From: Bacillus marasmi
GTDB taxonomy: Bacteria; Bacillota; Bacilli; Bacillales; Cytobacillaceae
Length of the DNA stretch: 64,000 nt
Assembly: GCF_902168435.1 (NCBI RefSeq)
Contig: NZ_LR656177.1
Coordinates: 1 to 64,000, forward strand
Direction: 5' to 3'
The position numbers were made by a program, and so were the translations under genes. The notes below the pieces were generated by a model, which was not told the origin of the DNA, did no database searches, and worked only from the letters and a program-made list of their open reading frames with translations. The number at the start of each line of letters is the position of its first letter. Within the stretch, counting starts at the first letter, position 1. Shown piece by piece: positions 1 through 64,000 of this stretch.

Positions 1-124
1 CTTGCCATACAGGCTATCATACCCGCCCCTCAACGTAAATTCGAAATATGTATAGTCCACTAATCAAGATGAAGATTTATGCGAAAAACATTGTTACAGG
101 TTTTTACACAAGAATATGGACTTG

Positions 125-510
125 ACACGCTACGTGCCCAAAAGAAGCCCCAAAACTGAAAAACGGTCACGTAGACAAGCTATACGTGCCCAAACGAGGC
201 CTTCAACCTGAAAAACGGTCACGTAGCCTGGCGCTACGTGCCCAAAAGAAGCCCCAAAACTGAAAAACGGTCACATAGACAAGCTATACGTGCCCAAATG
301 AGGCCTTCAACCCGAAGAACGGTCACGTAGCCAGGCGCTACGTGCCCAAAAGAAGCCCCAAAACCGAAAAACGGTCACATAGACAAGCTATACGTGCCCA
401 AATGAGGCCTTCAACCTGAAAAACGGTCACATAGCCAGCCTCTATGAACCCAAACGAGGCTTCAAACCCAAAAAAAGGCAGTATAGCCAGTCGCTATGTG
501 CCCAAAAGGG
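125..510. repeat. Tandem array of 52-bp hairpin units (family A, copy 1)
   Basis: About eight units recur every 52 bp; the GTGCCC core falls at 134, 186, 238, 290, 342 and 394, with degenerate units near 446 and 498. Each unit carries GGTCACGTAG and CTACGTGCCC, which can fold into a short-loop hairpin. Some units carry CACATAG with CTATG, which keeps the stem. The same family forms the array at 22655-23335. It lies downstream of yutG; the gene on its left is outside the window. Confidence 0.9.
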
Positions 511-556
511 AATGCAAAGCAAAAAAATGGGCATTTAATCGGGGCAAATCACTAAC

Positions 557-590
557 AAAGAGGTCAGACCCCAAAGTCTGACCTCTTTTG
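557..590. terminator. Rho-independent terminator downstream of yutG
   Basis: AAAGAGGTCAGAC and GTCTGACCTCTTT form a 13-bp perfect stem with a 7-nt loop (CCCCAAA). A-run and T-run flank it, so it can work on both strands; yutG on the minus strand ends just beside it. Confidence 0.85.
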
Positions 591-598
591 CGTTCTAA

Positions 599-1102
599 TT
601 AGTCTACATTCGCAGCTCGATGGGCGAGTCTGCTTGAGGCCGCTGCGGCAATCGCACCGACTAAATCGTCTAAAAATGTATGGCATTCTCCAGTGGATTT
701 ATCGTTAAGCTTTTGAAGTATCCCTGGTTTTTGCTTATCTATAAAACCGTAATTGGTAAAGCCGATTGAGCCGTAAACATTTACGATTGAAAAAGCAAGG
801 ATTTCATCAACACCATATAGACCTTCATCAGTCTCAATAAGCTGCTGAAGTGGGCTGTCTAACAGCTTTTTCTCAGCGAGAACATCGAGCTGAATCCCCG
901 TTAATATAGCATTTTGAACCTCGCGCTTTGCAAGTACCCTTTCGACGTTATGAAGACAATCCTTCATGTCTAAGTTTGGGTGGTATTTTTCTTGGAGGTA
1001 ATAGACTAATTTTGCAATATCTTCTAATTCAACTCCTCTTTCATTCAACATTTTGAGAGCAGTTTTATCTGACATTTTTACGATTTTGATTTCTTCCTCC
1101 AT
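599..1102 (-). CDS. yutG: YutG, phosphatidylglycerophosphatase A-like protein
   Basis: The 167-residue product matches the YutG/PgpA-like family. The C-terminal HTFLDDLVGAIAAAA stretch resembles the conserved acidic patch of PgpA-type phosphatases. No clear membrane anchor is seen, so it is probably soluble or peripheral. The ATG is preceded by AAAGGTGAG at good spacing. It is divergent from yutH, the B. subtilis neighbour order. The family assignment is firm, but the true substrate of YutG is not settled, because B. subtilis has a different main phosphatidylglycerophosphate phosphatase. Confidence 0.85.
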   Translation of the reverse strand: MEEEIKIVKMSDKTALKMLNERGVELEDIAKLVYYLQEKYHPNLDMKDCLHNVERVLAKREVQNAILTGIQLDVLAEKKLLDSPLQQLIETDEGLYGVDEILAFSIVNVYGSIGFTNYGFIDKQKPGILQKLNDKSTGECHTFLDDLVGAIAAAASSRLAHRAANVD

Positions 1103-1134
1103 GTGCTCACCTTTTCTATTTATTTTTCTCTATC

Positions 1135-1288
1135 CAGCTTCAGCACCAAGCGTATAGTGTACTTCGCCAGTCTTCACCGCAACGATTGCGTCAACATCGA
1201 ATCGCATGCGCTCTTCGTGTTTCCTTTATCTCAGTCGAAGTGCTCCAGCCCACCAAACATCGCTAAACAGGCGCTTCCGCTTTTAATA
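1135..1288. repeat. Degenerate dispersed element ending in GCGCTTCCGCTTTT
   Basis: In the yutG-yutH divergent gap (1103-1456) a stretch begins CCAGCTTCAGCACC and ends GGCGCTTCCGCTTTTA. This matches the two ends of the 121-bp elements at 13484-13852. The interior is diverged. The rest of the gap is AT-rich with no gene that I can support. Confidence 0.6.
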
Positions 1289-1456
1289 ATATATATACTC
1301 CGTTTTTTGAAAATATGCTCCTATAATACATGCTTCATCTTCATGTTTTCCTATAAAAATTTGCTTATTCATTACTAATGATAAGTTACAAACAAGTTTT
1401 TGGCAAAAAATTCATATATGTATATAAGGGAAAAGCCATGAGGAGGGGATTCTAAA

Positions 1457-2473
1457 ATGATACAGGAATGGCTTGAACATCACTATGGAATCAAGGCTGA
1501 GGAAGAGATTTCAATTGGACATTACTCTGGATGTAAACGAGGTGACCAGCTTTACTTTCTTATACATCCGGTTAAACAAGAACAAGAAGTAATTAATGAA
1601 TTAAATGCAATTTCTGCACATTTAGTAACGACTGGCGATCGGAATGTGCCGATTTTTTATCCAGCTAAAAACGGAGAAATATTGAGTCAATGGAAGGATG
1701 AAAAAGCTTGTGTATTAGCCTTGAATGGTGGAATGAAGCGCCGGTCATATGCACAGTTAGGTCGTAAATTGGCAAAGTTCCATCAACGAGGTTTGACTTT
1801 GACAGTGCCGATTGAGAAGCTGAGCAGATTGGGTCAATGGAAGGATATTTGGGTAAAACGTTTAGAACAAATGGAAAAGGTCTGGCTTTCGATGATTTAT
1901 CAATATCCAGAAAATGAATTTGAGCGATTGTTTTTAGAATCGTTTCCATATTATTGTGGTTTAGCTGAAAATGCGATTCAGTATTTAGTCGATACAGAGT
2001 TGGATGAGGCACCAACAAGCATTGATCATGGTACCGTCGCTCATGAACGATTTTCTGAAGGAACATGGGGAGAGGCGTCGCTATTTAAAAATCCGTTTGA
2101 TTGGATACTCGATCACTTATCGCGAGATATAGCCGAGTGGACAAGGGAGCGTTATTTTCATAACAGCCAAACGTATCAGCCTGAATTAAGGCAATTCTTT
2201 TCTGAGTATCAAAGTAAAACGAGACTCTCGCCATTTTCTTGGCGATTATTATATGCACGCCTCTTGTTTCCGCTTCATTATTTTGAATGTGTCGAGGAGT
2301 ATTATGTATCAAATTCTGAGCAGACTAAACATACGCTAGACGATAGACTGCAAAAAATTCTAAATCATTCTAGCGAGTACGAACAATTTTTGGCCAGCTT
2401 TTATGGGTTGGTCGAAGTCCCAATTCGTACCATGAAAATTCCTGAAATTGATTGGTTGAAGGGGATTTATTAA
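1457..2473 (+). CDS. yutH: YutH, CotS-family spore coat kinase-like protein
   Basis: The 338-residue protein matches YutH, a spore coat-associated member of the CotS/aminoglycoside phosphotransferase-like fold. The bilobed-kinase pattern is weak: an SIDHGTVAHER segment near residue 190 stands where a catalytic loop HxD would be, and FDWILDHLSRDIAEW follows. Whether it has kinase activity cannot be judged. GAGGAGGGG precedes the ATG. It stands alone between yutG (divergent) and a dehydrogenase gene. By homology it is expected to be made in the mother cell, but I see no convincing sporulation promoter. Confidence 0.85.
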   Translation: MIQEWLEHHYGIKAEEEISIGHYSGCKRGDQLYFLIHPVKQEQEVINELNAISAHLVTTGDRNVPIFYPAKNGEILSQWKDEKACVLALNGGMKRRSYAQLGRKLAKFHQRGLTLTVPIEKLSRLGQWKDIWVKRLEQMEKVWLSMIYQYPENEFERLFLESFPYYCGLAENAIQYLVDTELDEAPTSIDHGTVAHERFSEGTWGEASLFKNPFDWILDHLSRDIAEWTRERYFHNSQTYQPELRQFFSEYQSKTRLSPFSWRLLYARLLFPLHYFECVEEYYVSNSEQTKHTLDDRLQKILNHSSEYEQFLASFYGLVEVPIRTMKIPEIDWLKGIY

Positions 2474-2558
2474 TGAATGAACCGTATTGCTTTCATGGAA
2501 ACCTTCTCTTGTAGTATATTAAAATAGTAAACATGATATACGGGAAATGAGGTAGACG

Positions 2559-3548
2559 ATGAAACCTTACATTTTTATTACAAGAAAACTCCCTGAGAAT
2601 GTTATTTCAAAATTGGATAATCGCTATACGATTAGTATGTGGGATAAGGAAGATGTGCCTGTGCCACGACAGCGATTATTGGATGAAGCGCAAAAGGCGG
2701 ACGCGCTTTTGACGATGCTTTCTGATTCAATTGATGAGGAAGTAATTAAGGCTGGTTCAAACCTTAAGGTTATTGCTAATCTTGCTGTTGGATTTGATAA
2801 TATCGACCTTGCAGCGGCAACGGAGCATGGTATTGCAGTTTGTAATACTCCAGATGTATTGACAGATACAACTGCTGATCTAACCTTTGGACTATTGATG
2901 GCAACAGCTAGACGTCTAGTTGAAGCGGCTGAGTTTGTCAAAGAAGGTAAGTGGCAAAGCTGGAGTCCATTACTGCTAGCTGGACATGATATCCACCACA
3001 AAACGATTGGTATCGTAGGTATGGGGAAAATTGGTGAAACAGTTGCTAAACGCGCTACCGGCTTTGATATGGAGATTTTGTACCACAACCGGACTCGGAA
3101 GCCTGAAGTGGAAGAGGCAATCGGGGCGCAATATGTTTCATTTGATGAGCTAGTTAAAAGATCCGACTTTATTGTTTGTTTAACGCCACTGACACATGAA
3201 ACACGCAATTTGTTTACGGCTGATGTGTTTGCGAGTATGAAACGTTCAGCTATCTTTATTAATGCCTCACGTGGTCCAGTCGTTGACGAGGAAGCATTAC
3301 TTGCTGCTTTAAAAAATAATACGATTGCCGGTGCTGGCTTAGATGTATTCACGATTGAACCAATTTCAGCAGATCATCCACTGTTAACATTACCAAATGT
3401 AGTGGCGCTTCCGCATATCGGTAGCTCAAGTGTTGAAACAAGAGAAACGATGATGGAATTGTGTCTAGAGAACATTGACAAGGTATTAACAGGAAATGAC
3501 CCAATAACAGTGGTTAACAAAGATTGGAAATTACAATTGTCTCATTAA
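2559..3548 (+). CDS. D-2-hydroxyacid dehydrogenase (glyoxylate/hydroxypyruvate reductase-like)
   Basis: The 329 residues have the full D-isomer-specific 2-hydroxyacid dehydrogenase layout. The Rossmann motif GIVGMGKIGE lies near residue 150, the catalytic Arg in NASRGPVVDE near 237, the Glu in FTIEP near 265 and the catalytic His in LPHIGSSS at about 286. It is closest in appearance to glycerate dehydrogenase/glyoxylate reductase proteins. The exact substrate (glyoxylate, hydroxypyruvate or another 2-keto acid) is inferred from family only. AATGAGGTAG precedes the ATG. A strong terminator follows directly, so the gene is probably transcribed alone. Confidence 0.85.
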   Translation: MKPYIFITRKLPENVISKLDNRYTISMWDKEDVPVPRQRLLDEAQKADALLTMLSDSIDEEVIKAGSNLKVIANLAVGFDNIDLAAATEHGIAVCNTPDVLTDTTADLTFGLLMATARRLVEAAEFVKEGKWQSWSPLLLAGHDIHHKTIGIVGMGKIGETVAKRATGFDMEILYHNRTRKPEVEEAIGAQYVSFDELVKRSDFIVCLTPLTHETRNLFTADVFASMKRSAIFINASRGPVVDEEALLAALKNNTIAGAGLDVFTIEPISADHPLLTLPNVVALPHIGSSSVETRETMMELCLENIDKVLTGNDPITVVNKDWKLQLSH

Positions 3549-3555
3549 AAAATCT

Positions 3556-3592
3556 AAACCTGTGAACAAAAACTGCTCACAGGTTTTTTTAC
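3556..3592 (+). terminator. Terminator of the hydroxyacid dehydrogenase gene
   Basis: AAACCTGTGA and TCACAGGTTT pair around an 11-nt loop and are followed by a run of T. Confidence 0.9.
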
Positions 3593-3834
3593 ATCCAGCT
3601 GCAGGTGCCATCGGCTCGAGGTCACAAGCTTGTCTAGCTACAGCGGCTAGGAGCACGAGTCATAAGCCAAATCACTCCAAAGACTAACGTCTTTTGCGTG
3701 ATTCGTCTTATGCCTACCGCTCCTGGTCAAGCCGCTTCCGCTTTTCGAACAATCCGCCCAGAAGGTAAGGTGCAACCTTCTGGGCGGCTCGTCTTGTGCT
3801 TGTCGCCGATAGGCAGGCACCTTCCGCTTTTTTT
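3592..3834. repeat. 121-bp-type dispersed element interrupted by a second copy
   Basis: The outer copy runs 3592-3630 and resumes at 3746-3834. Its halves join as GGTCACAAGC plus CAATCCGCCCAGAAGG, the same continuity seen in the intact copies at 13484-13852. Between them (3631-3745) sits a complete second copy, starting TGTCTAGCTACAGCGGC and ending GCCGCTTCCGCTTTT. Each copy has outer arms that pair plus an inner hairpin such as CCCAGAAGG with CCTTCTGGG. Confidence 0.85.
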
Positions 3835-3845
3835 TACATAATGAA

Positions 3846-3875
3846 TTGTTGGTTAATTCAAAATTTATTTATAAT
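3846..3875 (+). promoter_or_regulatory. Candidate sigma-A promoter of hom-thrC-thrB
   Basis: TTGTTG at 3846-3851 and TATAAT at 3870-3875 are separated by 18 bp. This would start transcription near 3882 and leave a leader of about 120 nt before hom. No T-box or leader-peptide signature was recognised in that leader. Confidence 0.6.
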
Positions 3876-4001
3876 GAAAGCGGTTAATATGGAAAAAGGG
3901 GCAAAAAACTATTGTAAAATCTGAAAACTAGAAATATAATGTCTTTTATATGAATACAATTGTTCATTTAGAAAGAACATGTGGGCGGGGGGACTTAAGG
4001 A

Positions 4002-5303
4002 ATGAAAGCAATTTCGATTGGCATGTTAGGTCTAGGTACGGTTGGTTCCGGTGTCGTAACGATTATTGAGAACCATCAAGATAAATTGATGCATCAGGTA
4101 GGTTGTCCTATTAAAATAAAGAAAATCCTCGTTAATAATATTAATAAACCAAGAGCGGTTGAAATTCCACAAGAGCTTTTAACAACGAACGCTAACGAGA
4201 TTTTAGAGGATCCAGAAATAGATGTTGTGATCGAAGTAATGGGTGGAGTCGACCATACAAAAGGATATTTATTGAAGGCTCTTCAACAAAAAAAGCATGT
4301 TGTAACAGCAAATAAAGATTTAATGGCCGTATATGGAACTGAACTACATACTGTAGCTGCAGAGAACGGCTGTGATTTATTTTATGAAGCGAGCGTTGCC
4401 GGTGGTATCCCAATTCTCCGTAGTTTAGTAGATGGTTTAGCATCTGATCGTATTTTGAAAATGATGGGAATTGTTAACGGTACAACAAACTTCATTTTAA
4501 CAAAAATGACGAAGCAAGGGGCAGCATATGCTGAAGTGCTAAAAGAAGCTCAGGAACTAGGGTTTGCAGAAGCTGATCCAACTTCTGATGTTGGAGGCTT
4601 AGACGCAGCTAGAAAAATGACTATTTTAGCGACACTAGGCTTTTCGATGAAGGTTGACCTCGACGATGTAAAGGTTCAAGGGATTACGCAAATCACGGAA
4701 GATGATTTAAAATATGCTAAACAATTAGGCTATACAATGAAGTTACTCGGCATTGCGAGTCGTGACGAAGATGATAAAGTGGAAGTGAGCGTTCAGCCAA
4801 CACTTTTACCGGAAAATCATCCACTAGCATCCGTAAATGACGAATATAATGCAGTTTACGTATTCGGTGATGCTGTTGGAGAAACTATGTTTTATGGTCC
4901 TGGTGCAGGAAGTTTACCGACTGCAACATCGGTTGTGTCTGACCTCGTTGGCGTAATTAAGAACATGCGCCTTGGTGTCAATGGTCGCAGCGCAGTTACA
5001 CCACAGTATCCTAAGAAATTGAAGAGCGCAGATGAAATTTTCTCAAAATACTTCTTGCGTCTTCATGTGTATGATGAAGTAGGTACATTTGCGGATATTA
5101 CTGGAATATTCTCAAAACATAAGGTAAGCTTTGAGAAGATACTGCAAATGCCTTTAAAACGAAAAGAAACAGCAGAAATTGTCTTGGTTACGCATCACGC
5201 AAGCTTAAAAGACTATGAAGAGATACTAAATGAATTAAAGGATTTACCAGCAGTCAAAGAAATTAAATGTTCATATCGTGTGGAAAGAGGCGAAAGAGGA
5301 TGA
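4002..5303 (+). CDS. hom: Homoserine dehydrogenase
   Basis: This cytoplasmic enzyme reduces aspartate semialdehyde to homoserine, the branch point to threonine and methionine. The 433 residues have an N-terminal nucleotide motif [12 protein letters not shown], the catalytic region with [10 protein letters not shown] near residue 160 and [17 protein letters not shown] near 190. A C-terminal ACT domain starts at about residue 350 ([15 protein letters not shown]), the usual site of threonine feedback. GGGCGGGGGGA precedes the ATG. It is the first gene of the threonine operon; its stop codon overlaps the thrC start as ATGA. Confidence 0.97.
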
Positions 5304-6361
5304 GATGGAAAGGTCTTATTGAAGAGTACAAGGAATTTTTACCAGTTACGGAAAACACTCCATTATTAACTTTAAACGAGGGGAATACACCGCTCATTAA
5401 ATTGGAGAAAATTTCCGAAGAATTGGGGATTAACCTTTATGTGAAAACAGAAGGTGCTAACCCAACTGGCTCGTTCAAAGACCGTGGTATGGTGTTTGCC
5501 GTAGCAAAAGCAAAAGAAGACGGCGCAGACACAGTTATTTGTGCATCAACAGGAAATACTTCTGCAGCAGCAGCAGCTTATGCAACAAGAGCAGGAATGA
5601 AGTGTATCGTTGTTATTCCTGAAGGTAAAATTGCTCTTGGTAAGCTAGCTCAAGCCGTTATGTATGGTGCAGAAATTGTATCAATCGAAGGAAACTTTGA
5701 CCAAGCGTTGGCAATGGTTCGCAAAATCAGCGAAACAGAACCGGTTGCGCTTGTTAACTCGGTCAATCCATATCGCTTAGAAGGCCAAAAAACAGGTGCA
5801 TTTGAAGTATGTGACCAATTAGGTCAAGCACCGGATATTTTGGCAATTCCAGTTGGTAACGCTGGAAATATCAGCGCCTATTGGAAAGGCTTTAAAGAAT
5901 ATAACGAGAAAAAAGGTCATAACCTACCAAAAATGTTTGGGTTTGAAGCTGCTGGTGCAGCGGCGATTGTTCACAATCGTGTTTTCGAAAACCCTGAAAC
6001 AATCGCAACAGCTATCCGTATCGGTAACCCTGCAAGCTGGGATTTAGCAGTAAACGCTGCGAAAGAATCAAACGGTCTAATTGATGAAGTAACTGACGAA
6101 GAAATCCTAACAGCATACCGTGCAATCGCTTCTAAAGAAGGCGTATTTGCAGAGCCAGGCTCAGCAGCATCTATCGCAGGTGTATTTAAAAAGGTTCAAA
6201 GTGGCGAGATTCCAAAGGGATCAACTGTTGTAGCAATATTGACTGGTAACGGCTTAAAGGATCCAGATACAGCGATCTCTGCAAGCCCAATCAAGCCGGT
6301 TTCACTTCCTAACGATGAAAAAGCTGTAGCGGAGTATATTAAGGGAGTTGTCCATCAATGA
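5300..6361 (+). CDS. thrC: Threonine synthase
   Basis: This PLP enzyme converts O-phosphohomoserine to threonine. The start chosen is the ATG at 5300, which overlaps the hom stop and gives 353 residues beginning [10 protein letters not shown], the usual length in Bacillus. An upstream in-frame ATG at 5267 lies inside hom and is less likely. The PLP lysine is Lys60 in [10 protein letters not shown]. The phosphate-binding glycine-rich loop is [13 protein letters not shown] near residue 193. AAAGAGG precedes the start. The gene ends in an ATGA overlap with thrB, consistent with translational coupling. Confidence 0.97.
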
Positions 6362-7278
6362 GTGAGGATGGCATGTTTTTGATCAAAGTCCCGGGCAGTT
6401 CGGCAAACCTCGGCCCGGGGTTTGATTCTATCGGTTTAGCTGTATCGGTTTACTTAACGATCACAGCTGAAAAGAGCGATAAATGGGAGGTAATCCCAGA
6501 AAGCAAAGAGCTTGCATGCTTCCCCTCAGATGAAACTAATTATATTTGTAAAATCGCGATTGATACCGCTGCTCAATTTGGAAAAATCATGCCTCCTTGC
6601 CGTTTGCGTGTCGATAGTGACATTCCTTTAGCAAGAGGGCTAGGCTCTAGTGCTTCCGCGATTGTGGCAGGAATTGAACTTGCCGATTGTATGTGCGACC
6701 TTAAGCTTTCACGTGAAGAGAAGCTTAAGATTGCTTCAGAAATCGAGGGCCATCCAGATAATGTCGGTCCATCTATTTACGGTGGGTTATTTATTGGTTA
6801 TCAAACTGAAGCTGAGGTTCATAAAGCGGTATTTACTGACTTAAACTGTGACTTGGTAGTTGTTGTTCCAAGAGAAGAGTTGTTAACTAAGGCATCTCGT
6901 AATGTGCTGCCAGAACAGGTAGATTTTCCAGAGGCAGTAAAAGCAGGCGCAGTTGGGAATTTACTCGTTGCGGCCATTCTGAGTGGAAACTTTGAGCTTG
7001 CAGGTAAAATGATGAAGGCAGATCGCTATCATCAGCCATATCGCCGCACGCTCGTACCACATATGGCGGTAGTTGAAGAGCTCGCAGAAAATAATGGTGC
7101 TTTTGGTGCAGCGCTAAGTGGTGCAGGTCCTTCCATACTATGCTTTGCTCCGGTTGGAACTGGCGTAGCACTAGCGCAAGAATTGAGTTCAGCATTACCT
7201 GATATGGATGTACTTGAGCTTAAAATCGATAGCCTTGGAAGTTCTGTAAGTCTTGTTGAAACTTGCGAAAAAAATTAA
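6358..7278 (+). CDS. thrB: Homoserine kinase
   Basis: This GHMP-family kinase phosphorylates homoserine to supply ThrC. The 306 residues show the N-terminal [15 protein letters not shown] motif, the ATP-binding [16 protein letters not shown] loop near residue 88 and the C-terminal [13 protein letters not shown] motif near residue 250. Length matches the family. It is the last gene of the hom-thrC-thrB operon, in the order seen in B. subtilis, and is closed by the hairpin at 7292-7332. Confidence 0.96.
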
Positions 7279-7291
7279 TTTCAGCATAATA

Positions 7292-7336
7292 AAAGGCCGA
7301 ATTCTCTCACATATGAGTGAATTCGGCCATGTTTTT
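7292..7336. terminator. Terminator between convergent thrB and yutI
   Basis: GGCCGAATTC and GAATTCGGCC pair perfectly around a 14-nt loop, with a T-rich tract after the 3' arm. It can serve thrB and may also serve yutI. Confidence 0.8.
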
Positions 7337-7369
7337 TATTTTGTTTAGTTGCGGCGTTTAGCAACTTGA

Positions 7370-7606
7370 TTAGAATACTTGTTCGACTTCAACAACGCCT
7401 GGAACTTCTTCAAGTAATGCGCGTTCGATTCCAGCTTTTAAAGTGATAGTTGAGCTTGGGCAGCTACCGCAAGCACCAAGAAGACGTAATTTTACAACGC
7501 CATCTTCTACATCAACTAATTCACAGTCACCGCCATCGCGCAATAAGAATGGACGTAATTTATCTAATACTTCTTGAACTTGTGTTAACATATCTTGTTC
7601 TGACAT
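7370..7606 (-). CDS. yutI: NifU-like iron-sulfur scaffold protein YutI
   Basis: This 78-residue protein is a stand-alone NifU C-terminal domain (Nfu type). The cluster-ligating CxxC is in [14 protein letters not shown], and the [16 protein letters not shown] stretch before it is also typical. It probably accepts and delivers iron-sulfur clusters in the cytoplasm. AGGAGTAGA precedes the ATG on the minus strand. The same neighbourhood holds the A-type carrier YutM and two flavoproteins, which fits a redox and Fe-S housekeeping region. Confidence 0.93.
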
Positions 7607-7743
7607 TTAATCTACTCCTTTCTTCTTCTTATTATAATCACAACCAACGTAAAAATCTATTCAGAATCCTTAAATCTAACATAAAATGGTGAATAATATT
7701 AGAATATTATTAACGTGTTTACGTTTAAGAGAGGGTGAGGCGA

Positions 7744-8070
7744 TTGGAAAAAGAAAGATTGGAAATTGTTGTCTATGGGGCCGAGCAAACTTGTGCTAGT
7801 TGTGTGGGTTTGCCCTCGTCAAAGGATACCATCGAATGGCTTGAAGCGGCAATAAGCAGAAAATTTCCCAATCAGCCATTTCAGGTTATTTATATCGATA
7901 TATTTAATCCCCCAGAGGACCAAGATAGGCAGGCGTTTTCACAAAAAGTCATCGAAGAAGATCTGTTTTACCCAGTTGTTGTCATTGGTGATCAAATCGT
8001 TGGTGAAGGAAATCCGCGATTGAAGGCAATTTATGAAGTAATGGAGCAGCATGGATATCACGAGAGCTAA
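7744..8070 (+). CDS. yuzD: YuzD, thioredoxin-fold disulfide oxidoreductase-like protein
   Basis: The 108-residue product belongs to the YuzD (DUF1462) family, small thioredoxin-like proteins with a CASC motif near the N terminus (YGAEQTCASCVG) where Grx/Trx proteins carry the active-site CxxC. The start chosen is TTG at 7744, with GAGGGTGAGG just upstream. An in-frame GTG at 7735 lies inside that Shine-Dalgarno stretch. It pairs with yutI as in B. subtilis. The function is unproven; a redox or Fe-S role is an inference from fold and neighbours. Confidence 0.8.
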   Translation: MEKERLEIVVYGAEQTCASCVGLPSSKDTIEWLEAAISRKFPNQPFQVIYIDIFNPPEDQDRQAFSQKVIEEDLFYPVVVIGDQIVGEGNPRLKAIYEVMEQHGYHES

Positions 8071-8075
8071 AAACT

Positions 8076-8612
8076 GGTGTTGGACAAATTCAAACTCGGA
8101 ATGAGTTTACCTGGCGGAGGAAAAATGGTTCTAGGTAAATTCAAACCCCAAATAAATTTACCTGGCGGAAGAAAAATGGTTCTAGGTAAATTCAAACTCA
8201 AAATGAATTTACCTGGCGGAAGAAAAATGGTTCTAGGTAAATTCAAACTCAAAATGAATTTACCTGGGCCATGAAAAATGGTTCTAGGTAAATTCAAACT
8301 CAAAATGAATTTACCTGGCGGGAGAAAAATGGTTCTAGGTAAATTCAAACTCAAAATGAATTTACCTGGGCCATGAAAAATGGTTCTAGGTAAATTCAAA
8401 CTCAAAATGAATTTACCTGGCGGAAGAAAAATGGTTCTAGGTAAATTCAAACTCAAAATGAATTTACCTGGGCCATGAAAAATGGTTCTTGGTAAATTCA
8501 AACTCAAAATGAATTTACCTGGCGGGAGAAAAATGGTTCTAGGTAAACTCAAACTCAAAATGAGTTTACCTGACGGAGGAAAAATGGTTCTAGGTAAATT
8601 CAAACTCTCTTT
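8076..8612. repeat. Tandem array of 51-bp hairpin units (family D)
   Basis: Ten units recur at exactly 51 bp (GGTTCTAGG at 8127, 8178, 8229 and so on to 8586), with one diverged unit before them. Each contains AGGTAAATTCA and TGAATTTACCT, a perfect 11-bp stem with a 9-nt loop. The linker alternates between GGCGGAAGAAAAAT and GGGCCATGAAAAAT types, giving a partial 102-bp higher-order repeat. It lies between convergent yuzD and yutJ. Because 51 is a multiple of three, long open frames run through both strands by default; these are not taken as genes. Confidence 0.95.
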
Positions 8613-8633
8613 TGATAAAAAAGTACAACACAA

Positions 8634-8672
8634 AAAACCGCATGAAAGGAAAATCCCTTCATGCGGTATCAA
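8634..8672 (-). terminator. Terminator of yutJ
   Basis: CCGCATGAA with TTCATGCGG form the stem around a short loop. On the minus strand the stem is followed by a T-run, placed just after the yutJ stop codon. Confidence 0.85.
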
Positions 8673-8682
8673 GCAAAACAAA

Positions 8683-9750
8683 TCAACCATTATGATATTT
8701 ATAAACCCATAAAATACCGGATTTTAGTAATCTAGCTACACGACCTGTGATTGGGCGGTCAACGAGCATTCCGAAACCATGCTTTTTACCTAATGATCCA
8801 AGCACACCCTTAAGCTTAATTTCTGGGAATTCTGCTGGAGGCTCTTCGCCTGCCCAGCGTTTCTGTAAAACTTGAACGATTTGCTCGGCTTGTCCTTCTG
8901 CCAGCTGTGCACTAGGTGCGTGTGGCAGACTTGCGCAGTCACCAAGAACATAAACATGTTCGTTATTTGGAATGTTGTGCTGTGGAGTTAACACAACTCG
9001 ACCTTGATTGTCTTTTTCAACATTTAGGTCGCGGACGACTTTAACTGGCTGAATTCCAGCTGTCCAGACGATGGCATCAAAAGACATTGGTGCATCATGA
9101 TTGTATAAGACGTTTTCTTCTACTCTAGTTATATTGGCATTATTAATAATATCAACGCCATTAGTATCAAACCAGTTTTCTACATACGTACTTAATTTTT
9201 CAGGGAATGACGATAAAATATAGTTCCCGCGGTCAAATAGTTTAATTTTTAAATCCTTACGGCTCTCGTTTAGTTCACTTGCTAATTCCACGCCGCTTAA
9301 GCCAGCTCCAACAATTGCCACAACTGAGCCAGAAGGTAGATTGTTTAGGGCTTGATAAGTGTTGCGCGCATTTTCGATATTTTGAATGCTGTAGGTGAAT
9401 TCATTCGCACCAGGAACATTATGGTATTTATCTTCACAGCCGAGACCGATGATTAAATCATCGTAGCTGAGTGTATCTTGATTTTCTAGTGAAATTGTTT
9501 TTTCATCTAGATTTATAGAATCGATTTCACCGTAAACTAGTTTTAATCCTGGTTGGGATGGAAAAGGTACACGTACATGCTGGTCGGAAATAGTACCTGC
9601 TGCTAATGCGTAAAATTCTGTTTTTAGACAATGATATGGATTTCTGTCAACGAGTGTAACTGTCATATCTTCTGGTAAATTGTTAGGTAATAAGCGTTGG
9701 ATAATACGCATTCCGCCGTATCCGCCACCAAGTATAACTAGATTTTTCAT
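8683..9750 (-). CDS. yutJ: YutJ, NADH dehydrogenase-like FAD/NAD flavoprotein
   Basis: The 355 residues have the type II NADH dehydrogenase-like two-dinucleotide fold: an FAD motif at the N terminus (LVILGGGYGGMR), an NAD(P) motif near residue 140 (VAIVGAGLSGVELASEL) and a C-terminal FAD motif near residue 270 (HVYVLGDCASLPHAP). No transmembrane segment is visible. It is a paralogue of the yumB product nearby. The quinone or electron acceptor is not known. AAAAGGGGAAA precedes the ATG. Confidence 0.87.
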   Translation of the reverse strand: MKNLVILGGGYGGMRIIQRLLPNNLPEDMTVTLVDRNPYHCLKTEFYALAAGTISDQHVRVPFPSQPGLKLVYGEIDSINLDEKTISLENQDTLSYDDLIIGLGCEDKYHNVPGANEFTYSIQNIENARNTYQALNNLPSGSVVAIVGAGLSGVELASELNESRKDLKIKLFDRGNYILSSFPEKLSTYVENWFDTNGVDIINNANITRVEENVLYNHDAPMSFDAIVWTAGIQPVKVVRDLNVEKDNQGRVVLTPQHNIPNNEHVYVLGDCASLPHAPSAQLAEGQAEQIVQVLQKRWAGEEPPAEFPEIKLKGVLGSLGKKHGFGMLVDRPITGRVARLLKSGILWVYKYHNG

Positions 9751-10085
9751 TCAATATTTCCCCTTTTCCCCATTTTTCTGCAGCTATCTTTAACTGCTTT
9801 CTCTATCTATCTCTAATTCTAAATTGGCAATATCTTCTGTGTAATCTTGGCATGTTAGTAGGGCCATTTTCCATAACACTAAAGCTTGGCCGAATCACTA
9901 AAGACTTATAATACAGGAAAAATTGTATATTTCGACATATGTAAACACTTAACAGTATAACTAAGTTGTCACAAAATCTCAACATTTTCAGGGCGAAATC
10001 CTTACAAATCTTTCGACTTCGGTAATTGACGATAATTGTGAAGTAAAGTAGGATAAAACAGTTAGAAGAGTGAGGTGAGGGATAT
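9751..10085. other. Divergent intergenic region yutJ/yuzB
   Basis: This 335-bp gap carries the promoters of both divergent genes. Apart from the yuzB promoter listed separately and a repeated CACTAAAG (near 9876 and 9896), I see no structured element or gene in it. Confidence 0.5.
10026..10054 (+). promoter_or_regulatory. Candidate sigma-A promoter of yuzB
   Basis: TTGACG at 10026-10031 and TAGGAT at 10049-10054 are separated by 17 bp, 32 bp before the yuzB ATG. Confidence 0.5.
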
Positions 10086-10325
10086 ATGATTAAGCCATTG
10101 ATCGAGTTTTGCATCGGCAACTTAGTAAATGGATCCCAAAAAGTTTTCGAAGAGCTTCAAAAGGACCCAAATCTTGATGTAATAGAATATGGGTGTATGA
10201 GTTTTTGTGGAATTTGTGAATCGACACTTTTTGCAGTAGTAAACGGCGAAATCGTTAAAGGATCTACAGCTGAAGAGCTAACTGACAATATATATCAGTA
10301 TTTAGATGATAACCCTATGTTTTAA
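10086..10325 (+). CDS. yuzB: YuzB family small protein (DUF1450)
   Basis: The 79-residue protein matches the YuzB family. Cysteines lie at FCIGN near the N terminus and in [13 protein letters not shown] (three in nine residues), a pattern suggesting a ferredoxin-like or thioredoxin-like metal or redox site. That role is an inference. GTGAGGTGAGGG precedes the ATG. It is followed 91 bp later by yutM, another cysteine-rich carrier, and probably shares its transcript. Confidence 0.85.
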
Positions 10326-10416
10326 TTGAAAATGTAGTCCGAATCGGAATCGTTGAACCATTTTGTATTGGTGTATATACTAATAACAAACGAGTTCCGA
10401 GAAAGGTGGGATAAGG

Positions 10417-10779
10417 ATGGAACAAATTATCACCATTACCGAAGCTGCCGCATTGCAAATTAAACATATGGCAGAGCAAAATGAAGAAGTAGGAGCTTTT
10501 CTACGTGTGGCTGTAAAAGGTGGAGGCTGTAGCGGGTTATCTTATGGCATGGGCTTTGACCATGAAGTTGCTGAAGGTGATCAATCGTTTGAACAGCATG
10601 GCATTAAGATTTTAATTGACGCCGAAAGCCAACCGATTTTAAAAGGCACTGTTATTGATTATAAAGAATCCATGATGGGCGGAGGATTTACCATTGATAA
10701 TCCGAACGCGATCGCATCATGTGGTTGCGGTTCATCATTCCGTACGGCAACAGAAACTGGTACTCCTGAGGAGTGCTAA
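10417..10779 (+). CDS. yutM: A-type iron-sulfur carrier YutM (IscA/ErpA-like)
   Basis: The 120-residue protein is an HesB/IscA-family carrier with the three conserved cysteines: VKGGGCSGLSYG near residue 38 and SCGCGSSF near residue 104. It should pass Fe-S clusters from a scaffold to target enzymes in the cytosol. AAAGGTGGG precedes the ATG. The gene is convergent with yumC and is separated from it by a terminator. Confidence 0.93.
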   Translation: MEQIITITEAAALQIKHMAEQNEEVGAFLRVAVKGGGCSGLSYGMGFDHEVAEGDQSFEQHGIKILIDAESQPILKGTVIDYKESMMGGGFTIDNPNAIASCGCGSSFRTATETGTPEEC

Positions 10780-10786
10780 TCATAAC

Positions 10787-10824
10787 AAAAAGCAAAGTGA
10801 CTCAACGCTCACTTTGCTTTTTTA
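10787..10824. terminator. Terminator between convergent yutM and yumC
   Basis: AAAGCAAAGTGA and TCACTTTGCTTTTTT (arms around CTCAACGC) form a strong stem followed by T residues. Confidence 0.85.
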
Positions 10825-10851
10825 TTGTCTTGAAATTGCCACCCTTGTTTT

Positions 10852-11847
10852 CTATTTGAACATTGAAGAGCTATGTGAAGGTTGAACTCTTGCTTTTGGG
10901 TCGATGTAGTTTTTGGCGATGTTCACTGCGATAGGTGCTTCGCCAAATCCACAGGCAATCAATTTTACTTTTCCATCATAAGTACAAATATCACCAGCTG
11001 CATAAATACCGGCCACATTTGTTTCCATCCTAGAATTTACAACAATCGAATTTTTATCAACCTTTAACCCCCATTCCTTGATTGGACCAAGGGATGAAAC
11101 GAAGCCGTAGTTGACGATGACTGCATCAACATCGATTGTTTCAAGAGATTCGTCATTAACATTTTTTATTACAACTTGCTTAATACCGGTTTCATCACCA
11201 ATTAATTCCTTTGGAACGAATGGAGTTTTCATATAAGCCTTTGAATTTTGAAGGTTTTCAACACTGTGCTCATGCGCTCGAAACTTATCCCGACGATGTA
11301 CGATTGTTACTTTTTCGGCGATTGGCTCAAGCATCAGTGTCCAATCAACCGCTGAATCACCGCCACCAAATACAACTACCTTTTTCCCTGCAAATTGATT
11401 TAGATCATCGATAAAATAATGAAGGTTACTCGATTCATATTTTACCGCACTTTCTAATTCCAACCGACGTGGTTGGAAAGCGCCATTGCCAGCAGTGATG
11501 ATGACGGTTTTTGTATAATGAACTTCTTTGTTAGTTGTTAATTTAAATGTTCCATCATCTTGCTTCTCAACCTTCTCAACGGCTTGTTCCAAGACTACTG
11601 ATGGATTGAATTTGACCATTTGCACTTTAAGATTGTTAACCAGTTCTTGAGCCCGTACTTTTGGAAATCCAGCTACATCATATATGTATTTTTCCGGATA
11701 TAGTGCAGCTAATTGTCCGCCTAGCTGTGGCAAGCTTTCAATAATTTTCACACTTGCCTGTCTCATGCCACCATAAAATGCGGTAAACAATCCGATTGGT
11801 CCGCCGCCAATGATTGTAATATCATATACTTGCTGATCTTCCTTCAC
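10852..11847 (-). CDS. yumC: Ferredoxin/flavodoxin--NADP+ reductase (thioredoxin reductase-like type)
   Basis: The 331 residues match the Bacillus YumC class: a TrxB-like fold with FAD motif [16 protein letters not shown] at residue 12, NADP motif [13 protein letters not shown] near residue 157 and C-terminal FAD motif [14 protein letters not shown]. It lacks the CxxC of thioredoxin reductases, as expected for this class. It transfers electrons between NADPH and ferredoxin or flavodoxin. The start is a GTG at 11847 with TTGGGGGTT upstream, giving the usual [14 protein letters not shown] terminus. Confidence 0.95.
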
Positions 11848-12191
11848 TCGATAACCCCCAAACTAATTTGATAAAACTTTTTGTATAGTTTATTATTATA
11901 GTCTAACTATTCTGAAAAATCGTGAAATAATTGGATCTTTTATGGCTTTTTATTTCGTAAAAATTAGACATATATTTTAAAAGAAATTTTTGCACTTGAA
12001 AATGCTACATAAATAGAATATTATTACATAGAGATAATGTTAATTTTTTGTGACATTTTTCTAACGATTTTTTGTCAATATAAGTGAAGTACATCACAAA
12101 CTTCACTTGCATAAATAGTATGGATTAAACAAGCAAAGACAATAAACATAGAAAATTAAAGAAATTATTTCGAAAAGGTGGATGGATTACT
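11848..12191. other. Divergent control region yumC/yumB
   Basis: A 344-bp AT-rich gap holds the two promoters. The notable feature is the palindrome at 12082-12108, listed separately. TTGTGACA near 12048 could be a second half-site. No gene is seen. Confidence 0.55.
12082..12108. promoter_or_regulatory. Candidate Rex or Fnr operator upstream of yumB
   Basis: AAGTGAAGT and ACTTCACTT form a perfect 9-bp inverted repeat with a 9-bp centre. Positions 12082-12099 also fit the Rex consensus TTGTGAA-N4-TTCACAA at 11 of 14 positions. The Fnr-type AGTGA-N6-TCACA pattern shares the same centre. Rex sensing of NADH/NAD+ would suit an NADH dehydrogenase gene; the assignment is inferred. Confidence 0.45.
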
Positions 12192-13409
12192 TTGAGTAAG
12201 GCGAAGGTAGTAGTATTAGGGGCAGGCTACGGTGGCTTAATGACAGTAACGAGATTACAGAAAATGCTAGGGGTTAACGAAGCGGATGTCACATTAGTGA
12301 ACAAGCATGATTATCACTATGAAACCACTTGGTTACATGAAGCTAGTGCGGGAACTCTACACCATGATCGTGTTCGTTATCCAATTAATAACGTTATCGA
12401 CCGTAGTAAGGTTGAATTTGTACAAGACACTGCTGTTGAGATTAATACAGCTGACAAGAAAGTTGTTTTGGAAAACGGTGAGCTTAACTATGATTATCTA
12501 GTTGTAGCACTTGGTGGCGAATCAGAAACATTTGGTATCAAAGGCTTAAAAGAATATGCATTCTCTATTGTTAACGTGAATGCAGCTAGACAAATTCGTG
12601 AGCACATTGAGCTTCAATTTGCAACATATAGCTCTGAAGAAGAAAAGAATGACGATCGTTTAACGATTGTTGTCGGTGGTGCAGGATTTACTGGAATTGA
12701 ATTCCTTGGTGAGATGGGAAATCGTATTCCTGAATTATGCCGTGAGTATGATGTTGATCAAAGCAAAGTGAAATTAATTTGTGTCGAGGCTGCACCAATG
12801 GTGTTACCTGGATTTGATCCTGAGCTAGTAAGCTATGCGGTTGCTGCACTTGAGAAAAAAGGTGTAGAATTCCGCATCGGTACGGCGATTAAAGAATGTA
12901 CTCCAGAAGGAATCATCGTTGCTAAAGGCGAGAATGATACCGAAGAAATTAAAGCAGGCACTGTTGTTTGGGCCGCGGGTGTTAGAGGTAACTCTATCAT
13001 TGAAAAATCAGGAATTGAATCTATGCGCGGTCGAGTAAAAGTTCAGCCTGATTTAAGAGCACCAGGAAGTGATCATCTTTTCGTCATCGGTGACTGCTCA
13101 TTAATGATCAATGAAGAAATCAATCGCCCATACCCACCAACTGCACAAATTGCGATGCAGCAAGGTGAATGCTGCGCAAGAAACATCACTTCATTAATTA
13201 GAGGCAAGGCTGATTTAGAAGCATTCAAGCCGGATATTAAAGGTTCTGTTTGTTCACTTGGACATGACGATGCAATCGGCTTAGTTTTTGGTAAGAAATT
13301 AGTAGGCTCTAAAGCATCATTTATGAAGAAAATGGTTGACAACCGTGCTTTATTATTGATTGGTGGAGCTTCACTCGTCATGAAAAAAGGTAAATTTAAC
13401 GTCTTGTAA
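12192..13409 (+). CDS. yumB: Type II NADH dehydrogenase-like protein YumB
   Basis: The 405-residue flavoprotein has the FAD motif [14 protein letters not shown] at the N terminus, the NADH motif [15 protein letters not shown] near residue 160 and the C-terminal FAD motif FVIGDCSLM with AQIAMQQGE, the pattern of NDH-2 enzymes that pass electrons from NADH to menaquinone at the membrane face. The start is TTG at 12192 with AAAGGTGG ten bases upstream; the nearby ATG at 12182 is out of frame. The upstream palindrome suggests redox control. Confidence 0.9.
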
Positions 13410-13426
13410 TTTGTAAATAATAATGG

Positions 13427-13468
13427 CAACCCAATTTTGTTTATATAACCAAATTGGGTTGTTTTTTT
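13427..13468 (+). terminator. Terminator of yumB
   Basis: CAACCCAATTT and AAATTGGGTTG form an 11-bp perfect stem followed by a run of T. Confidence 0.9.
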
Positions 13469-13483
13469 GTTTTCGCTTTTCAT

Positions 13484-13852
13484 TGTCTAGCTGCAGCGGC
13501 TAGGGGCTCGGGGTCACAAGCCAATCAGTCCAGAAGGTCAAAGAACGACCTTCTAGCCTGCTCGTCTTGTGCCTGTCGCCCCTGACCAAGCCGCTTCCGC
13601 TTTTCATTGTCTAGCTGCAGCGGCTAGGGGCTCGGGGTCTTAAGCCAATCCGTCCAAAAGGTTAAAGAACAACCTTTCGGCCGGCTCGTCTTGTGCTTGT
13701 CGCCGATAAGCGGGCGCCTTCCGCTTTTCATTGTCTAGCTGCAGCGGCTAGCCCCTCGAGGTCTTAAGCCAATCCGTCCAAAAGGTTAAAGAACAACCTT
13801 TCGGCCGGCTCGTCTTAAGCTTGTCGGGGCTGACCAAGCCGCTTCCGCTTTT
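13484..13852. repeat. Three tandem copies of a 121-bp structured dispersed element
   Basis: Copies at 13484-13604, 13608-13728 and 13732-13852 recur every 124 bp, joined by CAT. Each starts TGTCTAGCTGCAGCGGCTAG and ends CTTCCGCTTTT. The outer arms pair (AGCGGCTAGGGGC against GCCCCTGACCAAGCCGCT) and an inner hairpin forms (CAGAAGGTC with GACCTTCT in copy 1). In the first copy the arms read as complements of each other. The element recurs at 3592-3834, shortened at 45105-45171 and degenerate at 1135-1288. Confidence 0.92.
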
Positions 13853-13965
13853 CTCAGAAAAGTGAAAAAGTAGTCGAAAAATCGTCGCGAAAAAGCACGA
13901 ATGGATTGACTACCTCTGCTAAGTTGAGTACACTTTTAAATGAAGTGTTAGGGGGAGGGAGCTTG

Positions 13966-14289
13966 ATGGAACTTACCATCGTTACGCTTATTATTTCAAT
14001 GCTTTTATTTTTCGTGTTATTTTTTGGTATCGGTTTCCTTTTAAACATGCTACTAAGAATGACATGGATTATGGCAGTTGTATATCCATTTATTGCTATT
14101 TTCATAGTAGATAAGGTTCGCTTTATTGAATACTTCCAAAATAGTAAGGAAGCATTTGCTGAGTTAGGTGAATTAATGAGCGGTTTAGCACCAGCGGACA
14201 TGCTGATTTTAGTGAGCGGCTTGGCTGGAGCCATTTTAGCAGGAGTTACTATGAAACTATTACGCAAAAAAGGCTATGCCATGTTTTAA
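13966..14289 (+). CDS. yuiB: YuiB, small integral membrane protein
   Basis: The 107-residue protein matches YuiB. Three hydrophobic segments are visible: about residues 4-27, 32-48 and 79-97. The start chosen is the ATG at 13966 (MELTIVTLIISMLLFFV), preceded by GGGGGAGGGAG. An upstream in-frame start at 13906 would add 20 residues but has no comparable ribosome site. It precedes yuiC as in B. subtilis. No function is established. Confidence 0.82.
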   Translation: MELTIVTLIISMLLFFVLFFGIGFLLNMLLRMTWIMAVVYPFIAIFIVDKVRFIEYFQNSKEAFAELGELMSGLAPADMLILVSGLAGAILAGVTMKLLRKKGYAMF

Positions 14290-14325
14290 TTTGTTAAAAT
14301 TGAATATTGATCGATATAGAAATAT

Positions 14326-14352
14326 CCACAGTATCCTCACTGTGGTTTTTTT
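14326..14352 (+). terminator. Terminator of yuiB
   Basis: CCACAGT and ACTGTGG pair around a 6-nt loop, followed by a T-run. Confidence 0.8.
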
Positions 14353-14449
14353 ATTTCTCCCATAAGTCTTGAAAAATTTTAATTGAATACTTCATGCATA
14401 ATTCTCGGTGCCCTGGGAATGAATAGATTTGGGAGGATTGAATAGATTT

Positions 14450-15064
14450 ATGACTAAAAAACTTAAAAAATGGACGAGACGAATTGTTATGTCTGGTTTA
14501 TTTTTTGCAGCATTAATGACAACATACCAGGCGATTTCTGGTGTGGAAGTTGGCAAGATTTTTGCGCACATCGCAACATCAATCGGGCAATATGTTGAAA
14601 CAAAAGTATCAGCCGAGGGACCTTCGACATTGGAAGAGTCAGTAGATTGGTCTAAATATCCGAAAAAAACTGTCGTTGCAACCGGATATACTGCAGGCTA
14701 TGAATCGACTGGGAAAAATCCGGGACATCCAGAGTTCGGGATTACCTATTCTGGAGTGAAGGTAAAGCGCGACTTGTTCTCAACAGTTGCGGCTGATTTG
14801 AGCGTCTTTCCAATTGGGACAATATTGTTTATTCCCGGCTATGGGTATGGCGTCGTTGCTGATAAGGGCGGTGCGATTAAAGGTAATGAGGTTGACCTTT
14901 ACTTCGACACGGTGGATGAAGTATATAACCAATGGGGTAAACGTACCTTAGATGTTTATATTGTTGAGATTGGGGCAGGCTCCTTGACCGAAAATATGCT
15001 GACTGAGCTAAATGAAAATGAAGCGATGCAAGTGTTTCGCCAGCAAATCATATCAACAGAATAA
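14450..15064 (+). CDS. yuiC: YuiC, 3D-domain cell-wall hydrolase
   Basis: The 204-residue protein has an N-terminal hydrophobic anchor (about residues 13-29) and a C-terminal 3D domain. The three aspartate motifs are visible at [27 protein letters not shown] and the later DVYI segment. YuiC of B. subtilis is a stationary-phase muralytic transglycosylase of the Rpf/Sps type, acting at the outer membrane face. The ATG at 14450 was chosen. GGGAGGA lies 13 bases upstream, and an in-frame TTG at 14438 abuts it, so the start is a little uncertain. Confidence 0.87.
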
Positions 15065-15103
15065 TAAAAGGGAAAGCAGCTATAATCGCAAATTACACAT
15101 GAA

Positions 15104-15140
15104 AAAACGGGCGAATCCACGTGTGGTATTCGCCCTGTTT
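15104..15140. terminator. Bidirectional terminator between yuiC and yuiD
   Basis: AAACGGGCGAATCC and the downstream GGTATTCGCCCTGTTT form a stem around ACGTGT. A and T tracts lie on both sides, suiting convergent genes. Confidence 0.8.
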
Positions 15141-15162
15141 ATATGTAAAAATGATGATTTGT

Positions 15163-15636
15163 TTAGATGAAATAATAAATGACAAATGTAAGGACAATCC
15201 CGGTTAATCCTCCAAAAAAGACTTCGATTGGCTTATGGCCAAGCAGCTCCTTTAATTCCTTCCGTTTTTCCTTTTCAGGCTTTTGTGTCCAATGCTTAGC
15301 TTCCTCAATAATTTTATTAAAGTCAGCGACAAGCTGGTTTAGGACAATTGCCTGTTCACCGGCTTGCCTGCGGACCCCAGTGGCATCAAACATGGTGATG
15401 ATGGCGAACAAGGCAGATACGGCGAAAATCGGTGAATCCAATCCTGCCTCTAATGCGACGCCAGTAGATAAAGCGGTAACGGCAGCAGAATGAGAGCTCG
15501 GCATCCCGCCAGTGCTTGTTAATAACGACCAATTAATTTGCTTCGTTGCCAGAAATTGAATCGGAACCTTGACAAATTGGGCGAAAAAAATCGCCGCAAT
15601 CGCTGACCAAAACGGAAAATTTGTGAGCATATCCAT
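15163..15636 (-). CDS. yuiD: YuiD, divergent PAP2-family membrane protein
   Basis: The 157-residue protein belongs to the DUF212/divergent PAP family, related to acid phosphatases and vanadium haloperoxidases. The TGGMPSSHSAAVTAL motif near residue 40 is the equivalent of the PSGH signature. The gene product also carries FDATGVRRQAGEQA near residue 85 and a C-terminal hydrophobic segment (FFGGLTGIVLTFVIYYF). A lipid phosphatase role at the membrane is plausible but not shown. GGGGGAGT precedes the ATG. Confidence 0.85.
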   Translation of the reverse strand: MDMLTNFPFWSAIAAIFFAQFVKVPIQFLATKQINWSLLTSTGGMPSSHSAAVTALSTGVALEAGLDSPIFAVSALFAIITMFDATGVRRQAGEQAIVLNQLVADFNKIIEEAKHWTQKPEKEKRKELKELLGHKPIEVFFGGLTGIVLTFVIYYFI

Positions 15637-15672
15637 AAGGGACTCCCCCTTTTCAAAATCAGATTAACTTCG

Positions 15673-15748
15673 GTTTTCCACTTGCATTATACGACTTTGC
15701 CAACATCCGCATTTCCACTTGCGTTGTACAACTTTGCCAACATTTGGT
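15673..15748. repeat. Two imperfect 38-bp direct repeats upstream of yuiD
   Basis: TTCCACTTGCATTATACGA at 15675 is repeated at 15713 as TTCCACTTGCGTTGTACAA, each followed by CTTTGCCAACAT. They lie in the yuiD/yuiE divergent gap and could be a local duplication or paired regulator sites. Confidence 0.7.
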
Positions 15749-15923
15749 TTGCGCTTTCTATATCTTATTATCCTTCAAATTTGCATTTTATGCCATTGAT
15801 AACGTAGTATAATATTGGAAAAAAACGGTAACAACATTAGTTATTTTAAGAATGAGCATAAAAGGCCTCAAGAAATTTAATATTTCGATATAATAGTGAT
15901 ATTAACAGTTGGAGGTGCATTAC

Positions 15924-17429
15924 ATGTTTCAAATAAAGACAAACTGGGATTTACAAGCTAGCCATGCCGGATTAATTATTGGTGTATATGATCGGCCAGC
16001 AAAGCTTGAAGGATTTTTAGCAGAAGTGGATCAGGCCTTTGATGGTCATCTTACAGAACTGTTTAAAAATAATGAGATATCCGGAAAACGAAAAGAGATA
16101 ACGGTCATCCATACATTAGGAAAATTCAACATAAAAAAATTAATATTTGTTGGTTTAGGCAAGGAAAAGCAAAGCAATTTTGAAAATATCCGCGAAGTTT
16201 TTGGTCACGCTTTTAAGATGCTTCAAAAACAGAAATACACCGAGCTGGCTGTTGCATTAGATTCCTTCGTCAGAGGAGATGTTGAAATTCTTGATTTAGC
16301 TCATGCCCTTGGTGAAGGCTTTACGCTTGCTACATACCGATTTGAAGGCTATAAGCAAAAGTCTAATGAGCCTGAAAAACAAATAAATTCAATTACGATT
16401 TATTCCGAATTGGCAGATCCAGAGGAAATTAACGCAGCTGTAACAGTTGGAGCTGTTTACGGGCAAGGCACAAATTCTGCACGTACCTTAGTTAATTTAC
16501 CGGGAAATATGCTCACAGCAACTGACATGGCAAATTATGCTGAAGAGCTCGCGGCAAGGTACGGTTTTGAGCTTGAAATCTTAGAAAGAGAAGACATGGA
16601 AAGGCTCGGCATGGGAGCGCTGCTTGCTGTTAATCAAGGCTCAGAGCAGCCACCGAAAATGATTGTGCTCAAATACGATGGAAAAGACGAATGGACCGAT
16701 GTAATTGGCCTTGTAGGAAAAGGGATTACCTTCGATACAGGTGGTTATTCGCTCAAAACGAAGGACGGAATCGTCGGCATGAAAACCGATATGGGTGGAG
16801 CTGCAGCAGTCCTTGGTGCAATGGAAATCATCGGCGAACTGCGTCCGGAACAAAATGTGGTGGCAGTCATTCCATCAACAGATAATATGATTAGCGGGGG
16901 AGCGCTCAAGCCGGACGATGTGATTACTTCTATGAGCGGGAAAACGATTGAAGTGTTAAACACAGATGCAGAAGGCAGATTAGTTTTGGCTGATGCTGTT
17001 ACCTACGCCAAGCATCACGGTGCAAATTACCTTATCGATGTTGCGACACTGACAGGAGGCGTAATCGTTGCGCTTGGTGAAGATACAACGGGGGCTTTAA
17101 CCAATCATGAAGGCCTGTTTGAACAAGTGCTCGAGTCGGCGTACGAAGCTGGTGAGCAAATGTGGAGATTACCGATTTTTCCAAAGGATAAGGAACGAGT
17201 CCGAAACAGCAAAATCGCTGATTTGAACAATTCTCCAGGTCGGGAAGGTCATGCGATTATGGGTGGAGCGTTTGTTGGTGAATTTGCTGAGGATACACCT
17301 TGGGTTCATTTAGATATTGCTGGAACATCTGTAACAAAACGCGACTATGATCTTGGACCATCGGGGGCGACGGGGGCAATGACTAGAACATTAGCGTTGT
17401 TAGTGGAAAGATTTGAACCGATGAAATAA
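15924..17429 (+). CDS. yuiE: Leucyl aminopeptidase (M17) YuiE
   Basis: The 501-residue enzyme is a cytosolic M17 zinc/manganese aminopeptidase. The metal-binding core is visible as [15 protein letters not shown] and [14 protein letters not shown] near residue 270-290, and the family signature [13 protein letters not shown] lies near residue 346. The start is the ATG at 15924 with GGAGGTG nine bases upstream; an in-frame TTG at 15909 would sit before that site. It is likely a monocistronic gene. It should trim N-terminal residues from peptides. Confidence 0.95.
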
Positions 17430-17524
17430 GGCCCATAACGGCGTTTGCCCATTCCTTTTGTTTCCTTTTTGCATATGAAATAGTGTAGGGCAGCGTATGT
17501 AAAAAGAAATAGGAGGTAGGCAGA

Positions 17525-17734
17525 ATGAATGATTTTCGTCGTCCACGACCACGGCCATACGGATATGGGAGAAGACCATATGGAAGACCGTTCGGTGGTT
17601 TTGGTTATGGTTTAGGAGGTCCGTTTGTTGGTGGAGTATTAGGTGGATTGTTAGGTAGCCAGTTGTTATATCCTCGTCCATATTATCCTTATCCACCATA
17701 TCCGTACTATCCGCCGTATTATCCATATTATTAA
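17525..17734 (+). CDS. Gly/Pro/Tyr-rich coat-like small protein
   Basis: The 69-residue protein has an Arg/Pro/Tyr-rich N terminus, a glycine-rich centre (GGFGYGLGGPFVGGVLGG) and a C terminus made of Pro-Tyr repeats. Such low-complexity proteins in Bacillaceae are often spore coat or surface components with tyrosine cross-linking, but no family could be named. AATAGGAGGTAGG precedes the ATG, and a strong terminator follows, so this is a real single-gene unit. Spore-coat location is inferred from composition only. Confidence 0.7.
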   Translation: MNDFRRPRPRPYGYGRRPYGRPFGGFGYGLGGPFVGGVLGGLLGSQLLYPRPYYPYPPYPYYPPYYPYY

Positions 17735-17741
17735 AATCAAG

Positions 17742-17792
17742 AAGAGCTAGCTTATGAGGGAGATGAATTTTTCCTTCCAAGCTAGCTCTTTG
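17742..17792. terminator. Terminator after the Gly/Pro/Tyr-rich gene
   Basis: AAGAGCTAGCTT and AAGCTAGCTCTT form a 12-bp perfect stem with a 25-nt loop. Confidence 0.8.
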
Positions 17793-17922
17793 TTTATATT
17801 TTCTTACTTGTGTTTTTTCATTATTTCACTGAAAATAAACATACAAAGGTCATTATATATTTTATTATGAAATTTTCTCGGACCTCCAGCTCAATCGGAG
17901 CATTTGAAAGGAGGAAATACAA

Positions 17923-18546
17923 ATGGACATGGATTTAATATTACAAGTAACTGAGAAATACGGGTATTTAGGACTATTTTTATGGCTCTGGCTTGGAATA
18001 TTTGGAATTCCCATCCCTAATGAAGTAATTGGGATGACGATTGGTTTCCTTTCATTTGAGCAAGTCCTTCACCCTGTAGTCGCATTCATCGTTACGTATA
18101 GTGGAATTGTTTGCGCGTTAACAACGTGTTATGTGATAGGTCGCTTCGTCGGCAGACCATTGCTTCATTTTTTCGAGAATAGAAAAAGGCTATCGCGTAA
18201 AATCGATCGTTCGTTTAAGCTGATTGAACGTTATCACGGTTTTTCGCTGTCATTGAGTTATTTCTTGCCGGGATTCCGCAACTTAGTGCCGTTTTTATAC
18301 GGCGTCAGCAGGTATTCCTTTAAATCATTTATGATTTTTTCATATAGCGGCGCGTTAATTTGGCTCAGTATTACCTTTTCAATTGGTTATTGGTTTAATG
18401 ATAAAATGGACTTGGTCCTTTTGTATGGTAATGAGCTATTATTTGGACTTGCCACGGTGGTTTGCATCGTAATCATATTAAGACTAATCCGTAGAAAGTT
18501 GCTAAGAAAATATAGAACATTACGGGGGCACGGGCCGCACGCATAA
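17923..18546 (+). CDS. DedA-family membrane protein
   Basis: The 207-residue integral membrane protein has the DedA/SNARE-associated (VTT) family pattern: an N-terminal amphipathic segment, FGIPIPNEVIGMTIGFLS near residue 30, and the conserved FLPGFRNLVPFLYGVSRY around residue 125. Members flip or transport phospholipid or undecaprenyl phosphate carriers; the substrate here is not known. GAAAGGAGG precedes the ATG. Only 24 bp separate it from yuxO, so the two may be co-transcribed. Confidence 0.88.
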   Translation: MDMDLILQVTEKYGYLGLFLWLWLGIFGIPIPNEVIGMTIGFLSFEQVLHPVVAFIVTYSGIVCALTTCYVIGRFVGRPLLHFFENRKRLSRKIDRSFKLIERYHGFSLSLSYFLPGFRNLVPFLYGVSRYSFKSFMIFSYSGALIWLSITFSIGYWFNDKMDLVLLYGNELLFGLATVVCIVIILRLIRRKLLRKYRTLRGHGPHA

Positions 18547-18570
18547 AATTTGCCATAAGGAGAAAATAGC

Positions 18571-18957
18571 ATGGATTTTAGTAAAACCTTAATGGGTGCA
18601 TTAGGTATAGAGATTACGGGAGTTGAAAATGGTGCTGTAACTGCAACCATGCCTGTTGATGAGCGAACAAGGCAGCCGATGGGATTTTTGCATGGTGGAG
18701 CCTCGGTGGCTTTAGCCGAGACAGTTGCCAGTTTAGGTGCCTATTCGCTGGTTGACCAAGAAACGGAAGCAGTAGTGGGTCTTGAAATCAACGCCAATCA
18801 TCTGAAGGCGAAAAGGGATGGGCTTGTAACGGCAATTGGAACGTTATTACATCGCGGTAAAACGACGATGGTTTGGGACGTGAAAATAACAGATGAAGCA
18901 GGTCAACTCATTTGCATTTCCCGCTGTACCGTTGCCGTTATTAAATTGAAAAAATAA
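18571..18957 (+). CDS. yuxO: Hotdog-fold thioesterase YuxO
   Basis: The 128-residue protein matches the PaaI/MenI-type hotdog thioesterases. The signature QPMGFLHGGASVALAETVAS near residue 31 includes the catalytic-helix acidic residue, and LEINANHLKAKRDG follows. Relatives hydrolyse aromatic acyl-CoA, including the dihydroxynaphthoyl-CoA step of menaquinone synthesis; for YuxO this is a proposal. ATAAGGAGA precedes the ATG. The gene ends at a stem-loop at 18961-18994. Confidence 0.87.
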   Translation: MDFSKTLMGALGIEITGVENGAVTATMPVDERTRQPMGFLHGGASVALAETVASLGAYSLVDQETEAVVGLEINANHLKAKRDGLVTAIGTLLHRGKTTMVWDVKITDEAGQLICISRCTVAVIKLKK

Positions 18958-18960
18958 TGA

Positions 18961-19000
18961 AAATGCTGCCAAAATAATATTTTGGTGGCATTTATTTTTT
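18961..19000 (+). terminator. Terminator of yuxO
   Basis: AAATGCTGCCAAAAT and ATTTTGGTGGCATTT pair around a short loop, followed by T-rich sequence. Confidence 0.85.
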
Positions 19001-19114
19001 AAAAGAGATAGCATATTAAGATTTGAATAAAAATTTAAAAAATTAACGTAGTTCATGTTATAATAAAAGCAAATATTTTGAATGTAGTGATTGCAAATGA
19101 AAGCAGGTGAATTA

Positions 19115-19735
19115 ATGAGGGATAGTCATCAATATTTATTTATTGATTTTGAATTTACAATGCCTGAAAGAAGTGAAAGATTTCGTGGTTTTTTTCCAGA
19201 AATTATTGAGGCAGGGATTGTTTCAGTAAATGGTGATCAAATTAATGAACAATTTTCCTCATTTGTTACTCCTGTCCGTTTTCCTATATTAAGCGAGCGC
19301 TGTAAATCTTTCCTTCACATTTCACAAAAGCAGGTTGATCAAGGGATATCTTTTAAGGATCTGGTCAAAAAGATGCATGACTTAAACGGAATCTTTCCAA
19401 CGACCATCATCACATGGGGAAATATGGATATGAGAGTGCTTCGTCAAAACTGTCAGCGTAATGATGTGCCATTTCCTTTCAATGGGAAAGAAATTGATCT
19501 ATCGATGGAATATAAACGATTCTTCGGCGATCAAAATCAAACCGGGTTATGGAAGGCAGTCCAGGAATACGGCAAAGAAGGAACCGGAAAACACCATCGG
19601 GCTCTAGACGATGCATTGACAACTTATAATATTTTCAAGCTTGTTGAAAAGGATAAAAAGTACTTAGAAAGACCAAAGCCACCAACTATTGGTGACCGCG
19701 TCGATTTTTCGCAGCTATTTAATAAATTCGCATGA
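19115..19735 (+). CDS. kapD: KapD, DEDD-type 3'-5' exonuclease, KinA-pathway inhibitor
   Basis: The 206-residue protein is a DEDDh exonuclease: FIDFEFTMPE at residue 9 (first Asp/Glu pair), TWGNMDMRVLRQN near residue 113 and HHRALDDALTT near residue 163. In B. subtilis KapD inhibits the KinA route to sporulation. The start is the ATG at 19115 with GCAGGTGA upstream; an in-frame ATG at 19091 has no such site. A terminator follows at 19736-19770. Confidence 0.92.
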   Translation: MRDSHQYLFIDFEFTMPERSERFRGFFPEIIEAGIVSVNGDQINEQFSSFVTPVRFPILSERCKSFLHISQKQVDQGISFKDLVKKMHDLNGIFPTTIITWGNMDMRVLRQNCQRNDVPFPFNGKEIDLSMEYKRFFGDQNQTGLWKAVQEYGKEGTGKHHRALDDALTTYNIFKLVEKDKKYLERPKPPTIGDRVDFSQLFNKFA

Positions 19736-19770
19736 AAAGCCAAATCAATTTAAACTGATTTGGCTTTTCA
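19736..19770 (+). terminator. Terminator of kapD
   Basis: AAGCCAAATCA and TGATTTGGCTT form an 11-bp perfect stem around ATTTAAAC, followed by TT and T-rich sequence. Confidence 0.85.
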
Positions 19771-19784
19771 TTTTGATATTTAAC

Positions 19785-20290
19785 GGTCCAATGGAACAAA
19801 ACACCGCTCAAAAACCATCGAAGTGTCCCATAGAGAGGCTCTATGGAACAAAAACCAGCTAAAAAACCACCGAAGTGTCTCATAGAGAGGTCCAATGGAA
19901 CAAAAGTCGGCTAAAAAACCCCTGAAGTGTCTCATAGAGAGGTCCAATGGAACAAAAGTCGGCTAAAAAACCCCTGAAGTGTCTCATAGAGAGGTCCAAT
20001 GGAACAAAAGTCGGCTTAAAAACCATCGAAGTGTCCCATAGAGAGGTCCAATGGAACAAAAGTCGGCTAAAAAACCCCTGAAGTGTCTCATAGAGAGGTC
20101 CAATGGAACAAAAGTCAGCTAAAAAACCCCTGAAGTGTCTCATAGAGAGGTCCTATGGGACAAAACACGGCTTAAAAACCATCAAAGTGTCTCATAGAGA
20201 GGTCCAATGGAACAAAAGTCGGCTTAAAAACCATCAAAGTGTCTCATAGAGAGGTCCAATGGAACAAAAGTCGGCTTAAAATGATCTTCA
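19785..20290. repeat. Tandem array of 52-bp hairpin units (family B)
   Basis: Ten units recur at exactly 52 bp (GGTCCAATGGAACA-type core at 19785, 19837, 19889 and so on to 20253). Hairpin arms are seen best as CCATAGAG with CTCTATGG in the 19837 unit and as TCATAG with CTATG at 20149; other units have lost pairs. The array lies between convergent kapD and kapB. An open frame on the minus strand is an artefact of the repeat. Confidence 0.93.
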
Positions 20291-20339
20291 ATCCAAAAAG
20301 GAATTCCAGTAATCACCAAAAACCACATAGTAGCAAATA

Positions 20340-20720
20340 TTATTTAAAATATTCCCCTTCTAATTCCTCAACTAGTTTTAAGCTTTGCTCGGCCCATGGG
20401 GTAGCCATTTCCGTTAATTCCTGTTTCATCTTGGCAATTGCTTCTTTCAAAGACTCAACATATTCGGGAATTTCAGCATCATAAAGCTTTACCATTTGTT
20501 TTGGAACATTGGCCTGTTCACGGTGTGCAAGGGCGCGACGTTGGTGGAAAAAGCCGACATCAGCATCCTTTGGATTGTGCAAGTCCCCCTGCATCGGGTG
20601 CTTTAAAACGGCGAGCATCCGAACTAAATAGGCTTGAGGTCTAATATCGGTAATTTCACCTATGTATTTTCCAGTTTTATATATGGCAGTTACGTGATCG
20701 CCAACCTTTAATTCACTCAT
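20340..20720 (-). CDS. kapB: KapB, kinase-associated protein of the KinB pathway
   Basis: The 126-residue product matches KapB, required for KinB to feed the sporulation phosphorelay in B. subtilis. The start [17 protein letters not shown] has AGGAGGAG just upstream; the longer frame to 20759 is unlikely. An SH3-like N-terminal fold fits the sequence. Although named a lipoprotein in the literature, this copy shows no signal peptide or lipobox, so a cytoplasmic location is more likely. Confidence 0.88.
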
Positions 20721-20805
20721 TATAACTCCTCCTAACTTGAAATTGGATTCCATATTCATTATGGTTATAATATTAAAAACAAATCAACTTTTAAAAGGAG
20801 AAAAT

Positions 20806-21540
20806 ATGAAAATCAGAGTATTATTCCTTGTCACAACGCTTATATTTCTTTTAGCAGCATGTGGAACAAACAATGATAATGCCGACACCAATGATACACA
20901 AAACGGCAACGAAGCGACAGACTCCACCAAAGACCAGGAGCAGGATGAAAATCGCGAATATCCGCAGCTTTCCAGTGAAGTGGGCGAAGACGAAGTACTC
21001 GTTGAAATGGAAACAACAATGGGTATGATAAAAATCAAGCTATTCCCTAAATATGCCCCAAAAACGGTCGAGAATTTCATCAAGCATAGTAAAGATGGTT
21101 ATTATGATGGAGTCATCTTTCACCGCGTCATTAACGATTTTATGATTCAAGGTGGAGATCCGACTGGTACCGGACGTGGCGGTGAAAGTATTTATGGTGA
21201 TAAATTTGAAGATGAATTTTCTGAAAGTCTATACAATATTCGCGGTGCGCTTTCAATGGCAAATGCCGGTGCGGATACAAATGCAAGCCAATTTTTCATA
21301 GTCCAAAATGCAAAATTAGATAAAGATTCAGAGGAATACATTGAATCAAATGACTATCCAAACGAGATTCGCGACGCTTATCAAAAGGGCGGCACCCCTT
21401 GGCTTGATTTTAAACATACCGTGTTTGGACAAGTCATTCAGGGCATGGATGTAGTCGATAAAATCGCCAATGTAAAGACAGGTGCACAGGATAAGCCAGT
21501 AGAGGAAGTATCAATTAAAAAAATTACTGTTAAAGAATAA
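20806..21540 (+). CDS. Lipoprotein cyclophilin-type peptidyl-prolyl isomerase
   Basis: The 244-residue protein begins with a lipoprotein signal ending in the lipobox LLAAC (Cys20). An Asn/Asp/Thr/Glu-rich linker follows to about residue 60, then a cyclophilin domain. Family residues are visible in [20 protein letters not shown] and [18 protein letters not shown]. It should fold secreted proteins at the outer face of the membrane. The start is the ATG at 20806 with AAAAGGAG upstream; the 20737 start precedes this site and would bury the signal. It is divergent from kapB by 85 bp. Confidence 0.92.
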
Positions 21541-21689
21541 TCATCCGGAGCTTCAGATCGATTGGATTTCAATAGTATCACTATTGAAATGTTGTTAACC
21601 AAACATATTGGTTGACGAAGTTTGATGAGTCCTTGCTATAATAGGACAAGGGGAACCTGCCTTTCATTAACGGCAGAAGGGGGAAAAAC

Positions 21690-21896
21690 ATGTTTGAGCA
21701 GTATGTGTTAGCGCTATTTCTTTACTTTCCGGAGGATAAATCGGAATATATTCCGGCAGCGATTTCGGGTACTATTTTCTTAATTGCGGCAATCTTCACG
21801 ATGCGCTTTATTATTAAAGTTTCGAAAAAGCAAGAAGAAAAAGCCAAAAAGTTAGAAGAACAAATTGACCAACAAACGATGACAAAAGGGAGCTAA
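21690..21896 (+). CDS. Small single-pass membrane protein, unknown function
   Basis: I do not recognise this 68-residue protein. It has one clear membrane segment (AAISGTIFLIAAIFTMRFII, about residues 23-42) followed by a charged helical tail (KKQEEKAKKLEEQIDQQ) with coiled-coil character. GAAGGGGGA precedes the ATG and a terminator follows at 21886-21916, so it is a single-gene unit. The promoter region is 150 bp. Nothing ties it to a pathway. Confidence 0.65.
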   Translation: MFEQYVLALFLYFPEDKSEYIPAAISGTIFLIAAIFTMRFIIKVSKKQEEKAKKLEEQIDQQTMTKGS

Positions 21897-21916
21897 TAAG
21901 CTTCCTTTTTTTTGTT
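21886..21916 (+). terminator. Terminator of the small membrane protein gene
   Basis: AAAAGGGAGCT and AGCTTCCTTTTTT pair around AATA, overlapping the last codons, with a long T-run. Confidence 0.8.
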
Positions 21917-21978
21917 ATATAAACCAACCTCTTTTAAGGAATAATAAACCGTAAATTCCGATTCGGGAGGTTTCCAAA

Positions 21979-22515
21979 ATGGGGAAGAATCAATTTCGCT
22001 TTTTCCTAGCGCTGGTGTTTCTATTTTTAATTATGGCTGGCTGTCACAAGGAAAACCCAACAAAGCTTGATGTAATTCTGGTCGATAGTGAAAATAAATC
22101 AATTGGCAAAATTCAACTTCAGGAGCAAGCAAGTGGAGTTAAACTGACTCTCGACTTAAAGGGATTACCGCCGGGAGTGCACGGGCTTCATATTCACGAT
22201 AAAGGGGACTGTAACCCACCACAATTTAAATCAGCTGGGCAGCATTTAAATCCCGGAAAGCAAAAGCATGGTTTATTACATCCAAAGGGAGCACATACAG
22301 GCGACTTGCCTAATATCATCGTCGGGGAAGATGGGAAAGTAAAAGGAGAGATTATGGCAGCGAAGGCCACGCTCCTCGAAGGTCGAAATTCCCTGTTTAC
22401 AAAAGACGGAACAACAATTGTTATTACTGATGAAAAAGATGATGGCATGACCCAGCCAGACGGAGATTCAGGTGAGCGAATTGCCTGTGGAAGAATTTCA
22501 AAGGACAAAAAATAA
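21979..22515 (+). CDS. yojM: Cu,Zn superoxide dismutase-like lipoprotein (YojM-type)
   Basis: The 178-residue protein has a lipobox (LIMAGC, Cys22) and a SodC domain. Zinc ligands are all present: His89, His97, His106 and Asp109. Of the copper ligands, His71 and His73 (HGLHIH) and bridging His89 are present, but the fourth His, expected in the segment IVITDEKDD, is Thr150. The disulfide pair Cys78-Cys170 and the active-site Arg167 remain. B. subtilis YojM is likewise a SodC paralogue with incomplete copper ligands. Activity as a dismutase is therefore doubtful; it acts outside the membrane. Confidence 0.87.
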   Translation: MGKNQFRFFLALVFLFLIMAGCHKENPTKLDVILVDSENKSIGKIQLQEQASGVKLTLDLKGLPPGVHGLHIHDKGDCNPPQFKSAGQHLNPGKQKHGLLHPKGAHTGDLPNIIVGEDGKVKGEIMAAKATLLEGRNSLFTKDGTTIVITDEKDDGMTQPDGDSGERIACGRISKDKK

Positions 22516-22521
22516 TGAAAA

Positions 22522-22560
22522 TAGCGAGTGAGGGTTATCGAAACCTTCACTCGTTTTTTT
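22522..22560 (+). terminator. Terminator of the SodC-like gene
   Basis: GCGAGTGAGGGTT and AACCTTCACTCG pair around ATCG-type loop, followed by T-run. Confidence 0.85.
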
Positions 22561-22654
22561 ATGTGTTTCTATAAATTCTATTTTGGACGGAATTGAACAT
22601 ATAAACACCTTATGATTAAGAAGAATGAACACACGTCACACAATAAAATGATTA

Positions 22655-23335
22655 CGTAAACGAGCTCTATGTGCCCGAACTGAAGCTTCAAACCAAAAAA
22701 CGGTCACGTAAACGAGCTCTATGTGCCCAAACCGAAGCTTCAAAGCAAAAAACGGTACGTAAACGAGCTCTATGTGCCCAAACTGATGCACCAAACACAA
22801 AAACGGTCACATAGACGAGCTCTACGTGCCCGAACCGAAGCTTCAAACACCAAAATGGTCACGTAAACGAACTCTACGTGCCCAAAGCGAAGCACCAAAT
22901 CAAAAAATGGTCACATAAACGAGCTCTATGTGCCCAAACTGATGCACCAAACACAAAAACGGTCACATAGACGAGCACTACGTGCCCAAAGCGAAGCACC
23001 AAACACCAAAATGGTCACATAAACGAGCTCTACGTGCCCAAACCGAAGCTTCAAACACCAAAATGGTCACGTAAACGAACTCTACGTGCCCAAAGCGAAG
23101 CACCAAACATCAAAACGGTCACATAGACGAGCTCTACGTGCCCAAAGCGAAGCACCAAACACCAAAATGGTCACATAAACGAGCTCTACGTGCCCAAACC
23201 GAAGCTTCAAACACCAAAATGGTCACGTAAACGAACTCTACGTGCCCAAAGCGAAGCACCAAACATCAAAACGGTCACATAGACGAGCTCTACGTGCCCA
23301 AACTGAAGCTTCAAACCAAAAAACGGGAACATAAA
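22655..23335. repeat. Tandem array of 52-bp hairpin units (family A, copy 2)
   Basis: Thirteen units recur every 52 bp (GTGCCC at 22671 to 23294; one is 51 bp). Arms GGTCACGTA and TACGTGCCC fold around a short loop carrying ACGAGCTC. Three units at about 22982-23137 are repeated exactly at 23138-23293, a 156-bp duplication, so expansion of the array was recent. Same family as 125-510. The array lies between convergent yojM and patB, directly followed by family C. Confidence 0.94.
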
Positions 23336-23690
23336 GAATTGCATGAACGCCCCATGAGTTCAAAACTCCACAAAAATTGACAAGCAGTGAACTCATGAGC
23401 GCCCCATGAGTTCATAACACCATCAAAAATGACAAGAAGTGAACGCATGAGAGCCCCATGAGTTCATAACACCATCAAAAATGACAAGAAGTGAACGCAT
23501 GAGAGCCCCATGAGTTCATAACACTATCAAAAATGACAAGAAGTGAACGCATGAGCACTTCATGAGTTCAATCCTCAATCAAAAATGACAAGAAGTAAAC
23601 GCATGAGCACCCCATGAGTTCAAAACTCCATCAAAATTATAAAGAAATGAACGCATGAGCCGCTGCACTATGAGTTCACTAATCCGCATA
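23336..23690. repeat. Tandem array of 52-bp hairpin units (family C)
   Basis: Seven units recur at 52 bp (CCCCATGAGTTCA at 23350, 23402, 23454, 23506 and diverged copies after). TGAACGCATG and CATGAGTTCA match at 9 of 10 positions as hairpin arms with a loop of about 7 nt. It abuts family A in the same yojM/patB convergent gap yet shares no sequence with it. Confidence 0.92.
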
Positions 23691-23714
23691 CGAACTAATT
23701 TCCCAAACCAAAAA

Positions 23715-24884
23715 TCACTCAAACGACATCTGCAACCGCTTCAAGCCTTCCAACAGAATTTCTTGAGGGCAGGCAAGATTCATCCGCACGAAGCCTTCGC
23801 CGCCAGGGCCATATTTCGGACCCGGTTCAAGTGCTAACTTTCCAACATTCAACAGACGATCTTTGATTTCCTGGTCAGACAATCCTAGGCCTCGGCAATC
23901 AATCCAAAGCAAATACGTCCCTTCAGGATTCACAACAGAGATTTGCGGGATTTTTTCAGCAATAAACCGTTTGGCAATCGCAATATTCTCAGCCAAATAC
24001 TCAAGCAGTTCTTCGAGCCACTCTTCGCCATAGCGATAGGCAGCCTCCATGCCAACAATCCCAAACACATTCAGAGAAAAGGCACCTTGAGAATGCATCA
24101 CTTCACCAATAGCATTACGCCATTTCGGATTGGGTGTTACTAGAGCACTTGCTTGAAGCCCCGCGATATTAAAGGTTTTAGTCGGAGCAATAAGCGTAAT
24201 GACTTGCTGCTCAAGTTCCTTGCTCAATGAAGCGACTGGGATATGACGGGCAGGCTTAAAGACTAAGTCGGAATGAATTTCGTCTGCTAAAATAACGCAG
24301 TTATATTTTACGCAAAGCTCACCCATTTTCAGTAGTTCTGCTTCACTCCAAACACGACCACCTGGATTGTGTGGGTTGCACAACAAAAAGAGCTTTACCC
24401 CTTCCTGTAACCGTTCCTCAAAATCTGCAAAATCAATCTCGTAGCTTTGATCCTTAAGGACTAGTTGTGAATTTACGACCTCACGATTATTGCGTTTAAC
24501 CATATCAAAAAATGGTGTATAGACTGGTGATTGAACCATCACTTTGTCACCGGGCTCAGTTAATGCTCTAATGACAATGCTGATGGATGGGACAACACCA
24601 GATGAATATTGGAGCCACGACGGATTAATCTTCCATTGATGACGGCGCTCAAGCCATTTCGCGATAGCCTCACCTGTTGAAGGAGGAATAAATGTATAGC
24701 CAAAAATGCCGTGTTCCATTCTGTTTTTGATGGCCTCAGTCACCTTAGTAGGTGGCTGAAAATCCATATCGGCGACCCACATCGGCAGTAATTCGTCTTT
24801 GCCGTATACGAGCTTGGTCATTTCCCATTTTACCGATGCAGTATTGCTTCTATCGAAAACTTGATTAAATTCACTTGCAGCCAC
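23715..24884 (-). CDS. patB: Cystathionine/cysteine-S-conjugate beta-lyase PatB (MalY/PatB family)
   Basis: The 389-residue PLP enzyme is of the class-II aminotransferase-like MalY/PatB type. The PLP lysine is Lys236 in APTKTFNIAGLQ, with NPHNPGGRVW and ADEIHSDLVF before it. It cleaves cystathionine or cysteine conjugates to a thiol, pyruvate and ammonia. The start is a GTG at 24884 preceded by AAGGTGGTGGAG; the ATG two bases away is out of frame. It lies 71 bp after yugF on the same strand, as in B. subtilis. Confidence 0.92.
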   Translation of the reverse strand: MAASEFNQVFDRSNTASVKWEMTKLVYGKDELLPMWVADMDFQPPTKVTEAIKNRMEHGIFGYTFIPPSTGEAIAKWLERRHQWKINPSWLQYSSGVVPSISIVIRALTEPGDKVMVQSPVYTPFFDMVKRNNREVVNSQLVLKDQSYEIDFADFEERLQEGVKLFLLCNPHNPGGRVWSEAELLKMGELCVKYNCVILADEIHSDLVFKPARHIPVASLSKELEQQVITLIAPTKTFNIAGLQASALVTPNPKWRNAIGEVMHSQGAFSLNVFGIVGMEAAYRYGEEWLEELLEYLAENIAIAKRFIAEKIPQISVVNPEGTYLLWIDCRGLGLSDQEIKDRLLNVGKLALEPGPKYGPGGEGFVRMNLACPQEILLEGLKRLQMSFE

Positions 24885-24955
24885 ATCTCCACCACCTTAG
24901 CTGAATTAATATAAAACATATAATCATATTAAAGGAAACGAACAAAATTTGCCCA

Positions 24956-25777
24956 CTAAGAGCTTTTATTTAGGAAATCCTTAATATGATTGTAAACAAG
25001 GTCTGGCTTTTCTTCTGGAACCAAATGGCCTGTTTCGGCGAGAACGATTAGCTCTGAGTTGGTTAAGTCCTGATGAAGGCGACGTCCGACTGAAACAGGA
25101 ACAACTCGATCATGCTCGCCCCAAATTAACAGACTGTCCGTGGTGATTTTTGCTAAAATTTCACTTGATAGTTCCTCTTCGCGGTCCCTGACGAGCTTCG
25201 TTAAGCCGCGGAAAATATCTTCATTTAAAAATGGTTCCATATATCCATTCATCATTTCTTCATTAATCATATTTTGATTGTAAACAACATTTTGTAGGTT
25301 ATTTAATAATCCTGATTTAGCTAACCATCTTTTGACGATGATCGGAAAAAACGGGAGATAGCTTGAATACCTGATTGCGCGATGGGCGGGCTTTAAATAG
25401 CTTGAACTCCCTAGTAGAACCAGGCTTTCGATGAAATCAGGTCGTTGATACGCCATATGTAAGCTAATTTGTCCGCCCATTGAATGTCCGACTAAAATCA
25501 CCTGGTCAAGCTTAAGGATATTCAATAAGTTTATGAACGTGCTCGCGATATTTTCATATGTATAAATAAACTTTTTTGTTTTTCCGCTTTTTCCGAACGG
25601 TGGGAAATCGACAAGCAATACATTGTAATCTTGATTCAGAAAGGGCGTAAGTCGTCTAAAGCTAAAGGATGATGACAGAAACCCGTGAATGAGGACCATC
25701 GTTTTTTGGGCTGAAGCGCTTTGATGAAATTCATAATAAACATTGATACCATTCACTTCTTTCACATCTACTACCAT
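24956..25777 (-). CDS. yugF: YugF, alpha/beta hydrolase
   Basis: The 273-residue protein is an alpha/beta hydrolase with oxyanion segment VLIHGFLSS, nucleophile elbow LVGHSMGGQ (Ser near residue 104), acid in LLIWGEHDRVVP and the His in AETGHLVPEE near the C terminus, so the catalytic triad is complete. The ATG at 25777 was chosen because GAGGG lies nine bases before it; a GTG five codons upstream sits against that site. The substrate is unknown. Confidence 0.88.
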   Translation of the reverse strand: MVVDVKEVNGINVYYEFHQSASAQKTMVLIHGFLSSSFSFRRLTPFLNQDYNVLLVDFPPFGKSGKTKKFIYTYENIASTFINLLNILKLDQVILVGHSMGGQISLHMAYQRPDFIESLVLLGSSSYLKPAHRAIRYSSYLPFFPIIVKRWLAKSGLLNNLQNVVYNQNMINEEMMNGYMEPFLNEDIFRGLTKLVRDREEELSSEILAKITTDSLLIWGEHDRVVPVSVGRRLHQDLTNSELIVLAETGHLVPEEKPDLVYNHIKDFLNKSS

Positions 25778-25942
25778 CCGATAATCCCTCACTTATGAAT
25801 TAATCCAACTTACCGAGTTTTATTTTTACCTATTTTAAAATTATTCACACATCTGTGTGCTAATTTTGGTAAAATTAAAAAATGAACTTACTATTCTAAA
25901 AACAAAAAAGTATTTTACATTTTAATCTAAGGAGGGAGTTTC

Positions 25943-26443
25943 ATGCAGCTAAACGAACATGAACTCGAGGTGCTTGAAATTCTAGAAAAGGATGATCGAA
26001 TTTCTGCTTCTGATCTAGCAAAAATGGTAGGAGTTGAAGTGGAAGAGGTTTTGCAAATCATCCAAAAGCTGCAGGACGATAATATTCTTGTTCGCCATAC
26101 AGCGATTATTGATTGGTCAAAGGTTGAAGGACATGAGGGTGTAACTGCGATGATTGATGTCAAGGTAACACCAAAACGCGGTGTCGGTTTTGATGAAATC
26201 GCTGAAAGAATTTATCGATTTAAAGAGGTTAAGTCCCTCTATTTAATGTCAGGTGCTTATGATTTATCTGTGATTATCGAAGGAAAATCAATGAATGATA
26301 TCGCAAGGTTTGTTTCACAGAAACTGTCCACATTGGATTCTGTACTATCAACGACTACTCACTTTATTTTAAAGAAATACAAACATGACGGAACGATTTT
26401 TGAACAAACCGATGATGATAAGCGGATCGTGGTGTCACCGTAA
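25943..26443 (+). CDS. alaR: AlaR, Lrp/AsnC-family regulator
   Basis: The 166-residue regulator has an N-terminal winged helix (LEVLEILEKDDRISASDLAKMVG) and a C-terminal RAM ligand-binding domain (VKVTPKRGVGFDEIAERIYRF-type, then YDLSVIIEG). In B. subtilis the YugG homologue controls alanine transamination with YugH. AAGGAGGGA precedes the ATG. Its stop codon shares one base with the alaT start, so the two are co-transcribed and probably co-translated. Confidence 0.9.
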   Translation: MQLNEHELEVLEILEKDDRISASDLAKMVGVEVEEVLQIIQKLQDDNILVRHTAIIDWSKVEGHEGVTAMIDVKVTPKRGVGFDEIAERIYRFKEVKSLYLMSGAYDLSVIIEGKSMNDIARFVSQKLSTLDSVLSTTTHFILKKYKHDGTIFEQTDDDKRIVVSP

Positions 26444-27624
26444 TGAAAAAGTCAAATTCTTATATTGCAAAAAACGTTGAAAATATGAAACCCTCTGGGA
26501 TTCGTCGCTTTTTCGATTTAGCTGCCGGAATGGAAGGGGTTGTGTCACTAGGTGTTGGTGAACCAGACTTCGTTACACCATGGTCCGTTCGGGAAGCAGC
26601 GATTCTATCACTTGAAAAGGGTTTTACTTCCTATACAGCAAATGCTGGTTTGCTTGAACTAAGACAACGCATTTCAAAGTATATGAATGATCAATTTCAT
26701 GTAAAATACAAGCCTGAATCAGAAATTGTTGTGACAGTAGGGGCAAGCCAGGCCATTGATATTGCTTTACGCGCCATTCTTGACCAAGGTGACGAGGTAA
26801 TTGTTGTTGAACCTTGCTTCGTTTCCTATACTCCACTAGTCGAATTAGCAGGTGGTAAGGCTGTTACGGTTCAAGCGTTAAAGGAAAATGACTTCAAAAT
26901 CCAAGCAGCACAGCTTGAAGAAGTTGTATCTTATAAAACAAAAGCACTATTCATCTGTTCACCAAATAATCCGACAGGAACGATGCTAAATCGTGAAGAC
27001 CTAGAGGAGATTGCACTATTTGCTCAAAAGCATGACTTATTAGTGATTACTGATGAAATTTATGCAGAGCTTGTTTACGATGAACAGTACACAAGTATTG
27101 CGGCAATTTCCGATATGTGGGAAAGAACCATTTTAATTTCTGGATTTTCTAAAGGGTTTGCGATGACAGGCTGGAGATTAGGGTTTGTTTGTGCGCCAGA
27201 GGAAATTTCGCAAGCGATGCTAAAGATTCACCAATATGCGATGATGTGTGCTTCAACTATGGCTCAATATGCAGCGGTTGAAGCGTTGAAGACGGGTGAA
27301 TCAGATGTGATTGAAATGAGAAAAAGTTATCGTCGCCGTCGTAATTATATTGTGCAATCCTTTAATGAGATGGGCTTAACTTGTCACATCCCAGGAGGGG
27401 CATTTTATGCGTTTCCGTCCATCGCCAGTACGGGAATGACTTCACAGGAATTTGCTGAAAGGCTGCTTGCTGAGGAAAAGGTTGCAGTTGTACCAGGTGA
27501 TGTATTTGGAGCAAGTGGTGAAGGACATATTCGCTGCTCGTATGCAACATCAATGGAACAGCTTCAAGAAGCAGTGCTTCGAATTAAACGATTTATTTCG
27601 AATAAAGTGCAAGTTAAGAACTAG
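26443..27624 (+). CDS. alaT: AlaT, alanine-type aminotransferase
   Basis: The 393-residue class I aminotransferase has CSPNNPTGTML, TDEIYAELVYD and the PLP lysine Lys237 in SGFSKGFAMTGWRLGF. B. subtilis YugH (AlaT) makes alanine from pyruvate and glutamate. The ATG overlaps the alaR stop by one base. A hairpin terminator follows at 27647-27697. Confidence 0.92.
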   Translation: MKKSNSYIAKNVENMKPSGIRRFFDLAAGMEGVVSLGVGEPDFVTPWSVREAAILSLEKGFTSYTANAGLLELRQRISKYMNDQFHVKYKPESEIVVTVGASQAIDIALRAILDQGDEVIVVEPCFVSYTPLVELAGGKAVTVQALKENDFKIQAAQLEEVVSYKTKALFICSPNNPTGTMLNREDLEEIALFAQKHDLLVITDEIYAELVYDEQYTSIAAISDMWERTILISGFSKGFAMTGWRLGFVCAPEEISQAMLKIHQYAMMCASTMAQYAAVEALKTGESDVIEMRKSYRRRRNYIVQSFNEMGLTCHIPGGAFYAFPSIASTGMTSQEFAERLLAEEKVAVVPGDVFGASGEGHIRCSYATSMEQLQEAVLRIKRFISNKVQVKN

Positions 27625-27646
27625 CATTTATTGACTAGTTCTAGGG

Positions 27647-27698
27647 CAAGCGGCTAGTGGCAAAGGGATTGTCCCTAAACTAGCCGCTTGAGCTTTTT
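27647..27698 (+). terminator. Terminator of alaR-alaT
   Basis: CAAGCGGCTAGT and ACTAGCCGCTTG form a 12-bp perfect stem, with AGGGATTGTCCCT as an inner hairpin, followed by a T-run. Confidence 0.88.
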
Positions 27699-27729
27699 TC
27701 GGTCATCACTAAATGTTGGTTGTGCTGCG

Positions 27730-27925
27730 TTTGAAAATAAGCGGAGGAATTCCGGTTATTTTGGAGAAAACCTAATTTTATTAGTAAATAAGGGAAGTAT
27801 TTCCGCTTATTTCAATAAAATCATGGGATTTAGGCTGTTTTTGAGCAATTAAGCGGAAAATCTCCACTTATTTTTGCTATAAAATATACAATATGAAAAT
27901 TAAGCGGAAATTCTACTCCTATTCC
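27730..27925. repeat. Short array of 51-60-bp hairpin units (family E, copy 1)
   Basis: Four diverged units carry AATAAGCGGA followed by TCCGCTTATT (starts near 27736, 27787, 27847 and 27899). The arms fold to an 8-10-bp hairpin. The same family recurs at 56960-57165. It lies between convergent alaT and the XRE gene, in a 468-bp gap that also holds the two terminators listed. Confidence 0.78.
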
Positions 27926-27948
27926 ATCTAATGCCTAAATGAAATCAT

Positions 27949-27985
27949 AAAAAAAGGAGGCGGACTCAGGTGGAGTCTGCCTCAA
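27949..27985 (-). terminator. Terminator for the XRE regulator gene
   Basis: GAGGCGGACTC and GAGTCTGCCTC pair around AGGTG; on the minus strand the stem is followed by CTTTTTTT. It lies about 110 bp past the stop codon. Confidence 0.75.
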
Positions 27986-28092
27986 ATCAAAAAGGGGGGA
28001 ATACTAGAAAGCCTTATGATATAAGGATTTCCGGTTTTTCCCTTTTTATTCATGTATTTAGAAAATTTTCTCATTTAATAATAATATAGCTA

Positions 28093-28449
28093 TTATTTAG
28101 TTATTTTCAGGTCATTGATAAACTTATTAATCACTTGTAGGTCTTCATCTTCTACCTCTTTAGCTAATTTTAAGAAGGTTATTGCTTTCTTAGTGCCGAT
28201 TTCTCTCACCAGTTGCTCCACTTCATGATCAAATCCGCTTGTATGTTGAAAATCCTGTGCCACTAATTCAGAGGCAGGGATGTCTAATACTGTTGAGATA
28301 TTCAAAATGGTTTGAGTATCTGGTCGTTGTAGCCCCTTTTCATATTTTTCAATTGTATTGGGACCAACTCGGATTTTTCGAGCTAGCTCCTGTTGAGTCA
28401 TATTAAGCCTTTCTCTGCCCAACCGAATGTTTTGTCCAAGTGTAGCCAT
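28093..28449 (-). CDS. XRE-family transcriptional regulator
   Basis: The 118-residue protein has a lambda-repressor-like HTH at residues 4-60 (NIRLGRERLNMTQQELARKI, then GPNTIEKYEKGLQRPD) and a helical acidic C terminus (EVEDEDLQVINKFINDL). It resembles short XRE regulators found beside yugI in other Bacillaceae; the target is unknown. The ATG at 28449 was chosen, with AAGAGGTGAG upstream; a TTG one codon earlier is possible. It is divergent from yugI. Confidence 0.82.
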   Translation of the reverse strand: MATLGQNIRLGRERLNMTQQELARKIRVGPNTIEKYEKGLQRPDTQTILNISTVLDIPASELVAQDFQHTSGFDHEVEQLVREIGTKKAITFLKLAKEVEDEDLQVINKFINDLKITK

Positions 28450-28695
28450 CAATATCTCACCTCTTAGTTCATTTTGAATTTTCCTATTTAATTGTAGCAG
28501 ACATTTCTTCGTGAAAGCGTGAACATTTCGTTAAAGTTTTTAAATTATTAAAAAAGTCAGATAAATTATTAACTTGACAGCGCCAAATCTAGAGAATTAG
28601 CTAGGTTTGTTATTTTGATTAGTTGTAAGTACTATGGTATAATTTTATATTGCGTATAATTGGGATAAAATAAATATAATTTTAGGAGTGTTCCT

Positions 28696-29112
28696 ATGTC
28701 AGAAACTATTCAAGTTGGAAGTGTTGTGACCGGAAAAGTTACCGGTATTCAACCTTATGGAGCTTTTGTTGCTTTAGATGAACAAACTCAAGGGCTCGTT
28801 CATATTTCCGAAATTACACACGGATATGTGAAAAACATTAATGATTATCTTAAAGTAGGTGACGAGGTTAACGTTAAGATTCTTTCAGTCGATAAGGAAG
28901 CTGGAAAAATCGGACTTTCTATTCGGGCAACCGAAGCACCACCAGTAGAACAAGCAGAACAGCAATCAAAGCAAAAGAAACAAAAGAAACGTCCAATCAC
29001 TAATACCAATTTTCCAAGTGAAGGCGAAATTACTGAAGGCTTCAACACGCTAAAAGAAAAACTAAGCGAATGGATCGATCAATCGCAACGAGAAGACCTA
29101 ATTAATAAATAG
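28696..29112 (+). CDS. yugI: YugI, S1-domain general stress protein (GSP13)
   Basis: The 138-residue protein has an N-terminal S1 RNA-binding domain (residues 5-75: VGSVVTGKVTGIQPYGAFV, GLVHISEI, VKILSVDKEAGKIGLSIR) and a basic, Lys/Gln-rich linker leading to a helical tail. YugI of B. subtilis is associated with ribosomes and stress. AGGAGTG precedes the ATG. The long hairpin at 29184-29255 follows and probably ends its transcript. Confidence 0.9.
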   Translation: MSETIQVGSVVTGKVTGIQPYGAFVALDEQTQGLVHISEITHGYVKNINDYLKVGDEVNVKILSVDKEAGKIGLSIRATEAPPVEQAEQQSKQKKQKKRPITNTNFPSEGEITEGFNTLKEKLSEWIDQSQREDLINK

Positions 29113-29183
29113 GTTTGAAAAAAAGCAAATTGTTGATTGAAGCGGATATCAACAACAGTATATATAATCATTTGTACGGAATC

Positions 29184-29256
29184 AAAGAGCTAAATTCTAC
29201 TAGTACATTTAGGTGAATAACCTAAAAACTAGGAAGAAATTGGCTCTTTTTTCTTT
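29184..29256 (+). terminator. Long branched hairpin between yugI and rocD
   Basis: AAAGAGC pairs with GGCTCTTTTTT at the base, CTAG with CTAG in the middle and TTTAGGT with ACCTAAA at the tip, giving a stem of nearly 20 pairs around a perfect inner hairpin, then a T-run. It is unusually long for a simple terminator. No T-box AGGGTGGNACCGCG motif was found. Confidence 0.65.
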
Positions 29257-29304
29257 TTACAGTCATAATAGAATTAGCTTTTAAACAGACGAGGAGGAAA
29301 TTGT

Positions 29305-30495
29305 ATGACTAAATCTAAGCAAATCATTCAGCAAACTCAAAGCTTTGGCGCAAACAATTATAACCCCCTACCCATTGTCATTTCAAAAGCAGAAGGAATC
29401 TGGGTGTACGACCCGGAAGGAAACAAATATATGGACATGTTAAGTGCCTACTCGGCGGTAAATCAAGGTCATCGCCACCCAAAGATTGTCAAAGCCCTTA
29501 AGGATCAAGCTGACCGGGTAACTTTAACATCGCGAGCCTTCCACAATGATCAATTAGGTCCGTGGTATGAAAAGATTTGTACTTTAACGAAAAAAGATAT
29601 GGCATTACCAATGAATACTGGAGCTGAGGCAGTGGAAACCGCTGTTAAGGCTGCGCGCCGCTGGGCTTATGATGTGAAAGGTGTTGCCGCTGATTCTGCT
29701 GAAATAATCGCATGTAGCGGCAATTTCCATGGTCGAACTATGACGGCCGTTTCGCTTTCATCTGAGCCGGAGTACAAGCGAGGCTTTGGACCAATGCTTC
29801 CAGGCTTCAATTTAATTCCATACGGCGATATCAAAGCGCTGGAACAAGCGATTACCCCTAATACTGCTGCATTTCTTGTTGAACCAATCCAAGGTGAAGC
29901 AGGAATTGTGATACCCCCCGATGGTTTCTTAAAGAAAGCCTATGACCTTTGTAAAGCCAACAATGTTTTATTCATAGCCGATGAAATTCAAGTCGGACTG
30001 GGACGGACCGGAAAGATGTTTGCCTGTGAATGGGAAAATGTTGAACCAGATGTTTTTATTTTAGGAAAAGCACTCGGAGGCGGCGTTTTTCCGATTTCCT
30101 GTGTCACGGCTAATAAAGAAATATTAGGTGTTTTCAATCCTGGTTCACACGGTTCGACCTTTGGTGGCAATCCACTCGCATGTAGAGTATCAATTGCTGC
30201 GTTGGAAGTAATTGAAGAAGAAAATTTAATTGACCGTTCCTTAAAGCTTGGACAATATTTCTTGACGAAACTAACAGAAATTCAGTCACCACTAATTAAA
30301 GAAATCAGAGGACGTGGTTTATTTATCGGAGTGGAATTGAATACTTCTGCGCGAAAATACTGTGAGTCATTGAAGGAAGAGGGCTTGCTGTGTAAGGAAA
30401 CTCATGATACCGTCATTCGCTTTGCTCCACCGCTAATCATTACCGAAACAGAATTGGATTGGGCAGTTGAACGGATTAAAAAAGTACTGTGCTAA
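29305..30495 (+). CDS. rocD: Ornithine--oxo-acid transaminase
   Basis: The 396-residue PLP enzyme converts ornithine and 2-oxoglutarate to glutamate semialdehyde and glutamate in arginine/proline metabolism. Visible motifs are [45 protein letters not shown] and the PLP lysine in [13 protein letters not shown] near residue 255. Start [15 protein letters not shown] is normal for RocD. GAGGAGGAAA precedes the ATG. It is not next to other roc genes here; it may be transcribed alone. Confidence 0.95.
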
Positions 30496-30601
30496 TTCGT
30501 AAATTGTGGAGGTAAATACGAAAATAGGTCGAATCAAATATGTTACATGCAAGTCAAGCAAGGAAATAGTTCATAATAACATGGTGAGGATGGTGAAGTA
30601 A

Positions 30602-31765
30602 TTGGATAATTTTTCATTCTTGAATCCAACAAAGCTTATTTTTGGAAAGGACCAGTTAGCACGTTTAACTCAGGAGATTCCTCAATACGGTAGCAAAATT
30701 CTACTCGTTTATGGTGGAGGCAGCATTAAAAAAAGTGGTCTCTATGATAAAACATTGTCCCTGCTTCAGCAAATCGAGGCAACTGTTTTTGAGCTTAGTG
30801 GAGTCGAACCTAATCCAAGAATTACCACTGTCCGTAAAGGTGTGGAAATCTGTAAGGCGGAAGGGATTGAATTCTTGCTCGCAATAGGCGGTGGAAGTGT
30901 TATAGATTGCACGAAGGCGATTGCAGCAGGTGCGAAGTATGAAGGAGATGCTTGGGATATCATTATGAAGAAAGCTCAAGTCACTGCAGCATTGCCATTT
31001 GGTACCGTGTTGACCTTAGCGGCGACAGGCTCAGAGATGAATGGAAATTCAGTCATCACAAATTGGGAAACTCAAGAGAAATATGGCTGGGGCAGTCCGT
31101 ATATTTATCCTAAATTCTCCATTTTAGATCCTGTTCATACTTTTACCGTACCTAAAAATCAAACAATATATGGGATTGTCGATATGATGTCCCATGTCTT
31201 AGAGCATTATTTCCACCTAACAGACGAAACTTTGCTGCAGGACAGAATGTGCGAATCGCTTCTACTCACTGTCATTGAAACAGCACCAAAGCTGTTGGAG
31301 GACCTCGAAAGCTATGATCATCGTTCAACCATTTTGTACTGTGGAACGATGGCATTAAACGGAATATTGAATATGGGTTACCGTGGTGATTGGGCAACTC
31401 ACAATCTCGAGCATGCGGTATCGGCGGTTTATGACATTCCACATGGTGGTGGCTTGGCCATACTGTTCCCGAATTGGATGAAACATACGCTCAAGGTGAA
31501 GCCGGAACGCTTTGCGCAGCTTGCCGTTCGGGTATTTGGAGTTGATGATAATGGAAAATCAAGCGAGGAAGTTGGATTAGCTGGAATTGAGAAGCTTCGC
31601 GAATTTTGGAATAGCATCGGAGCACCGGCTCAATTAGCGGATTATGACATTGATGACAGCAAACTGGAATTAATGGCAGATCGAGCGATGGCGAACGGGG
31701 AGTTTGGCAACTTTAAAAGATTAAATCGTGAAGATGTTTTGACAATATATCAGGCATCCTTGTAA
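30602..31765 (+). CDS. yugJ: Iron-containing alcohol dehydrogenase YugJ
   Basis: The 387-residue protein is a group III Fe-dependent alcohol dehydrogenase of the YugJ/YugK (BdhA) type. It has the NAD(P) GGGS segment [16 protein letters not shown] near residue 94, [16 protein letters not shown] and the metal-binding histidines in SHVLEHYFH and [17 protein letters not shown]. It reduces aldehydes such as butanal. The start is TTG at 30602 ([15 protein letters not shown], the usual N terminus), with a GGATGGTGAAG stretch upstream. Confidence 0.9.
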
Positions 31766-31920
31766 AATTTTACAATCCTCATGTAGAAACTTATTTATTT
31801 CTGTAGAATAATGTAAAAATGTTTTCACAATGGAAACGCTTAATATTCCAGAGAGATATTGATTATCACCACATCATTCGTTAAAGTGTAATGGAATATA
31901 CAGAAAACGGAGGCTCATAC

Positions 31921-33270
31921 ATGACACATGTGCGTTTTGATTACTCAAAAGCTCTTCAATTTTTTGGTGAGCATGAGGTTACATACTTAAGAGATTTCAT
32001 CAAGCTTGCACACCATTCTCTCCATGAGCAAACTGGAGCTGGTAATGACTTTTTAGGATGGATCGACCTTCCTGCAAATTATGATAAGGAAGAGTTTGCG
32101 AGGATTCAAAAGTCGGCTGAGAAAATCAAACAGGATTCCGACGTGCTACTAGTAGTCGGAATTGGAGGATCATATTTAGGGGCTCGCGCTGCAATTGAAA
32201 TGTTAAATCACAGCTTCTACAATGCTCTTCCAAAGGAAAAACGCGAAACCCCACAAGTTATTTTCGTAGGAAATAATATAAGTTCAACCTATATGAGAGA
32301 TGTGATGGACCTGCTTGATGGCAAGGATTTCTCCATCAACGTAATCTCTAAATCTGGTACGACGACAGAGCCAGCAATCGCCTTTAGAATTTTCCGCAAG
32401 CTGCTTGAGGAAAAGTACGGTGTTGAAGGTGCACGCGGCCGCATTTATGCGACGACTGATAAAGCGAGAGGCGCTTTAAAAACTCTTGCAACAGAAGAAG
32501 GCTACGAATCATTCATCATTCCTGATGATGTCGGTGGACGTTATTCAGTTCTAACGGCTGTAGGATTATTGCCAATCGCAGCGAGCGGTGCTGATATTGA
32601 AGCGATGATGAAGGGTGCGGCGCAAGCTCGTGAGGATTTTGGAAAATCTGAATTAGAAGAAAATCTAGCATATCAATATGCAGCTGTTCGTAATGTTTTA
32701 TACAACAAAGGCAAAACGATTGAAATGCTGATTAACTACGAACCAGGTCTTCAATATTTTTCTGAGTGGTGGAAACAATTATTTGGCGAAAGTGAAGGGA
32801 AGGACCAAAAGGGAATTTTTCCTGCATCTGCTAACTTCTCAACTGACCTTCATTCGTTAGGACAATATGTTCAAGAAGGCCGTCGTGATTTATTTGAAAC
32901 CATTATTAAAGTGGACAAGCCTCGCCATGAATTAACAATTGAAGCGGCAGATAGCGATTTAGATGGCTTGAACTATTTAGCTGGACAAACTGTTGACTTT
33001 GTTAATAACAAGGCATTTGAAGGTACAATGCTCGCTCATACTGATGGTGGTGTGCCGAACCTAATTGTTTCAATTCCAGCAATGGATGAATATACATTTG
33101 GTTATTTGGCATATTTCTTTGAAAAAGCTTGCGCAATCAGCGGTTATTTATTAGGAGTGAATCCGTTTGATCAGCCTGGTGTTGAGGCGTATAAAGTAAA
33201 CATGTTTGCGCTACTTGGAAAACCTGGCTTTGAGGAAAAGAAAGCTGAATTAGAAAAACGTTTAAAATAA
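31921..33270 (+). CDS. pgi: Glucose-6-phosphate isomerase
   Basis: The 449-residue enzyme interconverts glucose-6-phosphate and fructose-6-phosphate in glycolysis. The start [15 protein letters not shown] is that of Bacillus Pgi, with AACGGAGGC upstream; the in-frame ATG at 31891 precedes this site. Motifs visible are [27 protein letters not shown], the family signature [16 protein letters not shown] near residue 205 and the C-terminal [18 protein letters not shown] strong terminator follows. Confidence 0.97.
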
Positions 33271-33301
33271 TCTACTTAATTGCTTCCGCTTTTCAAAAAA
33301 T

Positions 33302-33334
33302 ATCCCGGAGATGCTCCGGGTTATTTTTTTTGTT
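33302..33334 (+). terminator. Terminator of pgi
   Basis: CCCGGAG and CTCCGGG pair around ATG, followed by TTATTTTTTTT. A GCTTCCGCTTTT remnant just upstream (near 33280) matches the tail of the dispersed 121-bp element. Confidence 0.85.
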
Positions 33335-33380
33335 TCGTGAAAAACTAATAGCAAAACATTTGAAAGGGCGGTAGCTGATT

Positions 33381-33782
33381 ATGATTGAACTACCATCACA
33401 ACTAGAGGGGCAACACTTTGACCTATATAAGCTAGAGCAAATTTTAAAACCGATGGGCTATAGTATCGGAGGGAATTGGGATTATGATCACGGTGCGTTT
33501 GACTATAAAATGAGTGAAAGAGATGGATATTTATATTTAAGGCTCCCGTTTAGAGCGGTTGATGGCCAGTTGGATTCAAGGAATTGTACTGTTGAATTAG
33601 GTCGACCGTATTTGTTAAATCATGTGTACCAAGAAGGCTTGGATGACCATGCTCATGTCGATAATGGCTCGGCGTTATTCAATCAATTCCAGGAGCCAGT
33701 TGATGAGGATGGAGAAATACCAGCAAATATTCAAGAGGTTGGTAAAACGATTGTTCAAAACCTAGAAACTATCCTCAAATAA
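33381..33782 (+). CDS. yugN: YugN-like protein
   Basis: The 133-residue soluble protein matches the YugN-like family throughout (MIELPSQLEGQHFDLYKLE to the C terminus), with YLRLPFRAVDGQLD and YLLNHVYQEGLDD as conserved blocks. The function is unknown. The gene follows pgi, as in B. subtilis, and is convergent with yugO 47 bp away. GAAAGGGCGG precedes the ATG. Confidence 0.88.
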   Translation: MIELPSQLEGQHFDLYKLEQILKPMGYSIGGNWDYDHGAFDYKMSERDGYLYLRLPFRAVDGQLDSRNCTVELGRPYLLNHVYQEGLDDHAHVDNGSALFNQFQEPVDEDGEIPANIQEVGKTIVQNLETILK

Positions 33783-33829
33783 ACATCGAAATGATTAAGT
33801 TCATTACGGGTGAAGAGAGAAGTGGAGGA

Positions 33830-34618
33830 TTAACGTTTTGGTCCTCCTTCCTCTTCGTTCACTTGAAGGCTTTTTAGCATGACGGAGCTCAGTAGCAAGT
33901 TAGCTTGAATAATTTCATCTGCACCTGCACGTTGGGCGTTTGAAACTTGATCGGCTGTAAGAATTTCGGCAATGCATTTCATTTCCGGACTCACGCCCTT
34001 AATCGCTAGCAAAGTAAGAATTGTATGCATATCTGCCTGAAATTCATCTTTATTTTGATCAGCCGTAATGACTACTCTAGATGCATGACTAATATTTGCC
34101 TGCAACAACGTTTCGTCTGAGTTTGCTCTACCTTTTATAAAATGAACATTGTCGAGCTTACGTGGACGAGATTCCAACGTCTCATCGATTAAGACGATTT
34201 CCGCATTAGGATTTTCCTTAGTAATCGCAGCAATCATATTACGTGAACGTTCATTCCATCCAATAATGATTAAATGACTCATCCCCTTGAAAACCCGCTT
34301 TCCTTCTAAAAATTCATTATGGCGCGTGACCGCTTCAGTTGTAAGATTAGCAAAATAGATCGTTAACAGGCTCGCACCAATAAAGATCAACAGCATACCG
34401 ACGATGCGTCCGGGGATTGTTTTTGGTGTATAGTCGCCATAGCCAACTGTGGATGCAGTCACGATTGCCCACCAAATTCCATCAAAAACTGTTGGGAAAT
34501 GCTCCGGTTCTATTAAGTGGATGATGACCCCAAACAAAACCATCGTAAAGCAAGCAATTAATAAAAATCGCAACACTAAAGGCAGCTTTCGAAATCGTGT
34601 ATATATAAGCTTCCCCAT
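33830..34618 (-). CDS. yugO: YugO, potassium channel with RCK domain
   Basis: The 262-residue protein has two membrane segments (about residues 16-37 and 70-100) around a pore with the selectivity filter TASTVGYGDYT, then a TrkA-N (RCK) domain with LIIIGWNERSRN. B. subtilis YugO is the K+ channel of biofilm electrical signalling. The ATG at 34618 was chosen, with GAGGTGG upstream. The protein ends soon after the RCK N-lobe (SSVMLKSLQVNEEEG), so an RCK_C lobe seems absent; from memory B. subtilis YugO is longer. Confidence 0.87.
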   Translation of the reverse strand: MGKLIYTRFRKLPLVLRFLLIACFTMVLFGVIIHLIEPEHFPTVFDGIWWAIVTASTVGYGDYTPKTIPGRIVGMLLIFIGASLLTIYFANLTTEAVTRHNEFLEGKRVFKGMSHLIIIGWNERSRNMIAAITKENPNAEIVLIDETLESRPRKLDNVHFIKGRANSDETLLQANISHASRVVITADQNKDEFQADMHTILTLLAIKGVSPEMKCIAEILTADQVSNAQRAGADEIIQANLLLSSVMLKSLQVNEEEGGPKR

Positions 34619-34749
34619 CAATCCACCTCAATTACTGCAATCTATTTTTCAGTATGACCTAAAATAGAAAGCTAAATCAGAAATAATAGATAATTCTTTA
34701 CAGTGTTTCTTATTAGGGCTATGATTATTTTGTGATAAGAAAATATGTT

Positions 34750-34846
34750 ACTACTAGGGGTGCCCGGATAGGGCTGAGACGAAAACGAATGCTGTTTTTA
34801 AACCCTTTGGACCTGATCTGGATGATACCAGCGTAGGAAAGTAGTG
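34750..34846 (+). ncRNA. TPP riboswitch (thi-box) aptamer
   Basis: The conserved blocks GGGGTGCCC, GGCTGAGA, ACCCTTTGGACCTGATCTGG and ATACCAGCGTAGGAAAGTAG are in order. P1 is closed by ACTAC (34750) with GTAGT (34845). It controls thiM-thiD-thiE by binding thiamine pyrophosphate. Confidence 0.97.
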
Positions 34847-34877
34847 TGAAATATTACTAGATGATTTTCACTTACTC

Positions 34878-34910
34878 AAGTCAGGTTCGGTAACGAATCT
34901 GGCTTTTTTG
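34878..34910 (+). terminator. Riboswitch-controlled terminator
   Basis: AAGTCAGGTTCG and CGAATCTGGCTT pair over 12 positions (two G-T) around GTAA, then a T-run. It is the expression platform of the TPP riboswitch, 113 bp before thiM. Confidence 0.9.
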
Positions 34911-35021
34911 TTTGCAGGTTATTACTGTTGATTTCCGCTGTAGGCACTGCACTCCAATCAACAGGACAAATAACATGAAACTTATTTTTAATCAAGCCCT
35001 ATTATTAAGGAGGAGACATGA

Positions 35022-35828
35022 ATGAATACAGAAAAAGTAGCATCATTGTTGGCGAAGGTTAGGGAAGAGAATCCGTTGGTACATAATATTACAAATGTTG
35101 TGGTGACTAATTTTACCGCGAACGGTTTATTGTCACTTGGCGCATCACCAGTGATGGCAGATAGCCGAAAAGAAGTAGCTGATATGGCGAAAATCGCCAA
35201 AGCTGTTGTGATCAATATTGGCACACTCAATGAACGAACAGTTGAGGCCATGCACTTGGCTGGGAAATCAGCGAATCAGCATGGAGTCCCCGTCTTGTTG
35301 GATCCAGTCGGCGCTGGGGCAACGCCTTTTAGAACAGATGTAACACAAAAATTAATCAGCGAGATTCAATTTACTGCGATTAGAGGAAACGCAGCTGAAA
35401 TCGCTAATGTTGCCGGTGAAAATTGGACGGTAAAAGGGGTCGATGCCGGAGCATCACAAGGAAACGTGAGTGAACTCGTAAAGAAAACAGCTCAAAATCT
35501 TAATACCGTTGTGATTGCGACAGGCAAAGAGGATATCGTGTCAGATGGCGTGACAACATACGCAATCGCAAATGGTCATCCTATTTTAACTAAAGTAACA
35601 GGAACTGGTTGCTTATTAACCTCTGTGATTGGTGCTTTTATTGCCGTTTCTGATAATACACTCGAGGGCTGCGCGGCAGCGTTAACGGTGTACGGAGTCG
35701 CTGCAGAGCTTGCCGCTGAAAAGACTGCGAGCGAGGGACCAGGCAGCTTCCAAATTGAGTTCTTAAACCAATTAAACAAAATATCAAAATATGAAATTTT
35801 AGAGTTTAGCAGAATAGAAAAATTTTAA
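35022..35828 (+). CDS. thiM: Hydroxyethylthiazole kinase
   Basis: The 268-residue ribokinase-fold enzyme phosphorylates salvaged hydroxyethylthiazole. Visible are [18 protein letters not shown] near residue 17, the [14 protein letters not shown] block and the catalytic [13 protein letters not shown] near residue 190. AAGGAGG at 35009 fits the ATG at 35022; the ATG at 35018 is out of frame. It is the first gene of the thiamine salvage operon. Confidence 0.96.
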
Positions 35829-35845
35829 CAGGGAGGAAATGCGAA

Positions 35846-36658
35846 ATGGAAACGAGAAAAGCATTAACAATTGCCGGTTCTGACAGTGGGGGCGGTGCAG
35901 GAATTCAAGCAGATTTAAAAACGTTCCAGGAGCTCGGTGTGTTTGGTATGTCTGCCTTAACAGCCGTAACGGCCCAAAACACTTTAGGGGTACACGGAGT
36001 TTATCCATTAAGTGCAGATGCGGTCGCCAGCCAAATCGATGCAATCGGTACAGATATGGGGACGAACGCCTTAAAGACTGGAATGCTGTTTAATGCCGAA
36101 ATTATCGAAATGGTTGCAGCAAAAATCAAGCAGTATCAATGGACAAATCTTGTGGTTGATCCGGTCATGATTGCCAAAGGTGGAGCATCATTATTACAAA
36201 ATGAAGCTGTTGTCGCGCTGAAGGAGCATCTGCTGCCACTTTCGATGATCATTACTCCGAATCTTCCAGAAGCAGAAGTCATTACCGGGATGACTATCAA
36301 AACATTAGCAGAAAAACAAGCTGCAGCAATGAAACTAGTTGACCTCGGAGCGAAGCATGTGGTCTTAAAAGGTGGACATGACGAAGCAACGGATGAAGCT
36401 GTGGATGTTTTTTATGATGGCACTGAATTTTCCTATTTTACAAGCAAGAGGATTAACACGAAAAACACTCATGGAACAGGCTGTACCTTCTCTGCCGCAC
36501 TTGCTGCTAGCTTGGCAAAGGGGAAAACGGTGAAGGAAGCAGTAGCAATTGCTAAGGCGTTTATTCAGGCGGCAATCGAGGAAGACCTCCATATTGGCGC
36601 AGGACATGGACCGACAAATCATTGGGCATACAACCAGCGCGGGGCAAGCAAATTGTAG
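35846..36658 (+). CDS. thiD: Hydroxymethylpyrimidine/phosphomethylpyrimidine kinase
   Basis: The 270-residue ribokinase-fold enzyme phosphorylates HMP and HMP-P. The N-terminal TIAGSDSGGGAGIQADLKTFQELG is the family signature. The C-terminal THGTGCTFSAALAA carries the anion hole and catalytic region. AGGGAGGAAA precedes the ATG and 17 bp separate it from thiM. It supplies HMP-PP to ThiE. A PdxK-type activity is possible in this family but less likely in this operon. Confidence 0.95.
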   Translation: METRKALTIAGSDSGGGAGIQADLKTFQELGVFGMSALTAVTAQNTLGVHGVYPLSADAVASQIDAIGTDMGTNALKTGMLFNAEIIEMVAAKIKQYQWTNLVVDPVMIAKGGASLLQNEAVVALKEHLLPLSMIITPNLPEAEVITGMTIKTLAEKQAAAMKLVDLGAKHVVLKGGHDEATDEAVDVFYDGTEFSYFTSKRINTKNTHGTGCTFSAALAASLAKGKTVKEAVAIAKAFIQAAIEEDLHIGAGHGPTNHWAYNQRGASKL

Positions 36659-36699
36659 TCGAGTTTGGAGTGTTAACACAATAAGGGAGTTGTCAATTT

Positions 36700-37359
36700 G
36701 TGAGTAGATTAAGTCGTGAACGTATTATAGAGCTGTTACCGTTGTATTTTATTGCCGGTAGCATTAATTGTCCTAAGTCACCAGGGGAAGTGGTGGCGGA
36801 AGCAATTAGTGGAGGGGTTACACTGTTTCAATTTCGCGAGAAGGGCAATGGAGCACTGACTGGTTCGGAGAAGAAGGCGTTGGCTATTGAGCTCCAACAA
36901 ATTTGTCAGGCTCATAACGTGCCATTCTTGATTAATGATGATGTCGATTTAGCGCTTGAGCTTGATGCTGATGGGGTACATATCGGACAGGAAGATGAGA
37001 GCGTCGAAAGTGTCCGTGCACGGATTGGTGACAAAATTCTTGGTGTCTCTGCTCATACAATCGAAGAGGCGGAGCTAGCCATTAGCCAAGGAGCGGATTA
37101 TTTGGGCATCGGGCCGGTTTATCCGACGAAAACTAAGGAAGATGCGCGTGAAGCAGCAGGTTTCACCTTAATTCAAGAGTTGAGAAACATGGGAAATCCA
37201 ATTCCAATTGTCGGAATCGGTGGGATTAATAGGGAAAATTGTGCAGCGGTGGTTGCAGCAGGGGCAAACGGGGTTTCAGTCATCTCAGCAATAAGCAACG
37301 CACCAAACGTAACCGAAGCAGCACAACAAATCAATGCAGCGATTAAAGGGAAATCATAA
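36700..37359 (+). CDS. thiE: Thiamine phosphate synthase
   Basis: The 219-residue TIM-barrel enzyme joins HMP-PP and thiazole phosphate to thiamine phosphate. The diphosphate-binding residues are seen in LFQFREKGNGA, NDDVDLALELDADGVHIGQED, GVSAHT and YLGIGPVYPTKTKE, with PIVGIGGI late. The start is GTG at 36700 with AAGGGAG upstream. It closes the operon before a hairpin terminator. Confidence 0.96.
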   Translation: MSRLSRERIIELLPLYFIAGSINCPKSPGEVVAEAISGGVTLFQFREKGNGALTGSEKKALAIELQQICQAHNVPFLINDDVDLALELDADGVHIGQEDESVESVRARIGDKILGVSAHTIEEAELAISQGADYLGIGPVYPTKTKEDAREAAGFTLIQELRNMGNPIPIVGIGGINRENCAAVVAAGANGVSVISAISNAPNVTEAAQQINAAIKGKS

Positions 37360-37370
37360 TAGAAATAAAT

Positions 37371-37424
37371 GAAAAAGGACGAGTTGGATTCTAGCAAATG
37401 AGAATCCGCTCGTCTTTTTATTTG
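37371..37424 (+). terminator. Terminator of thiMDE
   Basis: AAAAGGACGAG-TTGGATTCT and AGAATCC-GCTCGTCTTTTT form a stem of about 18 pairs, followed by TATTTG. Confidence 0.88.
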
Positions 37425-37445
37425 TTATAGGTATTTGGAAAAAAC

Positions 37446-37476
37446 TGCATAAAAATTACCAAAAATGAACACAATA
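37446..37476 (+). promoter_or_regulatory. Candidate sigma-G promoter of the germination operon
   Basis: TGCATA at 37446-37451 and CACAATA at 37470-37476 are 18 bp apart. The forespore consensus is TGMATA-N17/18-CATAMTA; only one base of the -10 differs. The spacing and operon content fit expression in the forespore. Confidence 0.6.
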
Positions 37477-37512
37477 TCCTAAAATCGGTTAGTATGCTAA
37501 GGTGTGTCAATC

Positions 37513-37752
37513 ATGATTACATTTATTTATTTGATCATTATGTCGATGATGATTGGTGGAATCATTGTCATTGACATTTTTTTAATGAAAAAATCTTTCC
37601 AGGAAATGTTTATATTCACCATTTCTTTAGAAGGCGGAACAAATCGTTGGTGGATTGTGCTTGGCTTAGGGATTGGGCTTGCTACGGCAATGTTCACGGA
37701 TTTTAAGGAGCATAAGAAAAAGCTTCAAAAAGGTCAAGAAAATGGACAATAA
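37513..37752 (+). CDS. Small two-helix germinant receptor D-type subunit
   Basis: The 79-residue protein has two membrane segments (about 2-24 and 46-62) and a charged tail (FKEHKKKLQKGQENG). Small two-TM D subunits of about this size have been described within ger operons of Bacillus and modulate germination; this gene fits that type by size, topology and position but no motif proves it. AAGGTG lies eight bases before the ATG at 37513. It overlaps the next gene by 11 bp. Confidence 0.65.
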   Translation: MITFIYLIIMSMMIGGIIVIDIFLMKKSFQEMFIFTISLEGGTNRWWIVLGLGIGLATAMFTDFKEHKKKLQKGQENGQ

Positions 37753-38842
37753 CAAGAATGAAACACTATCAATTTTACAACTGTCTATCTTAATTTATGT
37801 CTTTCTAACCGGCTCGGCAGTTGTCGTCGGAATTGGAGGTGAGGCTAAGCAGGATGCTTGGATTGCGATAGGGATTTCGACAATTATTGGTATGTTATTG
37901 TTTCGATTTTACCTTTGGCTCCTTGAAAGCTCGAATCAGAAAAGCTTCTTCTCGTTATTGGAAGCGTCCTTTGGTAAATGGCTTGGGAAAAGTGTCATTT
38001 TCCTATATATTTTATACTTTTTTTATATTGCCTCACGAGTGCTACGTGACTTTGGAGAGCTTTTGGTCACGACGATTTATCGGAGTACACCAATTGAGAT
38101 TGTCATTATCCTGTTGATATTGACCGTTGCTTATATATTAATAAAAGGAATTGAGGTGCTTGGTCGTACCGCTGAAATTTTTATTCCTTATACAATGTTC
38201 TTTATTGCTTTTACGGGGTTAGGGGTTTTGATTTCGGGTGAATTTCATTTAATGAATCTTGAGCCTGTTTTGGGTGATGGTATGAAGCCTATTATTAACA
38301 CGATATTTCCTAATTTAATAGGTTTTCCTTTTGGGGAATTGATTGTGGTTCTTTTGTTATTATCAAAACTCACTTTCAAAAAAAAACTTAATAAAACGTC
38401 GCTCTGGGTAGTTGTCATAGGGGGGCTAACGCTTGTTTATGTTTCTATTATCCAAATTGGTGTGTTAGGGGTTTCTATTAGAGATCGGGCGAGTTTTCCA
38501 TTATTAACAGCAGCCAGGGAAATATCTTTATTGAATTTTATTGAACGGGTTGATTTGATTATTGTGTTTACGGTTATGTTTGGAATTATCGTGAAGGTTT
38601 CACTTTTCTTTTACGGCGGTTTAATCGGAATGGAACACATTTTTAACATTCCGTATCGTAAGCTGGTATTTCCATTTTCAATGCAGATCGCCTTTTACTC
38701 AATCTTAATTAGTCCAAACATGGCAGAACACATAGATGAGGGCTTGGTGGTTGTACCGTATTATCTTCATATGCCACTTCAAATAGGCATCCCATGTCTA
38801 TTAGGTATCGTATTAATAACAAAAAAGAGATTGCAAAAATGA
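37742..38842 (+). CDS. GerB-family germinant receptor permease subunit (first)
   Basis: The 366-residue protein is a Spore_permease (GerAB/GerKB) membrane subunit with about ten membrane segments, related to amino acid transporters, and is thought to bind germinant in the inner spore membrane. GEAKQDAWIAIGIS near residue 40 and SLLNFIERVDLIIVF near residue 260 are shared with the next gene product. The ATG at 37742 was chosen with AAAAGGTCAAG upstream; the longer frame begins inside the preceding gene. Confidence 0.9.
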   Translation: MDNNKNETLSILQLSILIYVFLTGSAVVVGIGGEAKQDAWIAIGISTIIGMLLFRFYLWLLESSNQKSFFSLLEASFGKWLGKSVIFLYILYFFYIASRVLRDFGELLVTTIYRSTPIEIVIILLILTVAYILIKGIEVLGRTAEIFIPYTMFFIAFTGLGVLISGEFHLMNLEPVLGDGMKPIINTIFPNLIGFPFGELIVVLLLLSKLTFKKKLNKTSLWVVVIGGLTLVYVSIIQIGVLGVSIRDRASFPLLTAAREISLLNFIERVDLIIVFTVMFGIIVKVSLFFYGGLIGMEHIFNIPYRKLVFPFSMQIAFYSILISPNMAEHIDEGLVVVPYYLHMPLQIGIPCLLGIVLITKKRLQK

Positions 38843-38864
38843 TTTTTTATTGATAGGTGAGAAT

Positions 38865-39977
38865 ATGAAGCCAGTCCAAACCGAGTCCATTTCACAAATA
38901 CAGTTAGTCGTATTGATTATCCTGTTTAATTCGGGCAGCACCATCATCTTGAATATTGGAGAGGAAGCGAAAAATAATGCATGGATCGCCATCCTGATTG
39001 CAAGTTGGATTGGCGTGTTCATCATGCTTTTTCATTTTCGTATCATGAATTTTTTTCCCCAAAAGAATCTATATGAAATGTTTGATGCTGGTTTTGGTAA
39101 ATTACTGGGTCGCATTGTTGGGATGGGCTATATTTTATATTTTTTCTTAAGTGCGGGGCTGTCAGTAAGAAATTTAGGGGAATTGATGGTCAATACCATT
39201 TTTCCGAGTACGCCAATTGAGGTTTTTATGATTACGATGATCCTTACTAGTGTCTATATTATTTACCACGGCATTGAGGTACTAGGGAGATCTGCGGAAA
39301 TATTTTTCCCTTATTGTATCGTTTTTCTGCTATTTATTGGTATGGCCTTGCTATTTTCGGGTCAATTGTTAGTTCGACATTTGGAACCTTTCTTAGGAGA
39401 TGGCTTAACACCTATTCTCAGAGCGATTTTTCCCTTTCATATCACTTTGCCGTTTGGTGAAATAGTTGCACTAATGGTGTTTATTCCGCAGATGGCTACG
39501 CAGAAAAAAGCGGTGAAATGGGGGATAATTGCAGTTTTATTAAGTGGTGCGATACTTTGTTATTCATCTTTGCTTCAAATTTTGACGCTTGGTCCATTAA
39601 AGGAGCGTACAAATTTTCCGCTTTTGTCAGCTGCAAATGAAATTTCGTTATTAAATTTTATCGAGCGAATCGATCTTTTGATTGTGTTTATTATGCTGCT
39701 TGGGATATTGGTGAGAGCCACCATCTTTTTTTATGCTGGTGTAAAGGGGCTAGAGCATCTTTTTTCAATCCCTTATCGGAGCATGCTCATTCCGATGGCT
39801 ATATTAGTGGCATTTTCAGGAATGTTGATAGGAACAACGTATATTGAATATAAAGATTATGGGAAAAGCCTTTCCTATGTCATGCTGCTTTTTCATTATT
39901 TTTTTCCATGTCTATTGTTTGTAACGGGCTATTGGAGCCAGCGTAAAAAGGGAGGTAGCAAATATGAAGTTTTTTAG
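38865..39977 (+). CDS. GerB-family germinant receptor permease subunit (second)
   Basis: The 370-residue protein is a second Spore_permease subunit, clearly paralogous to its neighbour (GEEAKNNAWIAILIAS, STPIEVFMI, LLNFIERIDLLIVFI). About ten membrane segments are seen. The start is the ATG at 38865 with ATAGGTGAG upstream. It overlaps the A subunit gene by 14 bp. Two B genes in series are unusual next to the classic A-B-C order; see the finding. Confidence 0.9.
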   Translation: MKPVQTESISQIQLVVLIILFNSGSTIILNIGEEAKNNAWIAILIASWIGVFIMLFHFRIMNFFPQKNLYEMFDAGFGKLLGRIVGMGYILYFFLSAGLSVRNLGELMVNTIFPSTPIEVFMITMILTSVYIIYHGIEVLGRSAEIFFPYCIVFLLFIGMALLFSGQLLVRHLEPFLGDGLTPILRAIFPFHITLPFGEIVALMVFIPQMATQKKAVKWGIIAVLLSGAILCYSSLLQILTLGPLKERTNFPLLSAANEISLLNFIERIDLLIVFIMLLGILVRATIFFYAGVKGLEHLFSIPYRSMLIPMAILVAFSGMLIGTTYIEYKDYGKSLSYVMLLFHYFFPCLLFVTGYWSQRKKGGSKYEVF

Positions 39978-41544
39978 AAAAAAACTATCAAAGCTGTTCC
40001 CACAAGCCAAGCAATGGGGAAACGAACAAATCGAGGTTGAAGCATCATCAATCTCAAGTCAATTGGATAGTAATGTTCAAATGCTTACGGATATCTTTGG
40101 GACAACAAGTGATTTAGAAGTCCAAGATATTTTCATGGCACAAACTAAAGGAGTCCTTATTTATTTAAAAAGCATGGTCGATGTGAATGAGGTTAGTAAT
40201 AAAATCCTCTCACCGTTATCGCAGCTCAATCAAACGGAAAGCCAGGCAAATAACGACTTGGACTTTGAGGAGGTGCGCCAAAAAATTTGGTCTGGATTGC
40301 CTTTCCATGCAAAAGAGGATTATCAGGCAATTGCTACAGACGTGCTAAATGGATTTGTTCTCATCATGGCCAATCGAAATGATCAGGCGTATTTATTTTC
40401 AATCGGTAATTCAGAGTACCGTTCGATTAATGAGCCAACCACCCAAACGGTAATTCGAGGGCCGAAGGATAGTTTCAATGAGTCGCTTCAAACAGGGCTC
40501 ACCTTGATTAGGAGAAGAATTAAAAATCCACGTTTGCAATTTGAAGAGCTGACAATTGGTACAGAGTCGCGTACAACGATAGCGATAGGCTACATGAAAG
40601 GTGTTGTGGATGAAGGAATTGTTACTGAGGTCAGGAAGCGAATCCAAGCGGTTAATATGAATGCGGTATTTGACTCAGGTCAGCTTGATGAAGCGATTGC
40701 CGATGAAACGTTTACGACGTTTCCACTTATCTTTAATACGGAGCGCCCGGATGTCGTTGCGGCGGGACTCATTGAGGGAAAGGTTGCCATCCTTGTCGAT
40801 GGGAGCCCGTTTGTATTACTGGCTCCAACCGTATTGACTGATTTTTTTCAAAGTCCTGAGGATTATTATCATTCCTTTTTCATTGGTTCTTTTATGAGAA
40901 TCGTCCGTTACGTTTCTTTTATGGTGGCGATGGTATTCCCATCATTGTATGTTGCTTTAGTTACTTATCATCATGAATTAATTCCTACAGATTTGCTGAT
41001 AAGCTTGCAAGCGCAGCGCCAAGGCGTACCTTTTCCAGCTGTAATTGAAATTATCGTGATGGAATTTACGTTTGAGGTGCTAAGGGAAGCTGGGGTGCGT
41101 ATGCCTCGAGCCGTCGGGCAAACGGTTTCGATTGTTGGTGCACTTGTTCTAGGTCAGGCTGTCGTAGAAGCTGGCTTGGTTTCAAATGTGTTAGTCATTG
41201 TTGTAGCTTTTACAGCAATTGCTTCGTTTGTATCGCCTATCTATAATTTCTCCACACCAACAAGGCTACTTAGATTTTTGTTTATTTTAGCAGCATCAGT
41301 AATGGGGTTGTACGGGGTGTTATTGTCACTCGTTCTGATGGTTGCTCATTTAGTCAGTCTTCGCTCGTTTGGTGTTCCATATTTAGCACCAGTTGCTCCA
41401 ATAATTATAGAGGATCAAGGGGATGTGTTTATTCGACTCCCCAATTGGGCTGATATTAGAAAACCTTCTTATTTGAAAAGTAAATCATTTAGTAAAGGAA
41501 AAATCCATAAGCCGGCACCGCCAAATAAGGGGGGAGGGGGATGA
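39964..41544 (+). CDS. GerA-family germinant receptor subunit
   Basis: The 526-residue A subunit has a large soluble N-terminal domain (to about residue 300), then several membrane segments from about residue 310 (VRYVSFMVAMVFPSLYVAL), with REAGVRMPRAVGQTVSIVG near residue 377 as the GerA signature, and a basic, proline-rich cytosolic tail. It is part of the receptor complex in the inner spore membrane. AAAAGGGAGG precedes the ATG. The gene end overlaps gerC by ATGA. Confidence 0.93.
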   Translation: MKFFRKKLSKLFPQAKQWGNEQIEVEASSISSQLDSNVQMLTDIFGTTSDLEVQDIFMAQTKGVLIYLKSMVDVNEVSNKILSPLSQLNQTESQANNDLDFEEVRQKIWSGLPFHAKEDYQAIATDVLNGFVLIMANRNDQAYLFSIGNSEYRSINEPTTQTVIRGPKDSFNESLQTGLTLIRRRIKNPRLQFEELTIGTESRTTIAIGYMKGVVDEGIVTEVRKRIQAVNMNAVFDSGQLDEAIADETFTTFPLIFNTERPDVVAAGLIEGKVAILVDGSPFVLLAPTVLTDFFQSPEDYYHSFFIGSFMRIVRYVSFMVAMVFPSLYVALVTYHHELIPTDLLISLQAQRQGVPFPAVIEIIVMEFTFEVLREAGVRMPRAVGQTVSIVGALVLGQAVVEAGLVSNVLVIVVAFTAIASFVSPIYNFSTPTRLLRFLFILAASVMGLYGVLLSLVLMVAHLVSLRSFGVPYLAPVAPIIIEDQGDVFIRLPNWADIRKPSYLKSKSFSKGKIHKPAPPNKGGGG

Positions 41545-42776
41545 AGTGGGCTAAGAGTTGCATGCTCATCCTCTTAATCCCGTTTTTGTTAAGCGGCTGC
41601 TGGGATAAAATTGAATTAAATGATATTGGTATTATTACGGGAATCGCTGTGGAAAAAGGGGAGAAACATAAATATAAGTATACAGTTAGCAGTGTAAATG
41701 CATCAGAGCTCTCGAAAACAACAGCGATGGGGAATACGTCGAATATCACTTTTTCTCTCGAGGGAAATTCAATCTCGGAATTAGCGAGAAAAATGAATGT
41801 AGCAATGTCCAGACGTTTAATCTACTCACATACCCGTGTGTTGATTATTGATAAAGAACTTGCTGAAGAAGGAATTGTTGGATTTCTCGATTTTCTTGAA
41901 CGAAGTGGTGAATTCCGTAATGATTTTAATATTTTAATTGCCGAGGGTGCAAAAGCATCGGATGTGTTAAGAATGACATATCCAATTCATAGAGATCCTT
42001 CGCTTAAGCTTCATAGTCAATTAGATGCCTTGCTTGAGGATTGGGGGGGAGATCCAAATGTACGTTTGACCGATTTTATTATTGCGATAACTTCAAAGGG
42101 AATCAACCCCGTATGTGCAGTTGTCACGATTAAGGGTGATCCGAAAAAAGGAAAGACGGTTGAGAATAATAAAAGTAATCAGTTAGATGCCATCTTGGTC
42201 ATTAACGGTTTAGCCATTTTTAAACTAGATAAATTGATTGGTACGCTTCCGATTGAGGATACCCGAAATTATCTGTGGACACAGGATTTGAAACGGACGA
42301 ATATTACGGTTGAATGCGGTGAAGATGAAAACAATAAAAAGCTTTACAATGATATTCAAATTGTTTCTAGCGCATCTAATTTGAGTTCGAGTTTCCACAA
42401 AGGTAAGGCTGATTTAAAGGTGCAAATAACCGGTGAAGCTAAGCTGTTAGGTACCCAATGTCAGGAGCCGCTTAAAGATTTAAAAACATATAAGAAGTAT
42501 GAAAGCGATATGAACGAATTAATTGTTGAATCTGTGACGAATATGATTAAAACAGTTCAAGAGGAATATAAAACAGATGTGTTTGGATTTGGTGAATACT
42601 TAAACCGGAAACAGCATAAAGCCTTTGAAAAAATCGCGGATGATTGGGAAGAGTATTTTACAAATGCCAGTGTTAAGGTTGAGTCTAATCTATTTATTAG
42701 AAGAACCGGCGTCCGCAATAACAGCTTTATTACAGAAATTGAGGAAATAAAAAAGAAGGAAAGAGAAAAAGAGTAG
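41541..42776 (+). CDS. GerC-family germinant receptor lipoprotein subunit
   Basis: The 411-residue protein starts with a lipoprotein signal and lipobox LLSGCWDK (Cys near residue 21), the Ger(x)C signature, and the family blocks IGIITGIAVE and LFIRRTGVRNN near the C terminus. It anchors outside the inner spore membrane. GGGGGGAGGGGG precedes the ATG. It is the last gene of the receptor operon; the hairpin overlapping its stop codon ends transcription. Confidence 0.93.
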   Translation: MKWAKSCMLILLIPFLLSGCWDKIELNDIGIITGIAVEKGEKHKYKYTVSSVNASELSKTTAMGNTSNITFSLEGNSISELARKMNVAMSRRLIYSHTRVLIIDKELAEEGIVGFLDFLERSGEFRNDFNILIAEGAKASDVLRMTYPIHRDPSLKLHSQLDALLEDWGGDPNVRLTDFIIAITSKGINPVCAVVTIKGDPKKGKTVENNKSNQLDAILVINGLAIFKLDKLIGTLPIEDTRNYLWTQDLKRTNITVECGEDENNKKLYNDIQIVSSASNLSSSFHKGKADLKVQITGEAKLLGTQCQEPLKDLKTYKKYESDMNELIVESVTNMIKTVQEEYKTDVFGFGEYLNRKQHKAFEKIADDWEEYFTNASVKVESNLFIRRTGVRNNSFITEIEEIKKKEREKE

Positions 42777-42825
42777 TCGATTTCAATGAATGACAAATGA
42801 AATCAGGCTACTCTTTTGTTATTTT
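42767..42825. terminator. Bidirectional terminator between gerC and the PBP gene
   Basis: AAAGAGTAG-GATTTCA and TGAAATC-CTACTCTTTT pair around a 12-nt loop, overlapping the gerC stop codon. The convergent PBP gene ends 18 bp further on. Confidence 0.8.
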
Positions 42826-42843
42826 TAATAAAGCCTTTGAGGA

Positions 42844-44940
42844 TTAATTTACTAATTCACCAATTTGCTCAATGACTTCCTCGCCAATATTGAGCAGCAG
42901 TTGAACGCCCTCTTCAAAATTCTGCTTCCATTTTGGACTTTCCTCAACAATCATTTCTTCAATTTCTTTGGCCTTCTGTTTTACTTCTGCAGCCTTTTCC
43001 TTAATGACTCTTTCAGTCTCATCCTTTTCAGCAAGCTTAGTATTCATTGATACAGTTTCAAATTCATCTTGATTAATATAAGGCAGTGACTGCTCAATGA
43101 TGGCCCGGAAAATCGGCACGACTGTATCGGAACTGCTATTTGGCAAATAATGCTCTCGATCCGTTAGGTCATAACCGAGCCAAACAGCGCCGACGATAGT
43201 TGGCGTATAGCCAACAAACCATTGGTCCTTTGTCCCGTTGATATCTGGATACGGAAGCTGAGTTGAGCCAGTTTTTCCAGCAATTTGAACGTTTTCTAGC
43301 TTGGTGCGTTGACCGGTTCCAGTTTCGACAACATTAAGTAGCATTGAGGTCATGTCGTTTGCTACTTGCTTGGAGGTAACCTTCTTAGTTTTACCCTTTC
43401 GTTCGGCAATCACTTTTCCAGTTGGTCCGACTATTTTAGTGATAAAATGACTATCGGTCCGCTTACCTTTATTAGCAAATGCAGAATATGCTTCCGCTAA
43501 TTGTTGCGGGGAAATCCCTTTATGCATCCCACCAAGGGCAATCGCTAAATGTTCATCTTGTTTTTCGTAAGGAATCCCAAATCGTTTTAGGGCATTAAGA
43601 CCTTTGTCAACTCCGATTCTATCTAATAGCCAAACAGCAGGGAGATTCACAGAGTTTTCAACAGCCTGATACATCGGGATTTCTCCTTGATAAGTCCGCG
43701 ATGCATTTTCAGGCTGGTACGTTCCAAAGGGTAGCTGCTGATCCACGAGCATCGAAGTTGATTTATATCCTTCCTCCAGTGCCGGTGTATAGACGGCCAA
43801 CGGCTTTAACGTTGAGCCAGGCTGGGCTTTTAACTGCGTAGCACGATTAAAGCCGCGGAACACGGTGTCGCCTCTTCCGCCAACAACTGCTCGAATTCCA
43901 CCAGATTGTGGATCGAGTAGGATACCGCCGCTTTGCACAAGCACCGTTTGGTCCTGACTTTTAGGGAAAAGGGAGTTATTTGCATAAACCTTTTCCAGTG
44001 TTGCTTGGAGATTTTGGTCCATTTCCGTATAAATATGGTAGCCTCGAGTGAAGATTTCTTCCTGAGTCAATCCGTATTTATTGATGGCTTCATTTAAAAC
44101 AGAATCTACGTAATAAGGATATGACCTTTCAATAAAGCTACCACCGCCATCCTGGAGCATGATTTGCTCGTTTTTAGCAGTGTTATAGTCTTCAGCTGAA
44201 ATCATCCCTAATTCCTTCATTTTCTTAAGCACGACATTACGGCGCTCCATCGACCGATCGTAATTTTTATAAGGATCAAGCGCAGAAGGTGATTGGAGTA
44301 CACCGGCCAGCATTGCTGCTTCACTAAGCGTTACCTGGTCGATTGTTTTATTAAAATATTTCTTTGAGGCAGAGCGAATTCCCCAGGCACCACTGCCAAA
44401 ATAAACCTGATTTAAGTACATCTGAAGGATTTCGTCCTTCTCGTAGTGCTTTTCAATTTCGATGGCTAAAAATAGTTCCTCTAGCTTTCGTTTATACGTT
44501 TGTTCCGGTGAAAGCAAAGCGTTTTTCGTTAATTGTTGTGTTAACGTACTTCCACCACCCGTAATTTCAAGGGCAAATAGATTTCGGAAAAAGGCCCGAG
44601 CAATCCCCTTTATATCAAAACCATTATGCTCATAAAATCGTTCATCTTCAATTGCGACTACTGCATTTTTAACATGAACCGGGAGCTCTTCGACGGTAAT
44701 CCCCTTTGTCCGATTCGTCGATATGGTACTGGCGGTGTCCCCGTCCTTATCGTAAATAATCGTCGCTTGATTTAAGCCGTCCTTCAAGGATTGGACATTG
44801 GCTCTACTTGCCATAAAAGCAAAAAATGATATGGTGACTAAAATAAAAACCAAAACTAGCAATAGAATAATCTTTGTTAGATGATGCTTTTTCCAGAAGT
44901 GCACAATTGCGTCACGCCAAGATAGAATAAGCTGCTGCAT
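42844..44940 (-). CDS. pbpD: Class A penicillin-binding protein (PBP1A/PbpD type)
   Basis: The 698-residue bifunctional enzyme has a short cytosolic tail, a membrane anchor (about 23-46), a GT51 glycosyltransferase domain (VAIEDERFYEHNGFDIKG, GGGSTLTQQLTKN) and a transpeptidase domain with STLK near residue 376, SVN and KTG (AGKTGSTQ near 553). A Lys/Glu-rich tail ends the protein. It polymerises and cross-links peptidoglycan. The chromosomal region is that of B. subtilis pbpD, but I could not compare paralogues, so the symbol is provisional. Confidence 0.85.
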   Translation of the reverse strand: MQQLILSWRDAIVHFWKKHHLTKIILLLVLVFILVTISFFAFMASRANVQSLKDGLNQATIIYDKDGDTASTISTNRTKGITVEELPVHVKNAVVAIEDERFYEHNGFDIKGIARAFFRNLFALEITGGGSTLTQQLTKNALLSPEQTYKRKLEELFLAIEIEKHYEKDEILQMYLNQVYFGSGAWGIRSASKKYFNKTIDQVTLSEAAMLAGVLQSPSALDPYKNYDRSMERRNVVLKKMKELGMISAEDYNTAKNEQIMLQDGGGSFIERSYPYYVDSVLNEAINKYGLTQEEIFTRGYHIYTEMDQNLQATLEKVYANNSLFPKSQDQTVLVQSGGILLDPQSGGIRAVVGGRGDTVFRGFNRATQLKAQPGSTLKPLAVYTPALEEGYKSTSMLVDQQLPFGTYQPENASRTYQGEIPMYQAVENSVNLPAVWLLDRIGVDKGLNALKRFGIPYEKQDEHLAIALGGMHKGISPQQLAEAYSAFANKGKRTDSHFITKIVGPTGKVIAERKGKTKKVTSKQVANDMTSMLLNVVETGTGQRTKLENVQIAGKTGSTQLPYPDINGTKDQWFVGYTPTIVGAVWLGYDLTDREHYLPNSSSDTVVPIFRAIIEQSLPYINQDEFETVSMNTKLAEKDETERVIKEKAAEVKQKAKEIEEMIVEESPKWKQNFEEGVQLLLNIGEEVIEQIGELVN

Positions 44941-45035
44941 ACGCGTTCTCCATACTTCCTTTTCATAATATGATACTAGTAATCTATTCCATTCATTTTA
45001 CTCTCATATGTACGCAATTGGCAAAGAAAAAATGC

Positions 45036-45082
45036 AACGCATTAACGCAGTGGGGGACTGTCCCCCACTGCGTTAATGCGTT
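45036..45082. repeat. REP-like palindrome, copy 1
   Basis: A 47-nt palindrome around GGGGGACTGTCCCCC runs outward through CACTGCGTTAATGCGTT, perfect except the central base. It lies upstream of the PBP gene. Related copies are at 49860, 51006, 52647 and 60239. Confidence 0.92.
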
Positions 45083-45104
45083 GGTGTGTTTTGTTATTTA
45101 CTAG

Positions 45105-45171
45105 TGTCTAGCTACAGCGCCTTGGGGCTCGGCTTGTGCCTGTCGCCCGTGAGCAAGGCGCTTCCGCTTTT
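45105..45171. repeat. Shortened copy of the 121-bp dispersed element
   Basis: It starts TGTCTAGCTACAGCGCC and ends GGCGCTTCCGCTTTT, 67 bp in all. The inner hairpin of the full-length copies is missing. It abuts the stop codon of the small zinc-finger gene. Confidence 0.85.
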
Positions 45172-45381
45172 CTATTTTAGTTGTTCCCAGTCGCTGTATT
45201 GGCCGGTGCCGTTGCAGCCGGGGCAGTCATATGGATTGGTGTAATAGACAAATTCGTTTACCGGAAAAGTATGATAGCCCTTGCCATTACAGTCTGGACA
45301 TTTATTTTGGCTCTTCATATTGGAAAGATGGTTTTCATAACGGGATTCCTTCCATTGATGATAAGCATCTATTAAACCCAT
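45172..45381 (-). CDS. Small DnaJ-like zinc-finger protein
   Basis: The 69-residue protein has two CxxCxGxG motifs, CPDCNGKG near residue 28 and CPGCNGTG near residue 53, the repeats of a DnaJ-type zinc-binding domain that would hold one zinc. No J domain is present, so it may bind zinc or unfolded protein alone. I do not recognise a named family. GAGGTGAGG precedes the ATG. Confidence 0.65.
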   Translation of the reverse strand: MGLIDAYHQWKESRYENHLSNMKSQNKCPDCNGKGYHTFPVNEFVYYTNPYDCPGCNGTGQYSDWEQLK

Positions 45382-45554
45382 GGCCTCACCTCAATTTTTC
45401 TTTTATAGTATGATAATCAAATGGAATATTTATACTGCGCATCCCAACGCTTTCAATTATTATCATTAGTAAATCAAAATATAATAAGATAAAATAAGTT
45501 TTGTTGAATAGATGTTATATGAAGATGATGATAACAAATGAGAAGAGGACAATT

Positions 45555-46766
45555 ATGAGTCAACAAATAGCAAAAAAATCAGCTCAGCAAGAAAATGTTA
45601 AAGAGAAAATTTGGACGAAGGATTTTGTGTTAATTTGTTTGGCAAACTTTTTTATTTTTCTAGGCTTTCAAATGACTCTCCCAACCATTCCACTATTTGT
45701 GGAGAAGCTTGGTGGAAATGATCAAATGATTGGCTTTGTCGTTGGTATATTCACCTTTTCTGCGCTACTGTTACGTCCTTTCGCCGGGCACGCCCTGGAA
45801 TCAAAGGGAAGGGGCTTTGTATATTTAACCGGACTCGCCATCTTTGTCCTTTCAGTTGCAACTTACGGTTTTGCTACTGGCATAATATTTTTATTAGTAC
45901 TGCGGATTATCCAAGGGGCTGGCTGGGGATTTTCAACAACGGCTTCGGGAACGATTGCAACCGATTTAATACCGCCGAAGCGCCGTGGCGAAGGCATGGG
46001 CTTTTATGGACTATCAGGGAATATAGCGATGGCTTTCGGACCATCATTAGGGCTGGCACTCGTAGGGACGATTAGCTTTAAGCAGCTATTTTTCATATGT
46101 GCCGCACTAGGATTAACTGCACTACTATTAGCAGCAAACATTAAATATAAAAAGGGTGAAAAACCCATCCATCCGCATCCTGCAACAGGAACCGGGACAA
46201 AGAAGCGGCCCGATTTTTTTGAAAAAACAGCGCTACCACCGTCATTATTAATCTTTTTCAGCACAGTAACCTTCGGAGGGATTGCCACTTTCCTTCCATT
46301 GTATACAACGCAAAAGGACATTCCTGGAATTCAATGGTACTTTCTCCTCTATGCGATAGCCTTAATGCTTACGAGGACATTTGCCGGCCAAATTTATGAC
46401 CGCAAAGGCCATAAGGCTGTGTACATTCCCGGAACCGTGCTCATCATGATCGCCATGCTACTATTAATGTGGCTTCCAAACAGCTTGATTTTATACACAG
46501 CTGCCATCCTATATGGATTAGGCTTCGGTACGATTCAGCCCGCATTGCAAGCCTGGTCAGTCGCCCAAGCTCCACCGCATCGAAAAGGGATGGCCAATGC
46601 AACCTTCTTTTCATTTTTCGATTTAGGAATTGGAATCGGCGCGATGCTATTTGGCTTAATCAGTCAACAGTTCGGCTACGACAGCATTTATTTAACCTCA
46701 GCCATCTCAGTCATGATATCGATTTTACTGTATCTTATTATGATTACAAAAAAACGTGAGGCTTAA
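45555..46766 (+). CDS. Major facilitator superfamily transporter
   Basis: The 403-residue MFS protein has about twelve membrane segments, with the central loop rich in Lys and Pro near residue 200. RIIQGAGWGFSTTASGTIATDL is a drug/proton-type MFS block in TM5, RPFAGHALESKGRG the loop 2-3 motif. The start is the ATG at 45555 with GAAGAGG upstream; an earlier in-frame ATG at 45501 lacks one. Substrate unknown. A terminator follows at 46779-46811. Confidence 0.88.
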   Translation: MSQQIAKKSAQQENVKEKIWTKDFVLICLANFFIFLGFQMTLPTIPLFVEKLGGNDQMIGFVVGIFTFSALLLRPFAGHALESKGRGFVYLTGLAIFVLSVATYGFATGIIFLLVLRIIQGAGWGFSTTASGTIATDLIPPKRRGEGMGFYGLSGNIAMAFGPSLGLALVGTISFKQLFFICAALGLTALLLAANIKYKKGEKPIHPHPATGTGTKKRPDFFEKTALPPSLLIFFSTVTFGGIATFLPLYTTQKDIPGIQWYFLLYAIALMLTRTFAGQIYDRKGHKAVYIPGTVLIMIAMLLLMWLPNSLILYTAAILYGLGFGTIQPALQAWSVAQAPPHRKGMANATFFSFFDLGIGIGAMLFGLISQQFGYDSIYLTSAISVMISILLYLIMITKKREA

Positions 46767-47106
46767 TATAATGAAGAAAAATGTCCTTTCCGAATTTCGG
46801 AAGGGCATTTTTTTTGAAAAATAAAGATTATCTTTGGCTCGTAATGGAGAATGACCCATATAACTCCATTTTTTGTTACATTGCTGAAATAGTTTGTTAA
46901 GATGAATCCAGATTTTGCATATGAGGGTTATTGCTGTCAATTTTAAAAAAATGGAAAATACTGCATTAACCTGCTTCAACTCTATTAAAATATGACTTTT
47001 TTAAGTCGTTTTTTATGTTCCATTTTTTGGATACTGCATTCAAATATTACAGATGTTAGCCTTTTAGTAGAGCAAGACAACAAGATTACTAGGAGGTTTC
47101 ACCAAT
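46767..47106. other. Intergenic region with terminator and a second T-tailed hairpin
   Basis: The MFS gene terminator at 46779-46811 pairs ATGTCCTTTCCGAA with TTCGGAAGGGCAT and is followed by eight T. A short GACTT/AAGTC hairpin followed by T-run lies at 46993-47012. The remainder is AT-rich with no gene that I can support; the promoter of the next gene must lie in it. Confidence 0.6.
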
Positions 47107-47709
47107 ATGAAAAACTTTAAGAAGTTAATTTTTACATCTGTACTATCATTATCAGTATCTATGTTTGCAATAAATGGAGAATCAGAGGCTGCTGGAACTC
47201 ATGTTGTTCAACCAGATGAAAGCTTTTATAAAATAGGAGTAAAATACGGTTTACCAGTTATGGCAATAAAACAGGCAAATAACCAAACTAGCGACATGAT
47301 TTATCCAGGCCAAAGCTTAAATCTTCCTGATTCAACTGTTTCAGCTGCGGATAAGGAACTCATGGCACAATTAGTCCACGCTGAAGCAAAAGGTGAACCA
47401 TATGCCGGGAAGGTAGCTGTAGCGACAGTTATTTTAAACCGAGTTGATCATGCGGAATTCCCTAACACAATTAGAGATGTTATCTATCAGCAATCAAGCA
47501 GTGGAAGCTACGCCTTCACACCTGTAAAAACAGGCTCAATTAATCAGCCTGCGGATGACGAAGCGCGTAAAGCTGTAAACGAGGCGTTGGCATTCAGGGG
47601 ACAAGGAAATGGCTCAGTTTATTTCTATAATCCTAATACAGCTGTTAGTCAGTGGATCTTCTCACGTGAAGTAACCGTAACAATTGGAAACCACAGATTT
47701 GCGAAGTAA
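47107..47709 (+). CDS. LysM and SleB-like cell-wall hydrolase
   Basis: The 200-residue protein has a signal peptide (KKLIFTSVLSLSVSMFAING, cut near EAA), one LysM (VVQPDESFYKIGVKYGL to SLNLP) and a Hydrolase_2 (CwlJ/SleB) domain with LVHAEAKGEPYAGKVAVATV and VYFYNPNTAVSQW. Such proteins are cortex-lytic or cell-wall hydrolases; this one resembles the vegetative YkvT-like group, but the role is inferred. AGGAGG precedes the ATG. A bidirectional terminator follows. Confidence 0.87.
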   Translation: MKNFKKLIFTSVLSLSVSMFAINGESEAAGTHVVQPDESFYKIGVKYGLPVMAIKQANNQTSDMIYPGQSLNLPDSTVSAADKELMAQLVHAEAKGEPYAGKVAVATVILNRVDHAEFPNTIRDVIYQQSSSGSYAFTPVKTGSINQPADDEARKAVNEALAFRGQGNGSVYFYNPNTAVSQWIFSREVTVTIGNHRFAK

Positions 47710-47721
47710 TTATATAAAAAG

Positions 47722-47757
47722 CGAAAGCGGCTTGCCTAGTGGCAAGCCGCTTTTACA
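47722..47757. terminator. Bidirectional terminator
   Basis: AAAGCGGCTTGCC and GGCAAGCCGCTTTT pair perfectly over 13 bp around TAGT, between convergent genes. Confidence 0.88.
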
Positions 47758-47759
47758 TA

Positions 47760-49061
47760 TTAGCTATATTGTGGACGTAATTTAGAACGTTTGTTAACGT
47801 GCTGCTCTGCACTTAATGCTGCAATCGCTCCATCAGCTGCGGAAAGGACCGCTTGCTTGATTGGCGTTCTACGTGCATCACCGCCGGCAAACACACCGTC
47901 AACATTAGTGCGTAAATAATCATCAACGATAATATACCCTTCGTCATCACGATTAACGGCATCCTTCAAGAAGTCTGTACCAGGCATCATACCACCTAAG
48001 TATAAGAACACGCCGTCAACATCCCAAGTTTGTTGGGCTTTTTGATCATCAAGGATAACAATTTTCTCAACGCTATCAGTACCTTGGATTTCTTTTAAAC
48101 GATAGCGCTTGTAAATTTCCACATTCGGCTTGCTTTCTAATACTGACAGGTCAGCATCACCTTTCACTTGTGCAAGTGGGATTAATAGCTTAACTGTTTT
48201 ACAATATTTAGAAAGGACTTCAGCTTCGTGAATCGCTTCTTCGTTATCACCGACAACAGCGACAACGCGATCTTGATAGAACGCTGCATCGCAAGTTGAG
48301 CAATAACTAACGCCACGACCTGTAAATTCTTCTTCACCAGTAATTTTGCTAGAAGGAGCTTTTGCACCAACACCGATAAACACACTCTTCGCTTGGATGG
48401 TACCTTCAGCAATGTTAATTTTCTTAATTTCTTCTGTAAAATCAACAGAGAGAACGTTTGAGCGTACGAATTCTGCGCCAAAATCCTTCGCTTGAGCTTG
48501 CATGCGTGTTAAAAGCTCTAAGCCTGTTAATTCTTCACGAACACCAGGGTAGTTAGCAATTTTGTGAGTAATCGCTAGTGTACCTGCTTTAGGAGCTTTG
48601 TCGATGACAAGCGTTTTTAGTTTTCCACGAGCCGCATACACTGCAGCAGATGCTCCAGCTGGGCCTCCACCGATTGTCACTAAGTCGTACACTTCATTTA
48701 ACACATCAGCTGTAACCGGCTTGAAAATACCATCAGAGTCAGCAGCAGTTTCTTCCTTTTCTGGAGCAGCGTCAGCCTTAGCCTTAGCTGCGTTTTGTGC
48801 AGCAGCAGCGGCTGCTTGCTCATCTGTAATTCCTAGAAGTCTTTTTAGTTTTTTCTCCTGGAAACCAAGGACAAGCTTGTCGTTGATCAGTGTAGCAGGA
48901 GTACCCATAATTTTTCTTTCTCTTAATTGATCGAAATATTCCTTATGGATTGATGCATTACGTTCTTCATATTCAAAGCCCCAATCTTTAAGAGCGGCTT
49001 TCACTTTTTCACAATGTGGGCAGCCCGTGCTGCTGTATACGATAATTTCAGGTTTTGACAT
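47760..49061 (-). CDS. Glutaredoxin-thioredoxin reductase fusion protein
   Basis: The 433-residue protein joins an N-terminal glutaredoxin-like domain (IIVYSSTGCPHC, Cys14 and Cys17, then GTPATLIND) by an Ala/Lys/Glu linker (about 83-120) to a full thioredoxin-reductase domain. The latter has the FAD motif LVTIGGGPAGASA near residue 129, the redox CSTC near 251 and the C-terminal GVFAGGDARRTP. It probably reduces its own glutaredoxin domain with NADPH. GTTAGGAGG precedes the ATG. A PerR-type box and promoter lie upstream, linking it to peroxide stress. Confidence 0.88.
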   Translation of the reverse strand: MSKPEIIVYSSTGCPHCEKVKAALKDWGFEYEERNASIHKEYFDQLRERKIMGTPATLINDKLVLGFQEKKLKRLLGITDEQAAAAAAQNAAKAKADAAPEKEETAADSDGIFKPVTADVLNEVYDLVTIGGGPAGASAAVYAARGKLKTLVIDKAPKAGTLAITHKIANYPGVREELTGLELLTRMQAQAKDFGAEFVRSNVLSVDFTEEIKKINIAEGTIQAKSVFIGVGAKAPSSKITGEEEFTGRGVSYCSTCDAAFYQDRVVAVVGDNEEAIHEAEVLSKYCKTVKLLIPLAQVKGDADLSVLESKPNVEIYKRYRLKEIQGTDSVEKIVILDDQKAQQTWDVDGVFLYLGGMMPGTDFLKDAVNRDDEGYIIVDDYLRTNVDGVFAGGDARRTPIKQAVLSAADGAIAALSAEQHVNKRSKLRPQYS

Positions 49062-49195
49062 AGATAATTCCTCCTAACCTTATGTAAGGGTTATTTTTCT
49101 TCCGTAGTGTAAAAATAATGCTTTGATAATAGAAGTAATTAGTCTTGAAACACAATTACCTTAAATCGTAACTCCTTAGCGGTTGTTATGAAATA

Positions 49196-49224
49196 ATCTT
49201 ATTATAGTTGATAATTAAAGTCAA
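49196..49224 (-). promoter_or_regulatory. Candidate sigma-A promoter of the fusion gene
   Basis: On the minus strand TTGACT (49219-49224) and TAAGAT (49196-49201) are 17 bp apart; the PerR-type box ends six bases upstream of the -35. Confidence 0.55.
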
Positions 49225-49230
49225 TACTTA

Positions 49231-49246
49231 TTAATAATTATTATAA
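49231..49246 (-). promoter_or_regulatory. PerR box upstream of the fusion gene
   Basis: On the minus strand TTATAATAATTATTA differs at one position from the PerR consensus TTATAATNATTATAA. It is just upstream of the promoter of the glutaredoxin-thioredoxin reductase gene. Confidence 0.6.
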
Positions 49247-49267
49247 ATAAGAACTCCAAATCTGGAC

Positions 49268-49299
49268 AAAAAGGTCCAACATATTATGCTGGACCTTAG
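49268..49299 (-). terminator. Terminator of the Dps gene
   Basis: AAGGTCCA and TGGACCTT pair around a loop of about 11 nt; on the minus strand it is followed by TTTG. It lies just after the dps stop codon. Confidence 0.75.
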
Positions 49300-49313
49300 A
49301 TTGTTTTTTAATA

Positions 49314-49760
49314 TTAGATTGATTTTCCTAAATATGCTGATAGCATCCAAACATGCTTTTCAAGACCTGAGTGGATTGCAAGTAGCATATCACCAGTTGT
49401 TTCGTCGTCAATTTCTTCCGCAAGGCTCATGCCTTCCTTCAGTTCACCGATAATGATCATAAAGTCATTGATCACTGCTTGCACCATTTCTTGAGAAGTT
49501 TCCTGACCAGTAGCTTCTTGAATAGAAGATAGTTCAAGGTTTTCTCTCATCGTTGCAACAGGCACGCCACCAATTGCTAATAGACGCTCTGCGATTTCAT
49601 CAACGTGTAGAGCCGCTTCGTTGTATAGCTCTTCAAACTTCACATGAAGGGTGAAGAATTGTTCGCCTTTAACATACCAATGGAAATTGTGTAATTTTAC
49701 ATATAGAACGGACCAATTAGCGATTTGTTTGTTTAATACTTGTGTAAGTGAATTCTTCAT
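49314..49760 (-). CDS. Dps/MrgA-type DNA-binding ferritin-like protein
   Basis: The 148-residue protein is a Dps-family mini-ferritin, with the ferroxidase residues in [11 protein letters not shown] near residue 26, [22 protein letters not shown] near residue 45-66 and the Dps block. It binds DNA and stores iron against peroxide. The ATG at 49760 ([12 protein letters not shown]) has CAAGGAGGA upstream; the longer frame to 49829 does not. No PerR box is seen next to it, in contrast to B. subtilis mrgA, so control may differ. Confidence 0.9.
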
Positions 49761-49859
49761 TAAGTTAATCCTCCTTGTATTCGGTACAATAATAAATACG
49801 GTAAAAGTAGTAGTTATTCCTGTCCCCAATCCAAAACAAAAATGTCAACTTTGTGAACC

Positions 49860-49898
49860 CTTTAGCGTAGTGGGGGACTGTCCCCCATTGCGTTAAAG
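49860..49898. repeat. REP-like palindrome, copy 2
   Basis: CTTTAGCGTAGTGGGGGACTG and TCCCCCATTGCGTTAAAG pair around the core with a few mismatches. It lies between divergent dps and the transporter gene. Confidence 0.85.
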
Positions 49899-49991
49899 TG
49901 GTAAAGTGAGGCGTTTTTCTCTGTTCATTTTCGTTTTATTGGAGTAAAATTGGTTTGTAATTTTTCGACAAAATCACAGGAGCGATTAATC

Positions 49992-50960
49992 ATGCTTGGA
50001 TCAATAAACAGGGTACTCGAGAGAATGATGCCAATCATTACTCCTGTTAGTGTCATAATCGGAGTACTTCTGACCGATGAGTTAAAGTCATGGTCATATT
50101 TAGTACCGTGGATTTTCGCTGTCATGACGTTTATCGGCAGCTTAGGGTCAAATTTTAAATCGTTAAAAGACGTATTTACTCATCCGATGCGTTTAATAAC
50201 AGTGCTATTAATTCTTCATATTATTGTACCTTTATGGGCTTTGTTATTGGGCCATATTACTTTTAGTGGAGACATTCACACCATCACGGGTATAGTCCTT
50301 GCCGCCGTGATTCCAACTGGAATTACCAGCTTTATTTGGGTTTCGGTTTATAAAGGAAACGCTCCGTTAGCCTTAACGATTATTTTAGTAGATACTTTTC
50401 TATCGCCCTTTATCGTTCCATACAGCGTTTCACTTTTAGCAGGTGAAAAGGTTGTAATAGATACGTTCGGAATGATGCAAGGCTTGCTTGGAATGGTCGT
50501 AATCCCTTCATTATTAGGCATGACATTGCACGAAGTAACCAAGGGGAAGGTCAAGCAAAAACTCGGTGTTCCCTTAGCACCTTTTTCAAAAATTGGTTTG
50601 GCAGCTGTCGTCATGATTAACAGCTCAGTCGTGGCTCCATATTTGAAGAACTTTGACGTTAAACTATTAACTATTGCAGCTCTCTCCCTCACGGTATCAG
50701 CGTCCGGCTACATGATCTCTGTAGGTGTCGGAAAGCTGTTAAAATGGGGAAGGGGAGACGTCACTACACTCATGTTTACTGGGGGCATGAGGAATATCAG
50801 TGCAGGGGCTGTTATTGCTGTCGCCTATTTCGAGCCAGCAGTTGCCGTACCTGTTGTGATTGGCATGCTGTTCCAGCAAGTCTTAGCCTCCATCTTTGGT
50901 CATTTATTGCACAAATCCTACGAAAAGCCACTAATCCAAAAACAAGTAAAAGGTGCCTGA
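49992..50960 (+). CDS. Bile acid:sodium symporter (BASS) family transporter
   Basis: The 322-residue membrane protein has about nine to ten segments and the BASS family pattern: GIVLAAVIPTGITSFIWVSV near residue 110 and LMFTGGMRNISAGAVIA near residue 255, the two crossed helices that bind sodium. The ATG at 49992 was chosen, with AGGAGC upstream; the 49950 start has none. The substrate (organic anion) is unknown. The gene is convergent with katA. Confidence 0.88.
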   Translation: MLGSINRVLERMMPIITPVSVIIGVLLTDELKSWSYLVPWIFAVMTFIGSLGSNFKSLKDVFTHPMRLITVLLILHIIVPLWALLLGHITFSGDIHTITGIVLAAVIPTGITSFIWVSVYKGNAPLALTIILVDTFLSPFIVPYSVSLLAGEKVVIDTFGMMQGLLGMVVIPSLLGMTLHEVTKGKVKQKLGVPLAPFSKIGLAAVVMINSSVVAPYLKNFDVKLLTIAALSLTVSASGYMISVGVGKLLKWGRGDVTTLMFTGGMRNISAGAVIAVAYFEPAVAVPVVIGMLFQQVLASIFGHLLHKSYEKPLIQKQVKGA

Positions 50961-50968
50961 CCAAAACC

Positions 50969-51000
50969 AAGGCTGGAGGAAGCAAACAACCTCCAGCCTT
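50969..51000 (+). terminator. Stem-loop after the BASS transporter gene
   Basis: GGCTGGAGG and CCTCCAGCC form a 9-bp stem; the T tract after it is weak, but the REP-like palindrome follows directly. Confidence 0.6.
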
Positions 51001-51005
51001 TAGTG

Positions 51006-51044
51006 CTTTAGTGAGGTGGGGGCCTGTCCCCCACCTCACTAAAG
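51006..51044. repeat. REP-like palindrome, copy 3
   Basis: CTTTAGTGAGGTGGGGG and CCCCCACCTCACTAAAG are perfect complements around CCTGT. Here the flanking arms are TTTAGTGAGG instead of TTAACGCA, so the core is conserved while the arms vary. Confidence 0.9.
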
Positions 51045-51058
51045 CGATAAAGTGGATA

Positions 51059-52522
51059 TTATTTTTGGACTTCGTTTGGTACAGATAGCTCTAGTCCCTC
51101 GGCGATGCGTTTGCCATATTCAGGATCTGCTTTATAGAAATGTCCGATTTGGCGAAGCTTGATTTCATCCTTTTCCACAGGCTTCATCGCAGCAACAATA
51201 TTGTCGACGAGGCGAGTACGCTCCTCTACACTCAGCAAGCGATACAAATCACCCGCTTGTGTATAGTGATCATGATGGTCATAGCTTACATTTTCGGCAA
51301 TACCCGTCACAGGATATGCCGCCTGTTTATTTTCCGGTGAGTCAACTGGGCCGCCATAGCTATTTGGCTCATAGTTGACTTTGCCGCCACCATTGCCATC
51401 AAAGCGCGATTGGCCGTCACGCTGATAATTGTTAACCTCAACCTTCGGACGATTAATTGGTAAATGATTATGCTGAACACCAACACGGTAGCGATGTGCA
51501 TCTGCATAAGCGAACAAGCGACCTTGCAGCATTTTATCAGGTGAAACATCAACTCCAGGGACTAATGTTCCAGGCGAGAACGTAGCCTGTTCAACTTCCG
51601 CAAAGTAGTTTTCATGATTGCGATTTAACACCATCCGGCCAACTTCAATTAATGGATAATCCTTTTGTGACCAAACTTTCGTTACATCGAAAGGATCGAA
51701 GCGGTACGTGTTTGCATCCTCTAACGGCATAATTTGTACGAACAGCTTCCACGCAGGGTAATTGCCATCCTCAATTGCGTTAAATAAATCTTCAATATGA
51801 TAATCCGGATTCTCACCAGCAATTTTTGCTGCAACATCAGGAGCTAAGTTTTTCACGCCTTGCTCTGTTTTAAAATGGTACTTAATCCACACACCGTCGC
51901 CATCCTCATTCGTCCATTTGAACGTATGGCTCCCATAGCCATTCATGTGGCGTAATGTGGCCGGAATACCACGGTCTGACATGAGAATGGTCACCTGGTG
52001 CAATGCTTCTGGGGAAAGTGACCAGAAATCCCACACTGCATTAGGATCCTTTAAATGAGTTTGTGGATTTCGTTTTTGTGTATGGATAAAATCTGGGAAC
52101 TTTATTGCATCGCGGATAAAGAATACAGGCGTATTGTTTCCAACGATATCGTAGTTTCCATCCTCTGTATAAAACTTGATCGCAAAACCACGTGGATCAC
52201 GAACAGTATCAGAAGAACCAAGCTCTCCGGCTACTGTAGAAAAGCGTGCGAACAGAGGTGTTCGCTTGCCAACTCCATTAAAAACCTTTGCTTTTGTATA
52301 TTTACTTACATCATTCGTTACTTCAAAATATCCGTGTGCTCCTGCTCCTTTAGCGTGAACAACACGTTCTGGAACACGTTCACGATTAAAATGAGCCAAT
52401 TTTTCTAATAGATGTACATCCTGCAATAAAGTAGGACCTCTGTGACCAGCGGTCATCGAGTTTTGATTATCACCAACGGGAGCACCCCAGCTAGTTGTTA
52501 ATTTTTGTTCATTGTTTGCCAA
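51059..52522 (-). CDS. katA: Vegetative catalase
   Basis: The 487-residue haem catalase removes hydrogen peroxide. The active-site His is in [16 protein letters not shown], the Asn follows in [14 protein letters not shown], and the haem-ligand Tyr is in [17 protein letters not shown] at 52522 was chosen as start, with GAGGTGA upstream; the GTG at 52531 lies inside that site. A perfect PerR box and a promoter lie upstream, as in B. subtilis katA. The gene is convergent with the BASS gene. Confidence 0.96.
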
Positions 52523-52558
52523 TTGGATCACCTCGAAGAATATTTTTGCTACTCCTAA

Positions 52559-52586
52559 ATGATAACAGATTTCAATTAAAAATCAA
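52559..52586 (-). promoter_or_regulatory. Candidate sigma-A promoter of katA
   Basis: TTGATT (52581-52586) and TATCAT (52559-52564) on the minus strand are 16 bp apart, just downstream of the PerR box. Confidence 0.6.
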
Positions 52587-52593
52587 TACTAAA

Positions 52594-52608
52594 TTATAAT
52601 AATTATAA
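52594..52608. promoter_or_regulatory. PerR box of katA
   Basis: TTATAATAATTATAA matches the 15-bp PerR consensus TTATAATNATTATAA at every position and lies eight bases upstream of the katA -35. Confidence 0.85.
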
Positions 52609-52646
52609 TCTAGAAAAAATAACCACATTAAAATGTGGTCATACCT

Positions 52647-52697
52647 TTAACGCAGTAAAGCGATGGGGGACAGTCCCCCATCGCTTTACTGCGTTAA
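52647..52697. repeat. REP-like palindrome, copy 4
   Basis: TTAACGCAGTAAAGCGATGG and its complement close a 51-nt palindrome around GGGGGACAGTCCCCC, perfect but for the central base. It lies between the TauE gene and katA. Confidence 0.92.
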
Positions 52698-52723
52698 TTT
52701 GATATATTGATTTGGAGTGAAAT

Positions 52724-53605
52724 TTAGGCTTTTTCGTATTGTGTTTTTTGTTTTTTGAGATTTAGGGCAACGAAGATGATGCCGATGATCCAGAGGCCAA
52801 TTAGTACGCTATAAATGACAACTGTTGCATTGGAAGGGAGGCTAAAGGTCAATAAAAGCGTTCTCACATTAGTGAGAATGATCATTCCACCGACTAAGAC
52901 TCCGAGTAGGTGCGAAGGAATAATTTTTACGAGCCAGGCTGCAATCGGCGCAGCAATTATTCCGCCAATCATCAACGCAAACACCCAGACAAAGTTTATT
53001 TCACTCCAGCCGAGTGAAATAAAAAACCCAAGCGAAGAACATACGGCGATTGCAAATTCACTAGTATCCACGGAACCAATAACTTTCCTCGTTTCGATAT
53101 TTTTTTTCGATAAAAGAACGGGTGTTGCAATTGGACCCCAGCCACCTCCACCAGTCGCATCGAAAAAGCCAGCTATAAACCCAAGTGGAATAAAAAATCG
53201 TTTGTTAATATTTTTTTGATTTTGCTCAAGGACAACTTTCCTGTTAAACAAAAATCTATAAATGACAAAGACCCCTAATCCTAATAAAAAGACTGAAACA
53301 TATGGCTTGATGATATGTCCTGGAATACTCCCTAAGAAAAGAGCACCTAAGAAAGCACCAATTGACCCAGGAAGGATTAATTTTTTCACGATGCCTTTGT
53401 CAACATTGCCAAAACGAATATGTGACACTCCTGATGCAGCCGTCGTAACCACCTCTGCTAAGTGAACGGATGCCGAAGCTGCGGCTGGAGCAATCCCGAA
53501 CATTAATAGTAGCGATGTGGAGGTGACTCCATACGCCATACCAAGTGAACCATCAACTAACTGCGCACATAGCCCGATGATTGCAAGAACAATTAGCCTC
53601 TTCAA
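52724..53605 (-). CDS. TauE/SafE-family sulfite exporter-like protein
   Basis: The 293-residue protein has about eight membrane segments and the TauE/SafE pattern: QLVDGSLGMAYGVTSTSLLL at the N terminus and ATGGGGWGPIATPVLLSK near residue 150. It exports small anions, possibly sulfite, sulfate or organosulfonate. TTG at 53605 was chosen as start with AAAGGGG upstream; the TTG at 53614 touches that site. The direction is the same as katA. Confidence 0.85.
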   Translation of the reverse strand: MKRLIVLAIIGLCAQLVDGSLGMAYGVTSTSLLLMFGIAPAAASASVHLAEVVTTAASGVSHIRFGNVDKGIVKKLILPGSIGAFLGALFLGSIPGHIIKPYVSVFLLGLGVFVIYRFLFNRKVVLEQNQKNINKRFFIPLGFIAGFFDATGGGGWGPIATPVLLSKKNIETRKVIGSVDTSEFAIAVCSSLGFFISLGWSEINFVWVFALMIGGIIAAPIAAWLVKIIPSHLLGVLVGGMIILTNVRTLLLTFSLPSNATVVIYSVLIGLWIIGIIFVALNLKKQKTQYEKA

Positions 53606-53948
53606 ACAAAACAACCCCTTTGACGTTCAGCCTTCTTCCGAATCTCCAATACCCAATTCTTTATTCAGTGAATAAGGATGACATGTTGTAGTGATAAAGC
53701 TTTTAACTAGGCATTTTTACCCCATGATATGAAACTGTTCAAAGTCAGGTCACTTGTTTATTTGAAATTGGGCATTTGAAAAAAGGTTTAAACCTAATCA
53801 ACAATTGAATTTTCGCCCTTCAACATTAGTTTAAAAAATTCCAAATATTCAGCAAATAAGTTATAATGACAATGGTGTTGTTCTTAATAAAGAACCGCAA
53901 CCTCTATTAAAAACTACTATCCTAAAGCCTTAACGAAAGGAGATTACG
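53606..53948. other. Intergenic gap between TauE and the next gene
   Basis: A palindrome CTTTATTCA-G-TGAATAAGG at 53659-53677 lies about 55 bp upstream of the TauE start and could be an operator of unknown identity. TATAAT at 53872 may serve the gene at 53949. No gene is seen. Confidence 0.5.
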
Positions 53949-54266
53949 ATGATTTATCTGTTTTATTACCTCTCTCTATTAAATTTGATCGATGGCGTAA
54001 TCACCTTTTTCGGTCTGGAGTATTCGATTATCGGGGAAATGAACCCCATTATGAATCAGCTTTATCAGCTACATCCGTTTCTGTTTATTACGGCAAAAAT
54101 CACCCTATCACTTTTGCTATATTTATTTATCTATTTCAAGCAAGTGCCTAGCAGCAATGCAGCGAGAACGGTCACCTATGTTGCTTCAGGGCTATATACG
54201 GTTGTTTTTTTTCTCCATAGCTTTTGGGTCATTGAGTACATTAATATTTATAACCTGACACAATAA
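53949..54266 (+). CDS. Small membrane protein, DUF5658-like
   Basis: The 105-residue protein has three to four membrane segments and the pattern LIDGVITFFGLEY...EMNPIMNQL, which fits the DUF5658 family. Function unknown. AACGAAAGGAGA precedes the ATG. A hairpin terminator shared with the convergent glycosyltransferase gene follows at 54269-54296. Confidence 0.65.
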   Translation: MIYLFYYLSLLNLIDGVITFFGLEYSIIGEMNPIMNQLYQLHPFLFITAKITLSLLLYLFIYFKQVPSSNAARTVTYVASGLYTVVFFLHSFWVIEYINIYNLTQ

Positions 54267-54298
54267 AAAGCCGGATGATTGAATCATCTGGCTTAGGT
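54267..54298. terminator. Terminator between the DUF5658-like gene and the glycosyltransferase
   Basis: AAGCCGGATGATT and AATCATCTGGCTT pair around GA; it can serve both convergent genes. Confidence 0.75.
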
Positions 54299-54320
54299 AA
54301 GCTAAGTAAAGTTCATTTTA

Positions 54321-55478
54321 TCAAGCAAATATTTTCTCAGCAGGGGGCATATCAACGATTTCAGAATATTGACTAATCAATGTATCAAAAATATCATCCC
54401 ATTTTTGGGTAAGTGCATAATTGCGAGCTTCGAGCCCCATTTCGTTTCTCAAATTACGATGGGTGAGAAGCTGAACAATTGCCCTTGTAAAATCCTCCAC
54501 ATTTCCAGGTTCACATAAAGTTCCTGTAATCCCCGGATTAATAATATTTTTGACACCGCCCGCGTTGGCACCGACCACTGGAGTTCCGCAGGCTAGGGCT
54601 TCAAGAACGACATTTCCGAAGGTCTCAGTTGGAGATGGAAATATAAATAAATCTGATACACTGTATGCCTCTGCCAAACTATCACCTTTTAAATAACCTG
54701 TAAAAATCATATTGGATGCTGCTTCTTTTTGAAGCTCATCGCGCAAAGGGCCATCGCCTATAATCAACCATTGCAAATGCTGATTAAGATCGTACGGAAG
54801 CGATTTGGCGACAGCCATCAGCGTCTTTAAATCCTTTTCAGGAGCTAATCTGCCAACAAAGGTTAGTAGGTATTTTTTGTTAATTCCAAGCTTACTCCGG
54901 ACAATTTTACGATTGTAATATGGATGAAAAGCTTGACAATCAACACCATGAGGCCATTTTTCTAGATTCGAAAAGCCATGTCGATTTAATTGGTTGAAAG
55001 TTACAGCAGAAGGGACAAATATTTTCCGAAACGGTCGATGGAACCACTTCATGTACTTCCATAAATATTTTGAAAGGAATTGAAGGTCATAAAATTGCAG
55101 GTAGTAATCGAAGTCCGTGTGATAGGATCCGACAAGAGGAATGTTTAATTTATTTCCAAAATAAACACCGCAAAGGCCAACATTAAAGGGTGTTGCAACA
55201 TGAATGATATCGGGGGCAAAGTCCTCCAACTCCGCTTTTATTCGCATAACATTTGGTAATGCTAAGCGGCATTCGGGATACAGGAAAAATGATAGACTTT
55301 TTAGACGGTGAATTTGACTTGAAATGTATTCTTTTCCTTCCGACTTATCAAAGCCTTCTGGAGCAAAAACCTTGTAAGTAATTCCGCGTGAATCTAAATA
55401 ATCTGTATAGCGCTTCAGAGTATTGGCTACTCCATTGATGTCAGGATAAAAGGTATCTGTGAAAAATGCGATTTTCAT
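54321..55478 (-). CDS. GT4-family glycosyltransferase
   Basis: The 385-residue protein is a GT-B fold glycosyltransferase (MKIAFFTDTFYPDINGVANT at the N terminus, GSYHTDFDYYLQFY, then the GT4 nucleotide-sugar block FPSPTETFGNVVLEALACGTPVV near residue 285). It resembles alpha-glucosyl/mannosyl diacylglycerol transferases acting on lipid anchors. The acceptor is unknown. CTAGGAGGCG precedes the ATG. It is 27 bp downstream of the PAP2 gene, so both are likely one transcript. Confidence 0.83.
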   Translation of the reverse strand: MKIAFFTDTFYPDINGVANTLKRYTDYLDSRGITYKVFAPEGFDKSEGKEYISSQIHRLKSLSFFLYPECRLALPNVMRIKAELEDFAPDIIHVATPFNVGLCGVYFGNKLNIPLVGSYHTDFDYYLQFYDLQFLSKYLWKYMKWFHRPFRKIFVPSAVTFNQLNRHGFSNLEKWPHGVDCQAFHPYYNRKIVRSKLGINKKYLLTFVGRLAPEKDLKTLMAVAKSLPYDLNQHLQWLIIGDGPLRDELQKEAASNMIFTGYLKGDSLAEAYSVSDLFIFPSPTETFGNVVLEALACGTPVVGANAGGVKNIINPGITGTLCEPGNVEDFTRAIVQLLTHRNLRNEMGLEARNYALTQKWDDIFDTLISQYSEIVDMPPAEKIFA

Positions 55479-55505
55479 TCCATCGCCTCCTAGTTCTAAA
55501 ATTAG

Positions 55506-56051
55506 CTAAAAACTCATAAAAATGCTGTTCACAAAGTAAAAGCAAACAGTGCCAATCGATGAACCTAAAACGACACCCGCAATGACATCAGTTGGGTAAT
55601 GGAGTCCCAAATACATTCTGGAAATTCCAACACAAATTCCTAAAGGAATCAGCCCAAAAGCGAGCATAGGTGCATATAAAACAAATGGGGTAATCACAGA
55701 AAAGATTGCTGTCGTATGCCCAGAAGGAAACGAATGATCCTGTAACGGATTAGCAGGAATTCTAATCATATCTAGCTTCTTATATGGTCTTTGACGCGGA
55801 TAGAGTTTTTTAACAAAATGAACTGGTACGTGGCTTAAAGCCAATGTAAGAGTACTTGCTAAACCAACCCACTTTAATGTAATGGGGAGAATGAAGAGTA
55901 GGAGCAAAGTTACAGTGATTGTAACAGTTGCACCACCGAGATGAGTAATATTGCGAAAAAAACCATTCAAAAGCCTTTTATCAAAATGGCGATTAACCTC
56001 TCTAAAAACCTTACACTCAAACTGATGGATCGAAAAAAGCAGTCTGCTCAT
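55506..56051 (-). CDS. PAP2-family membrane phosphatase
   Basis: The 181-residue protein is a PAP2/PgpB-type lipid phosphatase. Its three signature blocks are KKLYPRQRPYKK near residue 85, PSGHTTAIFSV near residue 110 and SRMYLGLHYPTDVIAGVV near residue 145, with about five membrane segments. It may dephosphorylate undecaprenyl diphosphate or lipid phosphates. CGGAGGATTG precedes the ATG. It opens the operon with the glycosyltransferase. Confidence 0.87.
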   Translation of the reverse strand: MSRLLFSIHQFECKVFREVNRHFDKRLLNGFFRNITHLGGATVTITVTLLLLFILPITLKWVGLASTLTLALSHVPVHFVKKLYPRQRPYKKLDMIRIPANPLQDHSFPSGHTTAIFSVITPFVLYAPMLAFGLIPLGICVGISRMYLGLHYPTDVIAGVVLGSSIGTVCFYFVNSIFMSF

Positions 56052-56257
56052 GTAACAATCCTCCGAAAAAATTATTTGTTGCTACTCTTCTTATTGTAAA
56101 AAGGAAATATTTAGGCAATATAAGAGGAATGTAAAATTTTCGAAAAAGTATTTTGAATATGTGAAGTTTTCTCGCAAACTAATGATGAATGGAGTATAGT
56201 TAGTGAGTATGTATTAGTACAGAGTAATAACAGTGAAATCTGGTGGTGAACAGGAAC

Positions 56258-56881
56258 GTGATTAGAACGAAAATTCCAACCTATGAACGAATTGCGATTG
56301 ATCTAGCAAATCGTATTTATGATGGGAAGTTTAAGGAAGGAGAAAAGATTCATGGACGCTCAACCTTGGCCAGTGAATATAAGGTTTCTCCTGAAACAGT
56401 TAGAAGGGCAATCAAAATTTTAGAAGATGTTGAAATTGTCCAATCGACAAAGGGCAGTGGTATCATTATTTCCTCCCGTGAAAATGCTTTTAAATATATT
56501 AATCGTTTCTCAAGTCTTGAGAGTATTAATGAACTAGAGAAGCAAATGAATGCACTCATAACAGAGCGTGAAAAGCTAGATGAACAAATGTTTGAAACGC
56601 TGCGGAAAATTACCGATTACTCGGTTAAGCTACGCCACACAAATCCGCTTGCGCCACTAGAGGTTGAAGTAAAATCAACCTGTATTCATATTGGCAAAAC
56701 GATTTCTGAGCTGATGTTTTGGCAAAATACAGGTGGAACGGTCGTTGGAATTAAGCGTAAGGGTGAGTTAATCATATCACCAGGACCATATGCGTTGATT
56801 TTAGAAGGAGATATTCTCCTTGTCATCGGCAATGAGCTGGCTTACGACCGCGTCCTACATTTCATGAATGACAAGGATTAA
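56258..56881 (+). CDS. BusR-like GntR regulator with RCK_C domain
   Basis: The 207-residue protein has a GntR winged helix (residues 1-70; TYERIAIDLANRIYDGKF, VSPETVRRAIKILEDVEIVQ), a central coiled coil (about 75-125) and a C-terminal RCK_C/TrkA-C domain (IGKTISELMFWQNTGGTVVG, then GPYALILEGDILLVIG). This architecture is that of BusR of lactic acid bacteria, a c-di-AMP-dependent repressor of osmolyte transport. GTG at 56258 was chosen, with GGTGGTGA upstream; GTG codons at 56243 and 56246 lie in that site. It faces a betaine/EgtU-type transporter operon. Confidence 0.8.
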   Translation: MIRTKIPTYERIAIDLANRIYDGKFKEGEKIHGRSTLASEYKVSPETVRRAIKILEDVEIVQSTKGSGIIISSRENAFKYINRFSSLESINELEKQMNALITEREKLDEQMFETLRKITDYSVKLRHTNPLAPLEVEVKSTCIHIGKTISELMFWQNTGGTVVGIKRKGELIISPGPYALILEGDILLVIGNELAYDRVLHFMNDKD

Positions 56882-56959
56882 AAAGAAGCTGGGACAGAAC
56901 CAAATGATTTTTATGTAGTACTATATTAGAGATCAGTGTTGATTTTCAAGTAGGTATGA

Positions 56960-57165
56960 GAATCTAAATAAGAGTAGAATTTCCCCTTATTGTCTGTAAG
57001 GGGGGCTAAATGAGCTGAAATAAGAGTAGATTTTCCGCTTAACGACTCCCCAAAAGACAAAATTAATTGATTTTTATGAAATAAGCGGAAAAACTCCCGT
57101 TATTATAAGGGAAATATGGGTCTTTTCCAAAATAAGCGTAATTCTTCCGCTTATTTTCAAACACA
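56960..57165. repeat. Short array of 51-61-bp hairpin units (family E, copy 2)
   Basis: Four diverged units carry AATAAGNGGA... with TCC(G)CTTATT (near 56967, 57018, 57079 and 57130). The last is AATAAGCG with CGCTTATT, a perfect 8-bp stem. It lies between the convergent BusR-like gene and the transporter operon. Confidence 0.75.
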
Positions 57166-57264
57166 AGGAAATCAACATTCGGGTTAACAGACCCACAGGC
57201 AAAAAAATTTGCACTCAATGTGTGATCCACATTTATTACAGGGTAGCTCTATAGTATATGGAAA

Positions 57265-57324
57265 TAAGAAAAACGAACTATTAGGAATTTCTAAGTAGAA
57301 TTACCTAATAGTTCGTTTTTTTGT
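57265..57324. terminator. Strong bidirectional terminator
   Basis: AACGAACTATTAGG and CCTAATAGTTCG pair perfectly over 12 bp or more, with A and T tracts on the two sides; it suits the convergent regulator and transporter genes. Confidence 0.8.
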
Positions 57325-57425
57325 TTAGCTGAAATACTTATGTCCCAGCCTCTTCGCTATATCAAGTAAAAGCACCAGCGAATAGGATCTTTTGTGCGTT
57401 TCTCCGAACAAGACGCTTCCGAAGC

Positions 57426-58988
57426 TTATAACAATCCTTCTTTTTCCAAAAACTCCTTCGCTACTTTGGCTGGTGCTTCTTTTAAGCTATCAACCTTATA
57501 ATTTAATTCACGCATTTTCTCGTCATTCAACTTGCCGGCCAAGCTATTAATTACGCTTTTGAGCTCAGGGTGTGCGGTCAATGTTTCCTCATTCACAATT
57601 GGAACCGCATAGTACGGTGGGAAGAAGCCTTTATCATCCTCTAATACCTTTAAATTAAACGCTTCTAATAATCCATCCGTAGAAAAGGCGTCAATTACAT
57701 CACTTTTATGATTATCAAGAGCAGTGTAGCGCAATCCTCCATCAACTGCCTTCACCTCACTAAAGTTCAAACCATATGTTTTTGCTAAGCCGATTAAGCC
57801 ATCCTCGCGATTAGGGAACTCGATTGTTGGCCCCATAATTAAGCTGCTGCTTACATTAGCTAGGTCGGAAATCGTCTCCAAGCCATATTGCTGTGCTGTA
57901 TCTTGACGTACTGCTAAAGCATACGTGTTGTTAAATCCAAGTGGTTGTAATAAATCAATACCGTATTTTTCTTTGAATTTTGATTTTACAATTGAATATA
58001 CTTCATCAGGATCGCTTACGAGCTCTTCATTTAATATATTAACAAGGCCTGTTCCGGTATATTCAACATATAAATCGATATTTCCGTTATTAAGAGCGCT
58101 GAAAGCTACTTGTGAACCACCGAGGTTCAGCTTTCTTTCTACTTCTATATCAGTCTTGCTTTCAATTAAATCTGCCACCATATTTCCTAGTATCAATTGC
58201 TCGGTGAAATTTTTCGAACCAATTACAATTTTTTCATCTGCTTGTGCCTTTGAAAAAATTGAGAAGGCTCCAACGGCAAAAATTAAGATAATCGCAAAGC
58301 CAATCGCCGTTTTACGTGTTTTGCTACCAATTTTTCGGGTTGCTTGGCCTGTCCGCTTTTTGCTTGTATAAGACAAAGAGGTTTCTAGTTTACCAACAAT
58401 AAAATCAATTAATAACGCAAGGATACAAGCTGGGATGGCTCCTGCTAGAATCATATTGTTATCGACTGTTTGAACTCCAGAAAAAACAAGATAACCTAGG
58501 CCTCCAGCACCAACGAAGGCAGCGATTGTCATTAAACCAACAGCGGTTACCGCTGAAATTCTGATTCCCGCCATAATCATCGGGAAGGCTAGCGGGAGCT
58601 GAACCTTGCGCATGACTTGACTTTTCGTTAGACCGATACCTTTGGCGGCTTCCAGAATGTCTCCATCAATATTTGTTAAACCTGTATAAGTATTTTTGAC
58701 AATTGGAAGTAAAGAATAAAGTACAACCATGACAATGGCAGGAGAACTACCAATCCCGATGAACGGAATTAAAAAGCCTAATAAAGCTAAGCTTGGTACC
58801 GCTTGGATGACATTCGTTGTTCCGATGATTGGTTTAGCGAGCCGTTGTTCACGCGAAATTAAGATTCCGAGCGGGATGCCGACGATAATGGCAATCAGTA
58901 CAGATAATACGCTCAAGTATAGATGTTCACCTAATAAACTTAGTACTTGCTGATAGTTATTCGTTAAATAATTCCACAATTCACTCAT
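57426..58988 (-). CDS. Permease fused to substrate-binding protein (OpuC/EgtU type)
   Basis: The 520-residue protein has an ABC permease domain (about residues 20-210, EAAKGIGLTKSQVMRKVQLP as the ATPase coupling loop) joined by a membrane anchor (IGFAIILIFAVGAFSIF near 227-246) to an extracytoplasmic binding domain starting IVIGSKNFTEQ near residue 255. The fusion is the form of BilE and EgtU, which import osmolytes or ergothioneine; OpuC of B. subtilis keeps them as separate genes. Its start overlaps the ATPase stop by one base. Confidence 0.87.
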   Translation of the reverse strand: MSELWNYLTNNYQQVLSLLGEHLYLSVLSVLIAIIVGIPLGILISREQRLAKPIIGTTNVIQAVPSLALLGFLIPFIGIGSSPAIVMVVLYSLLPIVKNTYTGLTNIDGDILEAAKGIGLTKSQVMRKVQLPLAFPMIMAGIRISAVTAVGLMTIAAFVGAGGLGYLVFSGVQTVDNNMILAGAIPACILALLIDFIVGKLETSLSYTSKKRTGQATRKIGSKTRKTAIGFAIILIFAVGAFSIFSKAQADEKIVIGSKNFTEQLILGNMVADLIESKTDIEVERKLNLGGSQVAFSALNNGNIDLYVEYTGTGLVNILNEELVSDPDEVYSIVKSKFKEKYGIDLLQPLGFNNTYALAVRQDTAQQYGLETISDLANVSSSLIMGPTIEFPNREDGLIGLAKTYGLNFSEVKAVDGGLRYTALDNHKSDVIDAFSTDGLLEAFNLKVLEDDKGFFPPYYAVPIVNEETLTAHPELKSVINSLAGKLNDEKMRELNYKVDSLKEAPAKVAKEFLEKEGLL

Positions 58989-60118
58989 TAGAATGCCACC
59001 TCCAAATCGATTAGTTGGCTACTTAATGCGGATAAAATACTGCTTCGAGTGATTAGTCCGACTAACTTGCCAGCATCATTCACCACTGGTACGTAGCCGA
59101 TTTTATGTTCATTCATGGTCATTAAAATAGAAATTAAGTTCGATTCCACACATACGGCTTGAACATTTGTTTCCATAACTTCCTCAATGATTGAGTTTCT
59201 ATTTTGCAGTTTGATTCCCTTTAAGGTTACCATTCCAACCAAAATACCATTTTTATCGGTCACCATAAGGCTATCAACTTTATTTTCCTTCATAATTTCT
59301 ATTGCCTGAAGTACAGTTCGCTTCGGTGTGATTTTCACTGGATTTGAAATCATGATATCTTCAGACTTCAGTAGCTCAGGGTTATTCCAAACCCGCCTTT
59401 TGCCTATGAAGCTTTCGACAAAGTCGTTTGCAGGATTTTTTAGAATATTTTCAGGGGTATCAAATTGGAGAATATTGCCGTCCTTGAGTAGACAAATTTT
59501 ATCGGCAATTTTGATGGCTTCATCCATATCATGCGTAACAAAAATGATGGTCTTGTTAAACTCCTTTTGCATTTGGAAAAGCTCTTCCTGCAAGGAACTC
59601 CGGGTAACCGGATCGAGTGCACTAAATGGTTCATCCATTAAAATGATGTCTGAATCAGTTGAAAAAGCTCGTGCAACACCAACGCGCTGCTGCTGCCCAC
59701 CACTTAATTCTTTTGGATAACGGTGTAAGTATTCATTTGGATTTAAGCCGACCATTTCGAGCAAGTCATTCGTCTTCTGCACAATTTGCTCTGGGGCTTC
59801 ACCTTTGAGTTTTGGAATCAGTTCGAGATTTTCTTTAATGGACATATGGGGAAATAATCCTGTGTTTTGAATAACGTAGCCAATATTGCGGCGGAGTTCA
59901 ATCGGATTCGTTGTTGCAATATCTTTGCCATTCACGAATATGCTCCCTGATGTAGGCTGAATGAGCCGGTTTATCATTTTCAGTAGAGTTGTTTTCCCAC
60001 AGCCACTCGGTCCAACAAATACCACAAGCTGTCCAGCCTCGATGGTTAACGAAAAATCATTGATGATTGTCTTTTGCCTGTATTTCTTACTAATATTCTT
60101 AAACTCTATCAATTTCAT
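58988..60118 (-). CDS. OpuCA/EgtV-type ABC ATPase with CBS domains
   Basis: The 376-residue ATPase has Walker A (FVGPSGCGKTTL), the signature LSGGQQQRVGVARA, Walker B (DSDIILMDEPFSALDP) and the H-loop His in FVTHDMDEA. Two CBS domains follow from about residue 255 (ITPKRTVLQAIEIMKENKVDSLMVTD) to the end. CBS tandems in this family sense ionic strength or bind c-di-AMP. The ATG at 60118 was chosen with AGAGGAGG directly before it. It is the first gene of the operon. Confidence 0.9.
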   Translation of the reverse strand: MKLIEFKNISKKYRQKTIINDFSLTIEAGQLVVFVGPSGCGKTTLLKMINRLIQPTSGSIFVNGKDIATTNPIELRRNIGYVIQNTGLFPHMSIKENLELIPKLKGEAPEQIVQKTNDLLEMVGLNPNEYLHRYPKELSGGQQQRVGVARAFSTDSDIILMDEPFSALDPVTRSSLQEELFQMQKEFNKTIIFVTHDMDEAIKIADKICLLKDGNILQFDTPENILKNPANDFVESFIGKRRVWNNPELLKSEDIMISNPVKITPKRTVLQAIEIMKENKVDSLMVTDKNGILVGMVTLKGIKLQNRNSIIEEVMETNVQAVCVESNLISILMTMNEHKIGYVPVVNDAGKLVGLITRSSILSALSSQLIDLEVAF

Positions 60119-60231
60119 TCCTCCTCTATAATAAAATTCACGATTTTTTATCCAACAACTCAACTCTAACACATAAGTTGTTACTTTTACAAGAAAAAAG
60201 CCCAAAATCCGACAAACGCCGATACTTCAAC

Positions 60232-60300
60232 GCTTCACCGTAGTGGGGGCCTGTCCCCCAGCGCTTCACCGCGCTGGGGGACAGGCCCCCACTGCTTTAA
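60232..60300. repeat. Large REP-like palindrome, copy 5
   Basis: GTGGGGGCCTGTCCCCCAGC and GCTGGGGGACAGGCCCCCAC are arms of about 23 bp flanking a short loop; each arm contains a GGGGGCCTGTCCCCC core, so this is two cores in inverted orientation. It lies in the divergent region between the ABC operon and cheA. Confidence 0.9.
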
Positions 60301-60423
60301 ATCGTTAAAGTTGGTGAGATTTGTAACATGCAACTAAAAATTATATTGTTATAATGAAAATGTTTAACAATTTTAAATATTCGCAGCGGTACGATTTTCT
60401 TAGTATTGGTGGTGCATTATTTA

Positions 60424-62469
60424 ATGGAAAGAACAAATTTTGACCATATGATTGAACCGTTTCTGTTTGAGACAGCTCAACAAATTGAGCAGCTGGAGCA
60501 AGCGATTATCGAAGCGGATACAACTGGATATTTTTCAACTGAAATCGTCAATGATATTTTTAGAAACATGCATTCCATAAAAAGCTCATCAGCAATGATG
60601 CAATTCAATAATATTTCCAAGGTTTCTCATGCCACCGAAGACTTGTTTTTCTTTATTCGCGAAAATAAACCAACAAAGGTTGATAGCGCCTCATTATGTG
60701 ACCTCGTTTTGGAAGCAATCGATTTTAATAAACTAGAATTAGAAAAAATAAAAAATGGTGATAAGGCAGCGAGTGATGAATCGAGCCTGATTGCCAAGCT
60801 GCATGAATATTTGAACCTACTAAAGAACAGTAATGTAATCAAACAGGAAACAGCAAAAGATCCAGTAACAAAAGCAGAAACAACAACCGCACCCATGTCC
60901 GAACGTAACCCTGGACTAGAATCACCCTCCACAACTACCCCTAAGAATCGCTATAAAGCACTCATTCATTTTATTAAAGATTGTGAAATGGAAAACATTC
61001 GCGCCTACATGATTACACACAATCTCCAAGATATTGCCACCATAGAAGAGTTTAGCCCTCATGATATCGCAGAAAACCCAGAAAGTGCAGAAGCTATTAA
61101 ACACGACGGATTCACAATTATTTTTTCTTCAAACCAAACAGTTGAGGAAATCAACACATTCTTTGGGCATCTAGCTTTTATTGAAAGGATCGACTTGAAT
61201 CAAGTCGTACCAGAAAGTAAGCCATCACCGCAACAGCAGCCGCAACAAAAACTAGCAGACCCAAAACACAATGTGGTGAAAGAGACCCAAACTAACAATA
61301 ACAACCATTCAAAAATGATTAGTGTAAACGTACATAAGCTCGATAAACTAATGGATTTAATCGGTGAAATGGTCATTTCAGAGGCGATGGTCACACAAAA
61401 TCCTGATTTAAAGGGATTGCAGCTGCAAAATTTCCAAAAAGCCTCGAGACAGCTAGCGAAAATTACGGGAGAAATTCAAGATACAGTCATGTCTATAAGG
61501 ATGGTACCGCTTGGACCAACCTTTTTTAAAATGAACCGTGTTGTTCGTGATATGAGTCGGAAGCTGAAAAAAGAAGTCAAGCTCAAAATCATTGGTGAAG
61601 AAACTGAGGTTGATAAAAATATTATCGATAATCTTGGGGACCCACTTATGCATATCGTCCGGAATTCTTTAGATCACGGAATAGAAGCGGCGGAAGAACG
61701 GGAAGCACAAGGGAAAGACAGAGTTGGAACAATTACATTAGAAGCGAGGAACGCAGGGAGTGAAGTGTTAGTCATCATTGAAGATGATGGCAGAGGGCTA
61801 AATAAACAAAAAATCCTTGCGAAAGCAGCGAAAAATGGGCTGTTAAACAAAAAACCTGAAGATATGACAGATAAAGAGATTAGTAATTTAATTTTGTTAC
61901 CTGGTTTCTCGACAAAAGAAAACGTGACAGAATTCTCCGGACGAGGAGTTGGAATGGATGTTGTCATCAACAATATCGAAGCCGTAGGTGGTTCAATTCT
62001 GGTTGATAGTATTGAGGGAAAAGGTACAAAGATGACAATAAAAATCCCACTTACTTTGGCCATCATCAATGGGATGAACTTTAAAGTCGGAAATGCAAGG
62101 TATACGCTTCCGACCACTTCCATTAGAGAATCATTTAAGCCAAAGCAAGAGAATGTCATAACAGATCCTGATGGAAACGAAATGATTATGATTCGTGGCT
62201 GCTGTTTTCCAATACTGCGGTTGCACCGCTTCTATCAAGTGCCTACTGAGATTGAACAATTTCACGAGGGCATTATGATTATGGTCGAAAATGAAAATAA
62301 TGCCATTTGTTTATTTGTCGATGAATTATTAGGAGAACAACAGGTAGTCGTAAAGGCTTTGCCAGACTATATTCAAAAAATCAAAAAAATTCCAGGCCTA
62401 GCAGGTTGTACTCTGCTTGGTGATGGAAGTATTAGCCTAATTTTAGAATCAAACGGTCTAATTGCCTAG
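60424..62469 (+). CDS. CheA-type chemotaxis histidine kinase
   Basis: The 681-residue protein has an N-terminal HPt domain with the phospho-His50 in RNMHSIKSSSAM, a Thr/Pro-rich linker (about 148-175), a P2-like region and a dimerisation/kinase core with HIVRNSLDHGIEAAEE, EDDGRGLN and PGFSTKENVTEFSGRGVGMDVV, then a C-terminal CheW-like domain. It phosphorylates CheY-type regulators under MCP control. The ATG at 60424 was chosen with GGTGGTG upstream. It precedes an MCP gene by 22 bp, so the two form an operon. It may differ from the motility-operon cheA. Confidence 0.9.
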   Translation: MERTNFDHMIEPFLFETAQQIEQLEQAIIEADTTGYFSTEIVNDIFRNMHSIKSSSAMMQFNNISKVSHATEDLFFFIRENKPTKVDSASLCDLVLEAIDFNKLELEKIKNGDKAASDESSLIAKLHEYLNLLKNSNVIKQETAKDPVTKAETTTAPMSERNPGLESPSTTTPKNRYKALIHFIKDCEMENIRAYMITHNLQDIATIEEFSPHDIAENPESAEAIKHDGFTIIFSSNQTVEEINTFFGHLAFIERIDLNQVVPESKPSPQQQPQQKLADPKHNVVKETQTNNNNHSKMISVNVHKLDKLMDLIGEMVISEAMVTQNPDLKGLQLQNFQKASRQLAKITGEIQDTVMSIRMVPLGPTFFKMNRVVRDMSRKLKKEVKLKIIGEETEVDKNIIDNLGDPLMHIVRNSLDHGIEAAEEREAQGKDRVGTITLEARNAGSEVLVIIEDDGRGLNKQKILAKAAKNGLLNKKPEDMTDKEISNLILLPGFSTKENVTEFSGRGVGMDVVINNIEAVGGSILVDSIEGKGTKMTIKIPLTLAIINGMNFKVGNARYTLPTTSIRESFKPKQENVITDPDGNEMIMIRGCCFPILRLHRFYQVPTEIEQFHEGIMIMVENENNAICLFVDELLGEQQVVVKALPDYIQKIKKIPGLAGCTLLGDGSISLILESNGLIA

Positions 62470-62491
62470 TGTGATATAAGGGGGAATAGTG

Positions 62492-64000
62492 ATGACTTGG
62501 TTTAAAAATCTAAAAATAAGGGTGAAATTAATCACCTGTTTTTTCATCGCTGCAATCTTTACCATCATCGTTGGTTTGATCGGAATATATGAAATGAGAG
62601 CCATTCACGATACCGTTGATAAAATTTATACAGATGACTATCAAGCAGATTTGCTGCTTTCTGAAATCATTTCTAATACGAAGGAAATACATATTATACA
62701 TTTACAAGCTATTTATGAACAAAATCCAGAATCACTGCCAAGCAAACTAACGAAAATTGATGAACTAACCGAAACGGATAACGATAGGTTTACAGAACTT
62801 GAGAAAAAGGGAGCAAGTGAGACTGAAGCCGTTTTATTTACTAAAGTTAAAGAAAGCTTAGGCGTTTATCGAGAGTTACGCAATGCTAATTTAGAGCTAA
62901 TTAAATCGCAAAATTACGAGCAAGCATTAGCGGAATTACCAGAGGTTGAGAATGCAGCAGCGGAAAGTGATCAAAATATCCAAAACCTTCTTGATGAGAG
63001 TCATAAAGGCGCCGAAAAGCATATCGAAGAAAGTCAGGCTGATTTCGTTTCTAGATCGATCATTATCACCAGTGTCGGAATTATAGGGACTTTATTTGCA
63101 ATTGGAATTGGATTATACGTTGCAAGCCTTATTTCCAATCCGCTTAAGAACTTAGGAAATGTCGCCAACAGAATGGCTGATGGAGACTTAGATGTGGATA
63201 TCAGCTTCCAGTCCAAGGATGAGGTGGGGGAGCTTGCCCGTGCCTTTAAGAAAATGTCTGAAAACCTAAACGATGTTATTGCCAATATTCATTCTGCAGC
63301 TGAACAGGTTTCATCAGGCTCAAAACAAGTATCAGATTCTAGCGTGGAGCTCGCTCAAGGAGCAACCGAGCAGGCGAGTTCAATCGAACAGTTTACCGCA
63401 TCAATTGAAGAAATCTCATCACAAACAAATAACAACGCCAAAAATGCGATTGCGGCAAATGAGATTGCATCATCTGCGAAAATGGATGCCGAGCGTGGCA
63501 ATGAACGAATGATCAAAATGCTCGGTTCGATGGAGGATATTAATGAATCCTCTAGTAATATTTCAAAAATTATTAAGGTGATTGACGAAATTGCTTTTCA
63601 AACGAATATTCTTGCATTAAATGCTGCCGTCGAAGCAGCACGGGCTGGTCAACATGGAAAAGGGTTTGCGGTTGTGGCGGAGGAAGTGAGAAACCTAGCG
63701 GCAAGAAGTGCAGATGCTGCAAAAGAAACGACGGACTTAATTGAAGGCTCAATCAAAAAGGTCGAGGATGGGACAAAAATTGCTACGGAAACAGCAGATG
63801 CACTTAATAAAATTGTCGTTGGGATTACAAAGGTAGCAAGCCTTGTAGGTGATATAGCCGTTGCTTCAAATGAACAGGCATCCGGCATAGGTCAGGTGAA
63901 TCAAGGAATCATACAAGTTTCGCAAGTCATTCAAGCCAATTCAGCTACTGCCGAGGAAAGCGCTGCAGCGAGTGAGGAGCTATCAAGTCAGGCGGAGCTA
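62492..64000 (+). CDS. Methyl-accepting chemotaxis protein, cut by the window end
   Basis: The 503 visible residues have TM1 (about 13-33), an extracytoplasmic four-helix-bundle sensor (34-187), TM2 (188-213), a HAMP domain (about 211-262, with [20 protein letters not shown]) and the signalling domain. The hairpin tip [20 protein letters not shown] and [19 protein letters not shown] are complete. The C terminus lies beyond 64000. ATAAGGGGGAA precedes the ATG at 62492. It follows the cheA gene directly and probably signals to it. Confidence 0.93.

What the first reader, a model, noticed from the sequence alone, without database searches (positions are those of the whole stretch)
125..57165. 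Seven arrays in five unrelated families with one hairpin per 51-52 bp, at convergent gene junctions
Seen in sequence: arrays at 125-510, 8076-8612, 19785-20290, 22655-23335, 23336-23690, 27730-27925 and 56960-57165. Five families share no obvious sequence, yet most have a period of 51 or 52 bp and one 8-11-bp hairpin per unit (family E is more irregular, with two intervals near 60 bp). All six arrays whose two flanking genes are visible lie between convergent genes (yuzD/yutJ, kapD/kapB, yojM/patB twice, alaT/XRE, BusR-like/ABC). Other convergent gaps lack them. Inference: 52 bp is about five helical turns, so hairpins would lie on one face of the DNA. E. coli BIMEs are a known analogue. They may absorb supercoils or block transcription readthrough. 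I know of no description of this class, but could not search.
Basis: partly seen in the sequence, partly recalled or inferred. Interest (0 to 1): 0.75.

Follow-up and report, generated by a model that had tools for sequence, protein, structure and literature searches.

The report
Evenly spaced palindrome arrays in Bacillus
Many gaps between genes in this Bacillus relative hold short palindromes repeated almost exactly every 52 base pairs (about five turns of DNA), mostly pointing the way the chromosome is copied, which suggests an undescribed, spacing-sensitive DNA element whose job is unknown.

Summary
The arrays are real and genome-wide. In 796 kb of the host genome outside the window, 22 of 24 tandem arrays with 25-110-bp units have periods of 51-53 bp; the other two lie in called ORFs. 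The period recurs in unrelated sequences across Bacillaceae. Most units carry a palindrome; in the main superfamily covariation supports it.

Family E is not an array but a dispersed element of four palindromes spaced about 51/61/51 bp.

The convergent rule fails outside the window: arrays lie in 6 of 77 convergent, 14 of 277 co-directional and 1 of 104 divergent gaps.

New: polarity. The A-rich strand matches the leading strand for 48 of 60 orientable superfamily-I arrays and 16 of 17 loci in a complete genome, switching at dnaA. Another family in another genome does not show it (13 of 20).

Spacings near 5 or 6 helical turns in two unrelated families favour a protein-bound double-stranded platform. 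No protein or function was tested. Ten literature searches found no description.

The parts
128..508 (+). Superfamily I array, 7.3 copies of 52 bp (GGTCACATAG-N7-CTACGTGCCC-AAA type); A-rich strand is +
8086..8607 (+). Family B array, 10.2 copies of 51 bp; 11-bp arms with 9-nt loop, 20-bp spacer; between DUF1462 (yuzD-like) and Pyr_redox_2 (yutJ-like) genes
19785..20281 (+). Superfamily I array, 9.6 copies of 52 bp (TGTCTCATAG-N7-CAATGGAACA-AAA type); between RNase_T (kapD-like) and kapB genes
22657..23335 (+). Superfamily I array, 13.1 copies of 52 bp (GGTCACATAG type); absent from the same junction in G004 (Bacillus sp. DNRA2)
23341..23660 (+). Superfamily I array, 6.2 copies of 52 bp (TGAACTCATG-N7-CATGAGTTCA type); present at the same junction in G004
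27730..27925 (-). Dispersed four-palindrome element (family E); palindrome centres near 27748, 27798, 27859, 27910
56960..57165 (+). Dispersed four-palindrome element (family E); palindrome centres near 56978, 57030, 57092, 57142

Best explanation
These are chromosomal 'phased palindrome' elements of Bacillaceae: head-to-tail arrays of about 2.5-22 units with a period held at 51-53 bp, plus a dispersed element of four palindromes at about 51/61/51 bp. My best account is that they work as double-stranded DNA. A symmetric, self-associating DNA-binding protein (unknown) would sit on the palindromes, and spacing near whole helical turns would keep successive sites on one face so that the bound proteins form one oriented nucleoprotein block. 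The block would lie just past gene 3' ends, outside promoters, where converging or terminating transcription builds positive supercoils, and its polarity would be set relative to the replication fork, so that it acts as a one-way boundary (topological insulator or polar roadblock). SHOWN by computation: the period, the palindromes and their covariation, the fixed loop and spacer lengths, alternation of about 5 and 6 turns, 3'-side placement, polarity of superfamily I. INFERRED: protein binding, helical phasing as the reason for the period, and the boundary function.
For: Period: 22 of 24 arrays at 51-53 bp in 796 kb; 16 of 20 arrays in 80 named loci at 51-53 or 104 bp; 11 sequence clusters share it; the one array of >=2.3 copies in 393 kb from 20 further genomes also has 52 bp. 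Covariation in superfamily I: 85.6% of stem cells paired against 69.5% in shuffles and at most 45.2% when slid; 39 double-change cells against 15.9, 0 of 500 shuffles. No RNA signature: G-T pairs 127, A-C 193 on the A-rich strand; hairpin energies equal on the two strands (39 arrays). Helical steps: in G057 loops of 7 and 18 nt alternate at six loci, giving starts 52 and 63 bp apart with a constant 25-bp spacer; the E element keeps 51.3/61.4/51.1 bp (sd 0.9/0.6/1.0) in 17 copies. Unit length is protected: 8.5 substitutions per indel in 45 arrays (22 without five arrays of >6 indels) against 4.0 in orthologous intergenic DNA. Polarity: 48 of 60 arrays without a duplicate row, 21 of 24 in convergent gaps where neighbours cannot set it; 16 of 17 loci in complete genome G039, switching at dnaA. 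Placement.
Against: No protein is known or tested, and stem sequences differ between arrays of one genome, which fits structure recognition as well as it fits a protein. One family with the same period has no significant short-loop palindrome. Loops of 9, 15 and 20 nt also occur, which are not whole turns. Phased A-tracts are weak in superfamily I and not general (which stopped part-way). Polarity fails for the 51-bp family III in G001 (13 of 20) and is not significant in '--' gaps (12 of 16). Several same-genus or same-family genomes show few or no superfamily I matches. Avoidance of divergent gaps is borderline (p=0.058).
Confidence: 0.4

Rival explanations
1. Selfish or neutral satellites. 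Units form hairpins in lagging-strand template DNA and arrays grow and spread by replication-coupled slippage or ectopic copying; 3'-side placement only reflects where insertions are harmless; the period is a by-product of the copying mechanism.
For: 167 of 169 superfamily I profile hits in 860 kb lie in arrays, so there are hardly any solo units. Arrays turn over: array A is missing from G004 while its neighbour D is present. The yutJ-side junction holds different sequences in window, L078/L100 and L093, and by eye a 2-3-unit degenerate one in L041, while L042, L043 and L044 lack one. Polarity is expected for a replication-coupled process.
Against: Slippage gives no reason for the same 51-53 bp in 11 sequence clusters or for 51/61/51 in an element that is not a tandem array. 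Indels are 2-5 times rarer relative to substitutions than in nearby intergenic DNA. Hairpin energy does not differ between strands.
Confidence: 0.3
2. Polar trains of weak intrinsic terminators. Read against the fork, each unit is a hairpin followed by a T-rich stretch, so the array would stop head-on or antisense transcription by many weak stops in a row.
For: Best terminator score inside arrays is higher read head-on than co-directionally (medians -11.3 and -41.4; above zero in 14 and 7 of 45 arrays).
Against: Most units stay below the usual cut-off (1 of 39 arrays above zero on the complement strand). Head-on genes ending at arrays do not lack their own terminator (9 of 15). No wobble-pair preference for that strand that would mark selection on RNA beyond chance. 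The score formula was recalled, not taken from a call.
Confidence: 0.15
3. REP/BIME-like elements moved by a Y1 (RAYT or IS200/IS605-type) transposase.
For: Imperfect palindromes, 3'-side placement and replication polarity resemble that class; the host genome encodes two PF01797 proteins.
Against: Both host Y1 genes are flanked by other palindromes (GGGGGACTGTCCCCC; GGTGCCTGTCACC type), seen by eye. PF01797 is also in genomes without superfamily I matches at E<=1e-4, such as G001 and G002. Hardly any solo units. No GTAG or CGTC tag outside the stem was seen.
Confidence: 0.07
4. Transcribed 3'-UTR RNA arrays that stabilise or regulate messages.
For: Arrays lie beyond gene 3' ends.
Against: No excess of G-T over A-C pairs on the A-rich strand (127 against 193); no Rfam match at gathering score except a TPP riboswitch elsewhere; about half of the facing gene ends have their own terminator before the array.
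Confidence: 0.05

Closest known systems
REP / BIME (GTAG- and CGTC-tagged palindromic repeats)
   Same: Short intergenic palindromes, mostly between convergent or same-direction genes and near 3' ends; large clusters can contain tandem repeats (passages of PMC3733652).
   Different: Here strictly head-to-tail with fixed 51-53 bp period; [quoted passage not shown] No tag, no solo units, no RAYT partner.
bcr repeats of the Bacillus cereus group
   Same: Intergenic repeats of a related group that can fold.
   Different: bcr1 is listed as a dispersed element of about 147-167 bp, not as a 52-bp array (table passage of PMC2267715); no sequence comparison was made here.
Replication-fork and centromere-like tandem operator arrays (for example EBNA1 family of repeats, recalled)
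   Same: Tandem palindromic sites at regular helical spacing; a working analogy only.
   Different: Single functional loci with a known protein; here dozens of dispersed arrays without a known protein. Recalled, no call.
CRISPR / TIGR arrays (recalled)
   Same: Regular unit length.
   Different: No variable spacers: units including spacers are on average 78-96% identical to the array consensus.

Membership tests
REP/BIME | Short intergenic palindromes near gene 3' ends | tested here: met
   20 of 21 array-bearing gaps are convergent or co-directional; co-directional arrays are closer to the upstream 3' end in 12 of 14
REP/BIME | Dispersed single copies or dimers | tested here: not met
   167 of 169 superfamily I hits lie in arrays
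REP/BIME | Cognate RAYT gene flanked by the repeats | tested here: not met
   The two host Y1 genes are flanked by other palindromes (by eye)
REP/BIME | Gyrase, IHF or Pol I binding | not testable with these tools
   No binding data
Intrinsic terminators | Stable hairpin followed by a U tract, score above cut-off | tested here: not met
   Mean unit score above zero in 0 (lead) and 1 (complement) of 39 arrays
Structured RNA | Covariation with G-U preference on one strand | tested here: not met
   Covariation yes; G-T preference no
Phage- or plasmid-borne repeats | Similar DNA in phage or plasmid records | tested here: not met
   One array (window 22657-23335) searched; no match in 50,697 phage or 72,556 plasmid records
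Helically phased protein-binding array | Spacing at whole helical turns, variants in whole-turn steps | tested here: inconclusive
   52/63 in G057 and 51/61/51 in E fit; loops of 9, 15 and 20 nt do not clearly fit
Helically phased protein-binding array | A cognate DNA-binding protein | not tested
   No candidate sought by co-occurrence

The most novel reading that the evidence does not exclude
Bacillaceae chromosomes carry a distinct class of replication-polar boundary elements: sequence-diverse palindromes held at about five (or six) helical turns, bound by an unknown oligomerising protein family, which mark or insulate gene 3' ends in a direction-dependent way. What is conserved is geometry and polarity, not sequence.
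Probability: 0.3. Interest if true: 0.85.

Novelty: new variant of a known kind. Interest (0 to 1): 0.7.

Why it matters
A repeat class whose spacing and direction are conserved while its sequence is not is invisible to ordinary homology searches. If the geometry reflects a bound protein, it would reveal an unknown chromosome-organising or conflict-limiting factor in a large bacterial family. Even if the arrays are selfish, the constant unit length in unrelated sequences needs a molecular ruler that is not yet known. Arrays are also practical: contigs of this assembly end in them.

Tried and rejected
Phased A-tracts as the general cause of the period: harmonic 5 is the largest only narrowly in superfamily I (0.219 against 0.19 for harmonic 1), and other families show no consistent signal; the script stopped with an error before the last families. 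Y1 transposase as the mover. Strand-specific RNA or DNA hairpin stability as the cause of polarity: no difference. Arrays as substitutes for missing terminators: not borne out. Convergent enrichment: p=0.40. Polarity in a second family and genome: family III in G001 gave 13 of 20, not significant. Phages and plasmids: no match with one array. Rfam: only a TPP riboswitch in the window. tRNA genes: none. Literature: ten searches gave no description; of the papers only passages of PMC3733652, PMC2267715 and PMC13155455 were read, the rest as search listings. One search failed (import error) and was rerun; one search failed half-way and its second half was rerun. One stretch did not exist. A note says 18 of 20 E clusters have four palindromes; the right count from the list is 17 of 20, and one search gives 17 of 19.
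Full report
WHAT WAS ASKED. The window is contig C41:1-64000 of a 4,638,330-base assembly in 46 contigs. The nearest same-genus genome found, G004, has the contig length of Bacillus sp. DNRA2 (524,820 bases), so I take them to be the same record.

THE ARRAYS ARE THERE. Tandem Repeats Finder reports the five tandem arrays at nearly the stated coordinates with periods 51 or 52. To see whether the window is special I took 796 kb of the same genome outside it: contig C19 whole, C23 1-260,000 and C13 1-180,000. These contigs were chosen because they held family A matches but were taken as continuous blocks. Of 24 arrays with units of 25-110 bp and at least 2.3 copies, 22 have periods 51 (2), 52 (16) or 53 (4). 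The other two (39 and 48 bp) lie in called ORFs; one of the 22 overlaps a weak ORF call and another overlaps the start of a neighbouring gene call. The 22 arrays cover 11,606 bp. Self-match counts in noncoding DNA of this sample plus the window show 8822, 1302 and 1352 positions at lags 52, 51 and 53; the median lag has 1.

IT IS NOT ONE SPECIES. A YutJ scan of genome contigs gave 80 loci of named Bacillaceae-like records (1.58 Mb). Fourteen of the 80 loci hold 16 arrays with period 51-53 or 104; 4 further arrays of at least 2.3 copies have 36 or 60 bp. Named hosts include Mesobacillus, Robertmurraya, Fredinandcohnia, Cytobacillus, Metabacillus and several Bacillus. In 20 stretches (393 kb) from 20 other relatives, 17 of them from other families of the order, the only array of at least 2.3 copies has 52 bp. 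Some arrays are in single-contig genomes (G001, G039), so they are not assembly artefacts.

FAMILIES. Single linkage can chain and some small clusters may be distant relatives, so 11 is an upper figure for independent origins.

ANATOMY OF SUPERFAMILY I. Forty arrays with 380 units were scanned. A unit is a 10-bp arm, a 7-nt loop, a 10-bp arm and a 25-bp spacer. Near-invariant across arrays are G2 (0.97) and its partner C26 (0.98), and A29, A41, A50 (0.87, 0.92, 0.92), while the rest of the arms varies. On 27 units from 27 arrays 85.6% of stem cells are standard pairs, against 69.5% in column shuffles and 25.6-45.2% when the partner is slid; 39 double-change cells against 15.9 expected, none of 500 shuffles reaching it. 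Eleven of the 38 units first aligned were left out because MAFFT opened a gap in them. Hairpin energies do not differ between strands (18 arrays one way, 17 the other, of 39), and G-T pairs do not exceed A-C pairs (127 against 193), so RNA-level selection is not indicated. In superfamily I units Watson-Crick pairing is weak at stem position 3 (0.48) and strong at positions 1-2, 6 and 8.

SPACING. The sum stays at 51-53 although its parts differ: 10+7+10+25, 11+7+11+24, 10+9+10+22, 11+9+11+20, 12+13+12+16. In G057, a genome of another family of the order, units have a 115-bp super-period: loops of 7 and 18 nt alternate at six loci (one 19-nt loop), the spacer is always near 25 bp, and starts are 52 and 63 bp apart; the 18-nt loops differ strongly in sequence between loci. 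One of the other two clusters lies inside a family II array and is a false hit. The pattern used is loose (57 hits in shuffled sequence of four blocks), but the four-fold clusters are not chance. Four more such elements with 50-52/60.5-61/51-52 bp are in L052, L072, L207 and L229. Copies of E share descent, so they are not independent, but E and superfamily I are unrelated in sequence, and both show a step of about one helical turn. Against this, loops of 9, 15 and 20 nt also occur, and a helical A-tract signal is weak and not general. Indels inside arrays are rarer relative to substitutions than in orthologous intergenic DNA: 2015 substitutions and 236 indels in 45 arrays, 1586 and 72 after leaving out five arrays with more than six indels, against 922 and 233 in 21 gaps between host and G004. 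Because the arrays were found by their regular period, this test is biased towards few indels.

PLACEMENT. With a home-made gene caller, arrays lie in 6 of 77 convergent, 14 of 277 co-directional and 1 of 104 divergent gaps of at least 60 bp in the 796 kb (convergent against co-directional p=0.40, both against divergent p=0.058). In co-directional gaps arrays are nearer the upstream 3' end in 12 of 14. Gene ends facing arrays have an intrinsic-terminator score above zero in 15 of 31 (co-directional with the fork) and 9 of 15 (head-on), much as gene ends elsewhere (24 of 60 sampled convergent, 156 of 270 co-directional; divergent control 4 of 122).

POLARITY. Superfamily I units can be oriented. 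Of 91 array rows in all fetched DNA, 30 were dropped (orientation unclear or GC skew below 0.03); of the 61 left, 49 have the A-rich strand on the leading strand as judged by local GC skew (p=2e-6), and 22 of 25 in convergent gaps. One array appears twice; without it 48 of 60 and 21 of 24. Many of these stretches were chosen because they hold superfamily I matches, which does not favour either strand. In the single-contig genome G039, dnaA lies at 4,461,496 and 67 model hits form 17 loci; 16 of 17 follow the leading strand, with the switch at dnaA and between 1.77 and 2.81 Mb, where the antipode (2.11 Mb) lies (p=2.7e-4). The exception is 24 kb from dnaA. E elements agree in 15 of 19, or 14 of 18 without the false cluster (p=0.03). 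Family III in G001 does not agree: 13 of 20, one of them the query itself. So polarity is established for superfamily I, suggested for E, and not shown for III.

TURNOVER. At the yojM/patB junction G004 has the D array but not the A array; at the kapD/kapB junction it has a diverged superfamily I array. No 51-53-bp array was found in 100-kb regions of G001 and G002 around the window's counterpart, though G001 has family III arrays elsewhere. The model of superfamily I matches 11 of 61 relatives at E<=1e-4. At the yutJ junction arrays were found in 3 of 80 loci (L078, L093, L100) with sequences unlike the window's, plus a 2-3-unit degenerate one seen by eye in L041. In G006, another genus, a 2.2-copy array lies at about the place of the window's first E element, inferred from coordinates.

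HOW IT MAY WORK. The facts to explain are constant spacing with free sequence, palindromy, polarity and 3'-side placement. A protein-bound double-stranded array with sites on one helical face explains spacing, palindromy and whole-turn variants; polarity and placement suggest a one-way boundary near places where transcription ends. Slippage-driven selfish repeats explain arrays without solo units, turnover and polarity, but not the common period or element E. Weak polar terminators explain polarity only. I put 0.4 on the phased-platform account, with the protein and the function inferred.

NOVELTY. Palindromic intergenic repeats are a known kind (REP/BIME; passages of PMC3733652). The fixed period across unrelated sequences, strict head-to-tail order, the four-palindrome element and the polarity were not found described in ten searches of an open-access library that lacks most subscription journals.

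Noticed in passing
window 13474-13853; also C19 33075-33456 and C23 196335-196709: Another intergenic tandem repeat with 124-126-bp units (CTAGCTGCAGCG type), about three copies each; not studied.
   Followed up: no
L180 (G000:C27:254130) and L181 (G000:C4:4555): Two Y1 (PF01797) genes flanked by their own palindromic repeats (GGGGGACTGTCCCCC and GGTGCCTGTCACC...CGAATTTTGTCGAA types), probably RAYT-REP pairs in Bacillaceae.
   Followed up: partly
L041-L120 record titles: Records titled Chryseobacterium sp. ISL-80, Pseudomonas sp. ISL-84 and Paenibacillus sp. FSL R5-0490 hold a YutJ 75-76% identical to the window's and may be mislabelled.
   Followed up: no
window 1; G000:C27:1, C21:1, C22 end, C32 end: Several contigs begin or end in or near these arrays, so they probably break short-read assemblies.
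   Followed up: no
window 8101-8274 and 19880-20143: Arrays produce spurious open reading frames that simple gene callers accept.
   Followed up: no
window 34746-34856: TPP riboswitch upstream of the genes from 35022 on.
   Followed up: no
L198 4353-4615 and L209 18733-19300: A related array type with 15-nt loops but the same 52-bp period.
   Followed up: no
L181, about 8.4 kb downstream of the Y1 gene: A 108-bp tandem repeat of 4.6 copies, not examined.
   Followed up: no
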